A stretch of 64,000 nt of DNA, from contig NZ_JABBXA010000008.1 of NCBI RefSeq assembly GCF_014161445.1, forward strand, positions 62,001 to 126,000, written 5' to 3'. The notes under the pieces were generated by a model. That model was not told the origin of the DNA, searched no databases, and saw nothing but the letters and a program-made list of their open reading frames with translations. The translations under genes and the position numbers were made by a program. Positions 1 to 64,000 of this stretch are shown piece after piece; the first letter of the stretch is position 1, and every line of letters starts with the position of its first letter. This DNA comes from Microbispora sp. H13382. Lineage in GTDB: Bacteria; Actinomycetota; Actinomycetes; Streptosporangiales; Streptosporangiaceae.

Positions 1-1792
1 CGTCGGCGCGCACACCTACGCGATCGGGGGCAACAGCCAGGCCGAGCACTTCCGGGCGCCCAACGCGATCGCGGGCTACCTCAGCAACGACACCTGCGAG
101 CACTGCAACAGCGTCAACATGCTCAACCTGACCCGCGAGCTGTGGCTGCTCAACCCCGATCGGGTGGCGTACGTGGACTTCTACGAGCAGGCGCTGCTCA
201 ACCACGTCATCGGCGCGCAGAACCCGGCCGACGGCCACGGCCACATCACCTACTTCACGCCGCTCAAGCCGGGCGGCCGCCGCGGGGTGGGCCCGGCGTG
301 GGGCGGCGGCACCTGGAGCACCGACTACAACTCGTTCTGGTGCTGCCAGGGGACCGGGGTGGAGGTCAACACAAGGCTGGCGGACTCCATCTACTTCTAC
401 AACGGCACCACGCTGACGGTGAACCTGTTCGCGCCCTCGGTGCTGAACTGGACCCAGCGCGGCATCACGGTCACCCAGACGACGTCCTATCCGGTGAGCG
501 ACACCACGACCCTCACCGTCACGGGCGACGCCGGCGGGTCGTGGTCGATGCGCGTCCGCATCCCCTCCTGGACCACCGGCGCCACCATCAGCGTCAACGG
601 CGCCCAGCAGGACGTGGACACCACCCCCGGCGCGTACGCCGTCCTCACCCGCTCCTGGGCCTCCGGCGACACCGTCACGGTCCGCCTGCCCATGCGCGTC
701 GTCATGAAGGCCGCCAACGACAACCCGAACGTCGCGGCGGTCACGTACGGCCCGGTCGCCCTGTCCGGGAACTACGGGAACACCGCCCTGTCGGCGCCGC
801 CCGCCCTGAACACCGCGTCCATCACCCGGACCGGCACCACCGCGCTCGCCTTCACCGCGACCGCCAACGGCTCCACGGTCAACCTGGGCCCGTTCTACGA
901 CGCGCACGGGCACAACTACACCGTCTACTGGAACACCGGCGGCAGCGGCGGCGGGGGCGGGACGGCGAGCTACCGGCTGGTCAACGCGGCCAGCGGCCTC
1001 GTGCTGGGCGTCCAGAACATGTCCACCGCCGACGGCGGCCTCGCGCTGCAGTGGACCGACAACGGCACCGCCGACCACGACTGGGAGATCATCGTGGACG
1101 GCACCGCCGTACGCTTCCGCAACGTCAACAGCGGCAAGGTGCTCGGCGTGGAGAACATGTCCACCGCCGACAACGCCCGCGTCCTGCAGTGGACCGACAA
1201 CGGCACCGCCGACCACCGCTGGACGATCGCCGACGCCGGCGACGGCTCTCACAAGATCCGCAACGTCAACAGCGGCAAACTCCTGGCCATCCTCAACGGC
1301 TCGACCGCGAACGGGGCGCAGGCCGTGCAGGACTCCGACAACGGCGGTGCGGACAACCAGTGGCGGTTCGTGCCGAACGGCGCCCGGCGCATCCAGAACC
1401 TGGCCAGCGGGCTGGTGCTGGGCGTGCAGAACATGTCCACCGCCGACGGCGGCCTGGTCATCCAGTGGGGTGACACCGGCACCGCCGACCACCTCTGGAC
1501 CGCGGTGGTCGACTCGGGCGGCTACCTGCGCCTGCGCAACTCCAACAGCGGCAAGGTGCTCGGCGTGGAGAACGCCGCCACCGCGGCCGGGTCGCGGGTG
1601 GTCCAGTGGGCCGACAACGGCACCTCCGACCACCGGTGGCGGCTGCGGCACGGCGCCGACGGGTACTTCCGCATCCAGTGCGCCAACGGCGGCAGGGTCC
1701 TCGGCGTCAGCGGCGGCTCCACCGCCCAGGGCGCCCAGGTCGTCCTCGCCGACGACAACGGGGCGAACGACCGCCTGTGGCGGTTCGTCTAG
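1..1792 (+). CDS. GH127 beta-L-arabinofuranosidase with ricin-type lectin repeats (5' end outside window)
   Basis: The reading frame is open from base 2, so the gene starts before the window. The first ~300 encoded residues match the DUF1680/GH127 family: a GGNS-AEHF segment, a TCEHC motif around base 90 and a WCCQGTG motif near base 340. In characterised GH127 enzymes these positions give the acid/base Glu, the zinc ligands (Glu, Cys) and the Cys nucleophile, so the active site looks intact. From about base 967 to the stop there are about six copies of a QNMSTADGG...QW.DNGTADH-type repeat, i.e. two beta-trefoil ricin-type lectin domains joined by a Gly-rich linker. The likely role is secreted removal of terminal arabinofuranose from plant glycans. 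The signal peptide cannot be seen because the 5' end is missing. It converges with the acetyltransferase gene 15 bases downstream. Confidence 0.9.
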   Translation, partial: VGAHTYAIGGNSQAEHFRAPNAIAGYLSNDTCEHCNSVNMLNLTRELWLLNPDRVAYVDFYEQALLNHVIGAQNPADGHGHITYFTPLKPGGRRGVGPAWGGGTWSTDYNSFWCCQGTGVEVNTRLADSIYFYNGTTLTVNLFAPSVLNWTQRGITVTQTTSYPVSDTTTLTVTGDAGGSWSMRVRIPSWTTGATISVNGAQQDVDTTPGAYAVLTRSWASGDTVTVRLPMRVVMKAANDNPNVAAVTYGPVALSGNYGNTALSAPPALNTASITRTGTTALAFTATANGSTVNLGPFYDAHGHNYTVYWNTGGSGGGGGTASYRLVNAASGLVLGVQNMSTADGGLALQWTDNGTADHDWEIIVDGTAVRFRNVNSGKVLGVENMSTADNARVLQWTDNGTADHRWTIADAGDGSHKIRNVNSGKLLAILNGSTANGAQAVQDSDNGGADNQWRFVPNGARRIQNLASGLVLGVQNMSTADGGLVIQWGDTGTADHLWTAVVDSGGYLRLRNSNSGKVLGVENAATAAGSRVVQWADNGTSDHRWRLRHGADGYFRIQCANGGRVLGVSGGSTAQGAQVVLADDNGANDRLWRFV

Positions 1793-1807
1793 CCGGGCGG
1801 GAGGGCG

Positions 1808-2293
1808 TCAGCGCCGCCAGCGGTAATGGGCGTCGGGCAGGTTCTCCTCGTTGCCGCTGCCGTCGCCCTCCGCGACGAGGGTGAAACCGTGCCGCTCGTA
1901 GAACCGCCGGGCGCCCGTGTTGCGCTGGAAGACGTACAGGTCGAGCCCGTGGGGGCGCGCCTCCTTGGCGTGGCCGAGCAGCGCGCTTCCGACGCCGCCG
2001 TTCTGGGCGTCGGGAGCGAGATACAGGTGGTCGAGCCAGCCGCCGCACAGCGCGGCGAACCCGGCGACCCGGCCGCGCAGCTCGGCCACCCACACCTGCG
2101 ACGACGGCAGCATGACGCCGGCGATCCACGCCCGGGTCTCCTCGTCGGAGTGGAGACGGGGCAGGTAGGTCATCCCGGCCCGGGCGGCGAGGAACACCTC
2201 GGCGACGTGTCCGGCGTCGCCGGACCCGGCGCGGCGGATCAGCGGCGGGGCGTCGTGGGCGATCACCCCCGCCCTCCTCTCCGTACGGCCCAT
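1808..2293 (-). CDS. GNAT family N-acetyltransferase
   Basis: 161-aa protein with a GNAT fold: an N-terminal IRRAGSGDAGHVAEVF segment, the acetyl-CoA-binding loop QNGGVGSALL (Q-x-x-G-x-G/A) around residues 95-104, and a C-terminal NTGARRFYERHGF motif typical of the family. The acyl acceptor cannot be told from sequence. It lies 16 bases downstream of the NADAR gene on the same strand, so the two are probably co-transcribed. The ATG at 2293 has no strong ribosome-binding site; an in-frame start a few codons later is possible. Confidence 0.85.
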   Translation of the reverse strand: MGRTERRAGVIAHDAPPLIRRAGSGDAGHVAEVFLAARAGMTYLPRLHSDEETRAWIAGVMLPSSQVWVAELRGRVAGFAALCGGWLDHLYLAPDAQNGGVGSALLGHAKEARPHGLDLYVFQRNTGARRFYERHGFTLVAEGDGSGNEENLPDAHYRWRR

Positions 2294-2309
2294 GGTCCGG
2301 CGGCGCCGC

Positions 2310-2888
2310 TCACGATCCGGCCCCCAGGGCGTCGCGGGCCGCCATCAGGGCGAAGCCGAGCAGGTTGAGGCCCTGCCAGGTCGAGGGGGAGGCGGCGCGT
2401 TCGTCACCGGCGGTCAGGCCGATGCCCCAGATCCGGTCGTACGGGCTGGCCTCGACCAGGACCCGGTCTCCGGTCGCGAGCAGGTAACGCGACAGCTCGG
2501 GGCTCTGCCCGAACTTGGCGATGCTGCCGCGGACCACGATGTCGAACCGGCGGGCGTCCCAGACCTGCTCGTCGAAGCCGCGTACGGCCCGGCCGAGCTT
2601 CTTGGCCTCGCCGGGATGACCGGCGGCGAGGATCTGCTCGGCGGCCCGGTCGTCGCCGAACAGCCAGGCCTTGTGCGCCATCATGTAGTGCTCGGCGGAG
2701 GCGAAGGTGTGGCCGTCCTCCGTGAAGGTGACCGGCCACCACTGCGACAGGCAGCCGGGGCCGACGCCTCCGTCCCTGGCGGGCCGGTGACCCCAGAAGT
2801 ACAGGTAGCGGAGGGCGCGGCCGTCCCGCTCCGCGGCGACCGCCTCGTCCACACTGCGCGGTAACACGATCTGCTCGGACACGTCCAC
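2310..2888 (-). CDS. NADAR family (YbiA-like) N-glycosidase
   Basis: 192-aa cytoplasmic protein with the NADAR family signature: YLYFWGHRP near the N-terminus, CLSQWWPVTF, ASAEHYMMAHKAWLFGD and a C-terminal WGIGL...WQGLNLLGFALM. YbiA-type members hydrolyse the N-glycosidic bond of riboflavin-pathway intermediates; other NADAR proteins act on ADP-ribose derivatives or ADP-ribosylated nucleic acid. Which activity applies here cannot be decided. The first codon is GTG at 2888; a second in-frame GTG lies two codons later. It is the first gene of a probable two-gene operon with the GNAT protein. Confidence 0.88.
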   Translation of the reverse strand: MDVSEQIVLPRSVDEAVAAERDGRALRYLYFWGHRPARDGGVGPGCLSQWWPVTFTEDGHTFASAEHYMMAHKAWLFGDDRAAEQILAAGHPGEAKKLGRAVRGFDEQVWDARRFDIVVRGSIAKFGQSPELSRYLLATGDRVLVEASPYDRIWGIGLTAGDERAASPSTWQGLNLLGFALMAARDALGAGS

Positions 2889-3113
2889 ACCGTGCCACAG
2901 ACGGCCTCGTCCCGGCCATCGGGTTTCGGCGCGCGCCGCCCCGCACCGCCCCCGCCCCGCACCGCCTGCAGGGGGGCGTGGCCGGCGGCCCTAAGCTACG
3001 TGGCTGAACCGGCACAGCGGTGCTCTCCGCGGCGAGCCGGTCGTCGCCGAACCACGCTGCTCGCCGGTCCCCAGAGATGCTCCGGGCGCGGTGGCCGTCC
3101 CCGGGAGGAGACT

Positions 3114-4577
3114 GTGTTACCAGGAGGCATGACCCGGAAACGGGCGGTCTGGCTCGTCCTGGCTCATCGCCCCCAGGCCTTCGTTCCCGGGTGGTTCAGA
3201 AGCGGCTGCTGGCCACCCCTGCCGGCCCGGCGAAGCGTATGGCGCTGGGCGCGCGTCCCGGGGTGGCTGGGCAACGGGGCTCTCCCGGTGCTGGCGGGCC
3301 TGGTCGCCGGGGTCGCCGCCTGGCTTCACGGTCACCGGGAGCAGGCGCCGATGGTGGTCGCCGGCATCGTGATGATCGCCGTGCGGGTGATTCCCTTCGT
3401 CTGGCCGCGGCGCGTGCGTCAGACGCATGTCGCCCGGCGAGCGGACCACCCCGAGCTGCACGCGATGGTCGACGAGGTGGCCGGGACCCTGGGAGTGCGA
3501 CGTCCGTCGCGCGTGTGCTTCGCCGCCATCGCCGAGTCGGGCGCCCGCCGGCTGGGACCGCGGCGTACGGAGCTGTGGATCGGCCTGCCGTACGCGATGG
3601 GCTTCGACCGGGCGGAGCTGCGCGGGGTCGTCGCCTTCGAGCTCGCCCTCCTGGACGCGTGCCGGACGTGGTCGCTCGCCGCGCTCCTGGAGCTCTGGGA
3701 ATCGAAGCCGATCAGGAAGGACGCCGTCCGGGCGGAGGTCGCCGCCGTCGTGAGTGCCCTTGTGCTGTGGGCCGACGAGGCCGGCTGTCTGGTGTCGGAC
3801 CGCAGGACCATCGCGACCGCGCTTCTCCGCAGTGCGCTCCTGTCCCAGTCGCTCGACTGGTTCGCCGGCCGCTATGCCACGGACCTGCCCCGCTATGGGC
3901 TGTTCGCTGTGGACCTCTATCAGGGCTGGCGCTGGAAGGTGTTCGAGGACGACCTGCCGGCCCGGCTCATGCCGCGCTACCGCGAGCTGAGCCTCGCCAC
4001 CGGGTTCATACTCGATCGGATCGCGGAGCTGGGGGTCGCCCCGTACGAGCCGCTCCGGCCGGCGGAGGACCCGATGGTGCGGGCGCTTCACCCCGCCGTC
4101 GAGGAACGGTTCGCGCGATGGCTGCTCCGCCACCACATCGCGGGCCAGACGGTGCACTGGTCCGTCAACTTCGCGGACATGCCGTTCTCGGTCTGGGACG
4201 CGTTCGTCGAACAGCTCTGCGATCGCGTCCTGCGGGCCGCGGCCGACCTGTCCGGCCGGCCGGACCCGGCGCTCGACGACCTGGTCGAGATCGTGGCGTC
4301 CGGGCGGACCGAGGAGCTCCGGTGGGAGCACAGGGAGCGGCTGTGCGCGCATCCGTCTCCCGGAGTCTGCGCTCTGTTCCCGGTCCTGCACCGCACGCTG
4401 CGGATGCGGGGCTACACGTACGTGAACGCGTTGCGCCACCGGGAACTCGCCGGGCCGGACGGAGACGTCGTCGACGTCGTACGGCTGGCGCAGGCGATCG
4501 AGCGGGGGGACCGGCCGCCGGGGATCCTCGTGCCCGCGACGACGTCGCGGGCACGAGGATCCCAACCGGATGGGTGA
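3114..4577 (+). CDS. Degenerate M48-like membrane protein (pseudoprotease)
   Basis: About 487 aa. After a basic N-terminus there are two hydrophobic segments (around residues 50-70 and 80-95), then a stretch with the layout of M48 (Ste24/HtpX-like) peptidases: HPELHAMVDEVAGTLGVRRP, a TELWIGLPYAM strand and ELRGVVAFELAL. In active M48 enzymes the last segment is H-E-x-x-H; here it reads F175-E-L-A-L179, so both zinc-binding histidines are missing. I infer a catalytically dead membrane homologue of unknown job. The start is chosen as GTG 3114 because GGGAGGAG lies four bases before it; the ATG at 3129 has its AGGAGG only one base away. The last codons are part of a perfect 20-bp inverted repeat. 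Confidence 0.65.
   Translation: MLPGGMTRKRAVWLVLAHRPQAFVPGWFRSGCWPPLPARRSVWRWARVPGWLGNGALPVLAGLVAGVAAWLHGHREQAPMVVAGIVMIAVRVIPFVWPRRVRQTHVARRADHPELHAMVDEVAGTLGVRRPSRVCFAAIAESGARRLGPRRTELWIGLPYAMGFDRAELRGVVAFELALLDACRTWSLAALLELWESKPIRKDAVRAEVAAVVSALVLWADEAGCLVSDRRTIATALLRSALLSQSLDWFAGRYATDLPRYGLFAVDLYQGWRWKVFEDDLPARLMPRYRELSLATGFILDRIAELGVAPYEPLRPAEDPMVRALHPAVEERFARWLLRHHIAGQTVHWSVNFADMPFSVWDAFVEQLCDRVLRAAADLSGRPDPALDDLVEIVASGRTEELRWEHRERLCAHPSPGVCALFPVLHRTLRMRGYTYVNALRHRELAGPDGDVVDVVRLAQAIERGDRPPGILVPATTSRARGSQPDG
4521..4563. terminator. Perfect 20-bp inverted repeat inside the 3' coding end
   Basis: Arms 4521-4540 and 4544-4563 are perfectly complementary with a three-base loop. The hairpin starts about 50 bases before the stop codon of the M48-like gene, so it is translated. 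It would fold as a very strong RNA stem. There is no T-run after it, so it may be a stem-only terminator or mRNA 3' stabiliser. Confidence 0.6.
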
Positions 4578-4710
4578 CAGGGCCCGAGCCCGCCGGCGAC
4601 GCCGGATGCGAGACCGTTGAGCATGACCGGCCGTCGCTCAATCCGGGTGTCACTTGGTCCGGGTGTCACTTGTCGTGGTGTCCTGCGGTGGTTCTCGCGG
4701 TTGTCTTCCG

Positions 4711-4739
4711 GCCGCCCCCGGTCCATGCCCGGGGGCGGC
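4711..4739 (-). terminator. Hairpin terminator of the first GH54 gene
   Basis: Perfect 10-bp arms (4711-4720 and 4730-4739) with a nine-base loop, 37 bases beyond the stop of the GH54 gene on the minus strand. It lies between two convergent genes and could serve both. Confidence 0.6.
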
Positions 4740-4775
4740 TCGGTCGTTCCGGTTTCCCGGCTCCCTCGGGCCGGT

Positions 4776-6227
4776 CTATTTGTAGCCGGCGGCCACGATG
4801 TTGGCCTGCACGGCGTTCTCGGTGGCGTCGGACGGGTAGCCCGAGGTCATGACGCCCTCGTAGAAGGTGCCGGCGGCTCCGTGGCTGTTGTCGCCGCCGA
4901 TGCCGAGGATGATGGCGCCTTCCTTCTTCATCGGGTTGTAGCCCGGGACGTTGGGCCGCACGCCGTTGTAGAAGGTGCCCAGGCCGCCGGATTGGGCGTT
5001 GCCGCCGCGGATGGCCCAGTGGTTGGGCTCGCCCTTGACGATCGCGGTCAGGAAGCGGTGGCTGATGGACGGGTTGCCCGCGTTGTACTTCTGGTTGACG
5101 CCGGAGAACAGGCCGTTTTCGAGGTCGGCCATGATCCAGGGGCCGTTGCCGGCGCCGTAGCCCCAGACCTTGTTGTTGCCGAAGTAGATGGCCTCCATGG
5201 TGCCGTTGCCGTTGTCGCGGCTGTTGGTCTCGGCGTTGCCGTAGTCGAAGCAGCAGCCGCCGTTGTAGTGGGTGCCGTCGAAGGCGGCGTACATGCCCTC
5301 GGGCTGGTCGCCCTTGGCCACGCCGTTGGTGGTGTTGTTGCGGTAGCCCGTGCCGGGGGCGACGTACACGCCGTACGCCTTGTGCCCGCCGACCGTGATC
5401 GGCGCGGCGGTCGCGACCGCGAGGTTGTCGTAGCCGCCCGCCGCCGGACCGGAGAACCCGCCGGGAGGAGCCTGGGTGAGCCGGTTGTTACGGCCGGACT
5501 GGTCGTAGATGATCGTGATCAGGCAGGTCGTGCCGGCGCAGAACGAGTCCTGCGCGGCGGCGTCGGCGACCCCGCCCGCGCTCAGCACGCCGATGTCGCG
5601 GGTGGCGTTGTCGGAGGAGCGGCGCACCTGGTAGAGCGGGCCGCTGTAGCTGCCGTACAGGGCACGGGTCGTGCTGTGCGCCGCCACACACGGCGTGCCG
5701 CCCGCGGCGTAGATGTCACACGGCTGCCTGGACGGCGGCGGCGAGGGTGACGTGGAGGGCGAGACGGTGGGCGAGACGCCGGGGGAGGGGGAGGTGACGC
5801 CGCCGGTGCAGGTCACGCCGTTCAGCGCGAAGCTCGACGGGACCGGGTTGGAGCCGTTGAACGCTCCGTTGAATCCGAAGCTGGTGCTGCCGCCGGTGGG
5901 GATGCCGCCGTTGTAGGAGACGTTGGTCACCGTGACCTGGGAGCCCGACTGGGTGTAGGTGCCGTTCCACAGCTGGGTGATGGTCTGCCCGGCGGGGAAC
6001 GACCAGGTCAGCTTCCAGCCGTTGATCGGGTCACCGAGGTTGTTAACGCTCACATTCGCGCCGAAGCCGCCCGGCCACTCGTTGGTGACGGTGTAGCTGA
6101 CCTGGCATCCGGCCGCGGCCGCCGACGCGGCGTGCGTCGCGGCCACCCCGGCGCCGGCCGTCAGCAGCGCGGCGACGGCTGCGGCCGACAGCCGCGACCT
6201 CCAGCGAGAAGAGCTCACATGTCGCAC
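4776..6227 (-). CDS. Secreted CBM2-GH54 alpha-L-arabinofuranosidase
   Basis: 483 aa. Layout: signal peptide (about 1-38), CBM2 cellulose-binding domain (about 40-137, with the NEWPGGF and NGW...W motifs), Pro/Ser/Thr linker (about 140-167), GH54 catalytic domain (about 168-483). Counting against the fungal enzyme AkAbfB, the spacing is exact: vicinal Cys pair at 325-326, nucleophile Glu at 370 in ADLENG and acid/base Asp at 446 in GIGGDN. The C-terminal AbfB (CBM42) arabinose-binding domain of the fungal enzymes is absent and is replaced by an N-terminal CBM2. It should release arabinose from arabinan or arabinoxylan while bound to cellulose. The start is GTG at 6227, preceded by AGGAAAGGGAAG. 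It is a close paralogue of the gene at 8727. Confidence 0.93.
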   Translation of the reverse strand: MRHVSSSRWRSRLSAAAVAALLTAGAGVAATHAASAAAAGCQVSYTVTNEWPGGFGANVSVNNLGDPINGWKLTWSFPAGQTITQLWNGTYTQSGSQVTVTNVSYNGGIPTGGSTSFGFNGAFNGSNPVPSSFALNGVTCTGGVTSPSPGVSPTVSPSTSPSPPPSRQPCDIYAAGGTPCVAAHSTTRALYGSYSGPLYQVRRSSDNATRDIGVLSAGGVADAAAQDSFCAGTTCLITIIYDQSGRNNRLTQAPPGGFSGPAAGGYDNLAVATAAPITVGGHKAYGVYVAPGTGYRNNTTNGVAKGDQPEGMYAAFDGTHYNGGCCFDYGNAETNSRDNGNGTMEAIYFGNNKVWGYGAGNGPWIMADLENGLFSGVNQKYNAGNPSISHRFLTAIVKGEPNHWAIRGGNAQSGGLGTFYNGVRPNVPGYNPMKKEGAIILGIGGDNSHGAAGTFYEGVMTSGYPSDATENAVQANIVAAGYK

Positions 6228-6262
6228 AGGTGCTTCCCTTTCCTCGAGAAGTGACGTTCTTT

Positions 6263-6321
6263 CCGTGAGCGGGGCCTCCTGCTCACGGGCACGCGGGCCG
6301 ATCTCGCTCGGCCCGCGTGCC
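6263..6321 (-). terminator. Tandem hairpins after the esterase gene
   Basis: A perfect 14-bp hairpin (arms 6288-6301 and 6308-6321, six-base loop) begins two bases after the stop of the esterase gene on the minus strand. A second hairpin with 8-bp arms (6263-6270 and 6281-6288) follows directly. Together they should stop transcription before the GH54 gene, which then needs its own promoter in the remaining ~35 bases or read-through. Confidence 0.65.
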
Positions 6322-6323
6322 GA

Positions 6324-7628
6324 TCAGGGACTCGTGCAGGTGGCGGACGGGGTGGCCGCGCTGCCGTTGGCGGTGAAGCCGAAGGTGGTGGACGAGCCGG
6401 CCGCGATGGAGCCGTTGTAGGACTCGTTGCGGACCGTCACGCTGGAGCCGGACCCGCTCTGCGTGCCGTTCCACACGCTGCTGATGGTCTGCCCGCTCGG
6501 CCAGGTCCACTTCACGGTCCAGCCGTTCACCGGCGTGCTGCCCGCCCGCACGGTCACCGTCGACTGGAACCCGCCCGGCCAGCTGTTGGTCGTCGCGATG
6601 GTCGCCGAACACGCCCCGGGAACAGGCGACGATGACGGCGAGCCACTCGGCGAGGGCGAGGGCGAGGGCGAGGAAGAAGGTGAGGGTGAGGGTGAGGCGG
6701 TGCTCTGGAACTGGGTGAAGAACTTCCACACCTCCGCCGGGACCCAGGTCCTGGAGCCGCTGTCACCGGGGGCCCCGTCCTGCGGAGCGGCGATGTGGCC
6801 CTCGTCGAACGCGGCCCAGACGACGGGATGCCCGGCGGAGCACCCGGAGTAGGCGGTGATCCTGTGCGTCAGGCTGCCCTGCGCCGGCTCCGGCGGGTTC
6901 TGTGTGGTGCAGCCGTTGTTCCTGACGAACCGGTCGCGGAGGGATCGTCCGCCGGAGACGCCGAGCACGCTGTCCCTGATGCCATGGATGCCCATGTATG
7001 CGATCGGCTGACTGCCGCCGCTGCATCCGCTGAGCACTCCGCCGGACTGGACCGCGACCGCGCGGAAGACGGTCGCCCGGGCACACGCGATCGCGTAACT
7101 CATGGCGCCGCCGTAGCTGAAGCCCGTGGCGAACAGCTGCTCGGTGTCGACGCAGAGGGCTCCCTCGATCTGCCTGATCATGTCGTCGACGAAGGTCAGG
7201 TCTTCACCGTTGGAATTGGCCCAGCCGTTGTTGAGTCCCTGGGGCGCGACGAAGATCGTGCTGTTGTTCGCCAGGCGCAGGAGCCCGTAGTAGGCCCACA
7301 CATCCCGCTGCACGGTCTGGCCGGTCGCGACATCGGTGGCGGTGCCGCCCAGCCAGTGGAACCCGAAGACCAACCGGTAGGGGCGGTTCCTGTCGTACCC
7401 GTCGGGCACCCGCAGGATGTAACTGCGGTTCTTCCCGCTGCTCTGGATCGTGTGCGTACCGCTCGCCAGCCCGGGGGCCTTGCCGCATCCGGCCGTCGCC
7501 GCTGCGGCGCTGACGGTCCGCGCGGGAGTCCTGGCGGCGCCGGCGCTCAGCGCCGGGCCGACCGTGGCCAGGACGGCGGCCAGTGCCGCGACCGCTATGG
7601 CGGTCAACATGGGTTTACGTCTGGACAT
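6324..7628 (-). CDS. Secreted CE1-type feruloyl/acetyl-xylan esterase with C-terminal CBM2
   Basis: 434 aa. A signal peptide (about 1-28) is followed by an alpha/beta-hydrolase domain of the polyhydroxybutyrate depolymerase/feruloyl esterase type: YILRVPDGYD, the nucleophile elbow ATGFSYGGAMS, and a late DEGHIAAP segment with the probable catalytic His. A Ser/Pro linker and a complete CBM2 (last ~105 aa, NSWPGGF...WTVKWTWPSGQ) follow. It likely removes feruloyl or acetyl groups from arabinoxylan. The start at 7628 gives the signal peptide MSRRKPMLTAIAV; the frame stays open further upstream, but that part has no protein-like composition. It lies between two GH54 arabinofuranosidases, which fits joint attack on decorated xylan. 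Confidence 0.88.
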   Translation of the reverse strand: MSRRKPMLTAIAVAALAAVLATVGPALSAGAARTPARTVSAAAATAGCGKAPGLASGTHTIQSSGKNRSYILRVPDGYDRNRPYRLVFGFHWLGGTATDVATGQTVQRDVWAYYGLLRLANNSTIFVAPQGLNNGWANSNGEDLTFVDDMIRQIEGALCVDTEQLFATGFSYGGAMSYAIACARATVFRAVAVQSGGVLSGCSGGSQPIAYMGIHGIRDSVLGVSGGRSLRDRFVRNNGCTTQNPPEPAQGSLTHRITAYSGCSAGHPVVWAAFDEGHIAAPQDGAPGDSGSRTWVPAEVWKFFTQFQSTASPSPSPSSSPSPSPSPSGSPSSSPVPGACSATIATTNSWPGGFQSTVTVRAGSTPVNGWTVKWTWPSGQTISSVWNGTQSGSGSSVTVRNESYNGSIAAGSSTTFGFTANGSAATPSATCTSP

Positions 7629-7729
7629 CGGGCACTCTTTCTGCCGGTCGGATGCCGGCGTACGTCGATAGGGGGATCGGTCGCAGAGGCCCGTCGTGCC
7701 GGGGCGGTGGACGAGCCGGTGATGGGGGT

Positions 7730-7987
7730 TTACCGGTAGGTGATGCCGGAGGCCGAGTAGAGGCAGTTGACGCCGTCGGCGCCGGTGCCGGTCTTGGTGG
7801 GTTCGCCGCTGGTCACGCCCTTGTACTTCTCGCAGATGACGACCTTCTTGGTGGGGTCGTTGACGATGGTGATCTGGGAGAAGCGGGCTGTGTCGCCGTA
7901 GTTGGTGTTGATGCCGGCCAGGGCTTTGCCGGGTGTGGTGGCGGTGACGTTCTGGATCCCGGCCGTCGGCGGCGGGCGCGCCGGTGA
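7730..7987 (-). pseudogene. Remnant of a pectate lyase (PL3-like) C-terminus
   Basis: A minus-strand frame ending with TAA at 7730-7732 encodes about 81 residues without a start codon. It reads IQNVTATTPGKALAGINTN, then YGDTA, a CEKYKGV segment, then GADGVNCLYSASGITYR. This is the usual C-terminal end of PL3 pectate lyases. The N-terminal two thirds, with the catalytic residues, are gone; upstream of 7987 the frame meets a stop. I read it as the tail of a deleted pectin-degrading gene. Confidence 0.75.
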
Positions 7988-8268
7988 TCACGTGCGAATG
8001 TGCTCATACACACTCCAGGGGGAGACACGGCGACTACGCCGCCGCATGCGGTGATGCCGGTTGTGGGGGAACTCGGGCCGGTCGGCGCTCCATCGGCGTT
8101 GACGAGAGCAACGGGAAGCCAGACCCGGCAGAATCGCGGCCCGATCCATGTGTGGACGCGACGCTCACGGCGTCACAACCGCGAACCCCTGCCGCGCACC
8201 ACCGACCCCGGCAGGAGGCCGCTTCGGCACTCAGTGTGGAAACGGTGACGGAACCTGTCAAGGGAATC

Positions 8269-8283
8269 TCGAAAATGTTTCGA
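8269..8283. promoter_or_regulatory. Palindrome TCGAAA-N3-TTTCGA
   Basis: Perfect six-base arms (TCGAAA / TTTCGA) around three bases, 444 bases before the GH54 start. GAAA/TTTC palindromes are known as repressor sites in front of xylanase genes in Streptomyces; assignment here is inference. Confidence 0.4.
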
Positions 8284-8421
8284 TGAGGCGCATGGGACCT
8301 CGCCCCTCTGGCCTGCGCTGCTGAGCGGCATGACCGGTGAACGTTTCCACACCGCCATCCAGGACCGTCTTCGATGCCTGCAGCCGGCCGGTAGCGCGCA
8401 GAACGTTAATGCGAGATCGAT

Positions 8422-8434
8422 GTGAAACTTTCAC
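8422..8434. promoter_or_regulatory. Palindrome GTGAAACTTTCAC
   Basis: A perfect 13-base palindrome. Its core GAAACTTTC recurs upstream of the xylanase gene at 51635-51643. It probably binds a repressor of xylan or arabinan genes. Confidence 0.5.
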
Positions 8435-8616
8435 GCCATCGCCTTGGGATTGACCACGACCCGCCCTGATGGGAGCAGGTGGGACGCGCCCCGGAGGGCC
8501 GAGGGCCGACGCTGAGCGGCCCTCGACCTTGACGAGGCTCCCTCGCGTCGTATTTGCTCCGGCGCACCACCACCACACATGCTCCGACAGAGAAGGACCG
8601 GTCCCTGCACGTGATT

Positions 8617-8630
8617 TGTTAGCGTTAACA
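8617..8630. promoter_or_regulatory. LacI-type operator TGTTAGCGTTAACA
   Basis: A 14-base near-palindrome with the central CG typical of LacI-family operators, 96 bases before the GH54 ATG. It differs at one base from the perfect site at 19686 in front of a GH43 gene. Confidence 0.6.
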
Positions 8631-8726
8631 GCAGGATCTGTCACCTCTGCGGGCTCACGGAACTCCAAGCCGCCTGCGTTGTCGCCGACCGCCTGGAGAC
8701 GTGAAACGAATCCCCCGGGAGTACGG

Positions 8727-10163
8727 ATGAAGGTCCCTCGCCTGAGGCTCTGGCTCGCCACCGGGCTCGTCGCCGTGACCGGCGCGGCAGGTGCGCTGAC
8801 GGCGCCCGCCGCGCACGCGGCCACAGGCTGCCGCGTGGACTACTCGGTCACGAACCAGTGGCCGGGCGGCTTCGGCGCGAACGTGAGCATCACCAACCTC
8901 GGTGACCCGATCAACGGGTGGCGGCTGAGCTGGTCGTTCGCCGCGGGGCAGACGATCACGCAATTGTGGAACGGCTCGATGACGCAGTCGGGCGCACAGG
9001 TCACCGTCGCCGACGCCGGCTACAACGGGACGCTGGCCACCGGCGCGAGCACATCCTTCGGCTTCAACGGTGCCTCGAACGGCACCAACCCGGTGCCGGC
9101 GAGCTTCACGCTCAACGGCACGACCTGCACCGGTGGCGTCAACGGTTCGCCCAGCCCGCCCGCGAGCCCCTCCCCGAGTCCTTCGGCCGGCCCGTCATCC
9201 CCGGGGACATCGAGCAAGCCCTGTGACATCTACGCCGCCGGTGGCACGCCCTGCGTGGCCGCGCACAGCACGACGCGGGCCCTCTACCGCTCCTACAGCG
9301 GCAACCTCTACCAGGTCAGGCGCTCGTCCGACAACGCGACCCGGAACATCGGCGTCCTGGCCGCAGGCGGCACCGCCAACGCGGCGGCGCAGGACTCCTT
9401 CTGCGCCGGCACCACGTGTGTCATCACGGTCGTGTACGACCAGTCCGGGCGGGGCAACGACCTGTGGTACCAGGGACCCGGCGGGGCCGGCGGCAGAGCC
9501 ACCCCCGCGACCGCGACATCCGAGTCGCTGACGGTCGGCGGCAGCAAGGCCTACTCGCTCTACATCAAGCCCGGCAACAGCTACTGGCGGGACGGTCACC
9601 TGACCGGCGTTCCGACCGGCAGCGCGCCCGAGGGCATGTACATGGTGACCAGCGGCACCCACGTCAACGGCGGCTGCTGCTTCGACTACGGCAACAGCGA
9701 GACGACCAGGAAGGCCGACGGGGCCGGCGCGATGGACGCCATCTACTTCGGCACGAGCTGCTGGTTCGGCGGCTGCTCCGGCTCCGGCCCGTGGGTGCAG
9801 GCCGACCTCGAATACGGCCTCTACCCCGGCGGCAGCAGTTCCTGGAATCCCAACCAGAGGGCCTTCACCAGCAAGTTCGTCACCGCGATGCTGAAGAACA
9901 ACGGCACGTCGCGCTTCGCCATCAAGGGCGGCAACGCGCAGACCGGCGCGATGACCACACTGTGGGACGGATCCCTTCCCCGCGGTTACAGTCCCATGAA
10001 GAAGCAGGGCGCGATCATCCTGGGCAGTGGCGGCGACTGCTGCGCCACCAACACCAACCTGAGCCAGGGCACCTTCTACGAGGGAGCCATCGTCTCGGGC
10101 TACCCCTCCGACGCGACCGACAACGCGGTGCAGTCCGACGTCACCTCCGCCGGCTACCGCTGA
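8727..10163 (+). CDS. Secreted CBM2-GH54 alpha-L-arabinofuranosidase (second copy)
   Basis: 478 aa with the same plan as the gene at 4776: signal peptide (1-33), CBM2 (about 35-132), Ser/Pro linker, GH54 domain from about 160. The vicinal Cys pair is at 317-318, the nucleophile Glu at 362 in ADLEYG and the acid/base Asp at 437 in GSGGDCC. A second CC follows that Asp, absent in the paralogue, so an extra disulfide near the active site is possible. The start ATG 8727 is set by GGGAG five bases upstream and by the signal peptide. A LacI-type operator lies just upstream. The downstream GH43-like gene is 42 bases away on the same strand and may be co-transcribed. Confidence 0.93.
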   Translation: MKVPRLRLWLATGLVAVTGAAGALTAPAAHAATGCRVDYSVTNQWPGGFGANVSITNLGDPINGWRLSWSFAAGQTITQLWNGSMTQSGAQVTVADAGYNGTLATGASTSFGFNGASNGTNPVPASFTLNGTTCTGGVNGSPSPPASPSPSPSAGPSSPGTSSKPCDIYAAGGTPCVAAHSTTRALYRSYSGNLYQVRRSSDNATRNIGVLAAGGTANAAAQDSFCAGTTCVITVVYDQSGRGNDLWYQGPGGAGGRATPATATSESLTVGGSKAYSLYIKPGNSYWRDGHLTGVPTGSAPEGMYMVTSGTHVNGGCCFDYGNSETTRKADGAGAMDAIYFGTSCWFGGCSGSGPWVQADLEYGLYPGGSSSWNPNQRAFTSKFVTAMLKNNGTSRFAIKGGNAQTGAMTTLWDGSLPRGYSPMKKQGAIILGSGGDCCATNTNLSQGTFYEGAIVSGYPSDATDNAVQSDVTSAGYR

Positions 10164-10205
10164 TCCGGGAATCGGGCGATGCGTGGCCGGGTGACGGGAG
10201 GCCGG

Positions 10206-11861
10206 ATGGCGCGCGCCGAGGGCGCTACGGCGACCGGGCCCGCGGAGCGGGCGCTGGCCGAGATCGACATCCCCCACGCCGGCGACGTACGCGGGAGCGT
10301 CACGCTGCCGACGACGGTGGCGGCGGTGCCGGGCGCGGTGGTGAGGTGGACGTCGTCGGACCCGGACATCGTGTCCGACGAGGCGGACGGCGCGATCCCG
10401 GCGGGCGTGGTGCGGCGTCCCCCGGCCGGAGCAGCCCCGGCCGAGGTGACGCTGACGGCGCGCGTCACCGTCGACGGCGCCGAGGCGTGCCGCGTCTTCG
10501 TCCTGACCGTACGGCCCGCGGTGCGCCTCGCCCCGTTCTCGCGGTACGGCATGGTCAACTTCGCCAGGTCGAACAGCCAGGCGGGACAGCAGATCTACAT
10601 GGCCACGAGCGTCGGCGACGACCCGACCCGCTGGGTGGCCGTCGACGACGGGCGGATGGTGCTCCAGTCCACCGAGGGCATGCACGCCGTCCGCGACCCG
10701 TCCATCGTCCGGTCCCCGGAGGGGGACAGGTTCTACCTCATCGCCACCGATCTGAACGTCGACGGCACGGCGTACGGGTGGCAGGGCTGGGACTGGGCGC
10801 AGAGCGGCGCCGGCCGTTGCATCGAGGTCTGGGAGTCCGACGACCTGCGGACCTGGTCGGAGCAGCGGCACGTCCGGGTGGCCCCGGACGAGGCGGGCAT
10901 GGCGTTCGCCCCGGAGGCCATCTGGGACGAGTCCATCGGGGCGTACGTCGTCTACTGGACGTCGTCCATGTACGCACCCGGGACGTACTACACGCCCGAC
11001 CCCGACGATCCGAACGGCCGCCGGCCGCTGACCAGAAACCAGACCCTCTACGCCACGACGCGCGACTTCGTGACGTTCACGCCGGCGAGGGTGATGAGCG
11101 GCAGGCCCGGCCACGGGACGCTCGACGCGGTCATCATCAGGGACGACGAGGACGGGTCGTACCACCGGTTCGTCACCGACCGCGTCTCCACCGGTCTCGG
11201 GGTCACCACGTACATCCCCGGCTGCGCCTCGGAGGACATCTACCAGGAGCGGGCGACGACCGTGCTCGCGCCGCCCGAGGACTGGACGGTCGTCAGAGGC
11301 TGCATCACCCACGACACGATGAACACGACCTACGCCGAGGCGCCGATGGTGGTCAAGGCGAACCCCGGCGACGTGCGCGGGAAGGGCTACTACCTCTGGG
11401 CGGACCAGAAGTGGGCCGGCGCACCCGCGGGAAACCCCATGGAGCAGCAGCTGAGCCCCTACTGGAGCAAGGACCTCGCGTCGGGCGACTGGACTCCCAT
11501 CACCTGGCAGACGCCGGACTACGACCTGGCGAACGGCGTCATCCGCCACGGGCACGTCTTCGCGCTGACCCAGGCGGAACATGCCGCCCTGCGCGGCGCG
11601 GGCCTGTCGTCGGTCACGGTGAAGACGCCCCCGGCCAGGACCGTCTACACCGCCGGTCAGCCACTCGACCTGACGGGCCTCGTGGTCACGGCGGACTACA
11701 CGGACGGCGTGAAGGACGAGGTCCTGGCCGAGGGGTACGGCGGTTGCTCCGTGTCGGGATACGACCCGGCGAAACCGGGGGCACAGGCGGTGACCGTCTC
11801 CTACACGGTGGCGGGCACGACGAAGACCGCCTCGTTTTCGGTCCGCGTCCTGGGTGTGTGA
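10206..11861 (+). CDS. GH43-like beta-propeller protein flanked by Ig-like domains, no signal peptide
   Basis: About 551 aa. N-terminal atrophied bacterial Ig domain (about 15-100: ALAEIDIPHAGDVRGSVTLP, WTSSDPDIVS), then a five-bladed propeller of the GH43/arabinanase type (about 105-465), then a C-terminal bacterial Ig-like domain (about 470-551). Putative catalytic acids are the Asp of AVRDPSIV (base) and the Glu of TYAEAPMVV (acid). The family is normally secreted, but no signal peptide is seen in front of the Ig domain. The start at 10206 has GGGAGG four bases upstream; an earlier ATG at 10179 adds only charged residues. Either the protein acts inside the cell on imported oligosaccharides or the export signal was lost. 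It follows the GH54 gene by 42 bases. Confidence 0.75.
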   Translation: MARAEGATATGPAERALAEIDIPHAGDVRGSVTLPTTVAAVPGAVVRWTSSDPDIVSDEADGAIPAGVVRRPPAGAAPAEVTLTARVTVDGAEACRVFVLTVRPAVRLAPFSRYGMVNFARSNSQAGQQIYMATSVGDDPTRWVAVDDGRMVLQSTEGMHAVRDPSIVRSPEGDRFYLIATDLNVDGTAYGWQGWDWAQSGAGRCIEVWESDDLRTWSEQRHVRVAPDEAGMAFAPEAIWDESIGAYVVYWTSSMYAPGTYYTPDPDDPNGRRPLTRNQTLYATTRDFVTFTPARVMSGRPGHGTLDAVIIRDDEDGSYHRFVTDRVSTGLGVTTYIPGCASEDIYQERATTVLAPPEDWTVVRGCITHDTMNTTYAEAPMVVKANPGDVRGKGYYLWADQKWAGAPAGNPMEQQLSPYWSKDLASGDWTPITWQTPDYDLANGVIRHGHVFALTQAEHAALRGAGLSSVTVKTPPARTVYTAGQPLDLTGLVVTADYTDGVKDEVLAEGYGGCSVSGYDPAKPGAQAVTVSYTVAGTTKTASFSVRVLGV

Positions 11862-11899
11862 GCCGCGGTGGGCGTCGATCCGCCCCCGCGTTCAGGTGC

Positions 11900-12937
11900 T
11901 CATGCCCCGAGGGGTCTGCCTTGGCTGTTGAGGAGGATCAGTTTCTCGATGCGCTTGCGGCGCCGGGCGCCGGTGATGCGGAGGGCGAGGACGAGCAGGA
12001 CGAGCAGGGCGAGGACGGCGAGTTGGGGCCAGGGCAGTGCCCAGATCGAGGTGTCGATGGAGACCCGTTCGGCGGTGACGCCGGGGAGCGGCTGACCCGC
12101 GGGGGAGGGGATCGCCATCACGGTCGTGTTGATCACTCCGATGGGCCAGGCGCCGGTCACGTGTGCGGTGAAGGTCCGGCTGCCGCCCGGCATGATCTCC
12201 CTGGCTTTGGCGTCGGAGGTGTCGTCCCAGCCGCTTTCGCCCGCGAAGGTGGAGGTCAGGATCCGGGAGTCGGGGGCCAGGCGCACGTTGCCGACGTTGG
12301 CGACGGTGTAGGTCACCTCGACCGATCCCGCGGCGAAGGGGTTCCACGACCAGGTGTAGTGGGCCTTGACGTCGCTCACGGCGACTTTGGCCACGTAGGC
12401 GCCGCTCACGCGGATGTTGAGGCGGACGCCGACCCGGTTTTGGACGCGTACCTGGCCGGAGACGGTGTCCACGGAGGCGGTCACGCCCGCGGGGTGATCG
12501 CCGGGGGTGGCGTTTTGGGGGATGGAGACCTTCACGGGTACCACGGCGGTGGCTCCGGCGGCGATGGTCACCTTGTCGGGGATCTCGATCCAGGCGCCGC
12601 CGTCGACGGGTTTGACGTCCGAGGGGCGCATGTCGAAGTAGCCCTTGGAGGTCAGGTAGCCGTCGTTGGCGTCGATCGCGAAGTCGACCTGCTGGGTGGA
12701 GCGGTTGATGACGGCGATGTGCTCGGTCGTCTGCTGCCCGCCGGCGAGTTCGACGTCGATGACGCGGCGGCCGTCGGGGCCGTTCGCGCCGGCGGGGACG
12801 ACCGACCAGGTGACGTCGGCTTGGGAGGGGGTGGCGAAGGCGACCAAGGCGACCATGGCGACCAGCAGGGTCGCGCCGAGGGCGCGAAGCACGGGCGACA
12901 GGACGAGGGCGCCCCGCGTGCGGCTCTTGGTCAACAA
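11900..12937 (-). CDS. Membrane-anchored DUF916-type (WxL-interacting) protein
   Basis: 345 aa: signal peptide (about 1-41), an extracellular part of two Ig-like domains (about 42-290), one transmembrane helix (about 303-322, WPQLAVLALLVLLVLAL) and a short basic cytoplasmic tail (RRRKR). The first domain resembles DUF916, which in Firmicutes partners WxL-domain surface proteins. The start codon is TTG (12937, or the next TTG) with AGGAGAG upstream. The adjacent upstream gene on the same strand encodes a small secreted protein, so the pair likely forms a cell-surface complex. The ligand is unknown. Confidence 0.75.
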   Translation of the reverse strand: MLTKSRTRGALVLSPVLRALGATLLVAMVALVAFATPSQADVTWSVVPAGANGPDGRRVIDVELAGGQQTTEHIAVINRSTQQVDFAIDANDGYLTSKGYFDMRPSDVKPVDGGAWIEIPDKVTIAAGATAVVPVKVSIPQNATPGDHPAGVTASVDTVSGQVRVQNRVGVRLNIRVSGAYVAKVAVSDVKAHYTWSWNPFAAGSVEVTYTVANVGNVRLAPDSRILTSTFAGESGWDDTSDAKAREIMPGGSRTFTAHVTGAWPIGVINTTVMAIPSPAGQPLPGVTAERVSIDTSIWALPWPQLAVLALLVLLVLALRITGARRRKRIEKLILLNSQGRPLGA

Positions 12938-13035
12938 CGGTCTCTCCTGTCTCGCATCATGAACGTCCGGGCCGTGTGCTGAACACTCCCACGGCCACGG
13001 ACGTCCACAGTAGGCGACGCCGCCCTGACTTCGGT

Positions 13036-13662
13036 TCAGGACTGGTTGAACAGCGAAAGGGTCAGGGTGGAGTGGTACTCGCCGGCGGCGACGTCGACGG
13101 AGGTGCGCAGGGCGAGGTCGGCGTTGACCTGCGAGGTGCCGATCTCGTCGGCGGAGTTGGCGGTCGAGACCAGCAGTTCCTGGCCCTCCAGACCCACGTT
13201 GGGGGCTCCGGTGCCGTCGGAGACGACACTGGAGACCGGCTCACCGGCTGAGACCGCGCCGGTGGAGGAGTCGCTCAGCAGGCGCGGCTTCCAGCCGAGG
13301 TATTCGGGGCCGATGGTCTTGGCCGGGTCGTCGGATGCGACGAACTGGCTCGCCTGGCCCACGACCGCCCAGTACTCGCCGGCGGGGATCTCCTCGGGGG
13401 TGCGGGTGTCGGTCACCGTGACCGTCGGCAGGGTGCCGGTGAACTGGCGGGCGGCGGCGTCGGAGCCGTTCTCCTGCAGGGACACCCCGTTGTTGTCGGC
13501 CACGGTCATCGACAGCTGGCCGGGGGTGGTGGTGGGCTCGATGTTCACCGACACGTCGATGCCGCTGCCGGGATCGTCGGCCAGCGCGGGAGTGGCCACG
13601 CCGGCGAGGGTGAGGCCGAGCACCGACGCGGCGAGCACCTGCGTGGTCCTGTTGATTCTCAT
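13036..13662 (-). CDS. Small secreted WxL-like surface protein
   Basis: 208 aa with a clear signal peptide (MRINRTTQVLAASVLGLTL, cleavage near ALA-DD at 28-30). The mature part is acidic, rich in Thr/Val/Ser beta strands, free of cysteine and ends FNQS. TPGQLSMTV, QFTGTLPTVTVTDTR and a closing ADLALRTSVDVAAGEYHSTLTLSL resemble WxL-type beta domains. It is encoded 98 bases upstream of the DUF916-type membrane protein. I infer that it is displayed on the cell surface and held by that partner. No enzymatic motif is visible. Confidence 0.65.
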   Translation of the reverse strand: MRINRTTQVLAASVLGLTLAGVATPALADDPGSGIDVSVNIEPTTTPGQLSMTVADNNGVSLQENGSDAAARQFTGTLPTVTVTDTRTPEEIPAGEYWAVVGQASQFVASDDPAKTIGPEYLGWKPRLLSDSSTGAVSAGEPVSSVVSDGTGAPNVGLEGQELLVSTANSADEIGTSQVNADLALRTSVDVAAGEYHSTLTLSLFNQS

Positions 13663-13691
13663 GTGATCATTCGCTCCATAAATGGGGGGCG

Positions 13692-14097
13692 AGGCCGGCC
13701 GGTTCGGCCGGCCGGCCCCGGTTGAGCTACGGCGGTGTCCTCGTCGTGGGGACCGTGGTCACCGCCGGTGCGGCCGGCGGCCGGCCGGGGACGCCCCAGG
13801 TGTGGTCAGCCGCAGCTGGCCGCGGAGTAGGCCGCGTCGTAGGTCGAGGTGACCTGCTTGCCGCCGATCGTCGCGGTGCCGGTGACGGTCACCGTGCCCG
13901 CGTCGATCTGGGCGGCCCGGGTGTTGAAGGACTGGTAGGCCTGCTTGCCCGGGGCCACGTCGGCCACCGTCTTGGAACCGTACGGAGTGGTCAGCGTCAC
14001 CGTCGCCGGCACGTCGCCGTTGTTCACGGCCGTCACGGCGAGGTACGCCGAGGTGCCGATGCAGCGGGACGAAGCTGTGACGGTCAGCTTGACCTCC
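13692..14097. repeat. Duplicated 3' module, copy 1
   Basis: Covers the last ~97 codons of the GH43-CBM6 gene (13806-14097) and about 115 non-coding bases behind it, including a terminator-like hairpin. Copy 2 is at 16266-16664. The encoded modules differ at only a handful of residues, and the non-coding part is conserved as well. Confidence 0.8.
13693..13713 (-). terminator. Hairpin after the GH43-CBM6 gene (duplicated)
   Basis: Nine-bp arms GGCCGGCCG/CGGCCGGCC around a GTT loop, about 90 bases beyond the stop at 13806. The same hairpin occurs at 16267-16286 behind the neighbouring GH43 gene, as part of a longer duplication. Confidence 0.55.
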
Positions 14098-16193
14098 TGC
14101 TCCTGGGCGGTGGCGAAGGACCAGGAGTCGACCTCGAAGAGGTCCGCCCCTTCGGGCCCGGCGTAGGTGAAGTACACGTCGTGCACACCCTTGACGCCGT
14201 CGAGCGCGGCGGTCAGCCTCGTCCACTCGCCGAGCGGCGCGTCGACGGGGATGGTCGCGACCACGGGCGAGTTACGGCCGTCCAGGCGAACCTCGATCTT
14301 GCCGCCGGCGGCGAGCGGGCGCACCTTCGCGGTGACGCCGGCGGCGCCGCCCTCGCCGAAGTCGACCTTCGCGAGCGAGGTCCAGTCGCCGTTGTCGATG
14401 TCGTGCACCACGAGGTTCGGAGCCTTCGCACCGAACTCCTCGGAGGCGCCGTCGACCTTCTTCGTCGCGATGCCCTGCTGCCAGGCGATCGTCTCGGCCT
14501 CGATCACGCGGTACGGGTCGAGGTTGCGGACCTGCTCGACGCCCTTGTAGTCGCCCCTCACCTCCTTGATCGTGCCGTCCGCGTTGAAGTCGAGCTTGGC
14601 GAGGTGCGGGCTGCGGAAGCCCTGGGTGGCGCCGCCCGTGATACGGCTGTTGAGCGTCTGGGCGTGGTAGGTGAAGTAGTACTGGTCGCCGAGCTTGAAC
14701 ACCGACTGGTGGTTGTTGCCGCCGGCGCCGAAGTAGGTGCCCGGGTTGCGGAAGATGATGCCCTTGTACGTCTCGGGCGTCCAGGGGCCCATCGGGCTGT
14801 CGGCCATGAGATAGGCGATCGCGCCGGTCGGCGGGCCGTTGGGGTCGACCGGGCCGCCGAACCCGAAGTTCGACGAGTACGAGTAGTAGTACTTGCCCTC
14901 GCGCTTGAACACGTGGCCGGCCTCGAAGACGAGTGGCGCGTCGATGACCTCCGCCGAGCCCTTAGTGCTGATCATGTCGTCGCCGAGCTTGATCACACGC
15001 GTGGACTTCGGGTGGTTGGTGTTCTCGGCGCTGCGCGACCCGTCGTCGCCGCCGCCACCGAAGTAGAGGTAGGCCTGGCCGTCGTCGTCGATGAACACGC
15101 CCGGGTCGAACAGCCAGTTGATGCCGTTGGACGCGCCCGGCGTCGCGCTCGTGATGAGCAGGTTGCCGCGCTCGTCGTGCCACGGGCCGACCGGCGAGTC
15201 TCCGACGATGACGCCCGAGCCGCCGCCGTTGTTGGCGAAGTAGAGGAAGAACTTCTCCTTGCCGCCGACGACCTTGCTCTCCATGGCGGGGGCCCAGGAG
15301 TTGTTCGCGTAGCGGGCGATCCCGCTCGGGCCCGCGACGGGGATCTCGCCGTGGTCGACCCAGTTCACGAGGTCGTCGGACGAGATGACCGTGATCGTGT
15401 TGATGCTGGCATAGGTGTTGGTGGAGGAGACACCGGTGGGACCGGGCTTGTACTCCTGGGTGTCGTTGGTCATGTAGATGTACACGCGGCCGTCGTGGAC
15501 GAAGGCGTTGCCGTCCGCGCCGAACTTGTGCGAGATGAGCGGGTTGCCCTCACCGGGGTTCTTGCCGAGCGCCTCGATGGTCGTCGACGGCACGAACTCG
15601 GAGACGGACACGTCGTCGACCTTGAAGTCCATCAGGTGAGTGTTCGGGTCACTCGCCGGGTTCGACGTCCAGGGCGTCTCGATGAAGAGCCTGGCGGTCG
15701 CGACGCTCTGGCCCGCGGGGATCGTGAACGTGCCCTGGATGAGCCCCCACTGCCCGCGCGCCACCGTCACCGTGCCGACGTTGGTGTACGTCGAGCCGCC
15801 GTAGTGCATGGTGGCGAAGAACTGCTTGGTCGCCGGACTGTTCGGGTTCTCGTACTTGACCCGTGCCGTGATCGCGTACGTCTTGCCTGCCTGCACCTTG
15901 CCGGACAGGTCCTGCATCGGGCCGGATCCGGTCGTCTTGCGCTCGGTGACGAGCACGGCGTTCGACCCGCCGTAGGCGTCCGTCGTGGGCGACAGCGTCG
16001 CGCCGTCGGTCGCGTTTCCGTTGTTGACGAACCAGCCGGCGAGGCCGTCCTCGAACCCGCCGTTCACGATGATGTTCGGGGCGGCGGCCTGGACCGGCCC
16101 CGTCGTCGCTGCGACCGCGGCGGCCAGCATGGCGCCGGCCACGGCAGCGGCGGCGACCCGTCGCAGGGCTGCCTTTCGAACGCGCTTCAACAC
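13806..16193 (-). CDS. Secreted CBM-GH43-CBM6 arabinoxylan hydrolase
   Basis: 795 aa. Signal peptide (1-37); CBM4/9/22-type jelly roll (about 40-195, starts NIIVNGGFEDG); GH43 propeller (about 210-560) with the base Asp in FGADGNAFV, an Asp in WLFDPGVFID and the acid Glu in LVFEAGHVFK; CBM6-like domain (about 575-700, VIEAETIAWQQG); and a C-terminal ~95-aa module (about 702-795) with two cysteines. The GH43 part is closest in look to arabinoxylan arabinofuranohydrolases and beta-xylosidases. GTG at 16193 has AGGAGG seven bases upstream, so the start is well supported. The C-terminal module is nearly identical to that of the next gene; its function is not known to me. Confidence 0.9.
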   Translation of the reverse strand: MLKRVRKAALRRVAAAAVAGAMLAAAVAATTGPVQAAAPNIIVNGGFEDGLAGWFVNNGNATDGATLSPTTDAYGGSNAVLVTERKTTGSGPMQDLSGKVQAGKTYAITARVKYENPNSPATKQFFATMHYGGSTYTNVGTVTVARGQWGLIQGTFTIPAGQSVATARLFIETPWTSNPASDPNTHLMDFKVDDVSVSEFVPSTTIEALGKNPGEGNPLISHKFGADGNAFVHDGRVYIYMTNDTQEYKPGPTGVSSTNTYASINTITVISSDDLVNWVDHGEIPVAGPSGIARYANNSWAPAMESKVVGGKEKFFLYFANNGGGSGVIVGDSPVGPWHDERGNLLITSATPGASNGINWLFDPGVFIDDDGQAYLYFGGGGDDGSRSAENTNHPKSTRVIKLGDDMISTKGSAEVIDAPLVFEAGHVFKREGKYYYSYSSNFGFGGPVDPNGPPTGAIAYLMADSPMGPWTPETYKGIIFRNPGTYFGAGGNNHQSVFKLGDQYYFTYHAQTLNSRITGGATQGFRSPHLAKLDFNADGTIKEVRGDYKGVEQVRNLDPYRVIEAETIAWQQGIATKKVDGASEEFGAKAPNLVVHDIDNGDWTSLAKVDFGEGGAAGVTAKVRPLAAGGKIEVRLDGRNSPVVATIPVDAPLGEWTRLTAALDGVKGVHDVYFTYAGPEGADLFEVDSWSFATAQEQEVKLTVTASSRCIGTSAYLAVTAVNNGDVPATVTLTTPYGSKTVADVAPGKQAYQSFNTRAAQIDAGTVTVTGTATIGGKQVTSTYDAAYSAASCG

Positions 16194-16265
16194 CTAATAT
16201 CCTCCTTGACCTCGGACTTTTCCGGGGGCACGGACGCCCGCCCTGACGATCCGCGACGTGTGAGG

Positions 16266-16664
16266 GGGCCGGCCGGTCGGCCGGCCCTGGTTGTTCGATG
16301 GCGGTGTCCTCGTCGTGGGGACGGTGGTCACCGCCGGTGCGGTCGGCGGCAGCCGGCCGCGGGGTGAGCGGCTCAGCGGCAGCCGGCCGCGGGGTAGGCG
16401 GCGTCGTAGGACGAGGTGACCTGCTTGCCGCCGATCGTCGCGGTGCCGGTGACGGTCACCGTGCCCGCGTCGATCTGGGCGGCCCGGGTGTTGAAGGACT
16501 GGTAGGCCTGCTTGCCCGGAGCCACGTCGGCCACGGTCTTGGTGCCGTACGGGGTGGTCAGCGTCACGGTCGCCGGCACGTCGCCGTCGTTGACGGCCGT
16601 GACCGCCAGGTACGCCGAGGTGCCGATGCAGCGGGACGAGGCCGTCACGGTCAGCTTGACCTCC
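16266..16664. repeat. Duplicated 3' module, copy 2
   Basis: Counterpart of 13692-14097. It contains the last ~97 codons of the large GH43 gene (16373-16664) plus about 105 bases of downstream non-coding sequence with the conserved hairpin. Confidence 0.8.
16267..16286 (-). terminator. Hairpin after the large GH43 gene
   Basis: Nine-bp arms (16267-16275, 16278-16286) with a two-base gap, 87 bases beyond the stop at 16373 and before the GTG start of the following GH43 gene at 16193. It suggests that the two GH43 genes are separate transcription units. Confidence 0.5.
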
Positions 16665-19321
16665 GGAGCGGCGACCTTGAGCGTGCCGAGCCGGGCCAGC
16701 TGATAGCTGAGCGCCCGCTCCGGCGCGTCGATCTGGTTCTGGCTGCCGAACTGCCCCGCCCGGGCCGCCTTGGCGCCGGCGAGCGCGTCCCGCATCGCCG
16801 TCCAGGCCTCGGCCGGGTAGTCGCGCTCGTCGAGCGTTCCCGCGTACGCGATGGCCGCGTCGAGCGCGCTCGTGTCGAGCGGCCTGTTCTGCGCGGTCAG
16901 CGTGTCGCTGAGCTTGTAGTAGTCGAAGTCGACGTGCCCGCCCTTGTCCTTCGTGGCGTAGTCGAACAGGCCGACGCGGTGTCCCATGAAGTGCGAGAGG
17001 CTACCGTCCAGGGTCTGCGGGCCGACGCGGTCGCCCAGCTTGGTCCACTGCAGCCCGTCCAGGCTGTAGTAGAACGTCGTCCACAGCTGTCCGACCGGGG
17101 AGCTGAAGTCGAGGTCCGCCTTCACGTACACCTGGGTCGCGTCTCCCAGCGGCACCGTCGTGCCCGGCACGAAGTTCTCGACCGCCGCCTGGTCGATGTC
17201 GACCGCGAACGGCTGCCCCCGGTTGACGACCCCGAGCGTGTTCTGACCGTCGACGCGCTTGACCGCGACGTAGGAGAATCCGCGGTTGTAGGCGGCGAGG
17301 CCGGCGACGTCGCCGTTCTTCATGGCGGAGATGTCCATCCTGGTCTCGACGGACTGCCGCGGCCCGAACGTCCGCTGCGACAGCGTGTTCCGCGCCTCCT
17401 CGAACCAGGTCAGCTCGTCCCGGCCGGACAGCTTGCCGTAGACGTACTTGCCGGTGACCACCTTGCCGGTCGTCAGCCGCAGCCATCCGTCCCGATCGGT
17501 CAGTGACCAGTAGCGGTTGTCGGGGGCGTGGTTCCACTCCCACACCGGGTCGAGGCGCGACCCGTTGGGCGCGATCTCCTCCTCGGCCGGGCTCTCGGTC
17601 GTCACCGGCTGCCCGACGACCGAGACGTCGTCGATCAGGTACTCCACGCTCGACGACGCCGGCTGCGGGTTGGCCCACGGCGTCTCCACCGCGAACTTGA
17701 AGTTGTCCACGTTCGACGTCGCCGGGATCGTGTACTGGCCCGTGACCGTCGTCCACTGCCCGGCGGGTACGTTCCCCGACGCCATCGTCTGGACACCCGC
17801 ACCCCAGTCGGCCACCAGGTTGAACCGGATGCTGCTCGGGCCGGAGGTGTACTTGATCTTCGCCGACACGGTGTAGGTCACACCGCGCTGCACCTTCCCG
17901 TTCAGGTTCTGGTTCGGTCCCGAGCCGTTGAGCGTGCGGTTACTCACCTTCAGCGCCGCCGAGCCCGCGGCCGGGTCGGTCGTGTCGCGGCTGATCGTCG
18001 CACCGTACTGCGTGCCCCACGGCGAGACCGTCTCGGACTCGAACCCAGAGTTCTGCAGCAGCTCGACGCCGATGAGCGAGTCGTCGTACCTGGGCGGCTG
18101 CGGGATCGTCCACTGCTCGTCCATGTACGGCCTGTGCGGGGCGTCGTTGGCGAAGTCGTCGGAGGCGACGACGCTCTTCTGCTGCTCGAACCTCTCCTCC
18201 GCCGGGCTCAGCGTGATCGGCTTGGCGAACGCGCCGCCCACCGGCACGACCCCGTTGTTCCCGAAGACCGGCCAGCCGTCCTGCCAGGTGGCGGGGATGA
18301 GCGCCGGGGTGCGCCCGATCGGGAAGTTGTCGCGGAAGAACATGCCGTACCAGTCGGTGCCGCCCCCGCCGCGCGAGATCGGCACGAGGCTGCCCTGCGC
18401 GAAGCCGTTGGAGTTGAGCACCCCGCGGGCCTCGTAGGTGTTGGTGCCGTCGGCGGAGGTGTAGCGCCCGAGTAGGTCCTTGGAGCGGAACATGACGACC
18501 TGGCGTCCCTGCCCGGACGGCCAGGTGATGATCACCACGTAGTAGTAGCCGTTGATGTGGAAGACCTGCGCGCCCTCGAACAGGCCGCCGATGAACGGCT
18601 TGCCGGCGTAGTCGCTCGCCGCGAAGATGCTCGGAAAGTCCCTGTCAATGCCCGACATATCGGACTTCAGGCGCACGGCGCTCGTGCTTCCGGAGCCGTA
18701 GAAGATGTACGCCGTGCCGTCGTCGTCGAAGAACAGCGAGGGGTCGTGCAGGCCGCGGCCGAGGGGCGTGCGCTTCCACTTCCCGTTCTCGACGTCGTCG
18801 GTGCTGTAGAGGTAGGCGCCGCCGAGGTTGTTGGTGTTGAAGACGGCGTAGAACCTGCCGTCGTGGTAGCGCAGGGACGATGCCCACTGGCCCTGACCGT
18901 AGGAGTTCTGCCCGTTGCGCAGCGAGAACGCGTCTCCGATGTCCGCCCGGTCGAACACGTAGTTGACGATCTCCCAGTTCACCAGATCGTACGACTTCAT
19001 GATCGGCGCGCCCGGGCTCAGGTGCATCGTCGTGCTGATCATGTAGTAGACGTCCCGGTGCTCCTTGTTCTCGGCGGCCGGGACGCGCTCCACGCTGATG
19101 TCCGGCACGTCCGAGTTGAGGATCGGCACGGTGTAGGTGCCGTCGCCCTTGTCGGTCGAGGTGTACGACGGCTTCGGCGACCACGTCGTGTCGGCGCTCG
19201 CCACACCGCCGGCGGGAACGAGGGCGGCGCTGAGCAGCACGCCGGCGGTCGCGAGCGGGACTGTCCTCGACCGCCGGGGGATCACCGGAGCGATCGCCGC
19301 GTATCGGCGCTTTCTGGGCAC
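16373..19321 (-). CDS. Large secreted GH43-CBM-ConA-FIVAR glycosidase
   Basis: 982 aa from GTG 19321, chosen because AGAGGAG lies five bases upstream; an in-frame TTG at 19351 has no such site. Signal peptide with a long basic n-region (about 1-45); GH43 propeller (about 50-390: DVPDISVERVP, LGRGLHDPSLFFDDDG, GLFEGAQVFH) with base Asp, central Asp and acid Glu; an inserted CBM4/9/22 jelly roll (about 425-575); a concanavalin-like beta-sandwich typical of GH43 C-termini (about 585-800); a helical FIVAR-like repeat (about 815-880); and the shared ~95-aa Cys-pair module (about 886-982). The CBM between the catalytic and ConA domains is unusual. Likely substrates are xylan or arabinoxylan oligosaccharides. 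A perfect LacI-type operator lies 365 bases upstream. Confidence 0.88.
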   Translation of the reverse strand: MPRKRRYAAIAPVIPRRSRTVPLATAGVLLSAALVPAGGVASADTTWSPKPSYTSTDKGDGTYTVPILNSDVPDISVERVPAAENKEHRDVYYMISTTMHLSPGAPIMKSYDLVNWEIVNYVFDRADIGDAFSLRNGQNSYGQGQWASSLRYHDGRFYAVFNTNNLGGAYLYSTDDVENGKWKRTPLGRGLHDPSLFFDDDGTAYIFYGSGSTSAVRLKSDMSGIDRDFPSIFAASDYAGKPFIGGLFEGAQVFHINGYYYVVIITWPSGQGRQVVMFRSKDLLGRYTSADGTNTYEARGVLNSNGFAQGSLVPISRGGGGTDWYGMFFRDNFPIGRTPALIPATWQDGWPVFGNNGVVPVGGAFAKPITLSPAEERFEQQKSVVASDDFANDAPHRPYMDEQWTIPQPPRYDDSLIGVELLQNSGFESETVSPWGTQYGATISRDTTDPAAGSAALKVSNRTLNGSGPNQNLNGKVQRGVTYTVSAKIKYTSGPSSIRFNLVADWGAGVQTMASGNVPAGQWTTVTGQYTIPATSNVDNFKFAVETPWANPQPASSSVEYLIDDVSVVGQPVTTESPAEEEIAPNGSRLDPVWEWNHAPDNRYWSLTDRDGWLRLTTGKVVTGKYVYGKLSGRDELTWFEEARNTLSQRTFGPRQSVETRMDISAMKNGDVAGLAAYNRGFSYVAVKRVDGQNTLGVVNRGQPFAVDIDQAAVENFVPGTTVPLGDATQVYVKADLDFSSPVGQLWTTFYYSLDGLQWTKLGDRVGPQTLDGSLSHFMGHRVGLFDYATKDKGGHVDFDYYKLSDTLTAQNRPLDTSALDAAIAYAGTLDERDYPAEAWTAMRDALAGAKAARAGQFGSQNQIDAPERALSYQLARLGTLKVAAPEVKLTVTASSRCIGTSAYLAVTAVNDGDVPATVTLTTPYGTKTVADVAPGKQAYQSFNTRAAQIDAGTVTVTGTATIGGKQVTSSYDAAYPAAGCR

Positions 19322-19685
19322 GAAGACTCCTCTGATGGCGTTGTCAGGCAATACCTGACGATGGGGGGCGTGGATTCCGAGGGCACGGTCGGCGATGGCG
19401 AGTGGGCGGACTGCCGGTCCGCGGAGGAGGACCCGTCCCGCATGTGGCCGGCGTGACGGCCCGGGGGGAGGAAGGGCCGGAGCGCGCGGGCGCGGTGAAG
19501 GCAGGTCCTACCGGTGGCGCTGCGTGACGCTCATCTGTGGAGTGCGGATAAGGCGGCCATGAGGCGGGGGTTCATGAGGGAGGCGCGGTTCGTGCGGGCG
19601 GGTCGACGCGGAACGTTCCCGCCGAGGGGTGGAGGGTGAGCTGGGCACAGGGGGACCGCTCTCATGAGTGGGGGGCTCCTCATGG

Positions 19686-19699
19686 TGTTAGCGCTAACA
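19686..19699. promoter_or_regulatory. Perfect LacI-type operator TGTTAGCGCTAACA
   Basis: A perfect 14-base palindrome with central CG. The nearly identical site at 8617 precedes a GH54 gene, so one sugar-responsive LacI regulator may control both. No lacI-type gene is in the window. Confidence 0.65.
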
Positions 19700-19810
19700 T
19701 TTTTTGTGGGGCGTATCGGTGTTGTGTCGTGACCGTAGGCGGGACGATCCGCACTGTCAAGACTGTGAGACGTGCATCGAAATCGGTAATGTGCTGTCCA
19801 TAAATCCGAA

Positions 19811-19828
19811 ACGTGCTACGTGGCACGT
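19811..19828. promoter_or_regulatory. Inverted repeat ACGTGC-N6-GCACGT
   Basis: Six-base perfect arms about 118 bases upstream of the methyltransferase start. It could be an operator for that gene; no regulator can be named. Confidence 0.3.
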
Positions 19829-19945
19829 GGGCGGGGGTGGGAGCCCGTTCATGCCGGTTTGTGGTGTTCGATGACAATCTGGTGACGTGTCCTCTCGATC
19901 GTGATCAAGGCCGTACCATCCTTGATGTACGACGAGGGGAGAGTC

Positions 19946-20752
19946 GTGGACGAGCGTAAGGCGCCGGCGGGTGTCGACCCCTTCACGCCCAGCGTCGCCC
20001 GGATGTACGACTACTACCTGGGTGGCAAGGACAACTTCGCGGCGGATCGTGAGGCCGCCGAGAAGATCATCGAGATCCTGCCCAACCTTCCCGACATCGC
20101 CCGGGAGAACCGCGAGTTCCTGATCCGGGCCGTCACCCATCTCTCGCGGCAGGGCATCCGGCAGTTCCTCGACGTCGGCGCGGGGCTGCCGACGCAGCGC
20201 AACGTCCACCAGGTCGCCCAGGAACTGGCCCCGGATTCCAAGGTCGTCTACGTCGACAACGACCCCATCGTCCTCGTCCACGCGCGCGCCATCCTCGCCG
20301 AGAACGAGCGGGTGCGCGCCGTCGAGGCGGACATGCGCGACCCCGACGCGCTGGTGCGGCATCCGGAGATCCGCGAGCACATCGACTTCTCCCAGCCGCT
20401 CGCCGTCCTCCTGCTCGGCGTCCTGCACTTCGTACCGGACGACGACGAGGCCATGAAGATCGTCACAGCGCTCCGGGACCCGCTCGTGCCGGGTGGCTAT
20501 CTGGTCGTGTCGCACGGCTCCCTCGGCGAGCTGAGCGAGGACCAGGAGGAGGAGGGCCGCAAGGTCTTCAGCAGGACCTCCGCTCCCGGCACCACCTCCC
20601 GGTCGTACGACCAGATCCTCGCGTTCTTCGACGGCCTCGACCTGGTCGAGCCGGGCGTGGTGCCGCTGCACGAGTGGCGGCCCGACACCGACCACCCCTA
20701 CGTACGGGAGGGCAGGGCCGGCGCGCTCGGCGGCGTGGGCCTCGTCCGCTGA
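19946..20752 (+). CDS. DUF574 S-adenosylmethionine-dependent methyltransferase
   Basis: 268 aa of the actinomycete-specific Methyltransf_19/DUF574 family. Diagnostic motifs: TPSVARMYDYYLGGKDNF near the N-terminus, SAM-binding motif I FLDVGAGLPTQ, VVYVDNDPIVL (acidic motif II) and LGVLHFVPD. The substrate is unknown for most of this large paralogous family. The start GTG 19946 is preceded by GAGGGGAGA and gives the usual N-terminus; upstream ATG and GTG codons lack such a site. It converges with a small hypothetical gene across a shared terminator. Confidence 0.88.
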   Translation: MDERKAPAGVDPFTPSVARMYDYYLGGKDNFAADREAAEKIIEILPNLPDIARENREFLIRAVTHLSRQGIRQFLDVGAGLPTQRNVHQVAQELAPDSKVVYVDNDPIVLVHARAILAENERVRAVEADMRDPDALVRHPEIREHIDFSQPLAVLLLGVLHFVPDDDEAMKIVTALRDPLVPGGYLVVSHGSLGELSEDQEEEGRKVFSRTSAPGTTSRSYDQILAFFDGLDLVEPGVVPLHEWRPDTDHPYVREGRAGALGGVGLVR

Positions 20753-20804
20753 CGCCCGCCCGGGCGCCGGCGGCGCGTCACCGCCTCCCGGCATGTCGTG
20801 CACA

Positions 20805-20829
20805 CACGCCGGGCGTCGCGCCCGGCGTG
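20805..20829. terminator. Bidirectional hairpin terminator
   Basis: Eleven-bp perfect arms (20805-20815, 20819-20829) with a three-base loop, between the convergent methyltransferase gene and the hypothetical gene ending at 20865. Confidence 0.6.
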
Positions 20830-20864
20830 CGTGCGATGGGCGACAGGCCCAGGGCTACCGGGGC

Positions 20865-21287
20865 TCAGCCGCGGTAGCGGAGGACGGGAACGACGTCGTC
20901 GTACGCCGTGTCGTCCCCCGAGCGCCACGCCTTGGTCGCTGCCGCCAGGCGAGCCCTGTCGGTGGTGCGGATGCCGCGCAGGAGCCTGCGGTACCCCCTC
21001 TGGTCCCGGCAGATGCCGCAGCAGCAGCACCGGACGCCGGTCCAGCGGAACTCCCAGAAACAGCGCGGACGAAGGGTGGCGAGATCCTCCGCGAGGGTGG
21101 CGGGCAGGTCACAGCCGGGCTCGGCCCCGTGGTCGTGGCTGGCCTGACGGGCCAGGTCGCCGTGCCAGAGCCGGACGATGAGCGGCGTGGTCTTGTCGGT
21201 GCGGGACATGCGGTGCAACGCCTCCGTGTGCCGGTCGGCGCGCCATACCCGGGAACGGGTACGGCTGACGCCGTTGGACGGTGGCAT
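20865..21287 (-). CDS. Small Cys-rich hypothetical protein
   Basis: I do not recognise the family. From ATG 21287 it is 140 aa; from ATG 21209 it is 114 aa and has a GGAGG 11 bases upstream. Charged N-terminus, a His/Glu-rich middle (HDHGAEPGCDLP), then a RCCCCGICRDQRGY cluster of five cysteines that could bind a metal, and a basic helix toward the end. No signal peptide or membrane segment. The frame keeps actinomycete codon bias throughout. It borders the redox/hypoxia genes but has no clear operon partner. Confidence 0.55.
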   Translation of the reverse strand: MPPSNGVSRTRSRVWRADRHTEALHRMSRTDKTTPLIVRLWHGDLARQASHDHGAEPGCDLPATLAEDLATLRPRCFWEFRWTGVRCCCCGICRDQRGYRRLLRGIRTTDRARLAAATKAWRSGDDTAYDDVVPVLRYRG

Positions 21288-21590
21288 CACGTGGTCGCCG
21301 CACGGACCGGTCCCTTTCGTCGCTCTCGTCGTACAGGATGCCGCAGCCGGCGCCGCTCCGCGAGCCCCCGGCGGCACGCGTTCGTCTTGGAAGCCCTACA
21401 GCAAGCCGAGAATCGTGGATCGCCCCGACAGGGGCATTCCCTTTTCCGGTTTCACTCCGGCGGTGATGTGACCCAGGAATACGAGGTAGACGAGGTCGTC
21501 GAATGCTGAGTTCTTTCGAAGCCGACTGCAGGGAAGCGCATGAGCTGCTGTCTTCCTGTGAAGGATACTTCGTGGAGAATGCCTCACTGA

Positions 21591-21716
21591 GCCGAGCATC
21601 GCGCGGTGCTCGGCATCCTGCGCAGGACGCTGGGCGAGGAGCACCCGTCCACGCAGGCCCGCCGCCGTCATCTGGGCCTGCTGCGGCGTAGCGACGAGGT
21701 TTCCGAATGGGAGTGA
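21591..21716 (+). pseudogene. Remnant of a TPR protein C-terminus
   Basis: A short plus-strand frame without a start codon, with a stop immediately upstream, encodes EHRAVLGILRRTLGEEHPST, then QARRRHLGLLRRSDE and a TGA at 21714. LGEEHPST is the hallmark of kinesin-light-chain-like TPR proteins common in actinomycetes. Only the last repeat and tail remain. The rest of 21288-21956 shows no gene apart from the terminator before 21957. Confidence 0.55.
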
Positions 21717-21895
21717 CAGCGGGATTTGCCGGAAGCGGCGGCGAATGGAGCGGCCGGCCGACAGGGACGTGGTTCGGCCGTTCAGTTGATTCGTCGCGAA
21801 ACGTATTCCTTGACAGTCACCACGGGCGCCGCCAATGCCCGTGGCGTGAACCAGGCTACGGCGGGTGGCCGCGTCCACCGGCGCACCGCCCTGCG

Positions 21896-21935
21896 CGTGA
21901 AGGCCGCCGTCGGTGATCGGACAGCGGCCTTCACG
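21896..21935 (-). terminator. Hairpin terminator of the Acg-type gene
   Basis: Twelve-bp perfect arms (21896-21907, 21924-21935) with a 16-base loop, 21 bases beyond the stop at 21957. Confidence 0.55.
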
Positions 21936-21956
21936 GGCCCGGTGCTCCCATGGATG

Positions 21957-22922
21957 TCAGGCGGCGGCCTCCTTCAGCTCCACAGCGGAGCGGCGGGGTG
22001 CGCGGGGGACCGCGGGGCCGTATCCCAGCCGCAGGATCATCTGGATGTGCCCGCGCCGGTGGTGGGGGTCGCTGCGCCGGCGCATGTCGCGGAGGTCGAG
22101 CGGCTGGTTGAGAAACGACGCGGACACTCCGTGGACGGTGGCGGTCAGCAGCACACGTTGCAGAGCCTGGCCCGCGCGCAGCCAGTCGACGGGGCCGTCG
22201 CCCGCGGTGGTGAGCACCGCCAGCTGGGGGCGGGACTCGAAGTGGACCGGCCCGCGCCCCCTGTGCGTGCCGAAGTCCCGCACCGGCGCCGGGTCTTCGA
22301 TGCAGCCGGGCCCCTGCACATAGGACGGGAGGCCGTCGCGGGGCCGTCCGCTCGTCGTCCACTCCCGCAGCTCGGCCAGGTAGTCACCGTTCTTGGACAG
22401 CTCGTCGTCGGCGATGGCCACGTGCTCCAGCAGTTCGGCCGAGGCGCACCGGCCGAGCATGACCAGGCCGGCCCCCTCACAGGCGGCCGCTTGGCGCAGG
22501 TCGGCGAGCACGTGCTCGGGGATCCGCCGCTCGCTGAACGGTTCCCGGTTGGTCCGGCGCAGGCCGATGCAGTCATAGAGCTCGCGGGTCCGCGAGGGGG
22601 CCGGCCCGTACGGCGACACGCGCAGGGCGGCCAGGAGCCGGGGTTCCTCCCCGGTGTTCGGCAGCAGCCAGATCACCGGCCGGTAACCGGCGGTCCGTAC
22701 GGCGAGCCGGAGGTCGAACAGGGCGGCGCCGCAGCTGACGTGCAGCGAGCGCCCGCGCGGGTCGCTGACCCGCAGCCGCCGGTCGGGGTCGGCGAGCAAC
22801 TCGGCGAACTCTCCCCGGACCGCTTTGAGCCGCCAGGGCTGGGTGTTGAGCACCGAGGGCGCCTGTCCTGCGGCGGCGAGCAGCCGCTGGAAAGCGGGTT
22901 CTGTAGCGAGGGGAGACATCAC
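21957..22922 (-). CDS. Acg-type nitroreductase family protein
   Basis: 321 aa of the Acg/Rv2032 branch of the nitroreductase fold: APSVLNTQPWRL near the N-terminus (the family's SxxNxQPW motif), a central RRTNREPFSERRIP and a C-terminal MILRLGYGP. Mycobacterial Acg binds FMN tightly but lacks usual nitroreductase activity and is induced by hypoxia through DosR, where it is thought to store or sequester flavin. The DosR-like regulator in this window makes the same role likely. The start is GTG 22922 or ATG 22919; GGAAGG lies seven bases before the GTG. It follows the hibernation factor gene on the same strand, but a strong terminator separates them. Confidence 0.85.
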   Translation of the reverse strand: MMSPLATEPAFQRLLAAAGQAPSVLNTQPWRLKAVRGEFAELLADPDRRLRVSDPRGRSLHVSCGAALFDLRLAVRTAGYRPVIWLLPNTGEEPRLLAALRVSPYGPAPSRTRELYDCIGLRRTNREPFSERRIPEHVLADLRQAAACEGAGLVMLGRCASAELLEHVAIADDELSKNGDYLAELREWTTSGRPRDGLPSYVQGPGCIEDPAPVRDFGTHRGRGPVHFESRPQLAVLTTAGDGPVDWLRAGQALQRVLLTATVHGVSASFLNQPLDLRDMRRRSDPHHRRGHIQMILRLGYGPAVPRAPRRSAVELKEAAA

Positions 22923-22992
22923 GGTGCACCTTCCTCATGGAGGTCTTCTGCGGGGGCTCGCTGTCGTCACTCCGGGACACCTCGACCGAGTT

Positions 22993-23033
22993 GGCCGGGG
23001 GCCCGGCGCGCAGTGGGCGCCGGGCCCCCGGCC
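22993..23033 (-). terminator. 17-bp perfect hairpin terminator of the hibernation factor gene
   Basis: Arms 22993-23009 and 23017-23033 with a seven-base loop, starting four bases after the stop of the HPF-like gene. There is no T-run. It isolates that gene from the Acg-type gene downstream. Confidence 0.65.
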
Positions 23034-23037
23034 TGGT

Positions 23038-23355
23038 CTAACGGGTTCGCTTCCGGAGCCGTGCCAGCTCGGTCCGGAGCCTGTCCTGGACCTCGGCGAT
23101 GGCCCCGTCCATGGTCGCCGCGTCGGCGTGCGCGTGCAGCGGGCGGCCGTTGACGTCGATCACCGCCCGCGCGGTGCAACGGTCCTGGGGGGCCGGCCCG
23201 GGGGAGTAGGTCAGCGTGACCCGAGCCGCGAGGATCGGCCTGTCCGTGAAGCGCGCCAGCGCCGCGACGCGCTCGCGCGCCTCGGTGACCGCCTCGGCGG
23301 GGACCTTTCCGCTCGTCGCCACCACCACAGCTTCGGAATCGAATGTCGTGTTCAC
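23038..23355 (-). CDS. Short ribosome hibernation-promoting factor (HPF/YfiA domain)
   Basis: 105 aa with the beta-alpha-beta-beta-beta-alpha plan of the HPF/RaiA domain: VVVATSGKVPAEAVTEARERV, ILAARVTLTYSP, ARAVIDVNGRPLHAHADAATMDGAIAEV and DRLRTELARL. The C-terminal dimerisation tail of long HPF is missing, so it should act like a short HPF or RaiA that fills the mRNA/tRNA channel of idle ribosomes. The start is GTG 23355. The gene is divergent from adhE and shares with it a promoter that holds a DevR-like box. That fits ribosome storage under oxygen limitation. Confidence 0.82.
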   Translation of the reverse strand: MNTTFDSEAVVVATSGKVPAEAVTEARERVAALARFTDRPILAARVTLTYSPGPAPQDRCTARAVIDVNGRPLHAHADAATMDGAIAEVQDRLRTELARLRKRTR

Positions 23356-23492
23356 GGTGTCAGTCTTTTGGCCGTGCCGGTCCGGCGACAGGGCCTTTCG
23401 GGTCCGGGCCGGTGAGGACTTCCGTCGCCAGATCCAGGGACCGAGCACCCTTGCCGGGCCTCCCGCCGGGAGTCCGCCCGGCGTGGAACCGA

Positions 23493-23504
23493 TGACCTTG
23501 GTCC
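23493..23504. promoter_or_regulatory. DevR-like box between hpf and adhE
   Basis: TGACCTTGGTCC; its reverse complement is GGACCAAGGTCA, one base different from the box at 35462. It lies 111 bases before adhE and 137 before the HPF-like gene. A weaker related sequence, GGGCCTTTCGGGTCC, is at 23391-23405. Confidence 0.5.
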
Positions 23505-23603
23505 TCGGGGACGGGGTCCTTGTACGGCGGCCCGGGCGCGTCGTCCGCAGAAGGATGAAGGTGACAAGACAAGCTGGCCGACCGAGCCCACGAGGTGATC
23601 CAG

Positions 23604-26252
23604 ATGTCCGACTCCCCGACCGGAGCCGCACTGCCCGCCCCCCTGGCCGACCAGGTGCACGCCGCGATCGACACGCTGGTGACCGGCGCGCTGAAGGCAC
23701 TGACGGAGTACGAGTCCTTCACCCAGGAGCAGGTCGACCACATCGTCAAGAAGGCGTCCGTCGCCGCGCTGGACCGGCACGCCGCGCTCGCCCGCCTGGC
23801 GGTCGAGGAGACCGGCCGCGGCCTGTTCGAGGACAAGGCGGTCAAGAACATCTTCGCCTGCGAGCACGTGACCCACAGCATGGCCGGGCTCAGGACGGTC
23901 GGCGTCGTCTCCCGTGACGAGATCAACGGCATCGTCGAGATCGCCGATCCCGTCGGGGTGGTCTGCGGCGTCACGCCGGTCACCAACCCCACCTCGACCA
24001 CGATCTTCAAGGCGCTGCTGGCGCTGAAGACCCGCAATCCCATCGTGTTCGCGTTCCACCCGGCGGCGCAGCGCTGCAGCGCCGAGGCGGCCAGGATCGT
24101 CCGGGACGCCGCCGTCGCGGCCGGCGCGCCCGAGAACTGCGTCCAGTGGGTCGAGGAACCCTCCCTGGAGGCGACCGGCGCGCTGATGCGCCACGAGGGC
24201 GTGTCGGTCATCCTCGCCACCGGCGGGAACGCCATGGTCAGGGCCGCGTACTCGGCCGGCAAGCCGGCGCTGGGCGTGGGGGCGGGCAACGTCCCCGCCT
24301 ACATCGAGCGGACGGCCAAGCTGCGCCGGGCGGTGCACGACGTCGTGCTGTCCAAGACGTTCGACAACGGCATGATCTGCGCCTCGGAGCAGGCCGTCAT
24401 CATCGACGAGGACATCTACGACGCCGCGCTGGGCGAGTTCGCCCGGCTGCACGCGTACGTCGCGACGCCGGAGGAGAAGGCGAAGCTGGAGGAGTTCGTG
24501 TTCGGGGTGACGGCGCACGGCGCCTCCTGCTCCGAGGCGAGGCTCAACCCCGACGTCGTCGGGCGGACCCCGCACTGGATCGCCGGGCAGGCCGGATTCT
24601 CCGTGCCGCCGGACACCTCCCTGATCCTCGTGCCGGTGGACGAGGTCGGTCCGAACGAGCCGCTGACCAGGGAGAAGCTGTGCCCGGTGCTCGCGGTGCT
24701 GCGGGCCCGCACCCGGGAGGAGGGCCTGACCCTCGCCGAGCGCATGGTCGAGTTCGACGGCCTCGGGCACAGCGCCGTCATCCACACCGAGGACGCCGAC
24801 CTCGCCGAGAGGTACGGCATCAGGGTCAAGGCGGTGCGGGTGATCTGGAACGCCCCCGCCTCCCAGGGCGGCATCGGCGACATGTACAACGCCTTCCTGC
24901 CCTCGCTGACCCTGGGCTGTGGCAGCTACGGGCACAACTCGGTGTCCAACAACGTCTCGGCGGTCAACCTGATCAACATCAAGCGGATCGGGCGGCGCAA
25001 CAACAACCTGCAGTGGTTCAAGGTCCCCGCGAAGATCTACTTCGAGCCGAACGCGATCCGCTACCTGGCGGACATGCCGGACGTGCACCGCGTCACGATC
25101 GTGGCCGACGCCGTGATGACCCGGCTGGGGTACGTCGACCGCGTCACCGACGTGCTGCGGCGGCGCGGCGAGCGGGTGGCCCTGCAGATCATCGACGACG
25201 TGGAGCCCGAGCCGAGCGTGGCGACAGTCGACAAGGGCGCCGACCTCATGCGCGCCTTCGGGCCCGACACGATCGTCGCCCTCGGCGGCGGCTCGGTGAT
25301 GGACGCGGCCAAGGTCATGTGGCTGCGGTACGAGCACCCCGAGGTCGTCTTCGCGGACATGAAGGAGAAGTTCTTCGACATCCGCAAGCGCGCCTTCCGC
25401 TTCCCGGCCCTGGGCGAGCGCGCCCGCCTCGTGTGCGTGCCGACCACCTCGGGCACGGGCGCGGAGGTCACGCCGTTCGCCGTGATCACCGACACCGCGA
25501 CGGGCAAGAAGTATCCGCTGGCCGACTACGCGCTCACCCCCAGCGTCGCGATCGTGGACCCGGTCCTCGCCGCCGACCTGCCCAGGGTGGTCACCGCCGA
25601 CAGCGGCTTCGACGCCCTCACCCACGCCGTCGAGTCGTACGTCTCGGTGTACGCCAACGACTTCACCGACGGCCCGGCCCTGCACGCCATCAGGATCATC
25701 TTCCGGTACCTGGAGCGGGCGGTCACCCGCGGCGCCGCCGATCCGGAGGCCAGGGAGAAGATGCACAACGCCGGCACGATCGCCGGCATGGCCTTCGGCA
25801 ACGCCTTCCTCGGGATCGTGCACGCCATGTCCCACACGCTCGGTGCCACCTTCCACGTGGCCCACGGGCGTACGAACGCGATCCTGCTGCCGCACGTGAT
25901 CCGCTACAACGGCACCGTCCCGTCGAAGCTGTCGGGCTGGCCCAAGTATGAGGACTACCGCGCCCCTGAGCGGTTCCAGGAGATCGCCCAGACGCTGGGC
26001 CTGCCCGCGGCCACGCCGGCCGAGGGGGTCGAGTCGCTCGCGGCGGCCATCGAGCGCCTGCGCGACGCGGTCGGGATCGAGCGGTCCTTCCAGGACGTGG
26101 GCGTCGACGAGCAGGCGTTCCTGGACGCGCTCCCGCAGCAGGCGCTCAACGCGTACGAGGACCAGTGCGCGCCGGCCAACCCCCGGATGCCGATGCTGGA
26201 TGACATGCAGGCGCTGATGCGGGCCGCCTACTACGGGCGTTCCCCGAAATAG
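23604..26252 (+). CDS. adhE: Bifunctional acetaldehyde/alcohol dehydrogenase AdhE
   Basis: 882 aa, full length. Residues about 20-440 are the CoA-acylating aldehyde dehydrogenase with catalytic Cys259 in NGMICASEQ. Residues about 470-880 are the iron-dependent alcohol dehydrogenase with all four iron ligands at the spacing of E. coli AdhE: Asp670, His674, His740 and His754. GGGSVMDAAK is the NAD-binding loop. It turns acetyl-CoA into ethanol with two NADH, closing the fermentation begun by pyruvate formate-lyase further along. ATG 23604 is preceded by GAGGTGAT. AdhE is uncommon in aerobic actinomycetes; here it sits with other hypoxia genes and a DevR-like promoter site. Confidence 0.96.
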   Translation: MSDSPTGAALPAPLADQVHAAIDTLVTGALKALTEYESFTQEQVDHIVKKASVAALDRHAALARLAVEETGRGLFEDKAVKNIFACEHVTHSMAGLRTVGVVSRDEINGIVEIADPVGVVCGVTPVTNPTSTTIFKALLALKTRNPIVFAFHPAAQRCSAEAARIVRDAAVAAGAPENCVQWVEEPSLEATGALMRHEGVSVILATGGNAMVRAAYSAGKPALGVGAGNVPAYIERTAKLRRAVHDVVLSKTFDNGMICASEQAVIIDEDIYDAALGEFARLHAYVATPEEKAKLEEFVFGVTAHGASCSEARLNPDVVGRTPHWIAGQAGFSVPPDTSLILVPVDEVGPNEPLTREKLCPVLAVLRARTREEGLTLAERMVEFDGLGHSAVIHTEDADLAERYGIRVKAVRVIWNAPASQGGIGDMYNAFLPSLTLGCGSYGHNSVSNNVSAVNLINIKRIGRRNNNLQWFKVPAKIYFEPNAIRYLADMPDVHRVTIVADAVMTRLGYVDRVTDVLRRRGERVALQIIDDVEPEPSVATVDKGADLMRAFGPDTIVALGGGSVMDAAKVMWLRYEHPEVVFADMKEKFFDIRKRAFRFPALGERARLVCVPTTSGTGAEVTPFAVITDTATGKKYPLADYALTPSVAIVDPVLAADLPRVVTADSGFDALTHAVESYVSVYANDFTDGPALHAIRIIFRYLERAVTRGAADPEAREKMHNAGTIAGMAFGNAFLGIVHAMSHTLGATFHVAHGRTNAILLPHVIRYNGTVPSKLSGWPKYEDYRAPERFQEIAQTLGLPAATPAEGVESLAAAIERLRDAVGIERSFQDVGVDEQAFLDALPQQALNAYEDQCAPANPRMPMLDDMQALMRAAYYGRSPK

Positions 26253-26271
26253 CATCCGCCGTCTCCGTGCC

Positions 26272-26309
26272 GGGGCCGCCTCGTGCTCACTCCGATCGCA
26301 GGCGGCCCC
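26272..26309 (+). terminator. Intrinsic terminator of adhE
   Basis: Ten-bp arms (26272-26281, 26300-26309) with an 18-base loop, followed by TTCTTGT. It starts 19 bases after the adhE stop. Confidence 0.65.
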
Positions 26310-26341
26310 TTCTTGTCGGTGGTGGCCGGCAGCCTCACGAC

Positions 26342-26915
26342 ATGACCATGCTGCCCCCCCGACGTCTCCTGGCTCCGCGGCGAATACACCGAGGAGTGCT
26401 ACAGCTTCATCTACGTCCGTGCCACGCCCGAGCAGGTGGTCGCCCGTCTCGGCGGTCGATGGGAGGACTTCACGCCGGGCCCCTTCCCCGACGACCCGGA
26501 TCACTACCCGGGCCCCGGGGAGGCTCTCGGCGTCACCGCCATCGGCGACTGGACGTTCGTTTTCGACCCTGACTGGCTCGGCACCTGTGAAGACGTGATC
26601 ACCAGACTCTCCCAGGGCACTCGCCTCGTCTCCCAAGCCGCCCTCGGCATCAAGTGCATGGACTACTTCTACTGGTATGAGGACGGCGAGATCAGATTCT
26701 GCTTCGAAGCCGATGACGGATATGTGATGGAGACCCCGGCAGAACTCACGGACACGATGGCGGAGATCGACAGGCTCTACCCGTCGTTACCCCATCTCTA
26801 CGATGGGCCGGCCTTCCTGCTCGTCGAGCGTCTGACCGGGATCAGGGTGACGGAGCATCTGCTGAAGGGCTCCACGTTCATGTGGGGCGTCGTCCCACAA
26901 CCAACCACGTCGTGA
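26342..26915 (+). CDS. DUF6461-like protein, reading frame broken at a C7 run
   Basis: From GTG 26436 the frame gives 159 aa typical of the DUF6461 family ([50 protein letters not shown]). The same frame continues upstream to 26361 with good family sequence ([20 protein letters not shown]), but no start codon is in that frame. The proper starts, ATG 26342 or 26348, lie in another frame, and the two are separated by exactly seven cytosines (26354-26360). With six cytosines the gene would read [13 protein letters not shown]. It is therefore either a frameshift mutant, a slippage-controlled gene, or a sequencing error. The function of the family is unknown. Confidence 0.65.
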
Positions 26916-27060
26916 CGTCGGCCGGCAGTGCGGCTGGTCGTGCGTGCGGCCGTGTTCGCGCCGCCGCCGGGCGCCGCCTCGCCGAGCGACGCCGGCAGCC
27001 GGCTCATCGCAGTGTCCCGCCCCGATGCGTACGCCGATCGGAGGGCTTAGCGTAGGGGGC

Positions 27061-27702
27061 ATGATTCGGGTGTTCCTGGTTGACGACCATGAGGTCGTAC
27101 GGCGTGGTGTGGCGGCGTTGCTGGACGCCGAGGACGACATCGAGGTGGTGGGCGAGGCGGGGACGGCCGAGTCGGCTGTGGCCCGTATTCCGGCGCTGAA
27201 GCCGGATGTGGCGGTGCTCGACGTGCGCCTGCCCGACGGCGACGGGGTGGACGTCTGTCGTGAGGTCCGCTCGAAGGTGCCGGGCCTGGCCTGCCTGATG
27301 CTGACCTCCTACGCCGACGACGAGGCGTTGTTCAACGCGGTCATGGCCGGTGCGGCCGGATACGTGCTCAAGCAGATCCACGGCTCGGACCTGGTCGGGG
27401 CGGTGCGCACGGTGGCCGGCGGGCAGTCGCTGCTGGACCCGCAGACGACCGCGGCCATGCTGCACCGGCTGCGCGACCAGGCCACGAAGAAGGACCCGCT
27501 GGCCGCGCTGTCGGACCAGGAGCGGCAGATCCTGGAGCTGATCGGGGAGGGCCTGACCAACCGCCAGATCGGCGAGCGGATGTTCCTGGCGGAGAAGACG
27601 GTCAAGAACTACGTGTCCAACCTGCTGAGCAAGCTCGACATGCAGCGTCGCACCCAGGCCGCCGCGCTCGCCGCCCGCCTCAAGGCCGGTCGTCAGGACT
27701 GA
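27061..27702 (+). CDS. devR: DevR/DosR-type response regulator (NarL/LuxR family), orphan
   Basis: 213 aa. Receiver domain (1-120) with the acidic pocket Asp8/Asp9, phospho-acceptor Asp54, Thr82 and Lys104. LuxR-type helix-turn-helix (about 145-210) with Lys179, Lys182 and Asn183. All these positions are numbered exactly as in M. tuberculosis DosR, where Lys179, Lys182 and Asn183 contact DNA. The surrounding text is also very close ([26 protein letters not shown]). DosR and its Streptomyces counterpart OsdR switch on hypoxia genes. No DosS/OsdK-type kinase gene is in the window, so the sensor is elsewhere. The ATG at 27061 is used; upstream in-frame sequence is not protein-like. Confidence 0.92.
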
Positions 27703-27777
27703 TGGGCGAGCGCCGCGGGCGGCACCCGGGCGGACATCAGGCCGCGGACGCGCACCCCTGATCGCGGACATGCCGGT

Positions 27778-27805
27778 GCCCACCCCCAGGGGGCTGGGGG
27801 TGGGC
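27778..27805. terminator. Bidirectional terminator between devR and doxX
   Basis: Twelve-bp perfect arms (27778-27789, 27794-27805) with a four-base loop, between two convergent genes. Confidence 0.65.
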
Positions 27806-27822
27806 GCCGGAGCTTGTCGGGG

Positions 27823-28401
27823 TTACTTGAGGATCGGGAGGCGGCGGACCAGGGTGGTGTTGGTCCAGGTCGTGCCGAGTCCGAGGGTGGTGCCGGCGCC
27901 GGTGAGGGTCAGGCCGATCAGGACGATGGCGTAGACGATGTGCTCGTCCATGAGGGGGTTGGTGGTGAGGGGGAGTTCGGCGGCCCACATCAGGAGCAGG
28001 AGCAGGGTGCCGGTGGTGGCGGCGATGCGCATGCCGATGCCGAGGATGAGGGCGGTGCCGATGCCGGCCAGGCCGGTCATGAACAGCCAGTCGACCCAGG
28101 GTTGTCCGGCGAGGGTGTTGAACAGGCCGCCGAAGGTGTTGTCGGCGGTGCCCTTGAGGAAGCCGGTGGTGGGGCTGCCGCCGTTGATCCAGGCCTTGGC
28201 GGCGGGGGTGGCGAAGCCGAAGCCGAAGGTCTTGTCGAGGAAGGCCCACAGGAACACCCAGCCGATGGCGATGCGGGCGGCGGCCCAGGCGTAGCGGGCG
28301 GGGCCGGCGGTCGTCCGGGGCGCAGTGGCGGGGGTCGTCTGGGGCGCGGTGGTGGCGGCGTCGAGGTGGGTCCTCTGGTTGCGCCTCTCGATGGTGGCCA
28401 T
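27823..28401 (-). CDS. DoxX/DoxD-like membrane protein
   Basis: 192 aa with four predicted membrane helices (about 35-55, 105-125, 128-148, 155-175). RIAIGWVFLWAFLDKTFGFG and the following loop are typical of the DoxX family; DoxD members are the small subunit of thiosulfate:quinone oxidoreductase, while most bacterial DoxX proteins are of uncertain redox function. An unusual Thr/Ala/Pro-rich hydrophilic N-terminus of about 33 residues precedes the first helix. Its promoter region contains a DevR-like box, so it probably belongs to the hypoxia set. Confidence 0.82.
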   Translation of the reverse strand: MATIERRNQRTHLDAATTAPQTTPATAPRTTAGPARYAWAAARIAIGWVFLWAFLDKTFGFGFATPAAKAWINGGSPTTGFLKGTADNTFGGLFNTLAGQPWVDWLFMTGLAGIGTALILGIGMRIAATTGTLLLLLMWAAELPLTTNPLMDEHIVYAIVLIGLTLTGAGTTLGLGTTWTNTTLVRRLPILK

Positions 28402-28526
28402 GACCGGCCCCTTTCAACGTTTCGCGTCTTTGCTCTGTCTTTGACACCTCAAGCAAACCGCGATCACCGGCCCTGCCGCAGGAGCCGTACGGCACGCCGC
28501 GACCGCCCCGAAGTCCCGCGATCATG

Positions 28527-28538
28527 GGACTTTCGTCG
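28527..28538. promoter_or_regulatory. DevR-like box upstream of doxX
   Basis: GGACTTTCGTCG, 9 of 12 matches to GGACCTTGGTCC, 126 bases before the doxX start. It is part of a larger symmetric segment (28510-28537) that resembles 35385-35413. Confidence 0.4.
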
Positions 28539-28573
28539 TACGTCCGGCCGTACGGCGCGTACTGGTGCGCCGG

Positions 28574-28800
28574 TCATTCCGGCGAGGGCGGGTCCAGCCG
28601 CAGGTGGCCGGCCTCCGTCCGCGCGTCGGCCTTCCCCGTCACGCCGCGCACGGTGACGTCGCCGTGCTCGCTGCGGATCGTGACCTCGATGTCCCTCGGC
28701 ACCACGAACCCAGCAGCGCGACGAGCAGCGGCACCGCCGTCGCGGCCCACACGAGGGTGCGGCCCGTCCGCCGATCGCCCGTACACATGCGCATGTCCAT
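28574..28800 (-). pseudogene. Remnant of a membrane-anchored DUF4097-like protein
   Basis: From ATG 28800 one frame encodes MDMRMCTGDRRTGRTLV then a hydrophobic segment WAATAVPLLVALLG. The continuation VPRDIEVTIRSEHGDVTVRG ... RTEAGHLRLDPPSPE-stop (28574) is in a different frame. The second part looks like DUF4097 beta-strand repeats. A frameshift near 28705 and the loss of most of the body suggest a decayed gene. Confidence 0.5.
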
Positions 28801-28859
28801 GGCGTATTCGTACGGGGTGCCGCCTGCTCGAAGGTTGCAGCCCGCTTACCGGCTGGGCC

Positions 28860-29681
28860 TCACCGCCACGCCTGGCGCGCGGCCCATCGCTCCACCGTCG
28901 TCGTCCCCCGGTGGAGCCACCCCTCCGGGATCGGCGGTGGTGCGGCCGCTGCGGCCGGGGCGTAGAACCCGGCGATTCCTTCGGCCGCCTCCCGGCCCAC
29001 GACCGGCGTGATGAGCCGGGCGTACTCGGCGGGCTCGACCCACAGGTAGCGCACCGGCCTTCCGGCGGCGGAGGCCGCGGCGGCGGCGAGCCGGTCACCG
29101 GTGACCTCCTCCGGGCCCGTCACGACGAGCCGCGCGGGCGGCTCGGCCCCGGCCAACGCCTCACCGACGGCCTCCGCCAGGTCGTCGAGCGACGACCACG
29201 GCACGGGGGTCTCCGCCGGCAGCGGATAGACCAGCTCACCGTGCTCGCGGACGCGCCGGGCCGACCAGGGCTGCACCAGGTTCTCCAGGTACGGCCCCGC
29301 GGGACCGATCACGGACGCGGCCTCCAGTCGCGCGGGCAGATCCCGGGCGAACAGGACCCGGGCGTCGACGAACGGGACACCCACCGGGTCCGGCGGCAGC
29401 GGCATCCCCGGATTGAACACCACCCGCGACACGGCGGCCTCGCAGAGAGCGGCGAGCACCGACGCCGCGTGCCGCAGGGCGATCTCGCCGAACACCTGCG
29501 GAAGCTGCACGACGACCGCGTCGGCGCCCTTGTACGCCGTGGCGAGGGAGGCGGCGTCGGCCAGATCGGCGGAGGCGGAGTTCAGCGGCCGGACCTGGTG
29601 CCCGAGCGCGCGCAGCCTCCGTACGACGGGAGAGCCCTGGGTTCCGGTCGCGCCGTGCACGGCGACGATCATCTTCGTCAT
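28860..29681 (-). CDS. NmrA-like NAD(P)-binding protein
   Basis: 273 aa with an atypical short-chain dehydrogenase fold. The dinucleotide-binding loop VHGATGTQGSPVVRRL is at residues 8-23 (GxxGxxG). The body lacks a YxxxK catalytic pair, as in NmrA-type redox sensors and quinone-reductase-like proteins. It is transcribed away from an HxlR regulator gene 66 bases apart, an arrangement seen often for HxlR and its target. The role is likely NAD(P)H sensing or reduction of a small quinone-like compound, but the substrate is unknown. Confidence 0.82.
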   Translation of the reverse strand: MTKMIVAVHGATGTQGSPVVRRLRALGHQVRPLNSASADLADAASLATAYKGADAVVVQLPQVFGEIALRHAASVLAALCEAAVSRVVFNPGMPLPPDPVGVPFVDARVLFARDLPARLEAASVIGPAGPYLENLVQPWSARRVREHGELVYPLPAETPVPWSSLDDLAEAVGEALAGAEPPARLVVTGPEEVTGDRLAAAAASAAGRPVRYLWVEPAEYARLITPVVGREAAEGIAGFYAPAAAAAPPPIPEGWLHRGTTTVERWAARQAWR

Positions 29682-29730
29682 GCGGCCGACGCTAGAGCCG
29701 TTGCTTCATCCTTTGAAGTAGGCACCTTTC

Positions 29731-29745
29731 CTGTAGTAACTACAG
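29731..29745. promoter_or_regulatory. HxlR operator candidate CTGTAGTAACTACAG
   Basis: Perfect 15-base palindrome ending two bases before the ATG of the HxlR gene and 50 bases from the divergent NmrA-like gene. The position fits autorepression and control of the divergent target. Confidence 0.65.
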
Positions 29746-29747
29746 CT

Positions 29748-30086
29748 ATGGAAACAAGCCAGGCACCGCGGCCGGTCACGCCCGAAGAATGCGTCGTCAC
29801 GCGGACGCTGACGTTCGTCGGCAGCAGGTGGACGCCGCTGGTCATCTGGCACCTGCTCGACGGCACCAAGCGATACGGCGAGCTTCGTCAGGCGCTGCCC
29901 GGGATCAGCCCCAAGACGCTGGCCGACCGCCTGCAGGCCCTGGAGGAGCGCGGACTGGTCACGCGCACGGTGCATCCGGAAAAACCGCCGCGCGTGGAGT
30001 ACGCCCTGACGCCCCGGGGTTTCGCACTCGGGAACATCCTCGACGACGTCGCGCGGTGGGGCGAAGAGTGGGAGGACGCGGACTGA
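29748..30086 (+). CDS. HxlR family transcriptional regulator
   Basis: 112 aa winged helix protein: ECVVTRTLTFVGSRWTPLVI, YGELRQALPGISPKTLADRLQALEERGLV and YALTPRGFAL are the HxlR signature. It has a single Cys (Cys15) near the N-terminus, the position of the redox-sensing Cys in HypR/QorR-type regulators. The ATG at 29748 directly follows a perfect palindrome. The divergent NmrA-like gene is the probable target. It may respond to quinones or other electrophiles. Confidence 0.88.
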   Translation: METSQAPRPVTPEECVVTRTLTFVGSRWTPLVIWHLLDGTKRYGELRQALPGISPKTLADRLQALEERGLVTRTVHPEKPPRVEYALTPRGFALGNILDDVARWGEEWEDAD

Positions 30087-30173
30087 GCGACCGCCGTCGA
30101 TCTTTCAGGCCGATCGATGTGTGGAGGTCTGGACGGCCCAGGCGGGTTCACGGCGGACGTCGCGACCGGAGCG

Positions 30174-30185
30174 GGCCCAACGACC
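30174..30185. promoter_or_regulatory. Weak DevR-like box upstream of the flavodoxin gene
   Basis: GGCCCAACGACC, 9 of 12 to GGACCAAGGTCC, 89 bases before the flavodoxin start. This is the weakest member of the set. Confidence 0.25.
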
Positions 30186-30274
30186 GGTGGGGAGGGGTCC
30201 TGAGTCTCTACCCGCTTCGGTCGTCCCGGCGGGAGGCTGCGATCGACAGTCCCCCGAGAGAAGGAGGTCCGGCC

Positions 30275-30781
30275 ATGACACACGTGCTGGTCGCCTACGG
30301 ATCCAGACGAGGCTCGACCGCGGAGATCGCGGGCTGGATCGGCGACACCCTGCGCGGGCAGGGGCTCGAGACCGAGGTCGCGGACGCCGGGTCGGTCCGC
30401 GACGTGACCGCCTACGACGCCGTGGTGCTGGGCGGAGCGTTGTATGCGGGACACTGGCACAAGGACGCCCGGCGCTTCGCCCGGCGGCACGCCGCGGCCC
30501 TGTCCGACCGGCCGGTGTGGCTGTTCAGCAGCGGGCCGCTCGACCGGTCCGCGGACGAGGCCGAGATCCCGCCGGTTCCCCAGGTGGCCCGGGCGTCGGA
30601 GGCTCTCGGCGCGGTGGGGCACCGGACGTTCGGAGGGCGGCTCGCCCGCGACGCCAAGGGCTTCATCACCGCGAGGATCGCCGAAAGGACCGGGGGCGAC
30701 TACCGCGACGCCGACCGGGTGCGCGCCTGGGCGCGAGAGGTCGCCGAGCTTGTGGCGACCGGGCATCGGACGGAGGTCTGA
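30275..30781 (+). CDS. Flavodoxin domain protein (HemG-like)
   Basis: 168 aa. The FMN phosphate loop YGSRRGSTAEIA (T/S-x-x-G-x-T/S) is at residues 9-20, followed by VVLGGALYAGHWHKDARRF and WLFSSGPLD, the pattern of flavodoxin proteins annotated as menaquinone-dependent protoporphyrinogen oxidase-like. It likely transfers electrons from the quinone pool. AAGGAGGT stands seven bases before the ATG. Its place in the anaerobic island, and a possible DevR-like site, suggest use at low oxygen. Confidence 0.85.
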   Translation: MTHVLVAYGSRRGSTAEIAGWIGDTLRGQGLETEVADAGSVRDVTAYDAVVLGGALYAGHWHKDARRFARRHAAALSDRPVWLFSSGPLDRSADEAEIPPVPQVARASEALGAVGHRTFGGRLARDAKGFITARIAERTGGDYRDADRVRAWAREVAELVATGHRTEV

Positions 30782-30898
30782 CCGGCTCCCCGCCCGCACT
30801 CCGCCCGCACTCCGCCCCCGCCCCGCCCGGCGGGCGGCCGGAAGCGGGCACAATGAACGGCGGCAGGACGCGATCGGCCACGACTCGAGGAGCGGCGC

Positions 30899-31669
30899 GT
30901 GAATGGGTGGCCGGAGGCGCTCCGCAGGTCGCCGGCGCGGCTGATCGCGTTGACCTTCGCCCTGTCCGTGCCCTTCTGGCTGGCCGGTGCCGTGATCGGC
31001 CGCCTGTCGGAGACGCTGCCCGTCAGTGCGCTGATGGCGTGCTGCCCCCTGCTGGCGGCGATGGCGCTCGTGCGGCGTCATGAGCCGCGCGGAGCCGTGC
31101 ACGGTCTGCTGCGGCGCGTCGTGGACTGGCGTGCCGTCCCCAACCCCGGCTGGTACGCACTCGCGATCGCGGTGCCGCTGGGGGTGATGGCCGCCTCCTA
31201 CGCCGTGCTGGTCCTCCTGGGCCGGTCACTGCCCGAGCCGCGGATCGCGCCGGTCGAGATCCCACTGCTGTCCGCCGTGTTCCTCGTCGCCGCCGCCTGC
31301 GAGGAGGCGGGCTGGACCGCGTACGCCACCGATGCGCTGCGCGCCCGCCTGAACGTGCCGGCCACCGGCGTCGTCCTGGGCGTGGTGTGGGCGGTCTGGC
31401 ACCTCATCCCGTACGCGCAGGCCGGCCACGGCCCGCTGTGGATCGCGGGGCAGTGTCTGTACACGGTGGCGCTGCGGGTCGTCATCGTCTGGCTGTACCA
31501 GCGCAGTGCGAGCGTGCTCGCCGCGGTCGTCTGCCATGCCGCCTCCAACGTCGGCTGGTCCCTCTTCCCCGACCACGGGTCGCACTACGACCCGGTCGTC
31601 AGCGGGACCGTCGCCGCCGGCGTCGCCCTGCTCGTCGTGGCCGCGTGGCCCGGGCGGTCCTCCCGGTGA
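30899..31669 (+). CDS. CPBP family intramembrane protease homologue
   Basis: 256 aa, about seven to eight membrane helices. CPBP (Abi/Rce1-like) motifs: Glu135-Glu136 in ACEEAGWTAY, His168 in WAVWHL and His213 in VVCHAASN. The usual motif 1 is EExxxR; here the Arg is replaced by Thr140, so activity is uncertain. Members process prenylated or bacteriocin-type peptides or act in membrane stress. The GTG start at 30899 has AGGAG upstream; a GC-rich hairpin at 30823-30837 lies between it and the flavodoxin gene. Confidence 0.82.
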   Translation: MNGWPEALRRSPARLIALTFALSVPFWLAGAVIGRLSETLPVSALMACCPLLAAMALVRRHEPRGAVHGLLRRVVDWRAVPNPGWYALAIAVPLGVMAASYAVLVLLGRSLPEPRIAPVEIPLLSAVFLVAAACEEAGWTAYATDALRARLNVPATGVVLGVVWAVWHLIPYAQAGHGPLWIAGQCLYTVALRVVIVWLYQRSASVLAAVVCHAASNVGWSLFPDHGSHYDPVVSGTVAAGVALLVVAAWPGRSSR

Positions 31670-31754
31670 CACCCGGCACGCCGGGCCGACGCGGGCGGTG
31701 TGGCAGAGGTGCGGCAGGAAACTGTGGCCGGTTCTGGGATCGGTGCCGCGGACG

Positions 31755-32072
31755 TCACCGGCGTCCCTGGCCGGCAGCGGGCGCCGCGACATGGGCCACC
31801 ACCGGCTCGCCGTGCACGGCGCGGCGGTACGCCTCGCGGGCCGCGGCGCGGATGAGTTCCGGACAGGCGGACGCGGTGGGGCGGATGCACACGTAGATGT
31901 GCACCATGCCGTCGATGTCCGCCAGGCGCACGTCGTCCACCGTCTCGGTGAACTCCTCCTGCAGGGCCTCCCGCACGGTGCGCCGTGCGACCGGGCCGGT
32001 GGCCTGTTCGCGGCTTTCTTCGCCGTCCTGCCGGCGGGGGACCGGACGGGGGTCGGTGCTCAGGATCGTCAT
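31755..32072 (-). CDS. Hypothetical 105-aa protein with a DevR-like promoter site
   Basis: No family recognised. The first 30 residues are polar and probably flexible; the rest (VRREALQEEF-like helix, DVRLADIDGMVHIYVCI strand pair, CPELIRAAAREAYRRA helix) suggests a compact alpha/beta domain with two cysteines 11 residues apart. No signal peptide or membrane segment. Codon bias is that of a real gene. The ATG at 32072 has no strong ribosome-binding site. A DevR-like box lies 37 bases upstream, and pflA-pflB is the next operon, so a role at low oxygen is a fair inference. Confidence 0.6.
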   Translation of the reverse strand: MTILSTDPRPVPRRQDGEESREQATGPVARRTVREALQEEFTETVDDVRLADIDGMVHIYVCIRPTASACPELIRAAAREAYRRAVHGEPVVAHVAAPAAGQGRR

Positions 32073-32108
32073 GACTCAACCGTGCCGTCGGTCGTCCGGT
32101 GCGGGGAG

Positions 32109-32120
32109 GGCCGAAGGTCC
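32109..32120. promoter_or_regulatory. DevR-like box upstream of the 105-aa gene
   Basis: GGCCGAAGGTCC, 10 of 12 to GGACCAAGGTCC, 37 bases before the ATG at 32072. Confidence 0.45.
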
Positions 32121-32189
32121 CCGGACCAGGCGCCGGACGTCGCTTCCGGTCCCGGCCGCGATCCGTGCACGCGTCGAGCGCCCGGCCGG

Positions 32190-33047
32190 TCACACACTGG
32201 TCACTCCGTGCGCGGCGAACTGGGCGTGCACGCGTTCCAGCAGGTCCTGGTCCGGGGGCTTGACGTCGGCCAGCGGGTAGGCCAGCCCGAGCCGGGCGTA
32301 CTTGCCGGCGGCCATGCGGTGGAAGGGCAGGACGTCAACCCGCTCGACGTTGCCGAGCGACGCGACGAACCGGGCCAGGCCCTCGACGTTCTCCTCGGCG
32401 TCGGTGTGGCCGGGCACCAGGACGAACCGCACCCAGACCGGGCGGCCCAGGTCGGCCAGGCGGCGGGCGAAGCGCAGGGTCGGCTCCAGGCTCCCGCCGG
32501 TGAGCCGCCGGTAGCCCCGCGGGTCGTACGACTTGATGTCGAGCAGCACGAGGTCGGTGTCGGCCAGCAGCGCGTCGCTCGCCCGGTCGCCGAGGTAGCC
32601 GGAGGTGTCCAGCGCGGTGTGCAGGCCGCTCTCGTGGCAGCGGCGCAGCAGTTCGCCGGTGAAGCGGGGCTGCAGCAGCGGCTCGCCGCCGCTGACCGTC
32701 ACCCCGCCGCCGGCGACCGAGATGAACCGCCGGTAGCGGTCCACCTCGGTCATGACCTCGTCCACCGTTACCCGGCGGCCGTCGCGCATGCGCCAGGTCT
32801 CCGGGTTGTGGCAGTACAGGCAGCGCAGCGGGCAGCCGCAGGTGAACACCACGAAGCGGGTGCCGGGACCGTCCACGCCGACCGACACGTCCCACGACTC
32901 GATGACGCCGCCGCCGGCCGCCGGCTCCGCCTGGCAGAGCTCGGCGGCGGCGTCCTCCCGCAGCCGCGCGGTGGAGTCCTGGGCGAGCCGGGCGACGGTG
33001 TCCTGGTGGAGCCGGGCGGTGGCGCCGTTACGCGGTTCGTCGCGCAT
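32190..33047 (-). CDS. pflA: Pyruvate formate-lyase activating enzyme
   Basis: 285 aa radical-SAM protein. The cluster motif CGCPLRCLYCHN (CxxxCxxC; the first residues follow FVVFT) sits around residues 70-80, followed by the GGEP motif (VTVSGGEPLLQ) and DIKSYDP. It installs the glycyl radical on PflB using SAM and a [4Fe-4S] cluster. The N-terminus is about 45 residues longer than in E. coli PflA and contains two similar ARLxxDxxARLxxD repeats. Its ATG at 33047 overlaps the pflB stop (TGATG), so translation is coupled. Confidence 0.94.
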   Translation of the reverse strand: MRDEPRNGATARLHQDTVARLAQDSTARLREDAAAELCQAEPAAGGGVIESWDVSVGVDGPGTRFVVFTCGCPLRCLYCHNPETWRMRDGRRVTVDEVMTEVDRYRRFISVAGGGVTVSGGEPLLQPRFTGELLRRCHESGLHTALDTSGYLGDRASDALLADTDLVLLDIKSYDPRGYRRLTGGSLEPTLRFARRLADLGRPVWVRFVLVPGHTDAEENVEGLARFVASLGNVERVDVLPFHRMAAGKYARLGLAYPLADVKPPDQDLLERVHAQFAAHGVTSV

Positions 33048-35320
33048 CACAGCCGCCCGTGGAAGGTGCGGTCGATCACGTCCTGCTGCTGTTCCCGGGT
33101 GAGCCGGACGAAGTTGACGGCGTACCCGGAGACGCGGATGGTGAGCTGCGGGTACTTCTCGGGGTGGTCCATCGCGTCGATCAGCGTGGCCCGGTCGAGC
33201 ACGTTGACGTTCATGTGGAAGCCGCCCGCGTCGAAGTAGCCGTCGAGCACGCCCACGAGGTCGGCGACCCGGTCGTCGGCCGTGCGGCCCAGCCCGTCCG
33301 GGGTGACCGTGCTGGTGAGCGAGATGCCGTCCTGCGCCTGCTCGTAGGGGAGCTTGGCCACCGACAGCGCCGAGGCGACCAGGCCGTGCCGGTCGCGGCC
33401 GTTCATCGGGTTGGCGCCGGGAGCGAACGGCGTGCCGGCCCTGCGTCCGTCGGGCGTGTTGCCGGTGTGCTTGCCGTACACCACGTTGGAGGTGATGGTG
33501 AGCACCGACTGGGTGTGCTCGGCGTCGCGGTAGGACGGGTTGCGGCGGATCTTGTCCATGAACGACCTGACGAGGTCGACGGCGATGGCGTCGGCGCGGT
33601 CGTCGTTGTTGCCGTACGCCGGGTAGTCGCCCTCGACCACGTAGTCCACGGCCAGCCCGGTCACGTCGCGGAGCACCCGGACCGTCGCGTGCTTGACGGC
33701 CGACAGGCTGTCGGCGGCCACCGACAGGCCGGCGATGCCGCAGGCGAGCGTGCGCTTGACGGGGTAGTCGTGCAGCGCCATCTCGATGCGCTCGTAGGCG
33801 TACTTGTCGTGCATGTAGTGGATGACGTTCAGCGCGTTCACGTAGGTCTTCGCGAGCCAGTCCATCATCCGGTCGAACGCCGCCGCGACCTCCTCGTAGT
33901 CGAGCACGTCGCCGGTCAGCGCGGGGTAGGCGGGGCCGACCTGCTCGCCGCTGATCTCGTCCCGGCCGCCGTTGATCGCGTACAGCAGGGCCTTGGCGAG
34001 GTTGACCCGGGCGCCGAAGAACTGCATCTGCTTTCCGACGGGGGCGGCCGAGACGCAGCAGGCGATGGCGGTGTCGTCGCCGTACCGCGGCCGCATCAGC
34101 TCGTCGCTCTCGTACTGGATCGAGCTGGTCTCGATGGACAGGCGGGCGCAGAAGCGCTTGAACGGCTCGGGCAGCCGCGGCGACCAGAAGACCGTCAGGT
34201 TCGGCTCAGGGGCGGGGCCGAGGTTGCGCAGCGTCTGCAGGTAGCGGTAGCTGGTGCGGGTGACCAGCGGCCTGCCGTCGGCGCCGATGCCGCCGATCGA
34301 CTCGGTCACCCAGGTCGGGTCGCCGGAGAAGAGCTGGTCGTACTCGGGGGTGCGCAGGAAGCGGACGATGCGCAGCTTGATGACGAAGTCGTCGACCAGC
34401 TCCTGCGCCTCCTGCTCGGTGAGCCGTCCCTCGGCGAGGTCCCGCTCCAGGTAGACGTCCACGAACGTGGAGGTGCGGCCGAGGGACATGGCCGCGCCGT
34501 TCTGCTCCTTGACGGCGGCGAGGTAGGCGAAGTAGAGCCACTGGATGGCCTCGCGCGCGGTGGCCGCGGGCCGGGAGATGTCGTAGCCGTAGGAGGCGGC
34601 CATCCGCTTCAGCTCGTCGAGGGCACGCAGCTGCTCGGCCAGCTCCTCCCGGTCGCGGATGACCGCGTCCGTGGAGAACTCGCCGTCCAGCGTGCGCAGC
34701 TCGGCCCGCTTGGCCTCGATCAGCCGGTCCACGCCGTACAGCGCGACCCGCCGGTAGTCGCCGATGATGCGCCCGCGGCCGTACGCGTCGGGGAGACCGG
34801 TGATGATCCCGGCGCGGCGGGCGGCCCGGATCTCCGGCGTGTAGGCGTCGAAGACGCCGTCGTTGTGCGTCTTGCGATACGTGGTGAAGATCTCCTTCAC
34901 CCGGGGGTCGAGCGTGTAGCCGTAGGCGGCCAGGCCGTTCTCGACCATCCGCAGCCCGCCCGCCGGCATGATGGCCCGCTTCAGCGGGGCGTCGGTCTGC
35001 AGTCCGACGATCAGTTCGCGCTCGGAGTCGATGTAGCCGGGCCGGTGCGCGGTGATCGAGGAGGGGGTGCTGGTGTCCACGTCGTATATCCCGCGCCGCC
35101 GCTCCTCGGGAAACAGGTCCGACACCTCCGCCCAGACCGCGCGGGTCCGCTCGGTCGGCCCGGCGAGGAAGGACTCGTCGCCCTCGTACGGCGTGTAGTT
35201 GGCCTGGATGAAGTCGCGCACATCGACGTTCCCGCGCCAGGTCGTGCCGCGGAAACCGCGCCACGCCACGTGCGCGGGCGCCTGCGCGTCCGCCTGTCGC
35301 CTGACCTCGGTGACGGTCAT
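33047..35320 (-). CDS. pflB: Formate C-acetyltransferase (pyruvate formate-lyase)
   Basis: 757 aa, close to the 760 of E. coli PflB. The active-site pair Cys421-Cys422 is in [10 protein letters not shown], and the radical-bearing Gly732 is in IRVSGYAV near the C-terminus. It converts pyruvate and CoA to acetyl-CoA and formate without oxygen. Acetyl-CoA can feed AdhE in the same island; formate could feed nitrate respiration. AAGGGGGT lies five bases before the ATG. PFL is destroyed by oxygen in its radical form, so its presence in a likely obligate aerobe points to a hypoxic survival programme. The divergent narK promoter region carries two DevR-like boxes. Confidence 0.97.
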
Positions 35321-35401
35321 CGTCTACCCCCTTCGTCGGTTCCGCCTCCACTGTCGTCCCTGAGCCGGCCGCCCTCCGCGCGCGGAAGTCATCGATCATG
35401 G

Positions 35402-35413
35402 GGACCAAAGTCA
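35402..35413. promoter_or_regulatory. DevR-like box, pflB-proximal
   Basis: GGACCAAAGTCA, 10 of 12 to GGACCAAGGTCC, 82 bases before pflB. The upstream flank GAAGTC-N2-CGATCAT resembles that at the doxX promoter. Confidence 0.5.
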
Positions 35414-35461
35414 CCCGCCCGGTTCGGTGGATAAGTGAGGGTCTTCTGGGTACCGCCGGAA

Positions 35462-35473
35462 GGACCAAGGTCC
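35462..35473. promoter_or_regulatory. DevR-like box, narK-proximal
   Basis: GGACCAAGGTCC, arms GGACC/GGTCC around AA, 65 bases before narK. It matches the core GGAC-N4-GTCC of the mycobacterial DosR consensus. Confidence 0.6.
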
Positions 35474-35537
35474 CTGACGTCCCCGCCGTCCCACCGGGAG
35501 GGTAGGGCGGAAGATCCTCTCCCCCCGGAGGAACGCG

Positions 35538-36758
35538 ATGACAGTCGGCTTGGCAGCCGTCCAGGGAACACGCAGGGGCGGCCGGGCGGTCGCGCTGGTG
35601 CTGGCGACGGCAGGGTTTGCGGTGAACTTCTGGGCGTGGGCGCTGCTCAGCCCGCTCAGCGCGACATACAAGGAACTGCTCGGCCTCACTCCGTTCGAGG
35701 CGTCGGTCCTGGTCGCGATCCCGGTCATCGTCGGGTCGCTGGGGCGGATCGTGCTCGGCGCGCTGACCGACCGGTACGGCGGGCGGCTGATGTTCGCGGT
35801 GGCGAGCATGCTCGGCGTGATCCCGGTGGTCTTCCTCGCCTTCGCCGAGAGCTATCCGGCGTTGCTGGCCGGGGGGCTCGTCCTGGGCCTGACGGGGGCG
35901 ACCTTCGCGATCGGCGTGCCGTTCGTCAACGCCTGGTTCCCGCCGGAGCGCCGCGGGCTGGCCCTGGGCGTATTCGGGATGGGCAACATCGGCACGGCGA
36001 TCTCCGGCTTCGCCACTCCCTGGCTCGCGGACCGGTTCGGCCGGCCGGTGCCGTTCTTCGTGGTCGCGGTCGCGCTGGTGGTCGTCGGGCTGGCGTTCCT
36101 GGCGTTCGGCCGGGAGGCGCCCGGTGCCCGTCGCGCGACCGAGCCGTTCCTCGCCAGGTTCCTGGCCGCGGGGCGGTTGCGCGTCACCCGCGAACTGGCC
36201 GCGATGTACGCGCTGACCTTCGGCGGGTTCGTGGCGTTCGGCGCCTACCTGCCGCTGTATCTGAAGGCGGTCTACGGGCTGTCCACGGCCGACGCGGCCG
36301 CGCGGGCGGCCGGGTTCGTCGTGCTGGCCACGCTCGCCCGTCCGGTCGGCGGCTGGCTCGCGGACCGCTTCGGCGGCGAGATCGTGCTCTCCGGGGCACT
36401 CGCCGTGGCGGTGGTGTGCGCGGTCGCCGTGTCGTTCGCCCCGCCGATGCCACTGGCGACGGCCGGCTTCCTGGCCATGGCGGCCTCGCTCGGCCTGGGC
36501 AACGGTGCGATCTTCGCGCTGCTCGGCCGGGCCGTGCCGGCGCACGCGATCGGCAGCGCGACCGGCGTGGTCGGCGCGGTCGGCGGTCTCGGCGGATTCC
36601 TGCCGCCGATCGTCATGGGCCTCATCTACCAGGCCACCGGTTCGTACGCCATCGGGCTCATGCTGCTGGCGGCCGTCGCGGCGGCGGCGCTGGTCTACTG
36701 CTGGTTCGTCCTGCGGCCCTCCGGGACCGCCCCCCTGACCCAGGGAGAGGGAATCTGA
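35538..36758 (+). CDS. narK: MFS nitrate/nitrite transporter
   Basis: 406 aa, 12 predicted membrane helices. NFWAWALLSPL in helix 1, GRIVLGALTDRYGGR between helices 2 and 3, and FGMGNIGTAISGF in helix 5 are NarK/NNP family signatures (the last is a nitrate signature with conserved Gly residues). It brings nitrate in and/or exports nitrite for the reductase encoded next. GGAGG stands seven bases before the ATG. Its TGA overlaps the narG ATG. Confidence 0.94.
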   Translation: MTVGLAAVQGTRRGGRAVALVLATAGFAVNFWAWALLSPLSATYKELLGLTPFEASVLVAIPVIVGSLGRIVLGALTDRYGGRLMFAVASMLGVIPVVFLAFAESYPALLAGGLVLGLTGATFAIGVPFVNAWFPPERRGLALGVFGMGNIGTAISGFATPWLADRFGRPVPFFVVAVALVVVGLAFLAFGREAPGARRATEPFLARFLAAGRLRVTRELAAMYALTFGGFVAFGAYLPLYLKAVYGLSTADAAARAAGFVVLATLARPVGGWLADRFGGEIVLSGALAVAVVCAVAVSFAPPMPLATAGFLAMAASLGLGNGAIFALLGRAVPAHAIGSATGVVGAVGGLGGFLPPIVMGLIYQATGSYAIGLMLLAAVAAAALVYCWFVLRPSGTAPLTQGEGI

Positions 36759-39700
36759 TGTCGAGGATCGACGGGCCGGTCAGCGACGCCCTGCTCGGAC
36801 TGGGACGGCACCTGCGCCGCGGCGAGGTGTCGCCGGACCTGCGCACGCTCCACCAGGTCGGCGGGCGGCAGGGTGACGTGTTCTACCGCGACCGGTGGAG
36901 CCACGACAAGGTGGTGCGCTCGACCCACGGGGTGAACTGCACCGGGTCGTGCTCCTGGAAGGTGTACGTCAAGGACGGCATCATCACCTGGGAGGCGCAG
37001 CAGACCGACTACCCCAGCGTGGGCGACGACCGGCCCGAATACGAGCCGCGGGGCTGCCCGCGCGGTGCGGCCTTCTCCTGGTACACCTACTCGCCGACCC
37101 GGGTGCGCTACCCGTACGCCCGGGGCGTGCTGGTGGAGATGTACCGCGAGGCGAAGGCGCGGCTGGGCGACCCGGTGGCGGCCTGGGCCGAGATCACGAC
37201 CGACCCCGTGAAGCGCCGCCGCTACCAGGAGGTCCGGGGCAGGGGCGGGCTCGTCCGCGTCTCCTGGGACGAGGCCGCCGAGATCGTCGCCGCCGCGCAC
37301 GTGCACACGATCAAGACCTACGGCCCCGACCGGATCGCCGGGTTCTCGCCGATTCCGGCCATGTCGATGGTCTCCCACGCCGTGGGCGCGCGGTTCGTCT
37401 CGCTGCTCGGCGGCACGATGCTGTCGTTCTACGACTGGTACGCCGACCTGCCGGTGGCCTCGCCCCAGGTCTTCGGCGACCAGACCGACGTGCCGGAGTC
37501 GGCGGACTGGTGGGACGCCTCCTACCTGATGCTCTGGGGTTCCAACGTGCCGGTCACCCGCACCCCCGACGCGCACTACATGGCCGAGGCCCGCTACCGG
37601 GGGCAGAAGGTCGTCGTCATGGCCCCGGACTACAACGACGCCGCCAAGTTCGCCGACGAATGGCTGGCCCCGCACCCCGGCACGGACGGCGCGCTGGCGA
37701 TGGCGATGGGCCACGTGATCCTCCGGGAGTTCTTCGTCGACCGCGAGACGCCCCGCTTCCTCGACTACGTCAAGCGCTACACCGACCTGCCCTTCCTGGT
37801 GCGGCTGCGCGAGCACGACGGCGCGTACGTGCCGGACAAGTTCCTCACCTCGGCCGACCTGGGCGAGCAGGGGGAAGAGGCCGCGTTCAAGACCGTGCTG
37901 CTCGACGCGCGGGACGGCGAACCGGTCGTGCCCGGAGGCTCGCTCGGCTTCCGGTTCTCCGCCGAGGGCGAGGGCCGCTGGAACCTCGACCTCGGCGACG
38001 TCGACCCGCTGCTCACCCTGCTCGCGGACGGCGAGGCCGTCCCGGTCTCGCTGCCGCGCTTCGACGCTCCCGGCGAGGCGGTGATGCGCCGCGGCGTGCC
38101 CGCCCGCCGGGTGAACGGTCACCTGGTCACCACGGTCCTCGACCTGATGCTCGCGCAGTACGGCGTGGCCCGCGACGGGCTGCCGGGGGAGTGGCCGGCC
38201 GGGTACGACGACCCGGCGCAGCCGTACACCCCCGCCTGGCAGGAGGCGATCACCTCGGTGCCGGCGGACGCGGCGGCGCGGATCGCCCGGGAGTTCGCCC
38301 GCAACGCCGAGGAGTCCGGCGGCCGATCGATGATCATCTTGGGTGCGGGGACGAACCACTGGTTCCACTCCGACACGATGTACCGGGCGTTCCTCGCGCT
38401 GGTCACGCTGACCGGCTGTCAGGGCGTCAACGGCGGCGGCTGGGCGCACTACGTCGGGCAGGAGAAGTGCCGCCCGGTCACCGGCTGGGCGCAGCTGGCC
38501 TCCGGCCTCGACTGGTCCCGCCCGCCCCGGCAGATGATCGGCACGGCGTACTGGTATCTCAACACGGGGCAGTGGCGCTACGACGAGCACACCGCCGACG
38601 TCGTGGCCTCACCGCTCGGCGGCGGAACGTTCGCGGGAAGGACCAGCGCCGACCTGCTCGCCCAGTCCGCCCGGATGGGGTGGATGCCGTCCTATCCCAC
38701 CTTCGGCCGCAACCCCCTCGACCTCGCCGACGAGGCCGAGCGCGCCGGCCGGGAGGCGGGCCCGTACGTCGTGGAGGAGGTGCGTGCGGGCCGCCTCGGC
38801 TTCGCCTGTGAGGACCCCGACGCGCCGGAGAACTGGCCGCGGGTGCTCACCGTGTGGCGGGCGAACCTGCTCGGCTCCTCGGCGAAGGGCAACGAGTTCT
38901 TCCTGCGGCACCTGCTCGGCGCCTCCGACGCGGTGCGGGCCGAGGAGAACGGCCCGGACCGGCGGCCCGGCGACGTGACCTGGCGGGACGAGGCGCCCCG
39001 GGGCAAGCTCGACCTGCTGCTGTCGCTCGACTTCCGGATGACCTCGACGACGCTGTTCTCCGACATCGTGCTCCCGGCGGCCACCTGGTACGAGAAGCAC
39101 GACCTGTCGTCCACCGACATGCACCCGTTCGTGCACGCCTTCACCCCGGCCATCGACCCGCCCTGGCAGACCCGCACCGACTTCGCCGCCTTCCACGCCA
39201 TCGCGCGGGCGTTCAGCGCGCTGGCCCGCGACCATCTCGGCGTACGCCGGGACGTCGTCGCCGTGCCGCTGCTGCACGACACGCCGGACGAGCTGGCCAG
39301 CCCGCACGGCCGGGTGCGCGACTGGCGGGAAACCGGTGAGGAGCCGGTGCCGGGCCGTACGTTCCCGAAGATCGTGGTGGTCGAGCGGGACTACGGTGCG
39401 ATCGCCGACAAGCTGGCCGCCCTCGGTCCGCTCGCCGAGCGCCTGGGCGCCACGACGAAGGGCGTGACGTTCGACGTCGCGGCCGAGGTGGAACGGCTGG
39501 GCAGGGTCAACGGGACCGTACGCGGGGGAGCGGCCGACGGCCGGCCTTCGCTGGCGACGGACGTCGCGATGTGCGAGACGATCCTCGCGCTGTCCGGCAC
39601 CACCAACGGCAGGCTGGCGGCCCAGGGGTTCGAGACCCTGGCCCGCCGTACGGGGACCGACCTCGGCGGCCTGGCCGACGAGCATCGCCGGATCACCTTC

Positions 39701-40402
39701 GCCGACACGCAGGCGCGGCCGACCCCGGTGATCACCTCGCCGGAGTGGTCGGGCAGCGAGACCGGAGGCAGGCGCTACTCCGCCTTCACCATCAACGTCG
39801 AGCACCGCAAGCCCTGGCACACCCTCACCGGCCGCCAGCACTTCTACCTCGACCACGACTGGATGCATGAGGCCGGCGAGGCGCTGCCCGTCTACCGGCC
39901 GCCGCTCAACACGGCCGCCCTCGCGGCGGGGCCGGGCGGCGAGGACGGCATCGTGGTGCGCTACCTCACCCCGCACTCCAAGTGGTCGATCCACTCCGAG
40001 TATCAGGACAACCTGCTGATGCTGACGCTGTCGCGGGGCGGCCCGACGATCTGGATGAGCCCGGACGACGCGGCGCGGGCCGGCATCCGCGACAACGACT
40101 GGGTCGAGGCGGTCAACCGGAACGGCGTGGTGGTCGCGCGGGCCGTGGTCTCCCACCGCATGCCCGCCGGGACCGTGTACATGTACCACGCGCAGGAGCG
40201 CGTGGTGGACGTGCCCAAGAGCGAGACCTCCGGCAGGCGCGGCGGCATCCACAACAGCCTCACCCGCCTGCTGATCAAGCCGACCCACCTGATCGGCGGG
40301 TACGCGCAGCTCAGCTTCGCCTTCAACTATCTGGGGCCGACGGGCCACCAGCGCGACGAGGTCACGGTGATCCGCCGCCGTGCCCAGGAGGTGGATTACT
40401 GA
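36758..40402 (+). CDS. narG: Respiratory nitrate reductase alpha subunit
   Basis: 1214 aa. Ligands of the first Fe-S cluster are His57, Cys61, Cys65 and Cys100, and the molybdenum-binding Asp226 is in SFYDWYADLP; all are shifted a few residues from E. coli NarG (50, 54, 58, 93, 222). The C-terminal molybdopterin-binding part (FNYLGPTGHQRDEV) is complete. It reduces nitrate to nitrite on the cytoplasmic face with bis-MGD cofactor, receiving electrons through NarH and NarI. The start overlaps narK (TGATG). Confidence 0.97.
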   Translation: MSRIDGPVSDALLGLGRHLRRGEVSPDLRTLHQVGGRQGDVFYRDRWSHDKVVRSTHGVNCTGSCSWKVYVKDGIITWEAQQTDYPSVGDDRPEYEPRGCPRGAAFSWYTYSPTRVRYPYARGVLVEMYREAKARLGDPVAAWAEITTDPVKRRRYQEVRGRGGLVRVSWDEAAEIVAAAHVHTIKTYGPDRIAGFSPIPAMSMVSHAVGARFVSLLGGTMLSFYDWYADLPVASPQVFGDQTDVPESADWWDASYLMLWGSNVPVTRTPDAHYMAEARYRGQKVVVMAPDYNDAAKFADEWLAPHPGTDGALAMAMGHVILREFFVDRETPRFLDYVKRYTDLPFLVRLREHDGAYVPDKFLTSADLGEQGEEAAFKTVLLDARDGEPVVPGGSLGFRFSAEGEGRWNLDLGDVDPLLTLLADGEAVPVSLPRFDAPGEAVMRRGVPARRVNGHLVTTVLDLMLAQYGVARDGLPGEWPAGYDDPAQPYTPAWQEAITSVPADAAARIAREFARNAEESGGRSMIILGAGTNHWFHSDTMYRAFLALVTLTGCQGVNGGGWAHYVGQEKCRPVTGWAQLASGLDWSRPPRQMIGTAYWYLNTGQWRYDEHTADVVASPLGGGTFAGRTSADLLAQSARMGWMPSYPTFGRNPLDLADEAERAGREAGPYVVEEVRAGRLGFACEDPDAPENWPRVLTVWRANLLGSSAKGNEFFLRHLLGASDAVRAEENGPDRRPGDVTWRDEAPRGKLDLLLSLDFRMTSTTLFSDIVLPAATWYEKHDLSSTDMHPFVHAFTPAIDPPWQTRTDFAAFHAIARAFSALARDHLGVRRDVVAVPLLHDTPDELASPHGRVRDWRETGEEPVPGRTFPKIVVVERDYGAIADKLAALGPLAERLGATTKGVTFDVAAEVERLGRVNGTVRGGAADGRPSLATDVAMCETILALSGTTNGRLAAQGFETLARRTGTDLGGLADEHRRITFADTQARPTPVITSPEWSGSETGGRRYSAFTINVEHRKPWHTLTGRQHFYLDHDWMHEAGEALPVYRPPLNTAALAAGPGGEDGIVVRYLTPHSKWSIHSEYQDNLLMLTLSRGGPTIWMSPDDAARAGIRDNDWVEAVNRNGVVVARAVVSHRMPAGTVYMYHAQERVVDVPKSETSGRRGGIHNSLTRLLIKPTHLIGGYAQLSFAFNYLGPTGHQRDEVTVIRRRAQEVDY

Positions 40403-42057
40403 TGACGCGCGTGATGGCTCAGCTGGCGATGGTGATGAACCTGGACAAGTGCATCGGCTGCCACACCTGTTCGGTCACCTGCAAGCAGGCGTGGACCAAC
40501 CGGGCCGGCACCGAGTACGTCTGGTTCAACAACGTGGAGACCCGGCCCGGCCAGGGCTACCCCCGCACGTACGAGGACCAGGACAGGTGGAAGGGCGGCT
40601 GGGAGCTCAACCGGCGCGGCCGGCTCCAGCTCAAAGCCGGCGGGCGGCTGAAGAAGCTGCTGACCATCTTCGCCAACCCGCTGATGCCGTCCATCGGCGA
40701 CTACTACGAGCCCTGGACCTACGACTACGACCGACTGTTCTCGGCGCCGGTCACCGAGGACACCCCGGTCGCCCGGCCCCGCTCGCTCATCACCGGCGAA
40801 CCGACGAAGATCAAATGGAGCGCCAACTGGGACGACGACCTCGCGGGCGCACCCGAGCTGGCTCCGGCCGATCCCGTGCTGCGCAAGGTGTCCGACCAGG
40901 TGAAGCTCGAGTTCGAGCGGGCCTTCATGTTCTACCTGCCGCGCATCTGCGAGCACTGCCTCAACCCGTCGTGCGTCGCCTCCTGCCCCTCCGGCGCGAT
41001 GTACAAGCGCTCGGAGGACGGCATCGTGCTGGTGGACCAGGACCGCTGCCGCGGCTGGCGGATGTGCGTCACCGGCTGCCCGTACAAGAAGGTGTACTTC
41101 AACCACCGCACCGGCAAGGCCGAGAAGTGCACCTTCTGCTACCCGAGGGTCGAGGTCGGCATCCCGACCGTGTGCTCGGAGACCTGCGTCGGCCGGCTGC
41201 GCTACATCGGGCTGATCCTCTACGACGCCGACCGCGTCGCCGAGGCGGCGTCCACCCCGGACGAGAAGGCGCTGTACGAGGCGCAGAAGAGCGTCATGCT
41301 CGACCCCCGCGACCCCGAAGTGGTCGCCGCGGCCCGGGCCTCCGGCATACCGGAGGACTGGCTGGAGGCGGCGAGGAACTCCCCGATCCACAAGCTGATC
41401 TTCGACTACGGGGTGGCGCTGCCGCTGCATCCCGAGTATCGGACCATGCCGATGGTCTGGTACATCCCGCCCCTGTCGCCCGTGGTCGACGTGCTGCGCG
41501 AGACCGGCCACGACGGGGAGCGGGCCGGCAACCTGTTCGGCGCCATCGACGCGCTGCGCATCCCGATCGGCTACCTGGCCGAGCTGTTCACCGCCGGCGA
41601 CCCCGAGCCCGTACGCGCCGTCCTGCGCCGCCTGGCCGCGATGCGGTCGTACATGCGGGGGATCAACCTCGCCGGGGAGCGCGAGGAGTCGATCCCGGCC
41701 GCCGTCGGGCTCAAGGGCGACCAGATCGAGGAGATGTACCGCCTGCTGGCCATCGCCCCCTACGGCGAGCGGTACGTCATCCCCAAGGCGCACGCCGAGC
41801 AGGGCGCCCGGCTGGAGGAGCTCGCCACCGAATGCAGTCTCGACTACGACGGCGGCCCCGGCATGGGCGGCCCCTTCGGCGAGGCGTCCGGCACGCCCGC
41901 CCCCGTGGCGGTGGAGAACTTCCACGCCCTCAAGGAGCGACAGGCCACCGACGACCTGGACCGGGCGGACGAGCTGCGCGGCCGGGTCAACCTGCTCAAC
42001 TGGGACGGCAAGGGCACTCCGGACGGGCTGTTCCCGAAGCGGAAGGACAAGTCGTGA
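40402..42057 (+). CDS. narH: Respiratory nitrate reductase beta subunit
   Basis: 551 aa with four Cys clusters: CIGCHTCSVTCK near the N-terminus, CEHCLNPSCVASCPSG, CRGWRMCVTGCPYKK (Trp replaces one Cys, as in NarH, giving a [3Fe-4S] cluster) and KCTFCYPR...CSETC. It passes electrons from NarI hemes to NarG. It overlaps narG by one base (TGATG). The length exceeds E. coli NarH (512) by about 40 residues, mainly in a C-terminal extension. Confidence 0.97.
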   Translation: MTRVMAQLAMVMNLDKCIGCHTCSVTCKQAWTNRAGTEYVWFNNVETRPGQGYPRTYEDQDRWKGGWELNRRGRLQLKAGGRLKKLLTIFANPLMPSIGDYYEPWTYDYDRLFSAPVTEDTPVARPRSLITGEPTKIKWSANWDDDLAGAPELAPADPVLRKVSDQVKLEFERAFMFYLPRICEHCLNPSCVASCPSGAMYKRSEDGIVLVDQDRCRGWRMCVTGCPYKKVYFNHRTGKAEKCTFCYPRVEVGIPTVCSETCVGRLRYIGLILYDADRVAEAASTPDEKALYEAQKSVMLDPRDPEVVAAARASGIPEDWLEAARNSPIHKLIFDYGVALPLHPEYRTMPMVWYIPPLSPVVDVLRETGHDGERAGNLFGAIDALRIPIGYLAELFTAGDPEPVRAVLRRLAAMRSYMRGINLAGEREESIPAAVGLKGDQIEEMYRLLAIAPYGERYVIPKAHAEQGARLEELATECSLDYDGGPGMGGPFGEASGTPAPVAVENFHALKERQATDDLDRADELRGRVNLLNWDGKGTPDGLFPKRKDKS

Positions 42058-42659
42058 GCGACCGCACGGTTCACCTGACGGCCTCGGTGCTGCTGTCCTA
42101 TCCGGACGAGCGGCTCGTCGAGGCGCTGCCGCTGCTGAACGCCGCCGTGGCCGGGCTGGCGCCGGGCGAGCCCGCCAGGCGGCTGGCCGCCTTCCTCGGC
42201 CACGTGGCCGCGACCCCGCCGCACGAGCTGGCCGAGCACTACGTGGCGACCTTCGACCTCAAGCGCCGCTGCTGCCCTTATCTGACCTACTACACCTACG
42301 GCGACACCCGGCGGCGCGGGATGGCCCTGCTGCGCTTCACGCAGGCCTACCGGACGGCGGGGTTCGAGGTCACCGGGGAGCTGCCCGACCACCTGGGCGT
42401 GGTGTGCGAGCTGTCCGGCCGCGGCGCCACCGAGCAGGCCGTACGGCTGCTGCGCGAACACCGTCCCGGACTGGAAACGCTGCTGGGTGCCCTGCGGGAG
42501 GAGCGCTCACCGTACGCCGACGTCGTCGCGGCGGTGCTGGCGACGCTCCCCCCGCCCACCGAGCGGGAGCGCCAGGCCGCCCTGCGCCTGGCGGAGGAGG
42601 GTCCGCCGGCCGAGGAGGTCGGCCTGGAGCCGTACGGGCCTGTGGGAGGTGTCCGGTGA
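42054..42659 (+). CDS. narJ: Nitrate reductase assembly chaperone
   Basis: 201 aa of the NarJ/TorD family: LLSYPDE at the N-terminus, HYVATFDLKRRCCPYLTYYTYGDTRRRG in the middle and PDHLGVVCEL. It binds apo-NarG and guides cofactor insertion and membrane attachment. GTG start overlapping the narH stop by four bases (GTGA). GTG is supported by the operon arrangement and by the family N-terminus. Confidence 0.94.
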   Translation: MSDRTVHLTASVLLSYPDERLVEALPLLNAAVAGLAPGEPARRLAAFLGHVAATPPHELAEHYVATFDLKRRCCPYLTYYTYGDTRRRGMALLRFTQAYRTAGFEVTGELPDHLGVVCELSGRGATEQAVRLLREHRPGLETLLGALREERSPYADVVAAVLATLPPPTERERQAALRLAEEGPPAEEVGLEPYGPVGGVR

Positions 42660-43408
42660 GCGCGCTCGACGTGACCCTGTGGGTGGTGGCGCCCTACGTC
42701 GCGCTGACGGTCTTCGTGCTCGGCCACGTCTGGCGCTACCGCTACGACAAGTTCGGCTGGACGACCCGGTCGTCACAGATGTACGAGTCACGGCTGCTGC
42801 GGATCGGCAGCCCGCTGTTCCACTTCGGGATCCTGGTCGTGCTCCTCGGCCACATCGGCGGCCTGGTGATCCCCAAGACCTGGACAGAGGCGGCCGGAGT
42901 GAGCGAGCACGCCTACCATCTCGCCGCGGTCGCGCTCGGCACGGTCGCCGGAGTCTGCACCGTCGCGGGCCTGGCCATCCTGATCTACCGTCGCCGCACG
43001 GTCGGCCCGGTCTTCACCGCCACCACCCGCAACGACAAGCTGATGTACGCGCTGCTCGCCCTGACCATCGCGCTCGGGCTGGCCGCCACCGTCGTCGCCA
43101 ACATCCTCGGCGGCGGCTACGACTACCGCACCACCATCTCGCCCTGGTTCCGGTCGGTCTTCTATCTCCAGCCGCAGGGCGAGTCGATGGCGGCCGCGCC
43201 GATCCTGTTCAAGCTGCACGCGCTCAGCGCGCTCGTCCTGTTCGCCGTCTGGCCGTTCACCCGGCTGGTGCACATGCTCACCGCACCCGTCGGATACCTC
43301 ACCCGTCCGTACATCGTCTACCGCAGCCGGGACGACCGGCGCGGCTCGCGTCCGCCCCGCCGAGGCTGGGAGCCCGCGGCCGTCCCTGACGACTCGCGTC
43401 GACGGTGA
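42656..43408 (+). CDS. narI: Respiratory nitrate reductase gamma subunit (cytochrome b)
   Basis: 250 aa, five membrane helices. Heme ligands are expected at the His of FVLGHVW, FHFGIL, LLGHIG and at late His residues (KLHALS, RLVHML). It oxidises menaquinol and sends electrons to NarH. GTG start overlaps the narJ stop (GTGA). Its TGA is directly followed by the TCA stop complement of the convergent monooxygenase gene, leaving no spacer. Confidence 0.95.
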   Translation: MSALDVTLWVVAPYVALTVFVLGHVWRYRYDKFGWTTRSSQMYESRLLRIGSPLFHFGILVVLLGHIGGLVIPKTWTEAAGVSEHAYHLAAVALGTVAGVCTVAGLAILIYRRRTVGPVFTATTRNDKLMYALLALTIALGLAATVVANILGGGYDYRTTISPWFRSVFYLQPQGESMAAAPILFKLHALSALVLFAVWPFTRLVHMLTAPVGYLTRPYIVYRSRDDRRGSRPPRRGWEPAAVPDDSRRR

Positions 43409-44530
43409 TCACGGCGGCTCCGTCACCAGTGCGCTGATCCGGTCCACGAGACCGGGCATGTCGGCGTCCGGCACGGGATCCAGCTGCCACTCGGCGAGCC
43501 GCAGGGACGCCTCGACCACGGCCTTCGCCCGTTCGTGGCGGCGGTCCATGAACGCGTCGAACACCGGCCGGCCGAGCCTGTCGGCGGCGAGCAGCAGCTC
43601 GGCCAGGACGGCGGCGTCCTCCAGGCACTGGGCCGCCCCCTGGGCGATGGTGGGCGGGCAGGCGTGCGCGGCGTCGCCGATCAGGACGACGCGGCCGCGG
43701 TTCCACGGACGGTCCACCAGCAGCGACTCGAACCACGTGTAGTTGATGCGCTCGGGGTCGGTGATGTCCTCCCGGATCTCGTCCCACGGCCCGCCGTATC
43801 CTTCGGCGAGGGCCCGCATGTGCGCCACCCTGTCGCCGACCGCCTCACGTGGGCGGGCCTTCTCGACGAGATAGGCGTACATGGTGTCCGGGCCGGTCGG
43901 GCAGTACCCGGCGGTGAAGCAGGGGCCGCCGTAGATGAGGTCGGTGCGCTCGATCCCGGCGGGACGGCGGGTGTGGACGCGCCATATGCCCAAGCCGGTC
44001 GGCCGCGGGGCGTCGTCGATCCCGATCAGCCCGCGCACCGCCGAGCGGATGCCGTCGGCGCCCACGACCAGGTCGTACGTGCCGGTGGTGCCGTCGGACA
44101 GCCGCACGTCGACCCGGTCGCCGGTGTCGGTCAGCGTCTCCACGGTCACGCCGAACCTGGTCCGCGCCCCGGCCGCGCGTACGGCGTCGGCGAGGACGGC
44201 CGTCAGCTGGGGGCGGTTCACGCCGAGCGCGGCGGGCAGATCGGGGCCGCCGGTGCGGGCGCCGGGGATCTCCGCGAGCAGCGTGCCGTCCGGGGCGCGC
44301 AGCCCGAGCGAGTCGAACGGGAATCCGGCGGCGGCGACGCGGTCCCAGACGCCGAGGTCGCGCAGCACCCGCAGCGCGTTGCCCTGCAGGGTGATGCCCG
44401 AGCCGAGCGCGGTGACCGCGGGCCGGATCTCCACGATGTCCACGGCGACCCCGGCGCGGGCGAGCGGGATCGCCAGGGCCGATCCGGCGGTGCCGCCGCC
44501 GACGATGAGAACGTTGCCTACTGCCGGCAT
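43409..44530 (-). CDS. FAD-dependent aromatic-type monooxygenase
   Basis: 373 aa class A flavoprotein hydroxylase. FAD-binding GGGTAGSALA near the N-terminus, the DG motif in VVGADGIRSAVR, and GDAAHACPPTIAQGA for the FAD ribityl. Length and motifs match UbiH/salicylate-hydroxylase-like enzymes; the substrate is not evident. The preceding relic of a FAH/cyclase-type gene suggests the region once held an aromatic degradation operon. The stop abuts that of narI. Confidence 0.88.
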   Translation of the reverse strand: MPAVGNVLIVGGGTAGSALAIPLARAGVAVDIVEIRPAVTALGSGITLQGNALRVLRDLGVWDRVAAAGFPFDSLGLRAPDGTLLAEIPGARTGGPDLPAALGVNRPQLTAVLADAVRAAGARTRFGVTVETLTDTGDRVDVRLSDGTTGTYDLVVGADGIRSAVRGLIGIDDAPRPTGLGIWRVHTRRPAGIERTDLIYGGPCFTAGYCPTGPDTMYAYLVEKARPREAVGDRVAHMRALAEGYGGPWDEIREDITDPERINYTWFESLLVDRPWNRGRVVLIGDAAHACPPTIAQGAAQCLEDAAVLAELLLAADRLGRPVFDAFMDRRHERAKAVVEASLRLAEWQLDPVPDADMPGLVDRISALVTEPP

Positions 44531-44537
44531 GGTGGTC

Positions 44538-44801
44538 TCACTTCATGGCGAGGGGGTTGACGGGGGAGCCGGCCGCACCCGTCACCGGGTGCGGGGCGGC
44601 GGTGAGGAAGAACTCGTACACGCCGTCGCGCGGCAGCCGGCCCCGGCGCATGCCGTTGCCGGCGGGGCCGCCGGTCGGCGCCAGGTCGCCGGGCAGCGGT
44701 TCGACGGTCTGCGGGACGTACGACACCAGCCGGGCCACGTCGAAGATCATATCCCTTGGTCCCGTCCTGCCGTTGATCTTCATCACCGGGACGGGCGCCA
44801 C
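44538..44801 (-). pseudogene. Chimeric relic: FAH-family segment fused to cyclase-family tail
   Basis: An 87-codon open frame. Its first ~55 residues (KINGRTGPRDMIFDVARLVS ... LPGDLAPTGGPAGNGMRRGR) match the late part of fumarylacetoacetate hydrolase family proteins. The last ~28 (DGVYEFFLTAAPHPVTGAAG, SPVNPLAMK) match the C-terminal end of the metal-dependent cyclase/kynurenine formamidase family. Neither part could fold alone. The join near RDG-VYEFF looks like a deletion between two neighbouring catabolic genes. It ends seven bases before the monooxygenase start. Confidence 0.65.
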
Positions 44802-44853
44802 CTCGCCGCTCGGCGCCGCCCCGGCGGAACAGCGCCGGGGCCCCGGCGGGCCG

Positions 44854-45324
44854 TCACAGGCCGACGGCCAGCAGCGCGGCCGAAATCATCAGGTCCGACA
44901 CCAGGCACGCCTCGGCATACCAGCGGGGAACAACCCGGCCCATGCGGTGGTGGGCGACGTCCCAGGCGGCGTGGGCGAGCCAGCCGGCGGCCAGCACGTA
45001 GCGGGCCGCGTCCGGGCCGGCGGCGACCGCGGCCACCGCGACCGCGCCGAAGCCGAGCACGGCGGCGGTCTGCAAGCTCAGCAGCCGCCGGGAGGCGAGC
45101 TCGCCGCGGGCGGTTCCCCAGGTGAGGTAGATGACCGCGGCGAGCAGGACCGACCAGGCGCTGACAGAGGCCTGCGCCTCGTCGGGCAGCGGCGCCAGCA
45201 GAGACAGGCTGACGACGGTGCCGGCGGCGGCGACCCCCGTCCGCCAGTGGCGGGCGAGCACGCCGGACAGGCCGGTACGCCGGTGGGCGGCGTCGGTGGT
45301 GACGGTGACGGTGCTGCTGGTCAT
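44854..45324 (-). CDS. Small multi-pass membrane protein
   Basis: 156 aa with four to five hydrophobic segments (around 25-43, 50-66, 78-98, 103-120, 138-155). No family name recognised; the LAHAAWDVAHHRMGRVVPRWYAEACLVSDL section with several His is distinctive and could bind a metal or heme. ATG 45324 is preceded by GGGAG six bases away; longer upstream frames are not protein-like. It is divergent from the ABC transporter operon. Confidence 0.7.
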   Translation of the reverse strand: MTSSTVTVTTDAAHRRTGLSGVLARHWRTGVAAAGTVVSLSLLAPLPDEAQASVSAWSVLLAAVIYLTWGTARGELASRRLLSLQTAAVLGFGAVAVAAVAAGPDAARYVLAAGWLAHAAWDVAHHRMGRVVPRWYAEACLVSDLMISAALLAVGL

Positions 45325-45485
45325 CGGGGGGCTCCCTTCGGAACGGGCTGTGGCCGCGACGGAGGTCGGGAGCGCGGCGCCGCGCCGGGGAACTCCCCAC
45401 GCGGTCGACGCCACGGCTTCGCCGGCCGTCGGCGTCACACTCCCGTCCGCCGCTGCCCGCGGACTGTCCGGGTCCTCGAAGGGCG

Positions 45486-45499
45486 GACAGCCGGCTGTC
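45486..45499. promoter_or_regulatory. Palindrome GACAGCCGGCTGTC
   Basis: Perfect 14-base palindrome in the divergent region, with a further GGACAGCC half-site about 20 bases downstream. Candidate operator for the ABC exporter genes. Confidence 0.4.
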
Positions 45500-45592
45500 A
45501 GGGAACGGGCAGCGGGGGGACAGCCTTGGCCGCGAGTGTCATGCCGGCGGCCCGCGGGGGCCGCGGCACACTCGTCAGCGAGAAGGTTCCTC

Positions 45593-46534
45593 ATGATCGA
45601 AGCGAATGGGCTGACCAAGCGCTACGGCGGCAAGGTCGCCGTCGACAACCTGAGTTTCACCGTCAGGCCCGGCGTCGTCACCGGCTTCCTCGGCCCGAAC
45701 GGGGCCGGCAAGTCGACGACGATGCGGATGATCCTCGGGCTGGACGCCCCCGGCGCCGGACACGCCACCGTCAACGGCCGCCGCTACACCCGGCACGCCG
45801 CACCGCTCCACGAGGTCGGCGCGCTGCTGGAGGCCCGGGCGGTCCATCCCGGGAGGTCGGGCTACGACCACCTGCTCGCCCTGGCCGCCACCACCGGCAT
45901 CTCGCGGCGGCGCGTCGACGAGGTGATCGACCTGGCCGGCCTGGGGGAGGTGGCGCACAGGAGGGTCGGCGGATTCTCACTCGGCATGGGCCAGCGGCTG
46001 GGCATCGCGTCCGCGCTGCTCGGCGACCCGGCGACGCTGATCCTCGACGAGCCGGTCAACGGACTCGACCCCGAGGGCATCCTGTGGATCCGCACCCTGC
46101 TCAAGGGGCTCGCGGCCGAGGGACGCACGGTCTTCGTGTCGTCGCACCTGATGAGCGAGATGGCCCTGACCGCGGAGCAGCTGATCATCGTCGGCCGCGG
46201 GCGGCTGATCGCCGACGTCGCGGTGGCGAACTTCGTCCGCGACTCCTCCCGCCTGACCACGCGCGTCCGGTCGCCGCAGGCCGAGTGGCTGCGCGACCTG
46301 CTGGCCGGCCCGGATGTGACGGTCACCGGCGACGTGACCGGCGTCCTGGAGGTGCGGGGCCTCGACGGCGAGGCCGTCGGGCGGATCGCCGCGCGGCACG
46401 GCGTGACGCTGTACGAGCTGACCCCGGTGCACGTCTCGCTGGAGGAGGCGTTCATGGAGCTGACCCGCGACGCGGTCGAGTATCACGGCGTCACCGGCCG
46501 GGGCACGGCCAGTGTGGAAAGGAGCGCGGCATGA
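45593..46534 (+). CDS. ABC-2 exporter ATP-binding protein
   Basis: 313 aa. Walker A GPNGAGKSTT, signature FSLGMGQRLG, Walker B LILDEPVNGLDP and the switch His in FVSSHLMSEM are all intact in residues 1-215; a ~95-residue C-terminal domain follows, as in DrrA/NatA-type ATPases for drug or lipid export. It overlaps the permease gene by four bases (ATGA). Substrate unknown. Confidence 0.92.
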   Translation: MIEANGLTKRYGGKVAVDNLSFTVRPGVVTGFLGPNGAGKSTTMRMILGLDAPGAGHATVNGRRYTRHAAPLHEVGALLEARAVHPGRSGYDHLLALAATTGISRRRVDEVIDLAGLGEVAHRRVGGFSLGMGQRLGIASALLGDPATLILDEPVNGLDPEGILWIRTLLKGLAAEGRTVFVSSHLMSEMALTAEQLIIVGRGRLIADVAVANFVRDSSRLTTRVRSPQAEWLRDLLAGPDVTVTGDVTGVLEVRGLDGEAVGRIAARHGVTLYELTPVHVSLEEAFMELTRDAVEYHGVTGRGTASVERSAA

Positions 46535-47361
46535 GCACCGCGAACGTCACCGCGTTCCGCCGTACGGCGGGGCCGGCGGTGGACCGCCGCCGGGTCACCC
46601 AGGGCCGGGTCATGCGGTCGGAATGGATCAAGCTGTGGTCGCTGCGGTCGACCGTGTACACCCTGGTCGCGGCGGTCGGGACGATGATCGGGGCGGGCAT
46701 GCTGCTCTGCGCGTTCATGGCGGCCCAGGCGGCGCTGCCCGGGTCGCCGCACCAGGCGCTGTTCGACCCGGCCGGCGCCGGCCTGCGCGGGGTGTCCCTC
46801 GCCCAGCTCGCCGTCGGCGTGCTCGGCGTGCTGCTGGTCACCGCCGAGTACTCCACCGGCATGATCCGCGCCACGCTGTCCGCGGTGCCACGCAGGCTCC
46901 CGGTCCTGTGGGCCAAGGCGGGCGTGTTCACCGTAGTCGCGGCCGTCTTGATGATCGCGGCGTCGTTCACCGCCTTCCTGGGCGGCCAGGCCGTCCTGGG
47001 CGAGCGGGGCACCACGCTCGCGGCGGACGGCGTCGCCCGCGCCGTGGCCGGGGCCGGGCTGTACCTGACCGTCGTGGGGCTGCTCGGGGTGGGGCTCGGC
47101 TTCATCCTCCGCAACACCGCGGGCGCCGTCGCCGCGCTGTTCGGACTGCTGCTGGTCCTGCCGACCCTCGGCGAGGTGCTGCCGGCCGATTGGGGCAGGC
47201 GTGTCGTTCCGTACCTGCCGTCGAACGCCGGTCAGGTCATCATGTCCGTGCGTCCCGCGCCCGGCGAACTGGCGCCGTGGACGGGGTTCGCGATCTTCTG
47301 CGGCTACGCCGCGGTGACGATCGTCGTCGCGGCGGTTCTGCTCAAGCGCCGCGACGCGTGA
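46531..47361 (+). CDS. ABC-2 type exporter permease
   Basis: 276 aa with six predicted membrane helices; the RSEWIKLWSLRSTVYTL start, the TAEYSTGMIRATLSAVPRR segment between helices and a KRRDA tail are typical of actinomycete ABC-2 permeases. Works with the ATPase encoded upstream. A 37-bp part of its 5' end (46575-46611) recurs at 47434-47470 behind the gene. Confidence 0.9.
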   Translation: MSTANVTAFRRTAGPAVDRRRVTQGRVMRSEWIKLWSLRSTVYTLVAAVGTMIGAGMLLCAFMAAQAALPGSPHQALFDPAGAGLRGVSLAQLAVGVLGVLLVTAEYSTGMIRATLSAVPRRLPVLWAKAGVFTVVAAVLMIAASFTAFLGGQAVLGERGTTLAADGVARAVAGAGLYLTVVGLLGVGLGFILRNTAGAVAALFGLLLVLPTLGEVLPADWGRRVVPYLPSNAGQVIMSVRPAPGELAPWTGFAIFCGYAAVTIVVAAVLLKRRDA

Positions 47362-47433
47362 CCGGCTCCGCACGGGGCCGGTGGCGTACCTCCTGATCGC
47401 GACGACGCCGGAGTCCGGCCGGCGGGCGAGGGC

Positions 47434-47470
47434 GGCGGTGGACCGCCACCGGGTCACACCGGGCCGGGTC
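47434..47470. repeat. Degenerate copy of the permease 5' end
   Basis: 34 of 37 bases match 46575-46611 inside the permease gene. In the matching frame the copy reads AVDRHRVTPGRV versus AVDRRRVTQGRV in the permease. It is probably what remains of a second, tandem permease gene. Confidence 0.5.
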
Positions 47471-47484
47471 CTACACTTCCGCAG

Positions 47485-47853
47485 GTGGAAAACGACAAAT
47501 CGTTCACCGTCACCCCGCGCGTGGTGCGCGCGGCGGCCCTGGCCGACGCCGACCTCGATCCGGACCCGCTCGACCCCGCCCAGGTCGTGTCCGGGGACCC
47601 GCAGGTCCGCCACCTGGAGCTGACGTCGGGCACGGACCTGGCGGTGGGTGTCTGGCAGCACGGGCCGGGCGTGAGCACCGACAGCGAGGCGGACGAGGTC
47701 TTCGTCGTGCTCGGCGGCAGGGCGACGATCGCGGTCGAGGGCGGCCCGGTGCTCGACGTCGGCCCGGGGGACGTCGTCCTGATGCCCGGCGGCGCGCGCA
47801 CCGTGTGGACGGTGCACGAGACGCTCCGCAAGGTGTACGCCGTGCGCCCCTGA
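47485..47853 (+). CDS. Cupin domain protein
   Basis: 122 aa single-domain cupin of the DUF861/Cupin_3 type: VWQHGPGVSTDSEADEVFVVLGGRATI and VGPGDVVLMPGGARTVWTVHETLRKVYAV. The metal-binding residues are weakly conserved (an E but few His), so it may be a small-molecule binding protein rather than a dioxygenase. The start is GTG 47485, with a weak ribosome-binding site. Confidence 0.75.
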   Translation: MENDKSFTVTPRVVRAAALADADLDPDPLDPAQVVSGDPQVRHLELTSGTDLAVGVWQHGPGVSTDSEADEVFVVLGGRATIAVEGGPVLDVGPGDVVLMPGGARTVWTVHETLRKVYAVRP

Positions 47854-47924
47854 CCGCCGGCCGCCGTGCCGCCGCGCCGCCGACCGTCCCTCGACGGCCT
47901 CCGCTGGCGCATCAGCACATCCTG

Positions 47925-47960
47925 GGGAGCCGGGGCGGGCACGCGCCCGCCCCGGCTCCC
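47925..47960. terminator. 16-bp bidirectional hairpin terminator
   Basis: Perfect arms 47925-47940 and 47945-47960 with a four-base loop, between the convergent cupin and dehydrogenase genes. Confidence 0.7.
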
Positions 47961-47976
47961 GGATCAGCCGGCCGGA

Positions 47977-50106
47977 TCAGCGGGTCGGCTTCAGGACCAC
48001 CTCGTCACTGCCGGACAGGGCGGGCAGGCCGTCCGCGCCCGGGTCCGTGTACGTGGCGTTGAAGACACCGGAGAGGTTGTCGTTCGCCGGGTCGTGGCCC
48101 GAGGGCACCGTGGTCGTGATGCTGCCGGTGCATCCGCTCGCGGTCGTCTGCGGGTGCCCGTGGCTGTCGTGGCCGAGGATGTAGGTCACCCGGACGCGGG
48201 AGCAGTCGACCGGCTGGTCGTCGGTCACCTTGACCTCGAACTGCACGACGTCGCCGAAGTGGAACGCCTGCCCGTCGGCCGGCTTGACGAACTCGACGAC
48301 CGGCGCCTGGTTGCCGACCACGACCTCGACCTCGGCCGTGGCCGAGCGCCCGCGCTGGGGGCCGCCCACATCGGTGACCTTCAGGGTCGCGCGGTAGACG
48401 CCGTTCTCCTTGTAGGTGAAGGTCGGGTTGGCCTCGCGCGAGTCCACCTTGCCGTCGGCGTCGAAGTCCCACGCGTACTGGAGCCGGTCGCCGTCGGCAT
48501 CCGTGGTCCCCTCGCTGGAGAACGCGATCGTGAGCGGCGCCGTGCCGTTGGTCCTGTCCGCCGAGGCCTTTGGGGCCGGCGAGTGGTTGCCGTTCTCGCC
48601 GATGTAGTCGATGCGGGCCAGCTGGGCGTCGGGGTTCTGGTTGAAGTAGCCGTCGCCGTACTCCAGCACGTAGAGCGCGCCGTCCGGGCCGAACTCCATG
48701 TCCATGGCGTTGTCGAAGACGAACGACGGCAGGACGGACTCGATCTTCGAGAGCTTGCCGTCCTCACCCAGGCGCATGCCCTTCACCCAGTCACGCGACC
48801 ACTCGTACAGCAGCGGCACGCCGTCGTAGTACTCCGGCCACGCCACCGGGCTGCGGCCGTGCGCCGCCTTCTTGTCGTAGTGGTAGACGGGGCCGCCCAT
48901 CGGGGAGATGCCGCCCGTGCCGAGCTCGGGGAACTCGGCGGACGCGCCGTAGCTGTACCACACGTCCGGCTGCTCGACCGGCGGCAGCTCGCGCAGGCCG
49001 GTGTTGTGCCGCGAGTCGTTCACCGGCGCCGCGCAGTCGAAGGGCGCGCCCGAGGTGCGGGTGGCGAAGTCGTAGTTGTTGTACGGCAGCTTGGCGGTGG
49101 CGCAGTACGGCCAGCCGTAGTTGGACGGCTTGCGGATGATCGTCCACTTGCCGGTTCCGGCGGGCCCGCGGTTGGGGTTGGCGCGGTTCGCGTCCGGCGA
49201 GTAGTCGCCGACGTAGAGCTCCCCGTTCTTCTTGTTGATCTCGATGCGGAACGGGTTGCGCAGCCCCATCGCGTAGATCTCGGGCCGGGTCTTCGGGGTG
49301 CCCGGCTTGAACAGGTTGCCCTCGGGGATCGTGTAGCCGCCGCCGTCCTTGGGCTTGATCCGCAGGATCTTGCCGCGCAGGTCGTTGGTGTTGCCCGAAG
49401 TGCGCCGGGCGTCGTACGCCGGGTTGCGGTTCGGCCGGTCGTCGATGGGGGTGTACCCGTCGGAGGCGAAGGGGTTGGTGTCGTCGCCGGTGGACAGGTA
49501 GAGGTTGCCCTCGGCGTCGAAGACGATGTCTCCGCCGACGTGGCAGCAGATGCCCCGGTCGACCGGGACGTCGAGGATCCGCTGCTCGCTCGCCAGGTCG
49601 ATCTGACCCTTCTTGAACTCGAAGCGGGACAGCCGGATCGCGCCCTTGAAGCGCTCCCAGTCGGCCTCGGTGCCCTCGTTGGGGGCGTCTCCCTCGTTCA
49701 CGCCGGGCGTCTTGGGGTCGTCGACCGGGGTGTTCAGCGGCGGCGAGTAGTACAGGTAGACCCAGTTGTTGCCCTTGCCGAAGTTCGGGTCGAGCGCGAT
49801 GCTCTGCAGGCCCTCCTCGTCGTGCTGGTACACGTCGATGGTGCCGGCCTTCGTGTTGAGGCCGGTCGCCGGGTCGTGCATCCAGATGGTGCCGGCACGG
49901 GTGGTGTGCAGAACCCTGCCGTCCGGAAGGACGGCGAGGTCCATGGGCTCACCGGGGGTGTCGTTCAGGGTCACCTTCTGGAAGGCGGACTCCGGGGGCG
50001 CCTGCGTCTCCTGCGCCGTCGCGATCGACGGCGTCGTCAGGAGCCCCGTCATGACGGCGGCGGCGGCCGCCGCCATCAGCCTGGTCCTCTTGGAGGTACC
50101 GTTCAC
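47977..50106 (-). CDS. Secreted sorbosone/glucose dehydrogenase-like protein with PKD domain
   Basis: 709 aa. Signal peptide (1-32); six-bladed propeller of the GSDH/PQQ-dependent sugar dehydrogenase type (about 45-470: MDLAVLPDGRVLHTTRAG, HDEEGLQSIALDPNF, GDIVFDAEGNLYLSTGDD, MGLRNPFRIEI); PKD domain (about 485-570, YAWDFDADGKVDS); and a C-terminal Ig-like domain (about 575-709). Homologues are often fused to ThuA domains; here that part is absent. It may oxidise a sugar outside the cell with PQQ. GTG 50106 has AAGGAGAAG six bases upstream, which fixes the start. Confidence 0.87.
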   Translation of the reverse strand: MNGTSKRTRLMAAAAAAVMTGLLTTPSIATAQETQAPPESAFQKVTLNDTPGEPMDLAVLPDGRVLHTTRAGTIWMHDPATGLNTKAGTIDVYQHDEEGLQSIALDPNFGKGNNWVYLYYSPPLNTPVDDPKTPGVNEGDAPNEGTEADWERFKGAIRLSRFEFKKGQIDLASEQRILDVPVDRGICCHVGGDIVFDAEGNLYLSTGDDTNPFASDGYTPIDDRPNRNPAYDARRTSGNTNDLRGKILRIKPKDGGGYTIPEGNLFKPGTPKTRPEIYAMGLRNPFRIEINKKNGELYVGDYSPDANRANPNRGPAGTGKWTIIRKPSNYGWPYCATAKLPYNNYDFATRTSGAPFDCAAPVNDSRHNTGLRELPPVEQPDVWYSYGASAEFPELGTGGISPMGGPVYHYDKKAAHGRSPVAWPEYYDGVPLLYEWSRDWVKGMRLGEDGKLSKIESVLPSFVFDNAMDMEFGPDGALYVLEYGDGYFNQNPDAQLARIDYIGENGNHSPAPKASADRTNGTAPLTIAFSSEGTTDADGDRLQYAWDFDADGKVDSREANPTFTYKENGVYRATLKVTDVGGPQRGRSATAEVEVVVGNQAPVVEFVKPADGQAFHFGDVVQFEVKVTDDQPVDCSRVRVTYILGHDSHGHPQTTASGCTGSITTTVPSGHDPANDNLSGVFNATYTDPGADGLPALSGSDEVVLKPTR

Positions 50107-50758
50107 GTGATGCTTCTCCTTGGCCGGAGGGCGTCAGATGGGTGGCCGGGCCGCCACCCGTGCCGCGGCAACGGCAGGGAAGCGTGGCGGTCCGGCCGCT
50201 CGATGCCGGGGAGATGCGCCCACGCCGAAATCGGCGAGGTCGCGGCCATGGAGGTCGCACTCGGAAGTGGTCGCCAGGGCGGCCGCACGCATCGTCCCCT
50301 TCGTGAGGACGCGTGCGCCGAACGCGTCGTGATCGAACGTTGATCGAACACTGGACAGAACGCTGCCTGACTCCGCCGGCGTGCCACCGCCGGTCGAGCG
50401 CGAGACGCCCACATTGTTACGACCGTGCTACCGGATGGTCAATACCGCGTTTGACGTCCGTGGCTGACGTCCGCGTCAGCTAAGACGTACGACCGTGTGG
50501 ATGTTTTGTGAGCGAAAGCACCAACTTTCGTTGACAACTGGCATAAGTTCGATCTACGGTCACAAAACATGTGATCGACGCGACAGAAGTCGTACCACTC
50601 CCGATCGACTCGTCACTCTGGGTGTCCGAGCTTGGCGCGTCGCCCGGGGGCGTACGCCCGGTCGCCCTTTCGCCGTCGCGCCGAGACGGTGAATGGGCGA
50701 GTGCCACCCGGGCGGCGCGCTCCCGGGCGGCGCGACCACCCCTGCCGCCCCGCGCGGG
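50107..50758. promoter_or_regulatory. Regulatory region with a spaced inverted repeat
   Basis: 650 bases without a convincing gene. Arms ATGTTTTGTGA (50501-50511) and TCACAAAACAT (50560-50570) are perfect inverted copies 48 bases apart. Between them are CGAAAG-N6-CTTTCG (50513-50530) and, on the plus strand, TTGACA (50531) with TACGGT 18 bases later, which looks like a sigma-70-type promoter. A doublet TGACGTCCG is at about 50453 and 50464. Confidence 0.4.
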
Positions 50759-51469
50759 TCATCCTCCGCCGCCCTGGAAGGGGACGCGTACGCGGCCCTC
50801 GGTGTGCATGAGCTCGAACATCCCGCGGATCGACGCGGCGTCGTTGAGGTGCGGGAACGGGCCGCCCGGGGGAGCGGTGACCCCGAGGAAGGCGCACAGC
50901 GGCCCCCATCCCTCGCGTACGTCGAAGACCAGGAGCCGCTCGGCGGGCAGGGCGGCCCGCACCTCGGCGACGTGCCGGTGATAGGCCTCGACCGCCCGCT
51001 CCTCGTCCGGCGTGTGACCGGGCCGCCACTCCTCGGCGAAGACCGACCTGCTGATGCGCTCGAAGAGCGGCCGCAGGCTCGTCAGCGCGGCGACGACGGG
51101 ACGGACGGCCTCGGGGACCGCGTCCTCCCGCATCGGCCCGCGCGAGCTGAGCGAGCCCAGCACGCGGAAGCTGGCATACCAGCTGCGCGGGTCCCGGACC
51201 GTGAGGACGACCTTGGCGTCGGGGTAGGACTGCGCCAGCTCCCGCCAGAAGAAGCCGGCGGGCCAGTCCACGCAGGACCGGAAGCCCTCGAAGACCACAT
51301 CCCAGTCGGCCGGCCCGCCGGAGCGGACGGGCAGCCACCGCTCGGCCAGCTCCGGGTGGAGCATGACCTCGAAGGTGTGGTAGCAGGGCCCGAAGCCGAG
51401 TCGTTCCAGGGCCGCCTTCGTCGACGTCGTCCCGGTGCGCGGAAGTCCCGCGCCGATTACCTCCAGCAT
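50759..51469 (-). CDS. Sulfotransferase family protein
   Basis: 236 aa. The 5'-phosphosulfate loop GAGLPRTGTTSTKAAL is right at the N-terminus (residues 5-20), and the 3'-phosphate motif KVVLTVRDPRSWYAS lies around 105-120. This is the PAPS-binding plan of the family; members in actinomycetes act on small molecules or are of unknown substrate. ATG 51469 has GAGGAG upstream; the frame is open far upstream but without family sequence. Confidence 0.85.
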   Translation of the reverse strand: MLEVIGAGLPRTGTTSTKAALERLGFGPCYHTFEVMLHPELAERWLPVRSGGPADWDVVFEGFRSCVDWPAGFFWRELAQSYPDAKVVLTVRDPRSWYASFRVLGSLSSRGPMREDAVPEAVRPVVAALTSLRPLFERISRSVFAEEWRPGHTPDEERAVEAYHRHVAEVRAALPAERLLVFDVREGWGPLCAFLGVTAPPGGPFPHLNDAASIRGMFELMHTEGRVRVPFQGGGG

Positions 51470-51634
51470 GCCCAGGCTCCTCGTCGTCGTCGCCGCCGTC
51501 CCGTACGGCACGGCCCCTGGTCCCCGCCCGCTCGCGCCGCCGGCTGCGCCGGACTCTCCGGACCATGCCCGTCCGCGAGCCGTTCTCACGGCGCGTCCCA
51601 GCGGAGCGACGCTGGAATTTTTCGGAGCTGACAT

Positions 51635-54159
<2,525 letters not shown>

Positions 54160-54204
54160 CCGGCGAAACCGCGATGACGCGCTCCTGACCAGGAGGAGCG
54201 CCAC

Positions 54205-54233
54205 GGGCACCCCCGCCACCCGCGGGGGTGCCC
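54205..54233. terminator. Bidirectional hairpin terminator
   Basis: Twelve-bp perfect arms (54205-54216, 54222-54233) and a five-base loop between the xylanase gene and the convergent serine hydrolase gene. Confidence 0.7.
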
Positions 54234-54253
54234 TCGCGCATCTCCCCGTGCAT

Positions 54254-55411
54254 TCACCTGCCGCACAGGGCCGTCTGGATCGCCGCATCGAGGTGCTGCT
54301 CGGCGGCGTCGGAGGGGAACGGGGTCCGGGTGACGGCGATCGCGGCGGCACGGCCGTCATCGGTGACCGAGTTCCAGGTCGAGTAGCCGGGAATGTCGCC
54401 TCCGTGCCCCCAGCTCTCACCGCCGCATTTCAGGGGCCGGCGGAACAGCCCGAGTCCGTAGCCCTTGCCGGGTGCGCTTGGGGAGACGGCGACAGTGCGG
54501 CGCATCTCCTTCAACTGCTCGGGCCTGAGCAGCTTGCCGCGGACGACGGCGCCGAAGAAACGGTTGATCTCGGCCGGGGTGGAGACCATCTGCCCGGCGG
54601 CCCAAGCCCAGGAGGGATCCAGGTCGGTCATGTCGACGAGCGGTTTGCCCAGGTCCTGCTGGTAGCCGTCCGGGTGGGGTCCCCTGACGCCTCGCTCGCC
54701 GACCGCGGGAAAGTAGGTGTGGCGCAGACCGAGCGGTCTGATCACCCGGTTGGTGATCGCCTCGGCCAGCGGGCGGCCGGTGACCCGCTCGACGAGCAGC
54801 CCGGCGACGATGTAGTTGGTGTTCGTGTACTTCCACCGGGTGCCGGGCGAGAAGGCCGGCTTCTGCTGTAAAGCCATGTCCAGTAGCCGGCGGGGTTCGT
54901 AGTAGTCGTACCGGTATGGCGCGACGGCCAGGTCCAGGAACGCCGTGTACTCGGGCAGGCCGCTGGTGTGCTGCAGCAGTTGCCGCACGGTGACGCGGTG
55001 GCCGTCGTTCCCGTTCCCTCGGATGAGGCCGGGCAGATAGGTCTCGACCGGCTCGTCCAGCCGGACCTTTCCCTCGCCCGCCAGTTGCAGGACGACCACG
55101 GAGACGAAGGTCTTGGTGTTGCTGCCGATCCGGACCTCCCCGTCCACCGGCGCCCTGGCTCTGGTCCGCAGGTCACCCACCCCCGCCGTGTAGCTGCGGA
55201 CACGCCCGTCCCTGCCCCGTACGGAGGCGAGGGCCGCCGGAAAGCCGTCCCTGCGCACCAGGTCGTCCAGCAGCTTCTGCATGACGTCGGCCCCGGGCCG
55301 CACCCGGGGCGCCGCCGCGGGCGCGAGGACGGCGAGGACGGCGACGCACGCGCCGGCGCGCCGGCGTAAGCGGGAACGCGCGCACGTGAGACGCGACGTG
55401 GAACACCTCAT
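54254..55411 (-). CDS. Secreted serine hydrolase (class C beta-lactamase/DD-peptidase family)
   Basis: 385 aa. Signal peptide (about 1-35), then a penicillin-binding fold with SNTK (SxxK nucleophile), YTNTN (YxN) and HGGDIPG (HxG) in the right order. QLLQHTSGLPEYTAF, typical of DD-carboxypeptidase/esterase-like members, is present. Substrate may be peptidoglycan peptides or an ester; beta-lactam hydrolysis cannot be claimed. ATG 55411 is preceded by GAGGTGG. Confidence 0.87.
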   Translation of the reverse strand: MRCSTSRLTCARSRLRRRAGACVAVLAVLAPAAAPRVRPGADVMQKLLDDLVRRDGFPAALASVRGRDGRVRSYTAGVGDLRTRARAPVDGEVRIGSNTKTFVSVVVLQLAGEGKVRLDEPVETYLPGLIRGNGNDGHRVTVRQLLQHTSGLPEYTAFLDLAVAPYRYDYYEPRRLLDMALQQKPAFSPGTRWKYTNTNYIVAGLLVERVTGRPLAEAITNRVIRPLGLRHTYFPAVGERGVRGPHPDGYQQDLGKPLVDMTDLDPSWAWAAGQMVSTPAEINRFFGAVVRGKLLRPEQLKEMRRTVAVSPSAPGKGYGLGLFRRPLKCGGESWGHGGDIPGYSTWNSVTDDGRAAAIAVTRTPFPSDAAEQHLDAAIQTALCGR

Positions 55412-55665
55412 GGCCCACCTCGCAAGCACAGGCATGTGTGCCGGGGCGTACCCATGGGACGCACCTGTAACCGGAACGCTCCGCTCGGGTCCGGCCGGAA
55501 GCAAGCAGAGACATCTTGTCTTTCTGTCAGTAGTGCTCAAGACTGTGCAATATCGAACAGATTCGGTCGTACCCGATCCGATATGGGAGAGCCGGGCACC
55601 GCCGAGCCGCCGTCATTCCGGAAAACCCCTGAAACGCCGGAATGCTGAGAACGCCTGAGGTGGCA

Positions 55666-58600
55666 ATGAGACACGCCGTCGCCGTGCTCGCGACGCTCGC
55701 GGCGCTGGCCGCGCCGACCGCCCTGATCCCCGCCACGGCCGAGGCCGCCCCCGGCCAGGCACCGCCCGCGACGTACCCGGAGGTCGGGAAGGGCACCGCT
55801 TTCCTCGACCACGACGCGTTCGTGTCGGGCTACGCCGAGCCGGAGTGGTACAAGGCCAACATCCCGTTCCTGGAGGTGCCCGACCGGGAGATCCAGGACG
55901 TCTACTACTACCGCTGGAGCACCTACAAACGGCACATCCGCTACACCGACTCCGCGACCGGCCACGTCATCACCGAGTTCCACAACCCGCCCGGATACTC
56001 CGCCCCGCTCGGCGGCATCGTCGCCGCCGCGGGTCACCACGTCTACGAGGGGCGGTGGCTGCGCGACACCCGCCCGGTCGACGACTACCTCACGTACTGG
56101 CTGCAGGGGCCGGGCGCCGGTCCCAAGCCGAGGGAGGACTACGTCAACAAGGACACCGACGACTGGGCGCACCAGTACTCCTGGTGGGCGGCCGACGCCG
56201 CCTACCAGCGCTACCTGGTCACCGGCGGCGCCTCCTTCGTCGAGGGCCTGCTGCCCGACCTGGTCCGGCAGTACGACAAGTGGGGCGGCCAGTACGACAA
56301 GAAGCTCGGCCTGTACTGGTCGGTGCCGGTGTGGGACGCGATGGAGTACACCGCCTCCTCCTACGAGACCGACCCTGCCGACCCCTACCACGGCGGCGCG
56401 GGCTACCGGCCGACGCTGAACGCCTACCAGTACGGCGACGCAAGGGCGATCGCCGCCATCGCGACGATGAGCGGCGACAAGGCCCTGGCCGGGAAGTTCG
56501 AGAAGCGGGCGGCGTCGCTGCGGGACGCGCTGCACCGTCACCTGTGGGACCCCGAGCGGTCCTTCTTCTACCACAAGGCCCGCGCGGACCTGGACCCTCG
56601 GCAGCGGCTGGTGTCCACCCGGGAGCAGATCGGGTTCGTGCCGTGGGCGTTCCACATGGCCGAGCCGGGCACGGAGAAGGCGTGGGCGCAGCTGCTCGAC
56701 CCGCAGGGGTTCGCCGCGCCGTACGGCCCGGCCACCGCGGAGCGGCGCAGCCCGCTGTTCATGCGGGACGCGCTGAGCGGCTGCTGCCACTGGGACGGGC
56801 CGAGCTGGCCCTACTCCACCTCGACGACGCTCACCGCGATGGCCAACCTGCTCGACGACTACGACCAGGACGTGGTCACCGCCGCCGACTACTACGCCCT
56901 GCTGCGCGGCTACGCGCTCACGCAGTACAAGGACGGCCGCCCGTACGTCGCCGAGGCGCACCACCCGGACGAGCCGCGCTGGATCTACGACTCCCGGGGA
57001 CACAGCGAGCACTACAACCACTCCACTTTCAACGACCTGGTGATCAGCGGCCTGATCGGGCTGCGCCCGCAGCCGGACGGCAGGGTCGTGCTGAACCCGC
57101 TCGTCCCGGCCGGGTGGGACTACTTCGCGCTGGAGAACGTGCCCTACCACGGGCACAACGTGACGGTCCTGTGGGACCGCGACGGCACCAGGTACGGCCA
57201 GGGCGCGGGCATGCGCGTCTACGTGGACGGCAGGCCCGCGGCGCACCGGGCCGGCATCGGCGAGCTGACCGCCCGCGTGCCGGCCGCCGTGACGCCCGGC
57301 CGGTCGTCGCGGCCGAGTGACGACGCCGCCAACCCGTACGGCGCCGGCTACCCCAAGCCGTTCGCGTCGTACACCAACGGCATCGACAACGTGTGGGACG
57401 CCGTGGACGGGCGGATCTACTACGACGACGTCCCGCACAACCGCTGGACCAACTACCGCTCCCCGAACGACGAGGACCACCTCGGCGTGGACTTCGGCGT
57501 TCCGACCCGGGTGAATGACGTGCGGTTCCACGCCTACGACGACGGCGGCGGGGTGAGGGCCCCGGCGTCGTACCGGCTGGAGTACTGGGACGGCGCGGCG
57601 TGGCGCGAGGTGCCGGGCCAGACGCGCACCCCCGAACGGCCCGTGGGCGCGGCGTTGAACCGCGTCACGTTCCCGCCCCTGACCACGACGAAGATCCGGC
57701 TGGTGTTCGGCAATCCGCCCGGCGCGTACGTCGGCGTGACCGAACTGCAGGCGTGGTCACCCGCCGCGGCCGACACCACGGTGGACGTGGCCGTCGCCGG
57801 GCAGGCGCGGCCCGGCGTCCCCGTCGAGGTGACCACCACCTTCGCCAACCGGGGCCGCACGCCCGCCACCCGGGTCACGGCCTCGCTGGCCGTGCCGCCG
57901 GGCTGGTCGGCCGAGCCGGTCGACACCCCGCGCACCCCGGTGGTCCGGCCGGGCGGCGAGTTCACCGTACGCTGGCGGGTCGGGCCGCCCGCCGGGACCG
58001 CGCCGCGCCCCGGCGCCCACCCGCTGCGCGCGACCGCCGAGTACGACGGGTCGGCGCGGGCCGTGAGCCCCTACGATCAGGTGACCGTGGGGCTCGACCC
58101 GGACGCGTACGGGAAGGCGGAAATCCGGGACGACTTCGGCACGGACACCTCGGCGGGCTACACCCTCCATAAGCCCGAGGGCGGCGAGGCGCTGCCGGCG
58201 GTCACGGCGGGTGGCGGCCGGTTCGCGGGCGGTGGCACGCGGCCGTTCTTCGGCCTGGTCGCCGGACCGGCGGCGCTGTCGTCCGCCGACGCCATCAGCG
58301 TGGTGACGGCGGGGACGTTCGCCGGGACCGGCAGCCCGGAGGACAGCCTGTTCACCGGCTGGGTCAAGGACGCCGGGAACTACGTGACCGCCTGGTACAA
58401 CAACACCCGCAAGCAGTCGGGCATCAACGTGCGGGTCGGTGGCCGGTTCCTGGACACGCCCGGCGACGCCCCGCTGAGCCTGGAACCGGGCGACCGGTTC
58501 GCGCTGGTGCTGTCCGGCGACACGATCACCTCCTTCGCCTACACCGGCGGCCGGTGGCGTCCGCTGCGTACGGCGGACATCGGCGGCGCGCTCGCCACGC

Positions 58601-58692
58601 CGCAGGCCCGTGACGGCTTCCGCTACGGCTTCGGCCTGCGCGGCACCTCCGGGACGATCGCGATCGCCGGCCTGGAGGGCCGCGCGGCGTAG
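55666..58692 (+). CDS. Secreted (alpha/alpha)6 glycosidase with F5/8-type and C-terminal accessory domains
   Basis: About 1008 aa. Signal peptide (1-27); an (alpha/alpha)6 barrel of the MGH1/GH63-like type (about 35-520: DDWAHQYSWWAADAAYQRYL, GLYWSVPVWDAMEY, CCHWDGPSWPYSTST); discoidin/F5/8-type carbohydrate-binding domain (about 545-680); NPCBM-associated NEW3-like Ig domain (about 690-795); C-terminal concanavalin-like domain (about 810-1008). Probable acids include the Asp of PVWDAMEY and the Glu of GHSEHYNHS. I cannot assign the GH family or substrate with certainty. ATG 55666 is preferred over ATG 55642 because GAGGTGG precedes it and it starts the signal peptide directly. Confidence 0.8.
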   Translation: MRHAVAVLATLAALAAPTALIPATAEAAPGQAPPATYPEVGKGTAFLDHDAFVSGYAEPEWYKANIPFLEVPDREIQDVYYYRWSTYKRHIRYTDSATGHVITEFHNPPGYSAPLGGIVAAAGHHVYEGRWLRDTRPVDDYLTYWLQGPGAGPKPREDYVNKDTDDWAHQYSWWAADAAYQRYLVTGGASFVEGLLPDLVRQYDKWGGQYDKKLGLYWSVPVWDAMEYTASSYETDPADPYHGGAGYRPTLNAYQYGDARAIAAIATMSGDKALAGKFEKRAASLRDALHRHLWDPERSFFYHKARADLDPRQRLVSTREQIGFVPWAFHMAEPGTEKAWAQLLDPQGFAAPYGPATAERRSPLFMRDALSGCCHWDGPSWPYSTSTTLTAMANLLDDYDQDVVTAADYYALLRGYALTQYKDGRPYVAEAHHPDEPRWIYDSRGHSEHYNHSTFNDLVISGLIGLRPQPDGRVVLNPLVPAGWDYFALENVPYHGHNVTVLWDRDGTRYGQGAGMRVYVDGRPAAHRAGIGELTARVPAAVTPGRSSRPSDDAANPYGAGYPKPFASYTNGIDNVWDAVDGRIYYDDVPHNRWTNYRSPNDEDHLGVDFGVPTRVNDVRFHAYDDGGGVRAPASYRLEYWDGAAWREVPGQTRTPERPVGAALNRVTFPPLTTTKIRLVFGNPPGAYVGVTELQAWSPAAADTTVDVAVAGQARPGVPVEVTTTFANRGRTPATRVTASLAVPPGWSAEPVDTPRTPVVRPGGEFTVRWRVGPPAGTAPRPGAHPLRATAEYDGSARAVSPYDQVTVGLDPDAYGKAEIRDDFGTDTSAGYTLHKPEGGEALPAVTAGGGRFAGGGTRPFFGLVAGPAALSSADAISVVTAGTFAGTGSPEDSLFTGWVKDAGNYVTAWYNNTRKQSGINVRVGGRFLDTPGDAPLSLEPGDRFALVLSGDTITSFAYTGGRWRPLRTADIGGALATPQARDGFRYGFGLRGTSGTIAIAGLEGRAA

Positions 58693-58700
58693 CACCTTTC

Positions 58701-58734
58701 GAGCCGTCGTGCGGAGCCCTCCGCACGACGGCTC
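58701..58734. terminator. 14-bp bidirectional hairpin terminator
   Basis: Perfect arms 58701-58714 and 58721-58734 with a six-base loop, eight bases after the stop of the plus-strand glycosidase and just before the end of the convergent GH2 gene; CTCCTTC follows. Confidence 0.72.
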
Positions 58735-58743
58735 TCCTTCCGG

Positions 58744-61533
58744 TCAGGGCGCCCAGGCGGCGGTGACGGCCCAGCTCACGTCCTCGGCGTACGAGGCCGG
58801 GTTGTCGTAGGGATGCGCGCCGCCGCCGGAGGCGACCCAGACCTCCTCGGCGTAGTGCCGGACGCTGGTGCCCAGCTCGTTGAGCGACGCCAGGCGCACG
58901 CTCCCCGGGGTGCTCCCGGGCTGCGCGCAGAAGGTGGCGTCGCGGCGGAACAGCTCACCGCCGTCCGGGGCGTCCAGACGGACCCGGAAGTTCGCGTGTC
59001 TCAGGTAACGGCCCGGATAGTTGCGCGACTCCAGCGAGTAGCAGGTCGGGTCGGCCAGGCCGCGCCGTACGACGAAGGTGGCGTCGGACTTCAGCAGCGC
59101 GTCGCTCCCGGCGGTGACCACGTCGGTGCGGGCCAGGCTGTCCCGGTGCCGCAGGTAGCGGTCGGTGAACCCCGCAGTGGTGACCCGGAACGACCGGGCC
59201 TGGTCCAGCGGCAGGCCGGCGCCGCTGCGCCACAGTGGGACGGTCACCGCCCATGTGGTGTCGGCGGCGAAGCTCGCGGCGGCGTCCCAGGGGTTGGCGC
59301 CGCCCTGCTTCGCGACGTAGACGAGCGCGTTGTAGTGGCGGACGAAGTGGCCGCGCAGGTTGTAGGACTCCAGCCTGGTCCCGCCCTGCCCCTCGCGCGG
59401 GCAGAACGTCGCGTCGGCCGCGAACAGGGCCGTGCCGTCCTGCCGGTCCCTGCGCAGCCGGTAGTCCGAGTGGCGCAGATACTCGCCGGGGAAGTCGCGC
59501 GACTCGAACGACACGCACGAGGAGTCGGCCAGGCCCGGGCGCGTCCAGAACGTGGCGTCCTGCTTGGCCAGGTCGGCGCTCCCGCCGTCGATCACGTCGG
59601 TGCGCGCGAGCCCGTCCTGGTGGCGCAGGTAGCGGCCGGTGTAGCCGGGCGTGGTCACCCGCAGCGACACCGGCTCACCCCGGGGAACGTCGGTGCCCGC
59701 CGCGACCGCCAGCAGGCGCCGGTTGGCCTCCCGCACCCGCGCCTCGGTCATCTTCGGCACCCGGCGGTCGTAGGTGTAGAACCCGTTGACCTCGTTCTCC
59801 ACGTCGTACGGCTCGGTGTAGACCGAGGCGGACAGCCCGCGGGTGTGCACGAGCCGTTCCACCTGCCTGGTGATCTCGACGTACCGGTTGGTCAGCGACC
59901 CCTCGTCGGGGTACAGGTCGCCGTAGGCGAATCCGGCGCCGGGCTGGTACTCGTGTCCCTGGACGCGCCGGCCGAGGCCGCCGAACTCGCCGAGCACGGC
60001 GATCCGGGTGGCGGTGGGAAGCCGGGTGTCGCCCTCTCCGGGCACCTGGTACCAGTGGTCGTCGATCACGTCGCCGTTCGTGGGCTCCGGGTCGGAGACG
60101 CAGCAGTTCGACCCGGAGTCGTGGTCGATCAGCCGGGTCGAGTCGATGGACCGGACCAGGTCGACGATGCGCTGGTTGTCGTACTCGCCCCAGCCCTCGT
60201 TGAACGGGACCCACATCACGATCGACGTGATCCCCTTGAGCTGGTCGACGATCCTGCGCAGCTCCGACTCGTAGTTGGCGTGGCTGCGCTCCGGCGGGTC
60301 GTCCACCGCGTCCAGCGAGGGCATGTCCTGCCACACCATCAGTCCGAGTTTGTCGGCCCAGTAGTACCAGCGGGCGGGTTCGACCTTGATGTGCTTGCGG
60401 ACCATGGTGAAGCCCAGGGCCTTCTGCCGCTCCAGGTCGAAGCGCAGCGCCTCGTCCGTCGGCGCGGTGTAGATCCCGTCCGGCCAGTAGCCCTGGTCGA
60501 GGGTGCCGAGGTGGAACACGAACTTCCCGTTCAGCACCGGGCGCAGCACGCCGCCGACGACCGCCTTGCCGATCGACCGCATGCCGAAGTAACCGGTCAC
60601 GACGTCACCGCCGCCGTTCCCCGTGAGCGTGACGCGCAGGTCGTACAGGAACGGGTCGTCCGGGGACCACAGGCGGGCGTTCGGGACGGGGACGCGGATG
60701 TGCGAGCCGACCGCGCCGGTGGCCGAGCCGACGACCGTGCCGCCGCTCAGCACCTCGGCCCTGGCCTGGTCGCCGGTGCCCCGCACGACCAGGTCCAGGA
60801 CGCCGGCGGGCACGTCGGGCGTGGTGTCGAGCCGGGTGACGTGCGCGGCGTTCACCGGTTCGAGCCACACCGTCTGCCAGATGCCCGACGACGCGGTGTA
60901 CCAGATGCCGCTCGGGTTACGGCGCTGCTTGCCGATGGGGAACGTGCCGCCGTCGATCGGCGAGGACACCCCGACGATCAGCTCGTTGTCCCCGGACCGC
61001 AGGGCGGAGGTGATGTCGAAGGAGAAGGCGTCGTAGCCGCCGGTGTGCCGGCCGGCCTGGACGCCGTTCACCCACACCCGGGTCTCCCAGTTGACCGCCC
61101 CGAAGTTGAGCATCACCCGGCGCCCGGACCAGCCGGACGGGACGGTGAACGTCCGCCGGTAGAACATGGTGTCCTCGTGGCGCTTGATCCCCGACAGCGC
61201 CGACTCGATCGGGTACGGCACGAGCACGCCCTCGGGCAGCGTCCGGCCGACCGGGGGCGAGTCGAGGTTCGGCGCGCCGGTGAACTCCCACACGCCGTTG
61301 AGGTTGAGCCAGTCGGACCGGACGAGCTGGGGCCGCGGATAGTCGGGCAGGGCGTTGGCGGGGGACACCTGGGCGGTCCAGGGCGTGGACAGGGGCGGCG
61401 TCTTCGGCTGCCAGACGGCGGCGGACGCGGCGGGCACGGTGAGCCCGGTGAGCCCGGTGAGGATCAGGCAGGCCGCCGTGAGCAGGAGGGCGGACGCGGC
61501 GGCGAGAGTCCGGCGAAGCTGGATCATCGGCAT
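58744..61533 (-). CDS. Secreted GH2 glycosidase with two AbfB (CBM42) domains
   Basis: 929 aa. Signal peptide (about 1-40); GH2 sugar-binding jelly roll (about 55-220), Ig-like domain (about 225-330), TIM barrel (about 335-600) with acid/base Glu446 in PFNEGWGE and nucleophile Glu516 in VLGEFGG; then two AbfB arabinose-binding beta-trefoils (about 610-765 and 766-929), each with SLRVTT/SFRVTT, GRYLRH and DATFC motifs. GH2 members include galactosidases, glucuronidases and arabinosidases; the AbfB domains suggest an arabinose-decorated polymer. ATG 61533 overlaps the protease stop (TGATG), so the two proteins are translationally coupled. Confidence 0.9.
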   Translation of the reverse strand: MPMIQLRRTLAAASALLLTAACLILTGLTGLTVPAASAAVWQPKTPPLSTPWTAQVSPANALPDYPRPQLVRSDWLNLNGVWEFTGAPNLDSPPVGRTLPEGVLVPYPIESALSGIKRHEDTMFYRRTFTVPSGWSGRRVMLNFGAVNWETRVWVNGVQAGRHTGGYDAFSFDITSALRSGDNELIVGVSSPIDGGTFPIGKQRRNPSGIWYTASSGIWQTVWLEPVNAAHVTRLDTTPDVPAGVLDLVVRGTGDQARAEVLSGGTVVGSATGAVGSHIRVPVPNARLWSPDDPFLYDLRVTLTGNGGGDVVTGYFGMRSIGKAVVGGVLRPVLNGKFVFHLGTLDQGYWPDGIYTAPTDEALRFDLERQKALGFTMVRKHIKVEPARWYYWADKLGLMVWQDMPSLDAVDDPPERSHANYESELRRIVDQLKGITSIVMWVPFNEGWGEYDNQRIVDLVRSIDSTRLIDHDSGSNCCVSDPEPTNGDVIDDHWYQVPGEGDTRLPTATRIAVLGEFGGLGRRVQGHEYQPGAGFAYGDLYPDEGSLTNRYVEITRQVERLVHTRGLSASVYTEPYDVENEVNGFYTYDRRVPKMTEARVREANRRLLAVAAGTDVPRGEPVSLRVTTPGYTGRYLRHQDGLARTDVIDGGSADLAKQDATFWTRPGLADSSCVSFESRDFPGEYLRHSDYRLRRDRQDGTALFAADATFCPREGQGGTRLESYNLRGHFVRHYNALVYVAKQGGANPWDAAASFAADTTWAVTVPLWRSGAGLPLDQARSFRVTTAGFTDRYLRHRDSLARTDVVTAGSDALLKSDATFVVRRGLADPTCYSLESRNYPGRYLRHANFRVRLDAPDGGELFRRDATFCAQPGSTPGSVRLASLNELGTSVRHYAEEVWVASGGGAHPYDNPASYAEDVSWAVTAAWAP

Positions 61534-63092
61534 CAGCCCCGCCGCCACTTCTGGTTGGCGCCGCCGTGGCACTCCCACTGGATCAGCCGGGCGCCGTCGC
61601 CGGTGTTCCAGGCGTCGATGTCGACGCACTTGCCGGACTGCGGATTGACCAGGTCGCCCGCCGCGCTGAGCACGAACTGCTGAGCGGGGTTGCCGCTGCA
61701 GGTCGCGATCTGGATCACCGCGCCGTTGTCCCTGGATCCCCAGGCGACGTCCATGCACAGGTTGTTCTGCGTGCGCAGCGTGCCGCCGGTGAACGTCCAT
61801 TTCTGTGCGATGGTGCCGTTGCACGTGTACATCTGCAGCGGGGCGCCGTCGCGGAAGTCGGCGCCGGGTACGTCGACGCACTTGCCGTTGAGGCCGCTGA
61901 TCAGTGAGCTCGTGTCGCCGCCGGTGGTGGTGAGGCTCAGGCCATACGCGCCGAGGATCTCGTTGACCGGCTGGAAGAAGGTGACGCCGCCGGTGGAGCA
62001 GTTGCCCGCGGCGCCGGAGGTGACGCCCTGGGCCTGGTCGCCGGAGATGTAGGCGCCGCCCGAGTCGCCCCCCTCGGCGCAGGCGGAGGTCTGGGTGAGT
62101 CCGTAGACCAGTGAGCCGGAGTAGTTCACGGTGACGTTCCTGGCCTGGACGACCCCGCAGCGCCAGCCGGTGGTGCGTCCGGAGCGGCAGATCGAGGCCC
62201 CGACCGGGACCTCCTGCGAGCCGGCCACGGGGACGGTGCCGCCACCGTAGTCGTTGACCCAGGGGCGCGGCGTCCAGTCGCCGTTGGTGCGCACCCAGGC
62301 GTAGTCGTCGCCGGGGAACGACGAGGCGGCGAATGTGCCCTGGGCGGCGTTGTTGTAGCCCAGCGTCGGGTTGCCGGCGCGCCCGCAGTGCCCGGCCGTG
62401 ACGAACCCGCCGTTGTTCACGGAGAACCCGACGGAGCACAGCACGTTGCCGTTGATGACATACTGGTCGCCGCCCCGGAGGTCGTACACGAGACGGGGAG
62501 CCTGGGCGACGGCGATCCGCGTCGCCGCCGCGTCCGCGGACGCGGCCCGCACGAAGCCTTCAGCCGCGGCCCGGTCGGCCGCCGACACAACGACCGCGTT
62601 GGCGGCGGGGTCGACGTACCAGCCGTAGACGCCGGTCCCGGCACGGCCGGCGGCCCGGTCGAGCGCGGCCTTGACGTCGTTCAGCTGCCTGTCACCGCGC
62701 TTCACGGAGACGGGGATGGCACCTGCCTCGCGTACACGCTCGGCGTCCCCCGTCTCGCGTACACGCTCGGTGTCGCCCGCGTCGAGGACACCGGCGGCCA
62801 GGCGCTGCTGCGCCGGGTCGTACCAGGCGCCCGCGAAGCGGTCGCCGAGCTCGGCGCGCACCCGGCGCTCGACGGCCGCCGCCGCGGCCTCGTGCGTCTG
62901 GCGGACCCGCGCCTGTTCGGGGGTCAGGCGCAGATCGCGCTGCAGCGCCTGCTGCATCGTCGCCGCGGTGCCGGTGGAGGGGGCGGCGGGACCCGGCGGG
63001 GGGACGGGGGAGGGGGCGGCGTGCACGGGCACGCCCGGGAGGACGAGCGCGACGGCGAACACCGCCACGCCCGTCAGCACGGTCAGTCTCAC
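61533..63092 (-). CDS. Streptogrisin-type serine protease with C-terminal ricin-B lectin domain
   Basis: 519 aa. Signal peptide (1-25); long propeptide (about 26-195) including an internal near-repeat DTERVRETG/DAERVREAG (108-125); alpha-lytic-protease-type S1 domain (about 196-388) with triad His235 (TAGHC), Asp263 (GDDYAWV) and Ser344 (GGDSGG); ricin-type lectin (about 397-519, GKCVDV, QKW repeats). It is secreted, self-processing and probably carbohydrate-bound. GTG 63092 has AAGGA upstream. A CebR-like operator sits 29 bases before the start, so this protease should follow carbohydrate signals together with the coupled GH2 gene. Confidence 0.93.
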   Translation of the reverse strand: MRLTVLTGVAVFAVALVLPGVPVHAAPSPVPPPGPAAPSTGTAATMQQALQRDLRLTPEQARVRQTHEAAAAAVERRVRAELGDRFAGAWYDPAQQRLAAGVLDAGDTERVRETGDAERVREAGAIPVSVKRGDRQLNDVKAALDRAAGRAGTGVYGWYVDPAANAVVVSAADRAAAEGFVRAASADAAATRIAVAQAPRLVYDLRGGDQYVINGNVLCSVGFSVNNGGFVTAGHCGRAGNPTLGYNNAAQGTFAASSFPGDDYAWVRTNGDWTPRPWVNDYGGGTVPVAGSQEVPVGASICRSGRTTGWRCGVVQARNVTVNYSGSLVYGLTQTSACAEGGDSGGAYISGDQAQGVTSGAAGNCSTGGVTFFQPVNEILGAYGLSLTTTGGDTSSLISGLNGKCVDVPGADFRDGAPLQMYTCNGTIAQKWTFTGGTLRTQNNLCMDVAWGSRDNGAVIQIATCSGNPAQQFVLSAAGDLVNPQSGKCVDIDAWNTGDGARLIQWECHGGANQKWRRG

Positions 63093-63121
63093 GGCAGTCC
63101 TTCTGGGGGGTGGACGAGACG

Positions 63122-63135
63122 TGAGAGCGCTCTCT
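63122..63135. promoter_or_regulatory. CebR-like operator TGAGAGCGCTCTCT
   Basis: Twelve-base perfect palindrome GAGAGCGCTCTC with flanking T residues; 12 of 14 bases match the Streptomyces CebR site TGGGAGCGCTCCCA. Upstream on the minus strand, TTGACG (63171-63166) and TAAAGG (63149-63144) with a 16-base spacer may be the promoter. Confidence 0.6.
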
Positions 63136-63405
63136 GAAAAGAACCTTTACAGTGGTTGAGTCATCCGTCAAGGCCCAACATTTCCGCACATATCCCGTCA
63201 CTGATCTCTTTCACCCCGGGGTGGAAGGCATGCCAGGCACACGGCCGGTGTGCGGGCCGACGCGGGAGAGCGTTTGTCCCGTCATGGCTCGGCCGAGGAC
63301 ACGGCAAGGTCGCCGGCTCAGCGCGATCCTCGCGAACGGGACCTGAGAGCGATCTTCCGCGGGGATACTGGGGGTTCGTACGTGCCCCCGACCCCCCGGA
63401 GAGTC

Positions 63406-64000
63406 ATGCCGCAGCCGCTGGAGCCGAGCGATCCCGCACGCCTGGGCTCCTGTCGGATCACCGGCAGGATAGGCGAGGGAGGGCAGGGCGTCGTCTACCT
63501 CGGCGAGTCGGAGTCCGGCGACCTCGTCGCCGTCAAGCTCTTCCACGCGCGGCTCGGCCAGGACGCCGTGGCCCAGGCCGCCTTCGCCCGGGAGACGGAG
63601 CTCGCCCGGAGGGTCGCCCGGTTCTGCACGGCCCAGGTGCTCGAGTCCGGCATGGACGGCGGCCGGCCGTACATCGTGAGCGAGTACGTCCAGGGGCCCT
63701 CGCTGAACGAGGTGGTGGCCGCGCGGGGGCCGTTGTCGGGCGGCGCGCTCGAACGGCTCGCCATCGGCACGGCCACCGCTCTGGTCGCCCTGCACGACGC
63801 CGGGGTCCTCCACCGCGACTTCAAACCGCACAACGTGCTGATCGGACCGGACGGGCCTCGGGTCATCGACTTCGGCATCGCCCGCGCCCTCGCCGGGACG
63901 AGCACGATGACCAGCCAGATCGTTGGGACGCCCGCCTACATGGCGCCCGAGCAGTTCACGGCGGGCGAGCTCGGTTTCGCCCTCGACGTGTTCGCCTGGG
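63406..64000 (+). CDS. Ser/Thr protein kinase, 3' end outside window
   Basis: The first 198 residues are visible from ATG 63406 (CCGGAGAG upstream). Hanks motifs: Gly-rich loop GEGGQGVVYLG, VAVKLF with the ATP-binding Lys, catalytic loop HRDFKPHNVL (Phe in place of the usual Leu), DFGIA and the GTPAYMAPEQF P+1 loop. Actinomycete PknB-like receptor kinases usually continue with a membrane helix and sensor domain, which lie beyond the window. Confidence 0.92.
   Translation, partial: MPQPLEPSDPARLGSCRITGRIGEGGQGVVYLGESESGDLVAVKLFHARLGQDAVAQAAFARETELARRVARFCTAQVLESGMDGGRPYIVSEYVQGPSLNEVVAARGPLSGGALERLAIGTATALVALHDAGVLHRDFKPHNVLIGPDGPRVIDFGIARALAGTSTMTSQIVGTPAYMAPEQFTAGELGFALDVFAW

Follow-up and report, generated by a model that had tools for sequence, protein, structure and literature searches.

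The window analysed here is a 64,000-nt stretch of Microbispora sp. H13382 (GCF_014161445.1, contig NZ_JABBXA010000008.1, positions 62,001-126,000, forward strand), of which 21.5 kb (21957..43408) contains every gene that an initial annotation had named, as profile searches of the window proteins and comparison with homologues confirm. On the reverse strand, an Acg-family FMN-binding oxidoreductase (21957..22922; NF047509, 287 bits, cut-off 199) is followed by a short, 96-aa S30AE hibernation-factor-type protein (hpf, 23038..23328; PF02482, 31.1 bits, cut-off 23.7), for which the NCBIfam profile search gave no match. The forward strand then encodes AdhE, a bifunctional acetaldehyde-CoA/alcohol dehydrogenase (23595..26252; NF010378, 1363 bits, cut-off 951), and a DevR/DosR LuxR-type response regulator (27061..27702). 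The DoxX-like membrane protein (27823..28401, reverse strand) had no match in the Pfam search and is named from its homologues, several of which carry the source label DoxX family or thiosulfate dehydrogenase [quinone], and a flavodoxin (Flavodoxin_5) lies at 30275..30781 on the forward strand (PF12724, 78.6 bits).

Pyruvate formate-lyase (PFL) and its activating enzyme are encoded on the reverse strand as PflB (33047..35320; TIGR01255, 1198 bits, cut-off 994) and PflA (32190..33050; TIGR02493, 305 bits, cut-off 232). Alignment with 1h16 indicates that PflB retains the paired catalytic cysteines and the RVSGYA glycyl loop, and alignment with 3c8f that PflA retains the CxxxCxxC motif, so that by these residues the PFL system is predicted to be functional. 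Behind pflA lies gene 27 (31755..32072, reverse strand), which encodes a 105-aa protein of unknown family; 15 homologous proteins were found, the named ones belonging to Microbispora, Sphaerimonospora, and Planomonospora. A NarK-family nitrate/nitrite transporter (35538..36758, forward strand; TIGR00886, 203 bits, below the cut-off of 312) precedes NarG (36758..40402; TIGR01580, 1619 bits), NarH (40402..42057; TIGR01660, 740 bits), NarJ (42054..42659; TIGR00684, 103 bits), and NarI (42656..43408; TIGR00351, 205 bits), which form one forward-strand operon and all exceed their curated cut-offs, as expected of a respiratory nitrate reductase. The initial annotation had not listed the DUF6461, NmrA, HxlR, and CPBP genes, nor gene 27. 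No universal-stress gene or PPDK was found among the island proteins scanned, the window yielded neither an Rfam RNA over threshold nor a tRNA, and a repeat search over the island returned weak matches, mostly in coding sequence. Fermentation and nitrate-respiration genes placed side by side with a DosR-type regulator and sites to match it look like a kit for survival without oxygen.

The assignment of the regulator to the DosR/DevR type holds firmly, as its best relative of solved structure is M. tuberculosis DevR (3c3w, E 2.8e-80) and the next is VraR (9e-45). It is an orthologue with a full-length receiver and LuxR domain, and a 12-residue recognition helix, presumably the DNA contact helix of DevR, aligns unchanged with 3c3w. 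No second DosR/DevR orthologue was found in the genome, in which other full-length paralogues reach at most 44% identity. No kinase was found beside devR among the island proteins scanned; the genome encodes two GAF-GAF-HisKA_3 kinases of the DevS/DosT type, both on other contigs and neither adjacent to devR. The first GAF domain of both matches DevS/DosT structures (E about 1e-51), with aligned HPPM histidine and LYL tyrosine residues that we take to be haem His149 and Tyr171. The initial annotation had described the island as centred on its regulator, a description that is not supported: devR lacks an adjacent kinase, and further stress genes around the genome carry the same box. The island therefore reads as a single cluster within a dispersed regulon.

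Candidate regulator sites were scored by mismatches to GGGAC-N4-GTCCC, the DosR/OsdR box. Upstream of gene 27, the box GGGACCTTCGGCCC (32108..32121, reverse strand, at most one mismatch) has the top OsdR-matrix score (15.5) among the intergenic positions scanned, and GGGGACCTTCGGCCCTCCCC is identical there in 4/4 aligned sequences, window included. The pflBA promoter carries GGGACCAAAGTCAC (35401..35414, one mismatch), where TGACTTTGGTCC on the reverse strand is found in 7/7 aligned sequences, window included, and the narK-nar promoter carries AGGACCAAGGTCCC (35461..35474, one mismatch), with the same 14 bases in three of four aligned sequences, the window among them, and a degenerate fourth. 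These three are the only target promoters in the window with a site of at most one mismatch. Tandem sites in the doxX promoter (28504..28517 and 28526..28539, the latter with two mismatches) are retained as blocks in all five aligned sequences, window included. In the divergent adhE/hpf promoter, the site ATGACCTTGGTCCT (23492..23505) has three mismatches, yet GACCTTGGTCCT is conserved in 4/5 aligned sequences including the window, with one substitution in the fifth; two weak sites nearby, between hpf and adhE (23415..23428 and 23437..23450), have two mismatches each, and CGACGGAAGTCCTC at the first is retained in all three aligned sequences, window included. The co-control of the whole island proposed in the initial annotation is therefore supported at the pflBA, narK, gene 27, doxX, and adhE/hpf promoters, where sites are conserved in congeners, but not for every gene: acg has no site with two or fewer mismatches in the 184 nt upstream, devR has no DosR-type site upstream in the window, and the flavodoxin box, with at most one mismatch in congeners G187 and G065, is degenerate in the window. 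The same regulator may also control acg, devR, and the flavodoxin gene.

The box is over-represented at target promoters when these are viewed across relatives. In 94 regions upstream of island orthologues (37 from the genus and 57 from other genera), an unseeded dyad search ranked GGGAC-N4-GTCCC first of 2836 dyads, with occurrences in 50/94 regions (19/37 in the genus and 31/57 in other genera) versus 2/190 in the background, while shuffled half-sites gave a mean of 1.8 and a maximum of 7 in the same regions and other spacer lengths gave 0 to 9. A matrix derived from 26 published OsdR sites scored at least 5 at 10/2668 island intergenic positions versus 57/62966 elsewhere. Within the genus, upstream sites with at most one mismatch were counted at pflB (1/7), adhE (3/5), acg (1/4), devR (0/2), and hpf (1/3). 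The signal emerges only when intergenic location, the matrix of published OsdR sites, and relatives are considered, and not in window-wide counts, in which GGGAC-N4-GTCCC with one mismatch was not enriched (7 found versus 10.3 expected). Two of these seven sites (13749 and 16318) belong to a repeat that lies outside the island, where it is surrounded by glycoside hydrolase genes. Genome-wide, RGGMCYNNRGKCCY was depleted (59 sites versus 106 for the reversed control). The sequence TTSGGGACTWWAGTCCCSAA, which we take to be the mycobacterial-type 20-bp DosR consensus, had no window match at up to three mismatches.

Taken as a whole, the region is probably a hypoxia island of a Microbispora-type actinomycete under DosR(DevR) control. 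In response to a fall in oxygen or a rise in NO, DevR would be phosphorylated by one or both of the DevS/DosT-type haem kinases, and DevR~P would bind GGGAC-N4-GTCCC-type sites and switch on pflBA, gene 27, adhE/hpf, doxX, and narK-narGHJI. PflB, once activated by PflA, would cleave pyruvate without making NADH, AdhE would convert acetyl-CoA to ethanol with reoxidation of NADH, and nitrate would be respired by NarK-NarGHJI. Formate from PFL may be passed to the quinone pool, and from there to Nar, by a selenocysteine formate dehydrogenase encoded elsewhere in the genome (1907 bits, cut-off 1400), which has an in-frame TGA in ARIUHSS and shares its contig with SelA. This enzyme could link formate to nitrate. 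Its beta-subunit match falls under the cut-off (184 of 335 bits), and no box with at most one mismatch was found upstream, the nearest having two. Against the island reading also stands the unequal spread of its genes in the family, DevR being near-universal (182/200 genomes) and PflB occurring in 33/200.

A bolder reading, which we regard as tentative, is that a spore-forming soil actinomycete, presumed an aerobe, possesses a full enteric-style anaerobic programme run by DosR and not by FNR, PFL yielding formate and AdhE ethanol, with formate re-oxidised by the selenocysteine formate dehydrogenase and its electrons delivered to NarGHI. Gene 27, whose DosR box is the best match in the scanned intergenic sequence, would then be an undescribed PFL helper. 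The FNR-run PFL-AdhE-nitrate programme of other bacteria, as described in PMC4601167, employs the same enzyme kinds switched on without oxygen, whereas a search of the Microbispora genome for FocA found none, and the regulator and sensor here are of the DosR/DevS type. Less probably, the DosR island is real but would chiefly serve nitrate/nitrite/NO balance and the timing of development, PFL and AdhE acting as redox valves that aid survival and not as a source of energy for anaerobic growth. This is compatible with a DosR-controlled island, and several observations agree with it: PMC6302529 links the OsdR regulon of Streptomyces to NO/nitrite balance and to a delay in development, a DosR-type box on the island's own contig separates a hemerythrin gene from a NorB-type gene, and the hibernation-type factor within the island suggests arrest. 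Moreover, of 15 genus genomes, 8 have a narG match at E 1e-200 or better and 7 lack one, so nitrate respiration is optional. However, intact PflB, PflA, AdhE, and NarGHJI together with the formate dehydrogenase make up an energy and redox set.

The island genes might instead be neighbours by accident, or through a general clustering habit of anaerobic genes, each under separate control of the FNR/Crp, Rex, or NarL type. Such an arrangement would fit the neighbours that partly differ from genome to genome, the presence or absence of the nar genes as a unit across relatives, and the lack of sites at acg and devR, but we consider it very improbable, given that no other dyad tested ranks as high as GGGAC-N4-GTCCC and that its variants make up most of the remaining top dyads. 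In congeners the box is prominent as a block of conservation, which further argues against separate control, although conservation also extends to sequence closer to the start codons. DevR also lies near PflB far more often than chance predicts, at 9/25 loci of other family genera (P = 7.9e-15 in a simple model with 1.5 copies per 8.5 Mb and loci treated as independent), and was not seen in the stretch covered at the other 16. All seven window genes chosen as linkage controls (CPBP, FAD monooxygenase, NmrA, HxlR, DUF6461, gene 15, and SAM methyltransferase) scored 0/25, as did the island's own flavodoxin and gene 27, and HPF scored 1/25. Recent acquisition of the anaerobic island as one block is very improbable. 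The patchy occurrence of PflB (33/200 family genomes and 7/10 genus genomes) and of narG would be in keeping with it, but the island has a G+C content of 0.69-0.74, inside the range of the remaining window, and PflB identity is 93-98% among congeners and 78-87% across other genera of the family. Furthermore, the island content is found in other genera with its order reshuffled. Gene order is retained in one congener, G187, and the initial proposal, which would have failed had no relative kept the order, withstands this comparison.

A DosR-controlled island of this kind has a close counterpart in the Streptomyces OsdR (SCO0204) region SCO0197-SCO0219, described in PMC5069765 and PMC6302529, which combines a DosR-type regulator with a nitroreductase, an alcohol dehydrogenase, PFL, a nitrate/nitrite transporter, and NarGHJI, and has the same box type before narG2 (AGGGACCTTCGGCCCC). 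This core content recurs in Microbispora, although the alcohol dehydrogenase types differ; the Streptomyces region also includes a 'thiosulfate dehydrogenase (quinone)', a name borne by relatives of the DoxX-like protein here. In the descriptions given there, osdK adjoins osdR, the block includes universal-stress genes and PPDK, the alcohol dehydrogenase bears the description 'zinc-deprived', and the PFL activase is listed as an N-terminal fragment and putative pseudogene. In contrast, the Microbispora island has an intact PflA and a bifunctional AdhE, its kinases are encoded on other contigs, it has a flavodoxin and gene 27 in addition, and the universal-stress genes and PPDK are missing among the island proteins scanned. 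The initial annotation saw novelty in the clustering and in the fermentation branch, a claim that fails because a comparable osdR cluster, with a co-expressed block of alcohol dehydrogenase, PFL, nitrate transporter, nitroreductase, and NarGHJI genes, is already on record for S. lividans (PMC6302529); the S. coelicolor osdR cluster is on record without PFL in the description offered by PMC5069765. With such a cluster known in Streptomyces, it is well supported that the Microbispora island is a new example and not a new kind of system. The comparative evidence suggests that PFL and AdhE are part of the DosR regulon in some Streptosporangiaceae, so that a dormancy regulator known chiefly from mycobacterial work would also command fermentation. 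Conserved sites, an intact PFL system, and a host that is not a pathogen make it testable whether DosR has a role in anaerobic metabolism or in survival only, a question that S. lividans, with its activase gene reported as a putative pseudogene (PMC6302529), answers less well.

The M. tuberculosis DosR/DevR regulon resembles the island in its orthologous regulator and its box type. We know of no PFL or AdhE branch in the mycobacterial DosR regulon. The main text of a paper on M. abscessus DosRS (PMC10034137) nowhere uses formate, adhE, alcohol dehydrogenase, or ferment. According to PMC5069765, M. tuberculosis DosR targets include nitrate transport and USP genes. Our genome-wide scan of Microbispora placed the same box elsewhere before members of established dormancy families, with universal-stress, CBS, RtcB, hemerythrin/NorB, and hydrogenase genes among those marked. 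Acg, Hrp1, RtcB, and CtpF are also DosR targets in M. tuberculosis, and the target families of that regulon match those found behind the boxes elsewhere in the Microbispora genome.

Codon-model gene calling and profile scans of the island (21957-43408) placed every gene named in the initial annotation where it had been reported: acg, hpf, adhE, devR, doxX, flavodoxin, pflA-pflB, narK, and narGHJI. The window corresponds to bases 62001-126000 on contig 69 of an 8.7-Mb genome in 70 contigs. Sequence comparison identified the catalytic motifs of both pyruvate formate-lyase (PFL) and PflA, while NarK gave a clear profile match, yet one below the curated cut-off of its family. Five further genes were absent from the initial annotation. 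Three of them, a DUF6461 gene (26436-26915), an NmrA gene (28860-29681), and an HxlR gene (29748-30086), occur at none of the six congener loci compared (seven genus loci including the window). The other two are a CPBP gene, present at two of the six loci, or three under a looser coverage cut, and gene 27. The latter, a 105-aa gene directly behind pflA (31755-32072, minus strand), is present at three. A database search returned 15 relatives of gene 27, and those with names come from three Streptosporangiaceae genera.

The clustering and its fermentation branch had been presented as novel, but both are precedented in Streptomyces. Of the 22 genes spanning SCO0198-SCO0219, 20 are under the control of eight predicted OsdR sites according to PMC5069765, whose main text makes no mention of PFL. 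As described in PMC6302529, co-expressed S. lividans genes termed the OsdR regulon include an alcohol dehydrogenase (SCO0199), thiosulfate dehydrogenase (quinone) (SCO0201), OsdK, OsdR, a PFL-activating protein fragment (putative pseudogene), a putative pyruvate formate-lyase (SCO0206), PPDK, a nitrate/nitrite transporter, a nitroreductase, and NarGHJI. Neither the clustering nor the PFL branch is therefore without precedent. The island is thus a further example of a known DosR/OsdR-type cluster, set apart from the Streptomyces block by having AdhE and a PFL system that is intact, and by a sensor encoded far from the regulator.

DevR orthologues are found in 182 of 200 family genomes, and PflB in 33 of 200 and in 7 of 10 sampled genus genomes. 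Among 32 PflB loci compared, that of the congener G187 carries PflB-PflA-gene 27-CPBP-flavodoxin-DoxX-DevR-AdhE-HPF-Acg in the order and orientation of the window, and G139 carries the same series minus CPBP and flavodoxin. At four of seven genus loci, less than 11 kb separates the nar operon from pflB, and narG is present in 8 of 15 genus genomes. With identity cuts of 40 to 70% set per gene, and several loci ending at a contig edge, the 25 PflB loci of other genera had DevR nearby in 9, Acg in 10, AdhE in 5, DoxX in 8, NarG and NarK in 3 each, HPF in 1, and flavodoxin and gene 27 in none. At least one of DevR, Acg, AdhE, DoxX, and NarG was found at 18 of these loci and at least two at 9, compared with none for seven control genes. 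Outside the family, S. globisporus groups AdhE, NarK, Acg, PflBA, DevR, DoxX, and HPF (only 37-43% identity for NarK, Acg, DoxX, and HPF), and a Frankiaceae MAG groups DoxX, flavodoxin, Acg, AdhE, PflBA, and DevR; other actinobacterial loci have PflBA without further island genes.

Predicted regulatory sites were scored with a matrix derived from the 26 OsdR sites published for S. coelicolor (PMC5069765 Table 1). Scores of at least 5 occurred at 10 of 2668 island intergenic positions versus 57 of 62966 elsewhere (the remainder of the window and 320 kb from other genome stretches), a conservative comparison because 7 of the 16 comparison stretches contain a related-pattern site. The top score, 15.5, lies at 32107 upstream of gene 27, and the next, beyond the island, is 12.1. 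As the island sites were already known, an unseeded test of palindromic dyads (half-site 5, spacer 0-8) was also run on 94 regions lying upstream of nine types of island gene, drawn from 32 loci of which the window is one, against 190 upstream regions from the window's own genome. GGGAC-N4-GTCCC ranked first of 2836 dyads, occurring in 50 of 94 regions versus 2 of 190. Because upstream regions of the same genus lack independence, the nominal P value of this test is not to be read at face value, and the count from other genera (31 of 57) is sounder than that from the genus (19 of 37). Allowing two mismatches gave 47 of 57, 30 of 37, and 37 of 190 background regions, respectively. Shuffled half-sites yielded a mean of 1.8 and a maximum of 7 (188 draws), and the same half-sites at other spacers 0 to 9. 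Across 80 PflB loci, grouped by record title and unmatched in base composition, the box was found within 350 nt before the match start (a span that may extend as much as about 60 nt into the gene) at 15 of the 36 actinobacterial loci and at none of the 44 others. Permuting the half-sites gave a mean of 1.8 and a maximum of 5 in the actinobacterial set.

Alignments within the genus, window included, revealed footprints at individual promoters. GGGGACCTTCGGCCCTCCCC upstream of gene 27 is unchanged in all four aligned sequences, TGACTTTGGTCC at pflB is found in 7 of 7, and GACCTTGGTCCT at adhE/hpf in 4 of 5, the fifth having one substitution. The doxX footprint consists of two adjacent blocks (5 of 5), and AGGACCAAGGTCCC at narK is kept in 3 of 4, the G194 copy being degenerate. 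In the window, the sites of gene 27, pflBA, and narK differ from GGGAC-N4-GTCCC by one mismatch, the doxX site and a weak pair in the hpf-adhE intergenic stretch by two, and the conserved adhE/hpf site at 23492 by three. The flavodoxin promoter has clear boxes in G187 and G065 and a degenerate one in the window, where the NmrA-HxlR pair (28860-30086) lies immediately upstream. No box within two mismatches precedes acg or devR in the window; in other genera, a box within one mismatch precedes acg in 6 of 11 cases and devR in 5 of 8.

The pattern GGGACBWWVGKCCY, composed after the island sites had been inspected, was matched at 21 separate places in the whole genome, giving 27 strand matches (reversed control, 12 strand matches); two of the places are the island's own. 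By gene calls, 10 of the other 19 are intergenic and 8 lie within genes; discounting a 51-aa call at L169, 11 of 19 are intergenic (P = 2.8e-5, measured coding fraction 0.845). Ten of these 11 precede, or sit at the very start of, dormancy-type genes: a hydrogenase iron-sulfur protein, a CBS-BON gene opposite a universal-stress-like gene, a PPOX-type protein, RtcB opposite CBS, three DoxX paralogues, a P-type ATPase, a universal-stress gene, and, some 14 kb beyond the right edge of the window (C69:140230), hemerythrin opposite a NorB-type nitric oxide reductase. First residues, not profiles, served to name the DoxX paralogues and the universal-stress-like gene (L087:12941). The eleventh place, on contig 3, is more than 850 bases from any gene. 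In mycobacteria, the targets of DosR include CBS (Hrp1), RtcB, and CtpF. Universal-stress and nitrate genes are given as targets in PMC5069765.

A full-length alignment pairs residues 1-211 of the regulator with DevR of M. tuberculosis (3c3w, E 2.8e-80; next VraR, 9e-45). A genome-wide search with it as query found no second DevR orthologue, the full-length LuxR-type regulators having at most 44% identity and only short single-domain matches more. No kinase adjoins devR, whose neighbours are DUF6461 and DoxX. Comparing the positions of GAF_2 and HisKA_3 matches, with gene calls made at three of these places, identified two GAF-GAF-HisKA_3-HATPase proteins (566 and 573 aa), the first GAF domain of each matching DevS and DosT crystal sequences (E about 1e-51); a third candidate, on contig 66, looked unlike DevS when judged by eye. 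The first kinase adjoins a NiFe hydrogenase (group-3-like, with sulfhydrogenase-type subunits, all below cut-offs), and OsmC-like, universal-stress-like, and CBS-BON genes share the stretch. This neighbourhood (contig 10, L087:985-13810) is a second dormancy cluster. DosR-type boxes lie there at C10:48765 and, at the start of the hydrogenase-side iron-sulfur gene, at C10:35842.

Most likely, a DevS-type kinase would sense the signal and DevR would be phosphorylated, activating pflBA, adhE/hpf, doxX, gene 27, and narK-narGHJI; PFL would then split pyruvate and AdhE reoxidise NADH, with nitrate as the electron acceptor. A formate dehydrogenase catalytic subunit (C14:80708-83854; 1907 bits, cut-off 1400) has an in-frame TGA in ARIUHSS (selenocysteine), an adjoining beta-like subunit (184 bits, below cut-off), and a SelA gene elsewhere on its contig (C14:73060), which together would close a formate-to-nitrate loop. 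Because no clear DosR-type box was found for the dehydrogenase and FocA was not found in the genome, this step is one that we infer.

Genes for plant-polysaccharide enzymes (arabinofuranosidase-CBM2, GH43, and GH10-CBM2-esterase) flank the island at 4776-19285 and 51835-54159. Near the glycoside hydrolase genes, an element that contains GGCGGTGTCCTCGTCGTGGGGAC-N-GTGGTCACCGCC is repeated at 13700-13800 and 16270-16370, and its likeness to a DosR box is attributed to chance.
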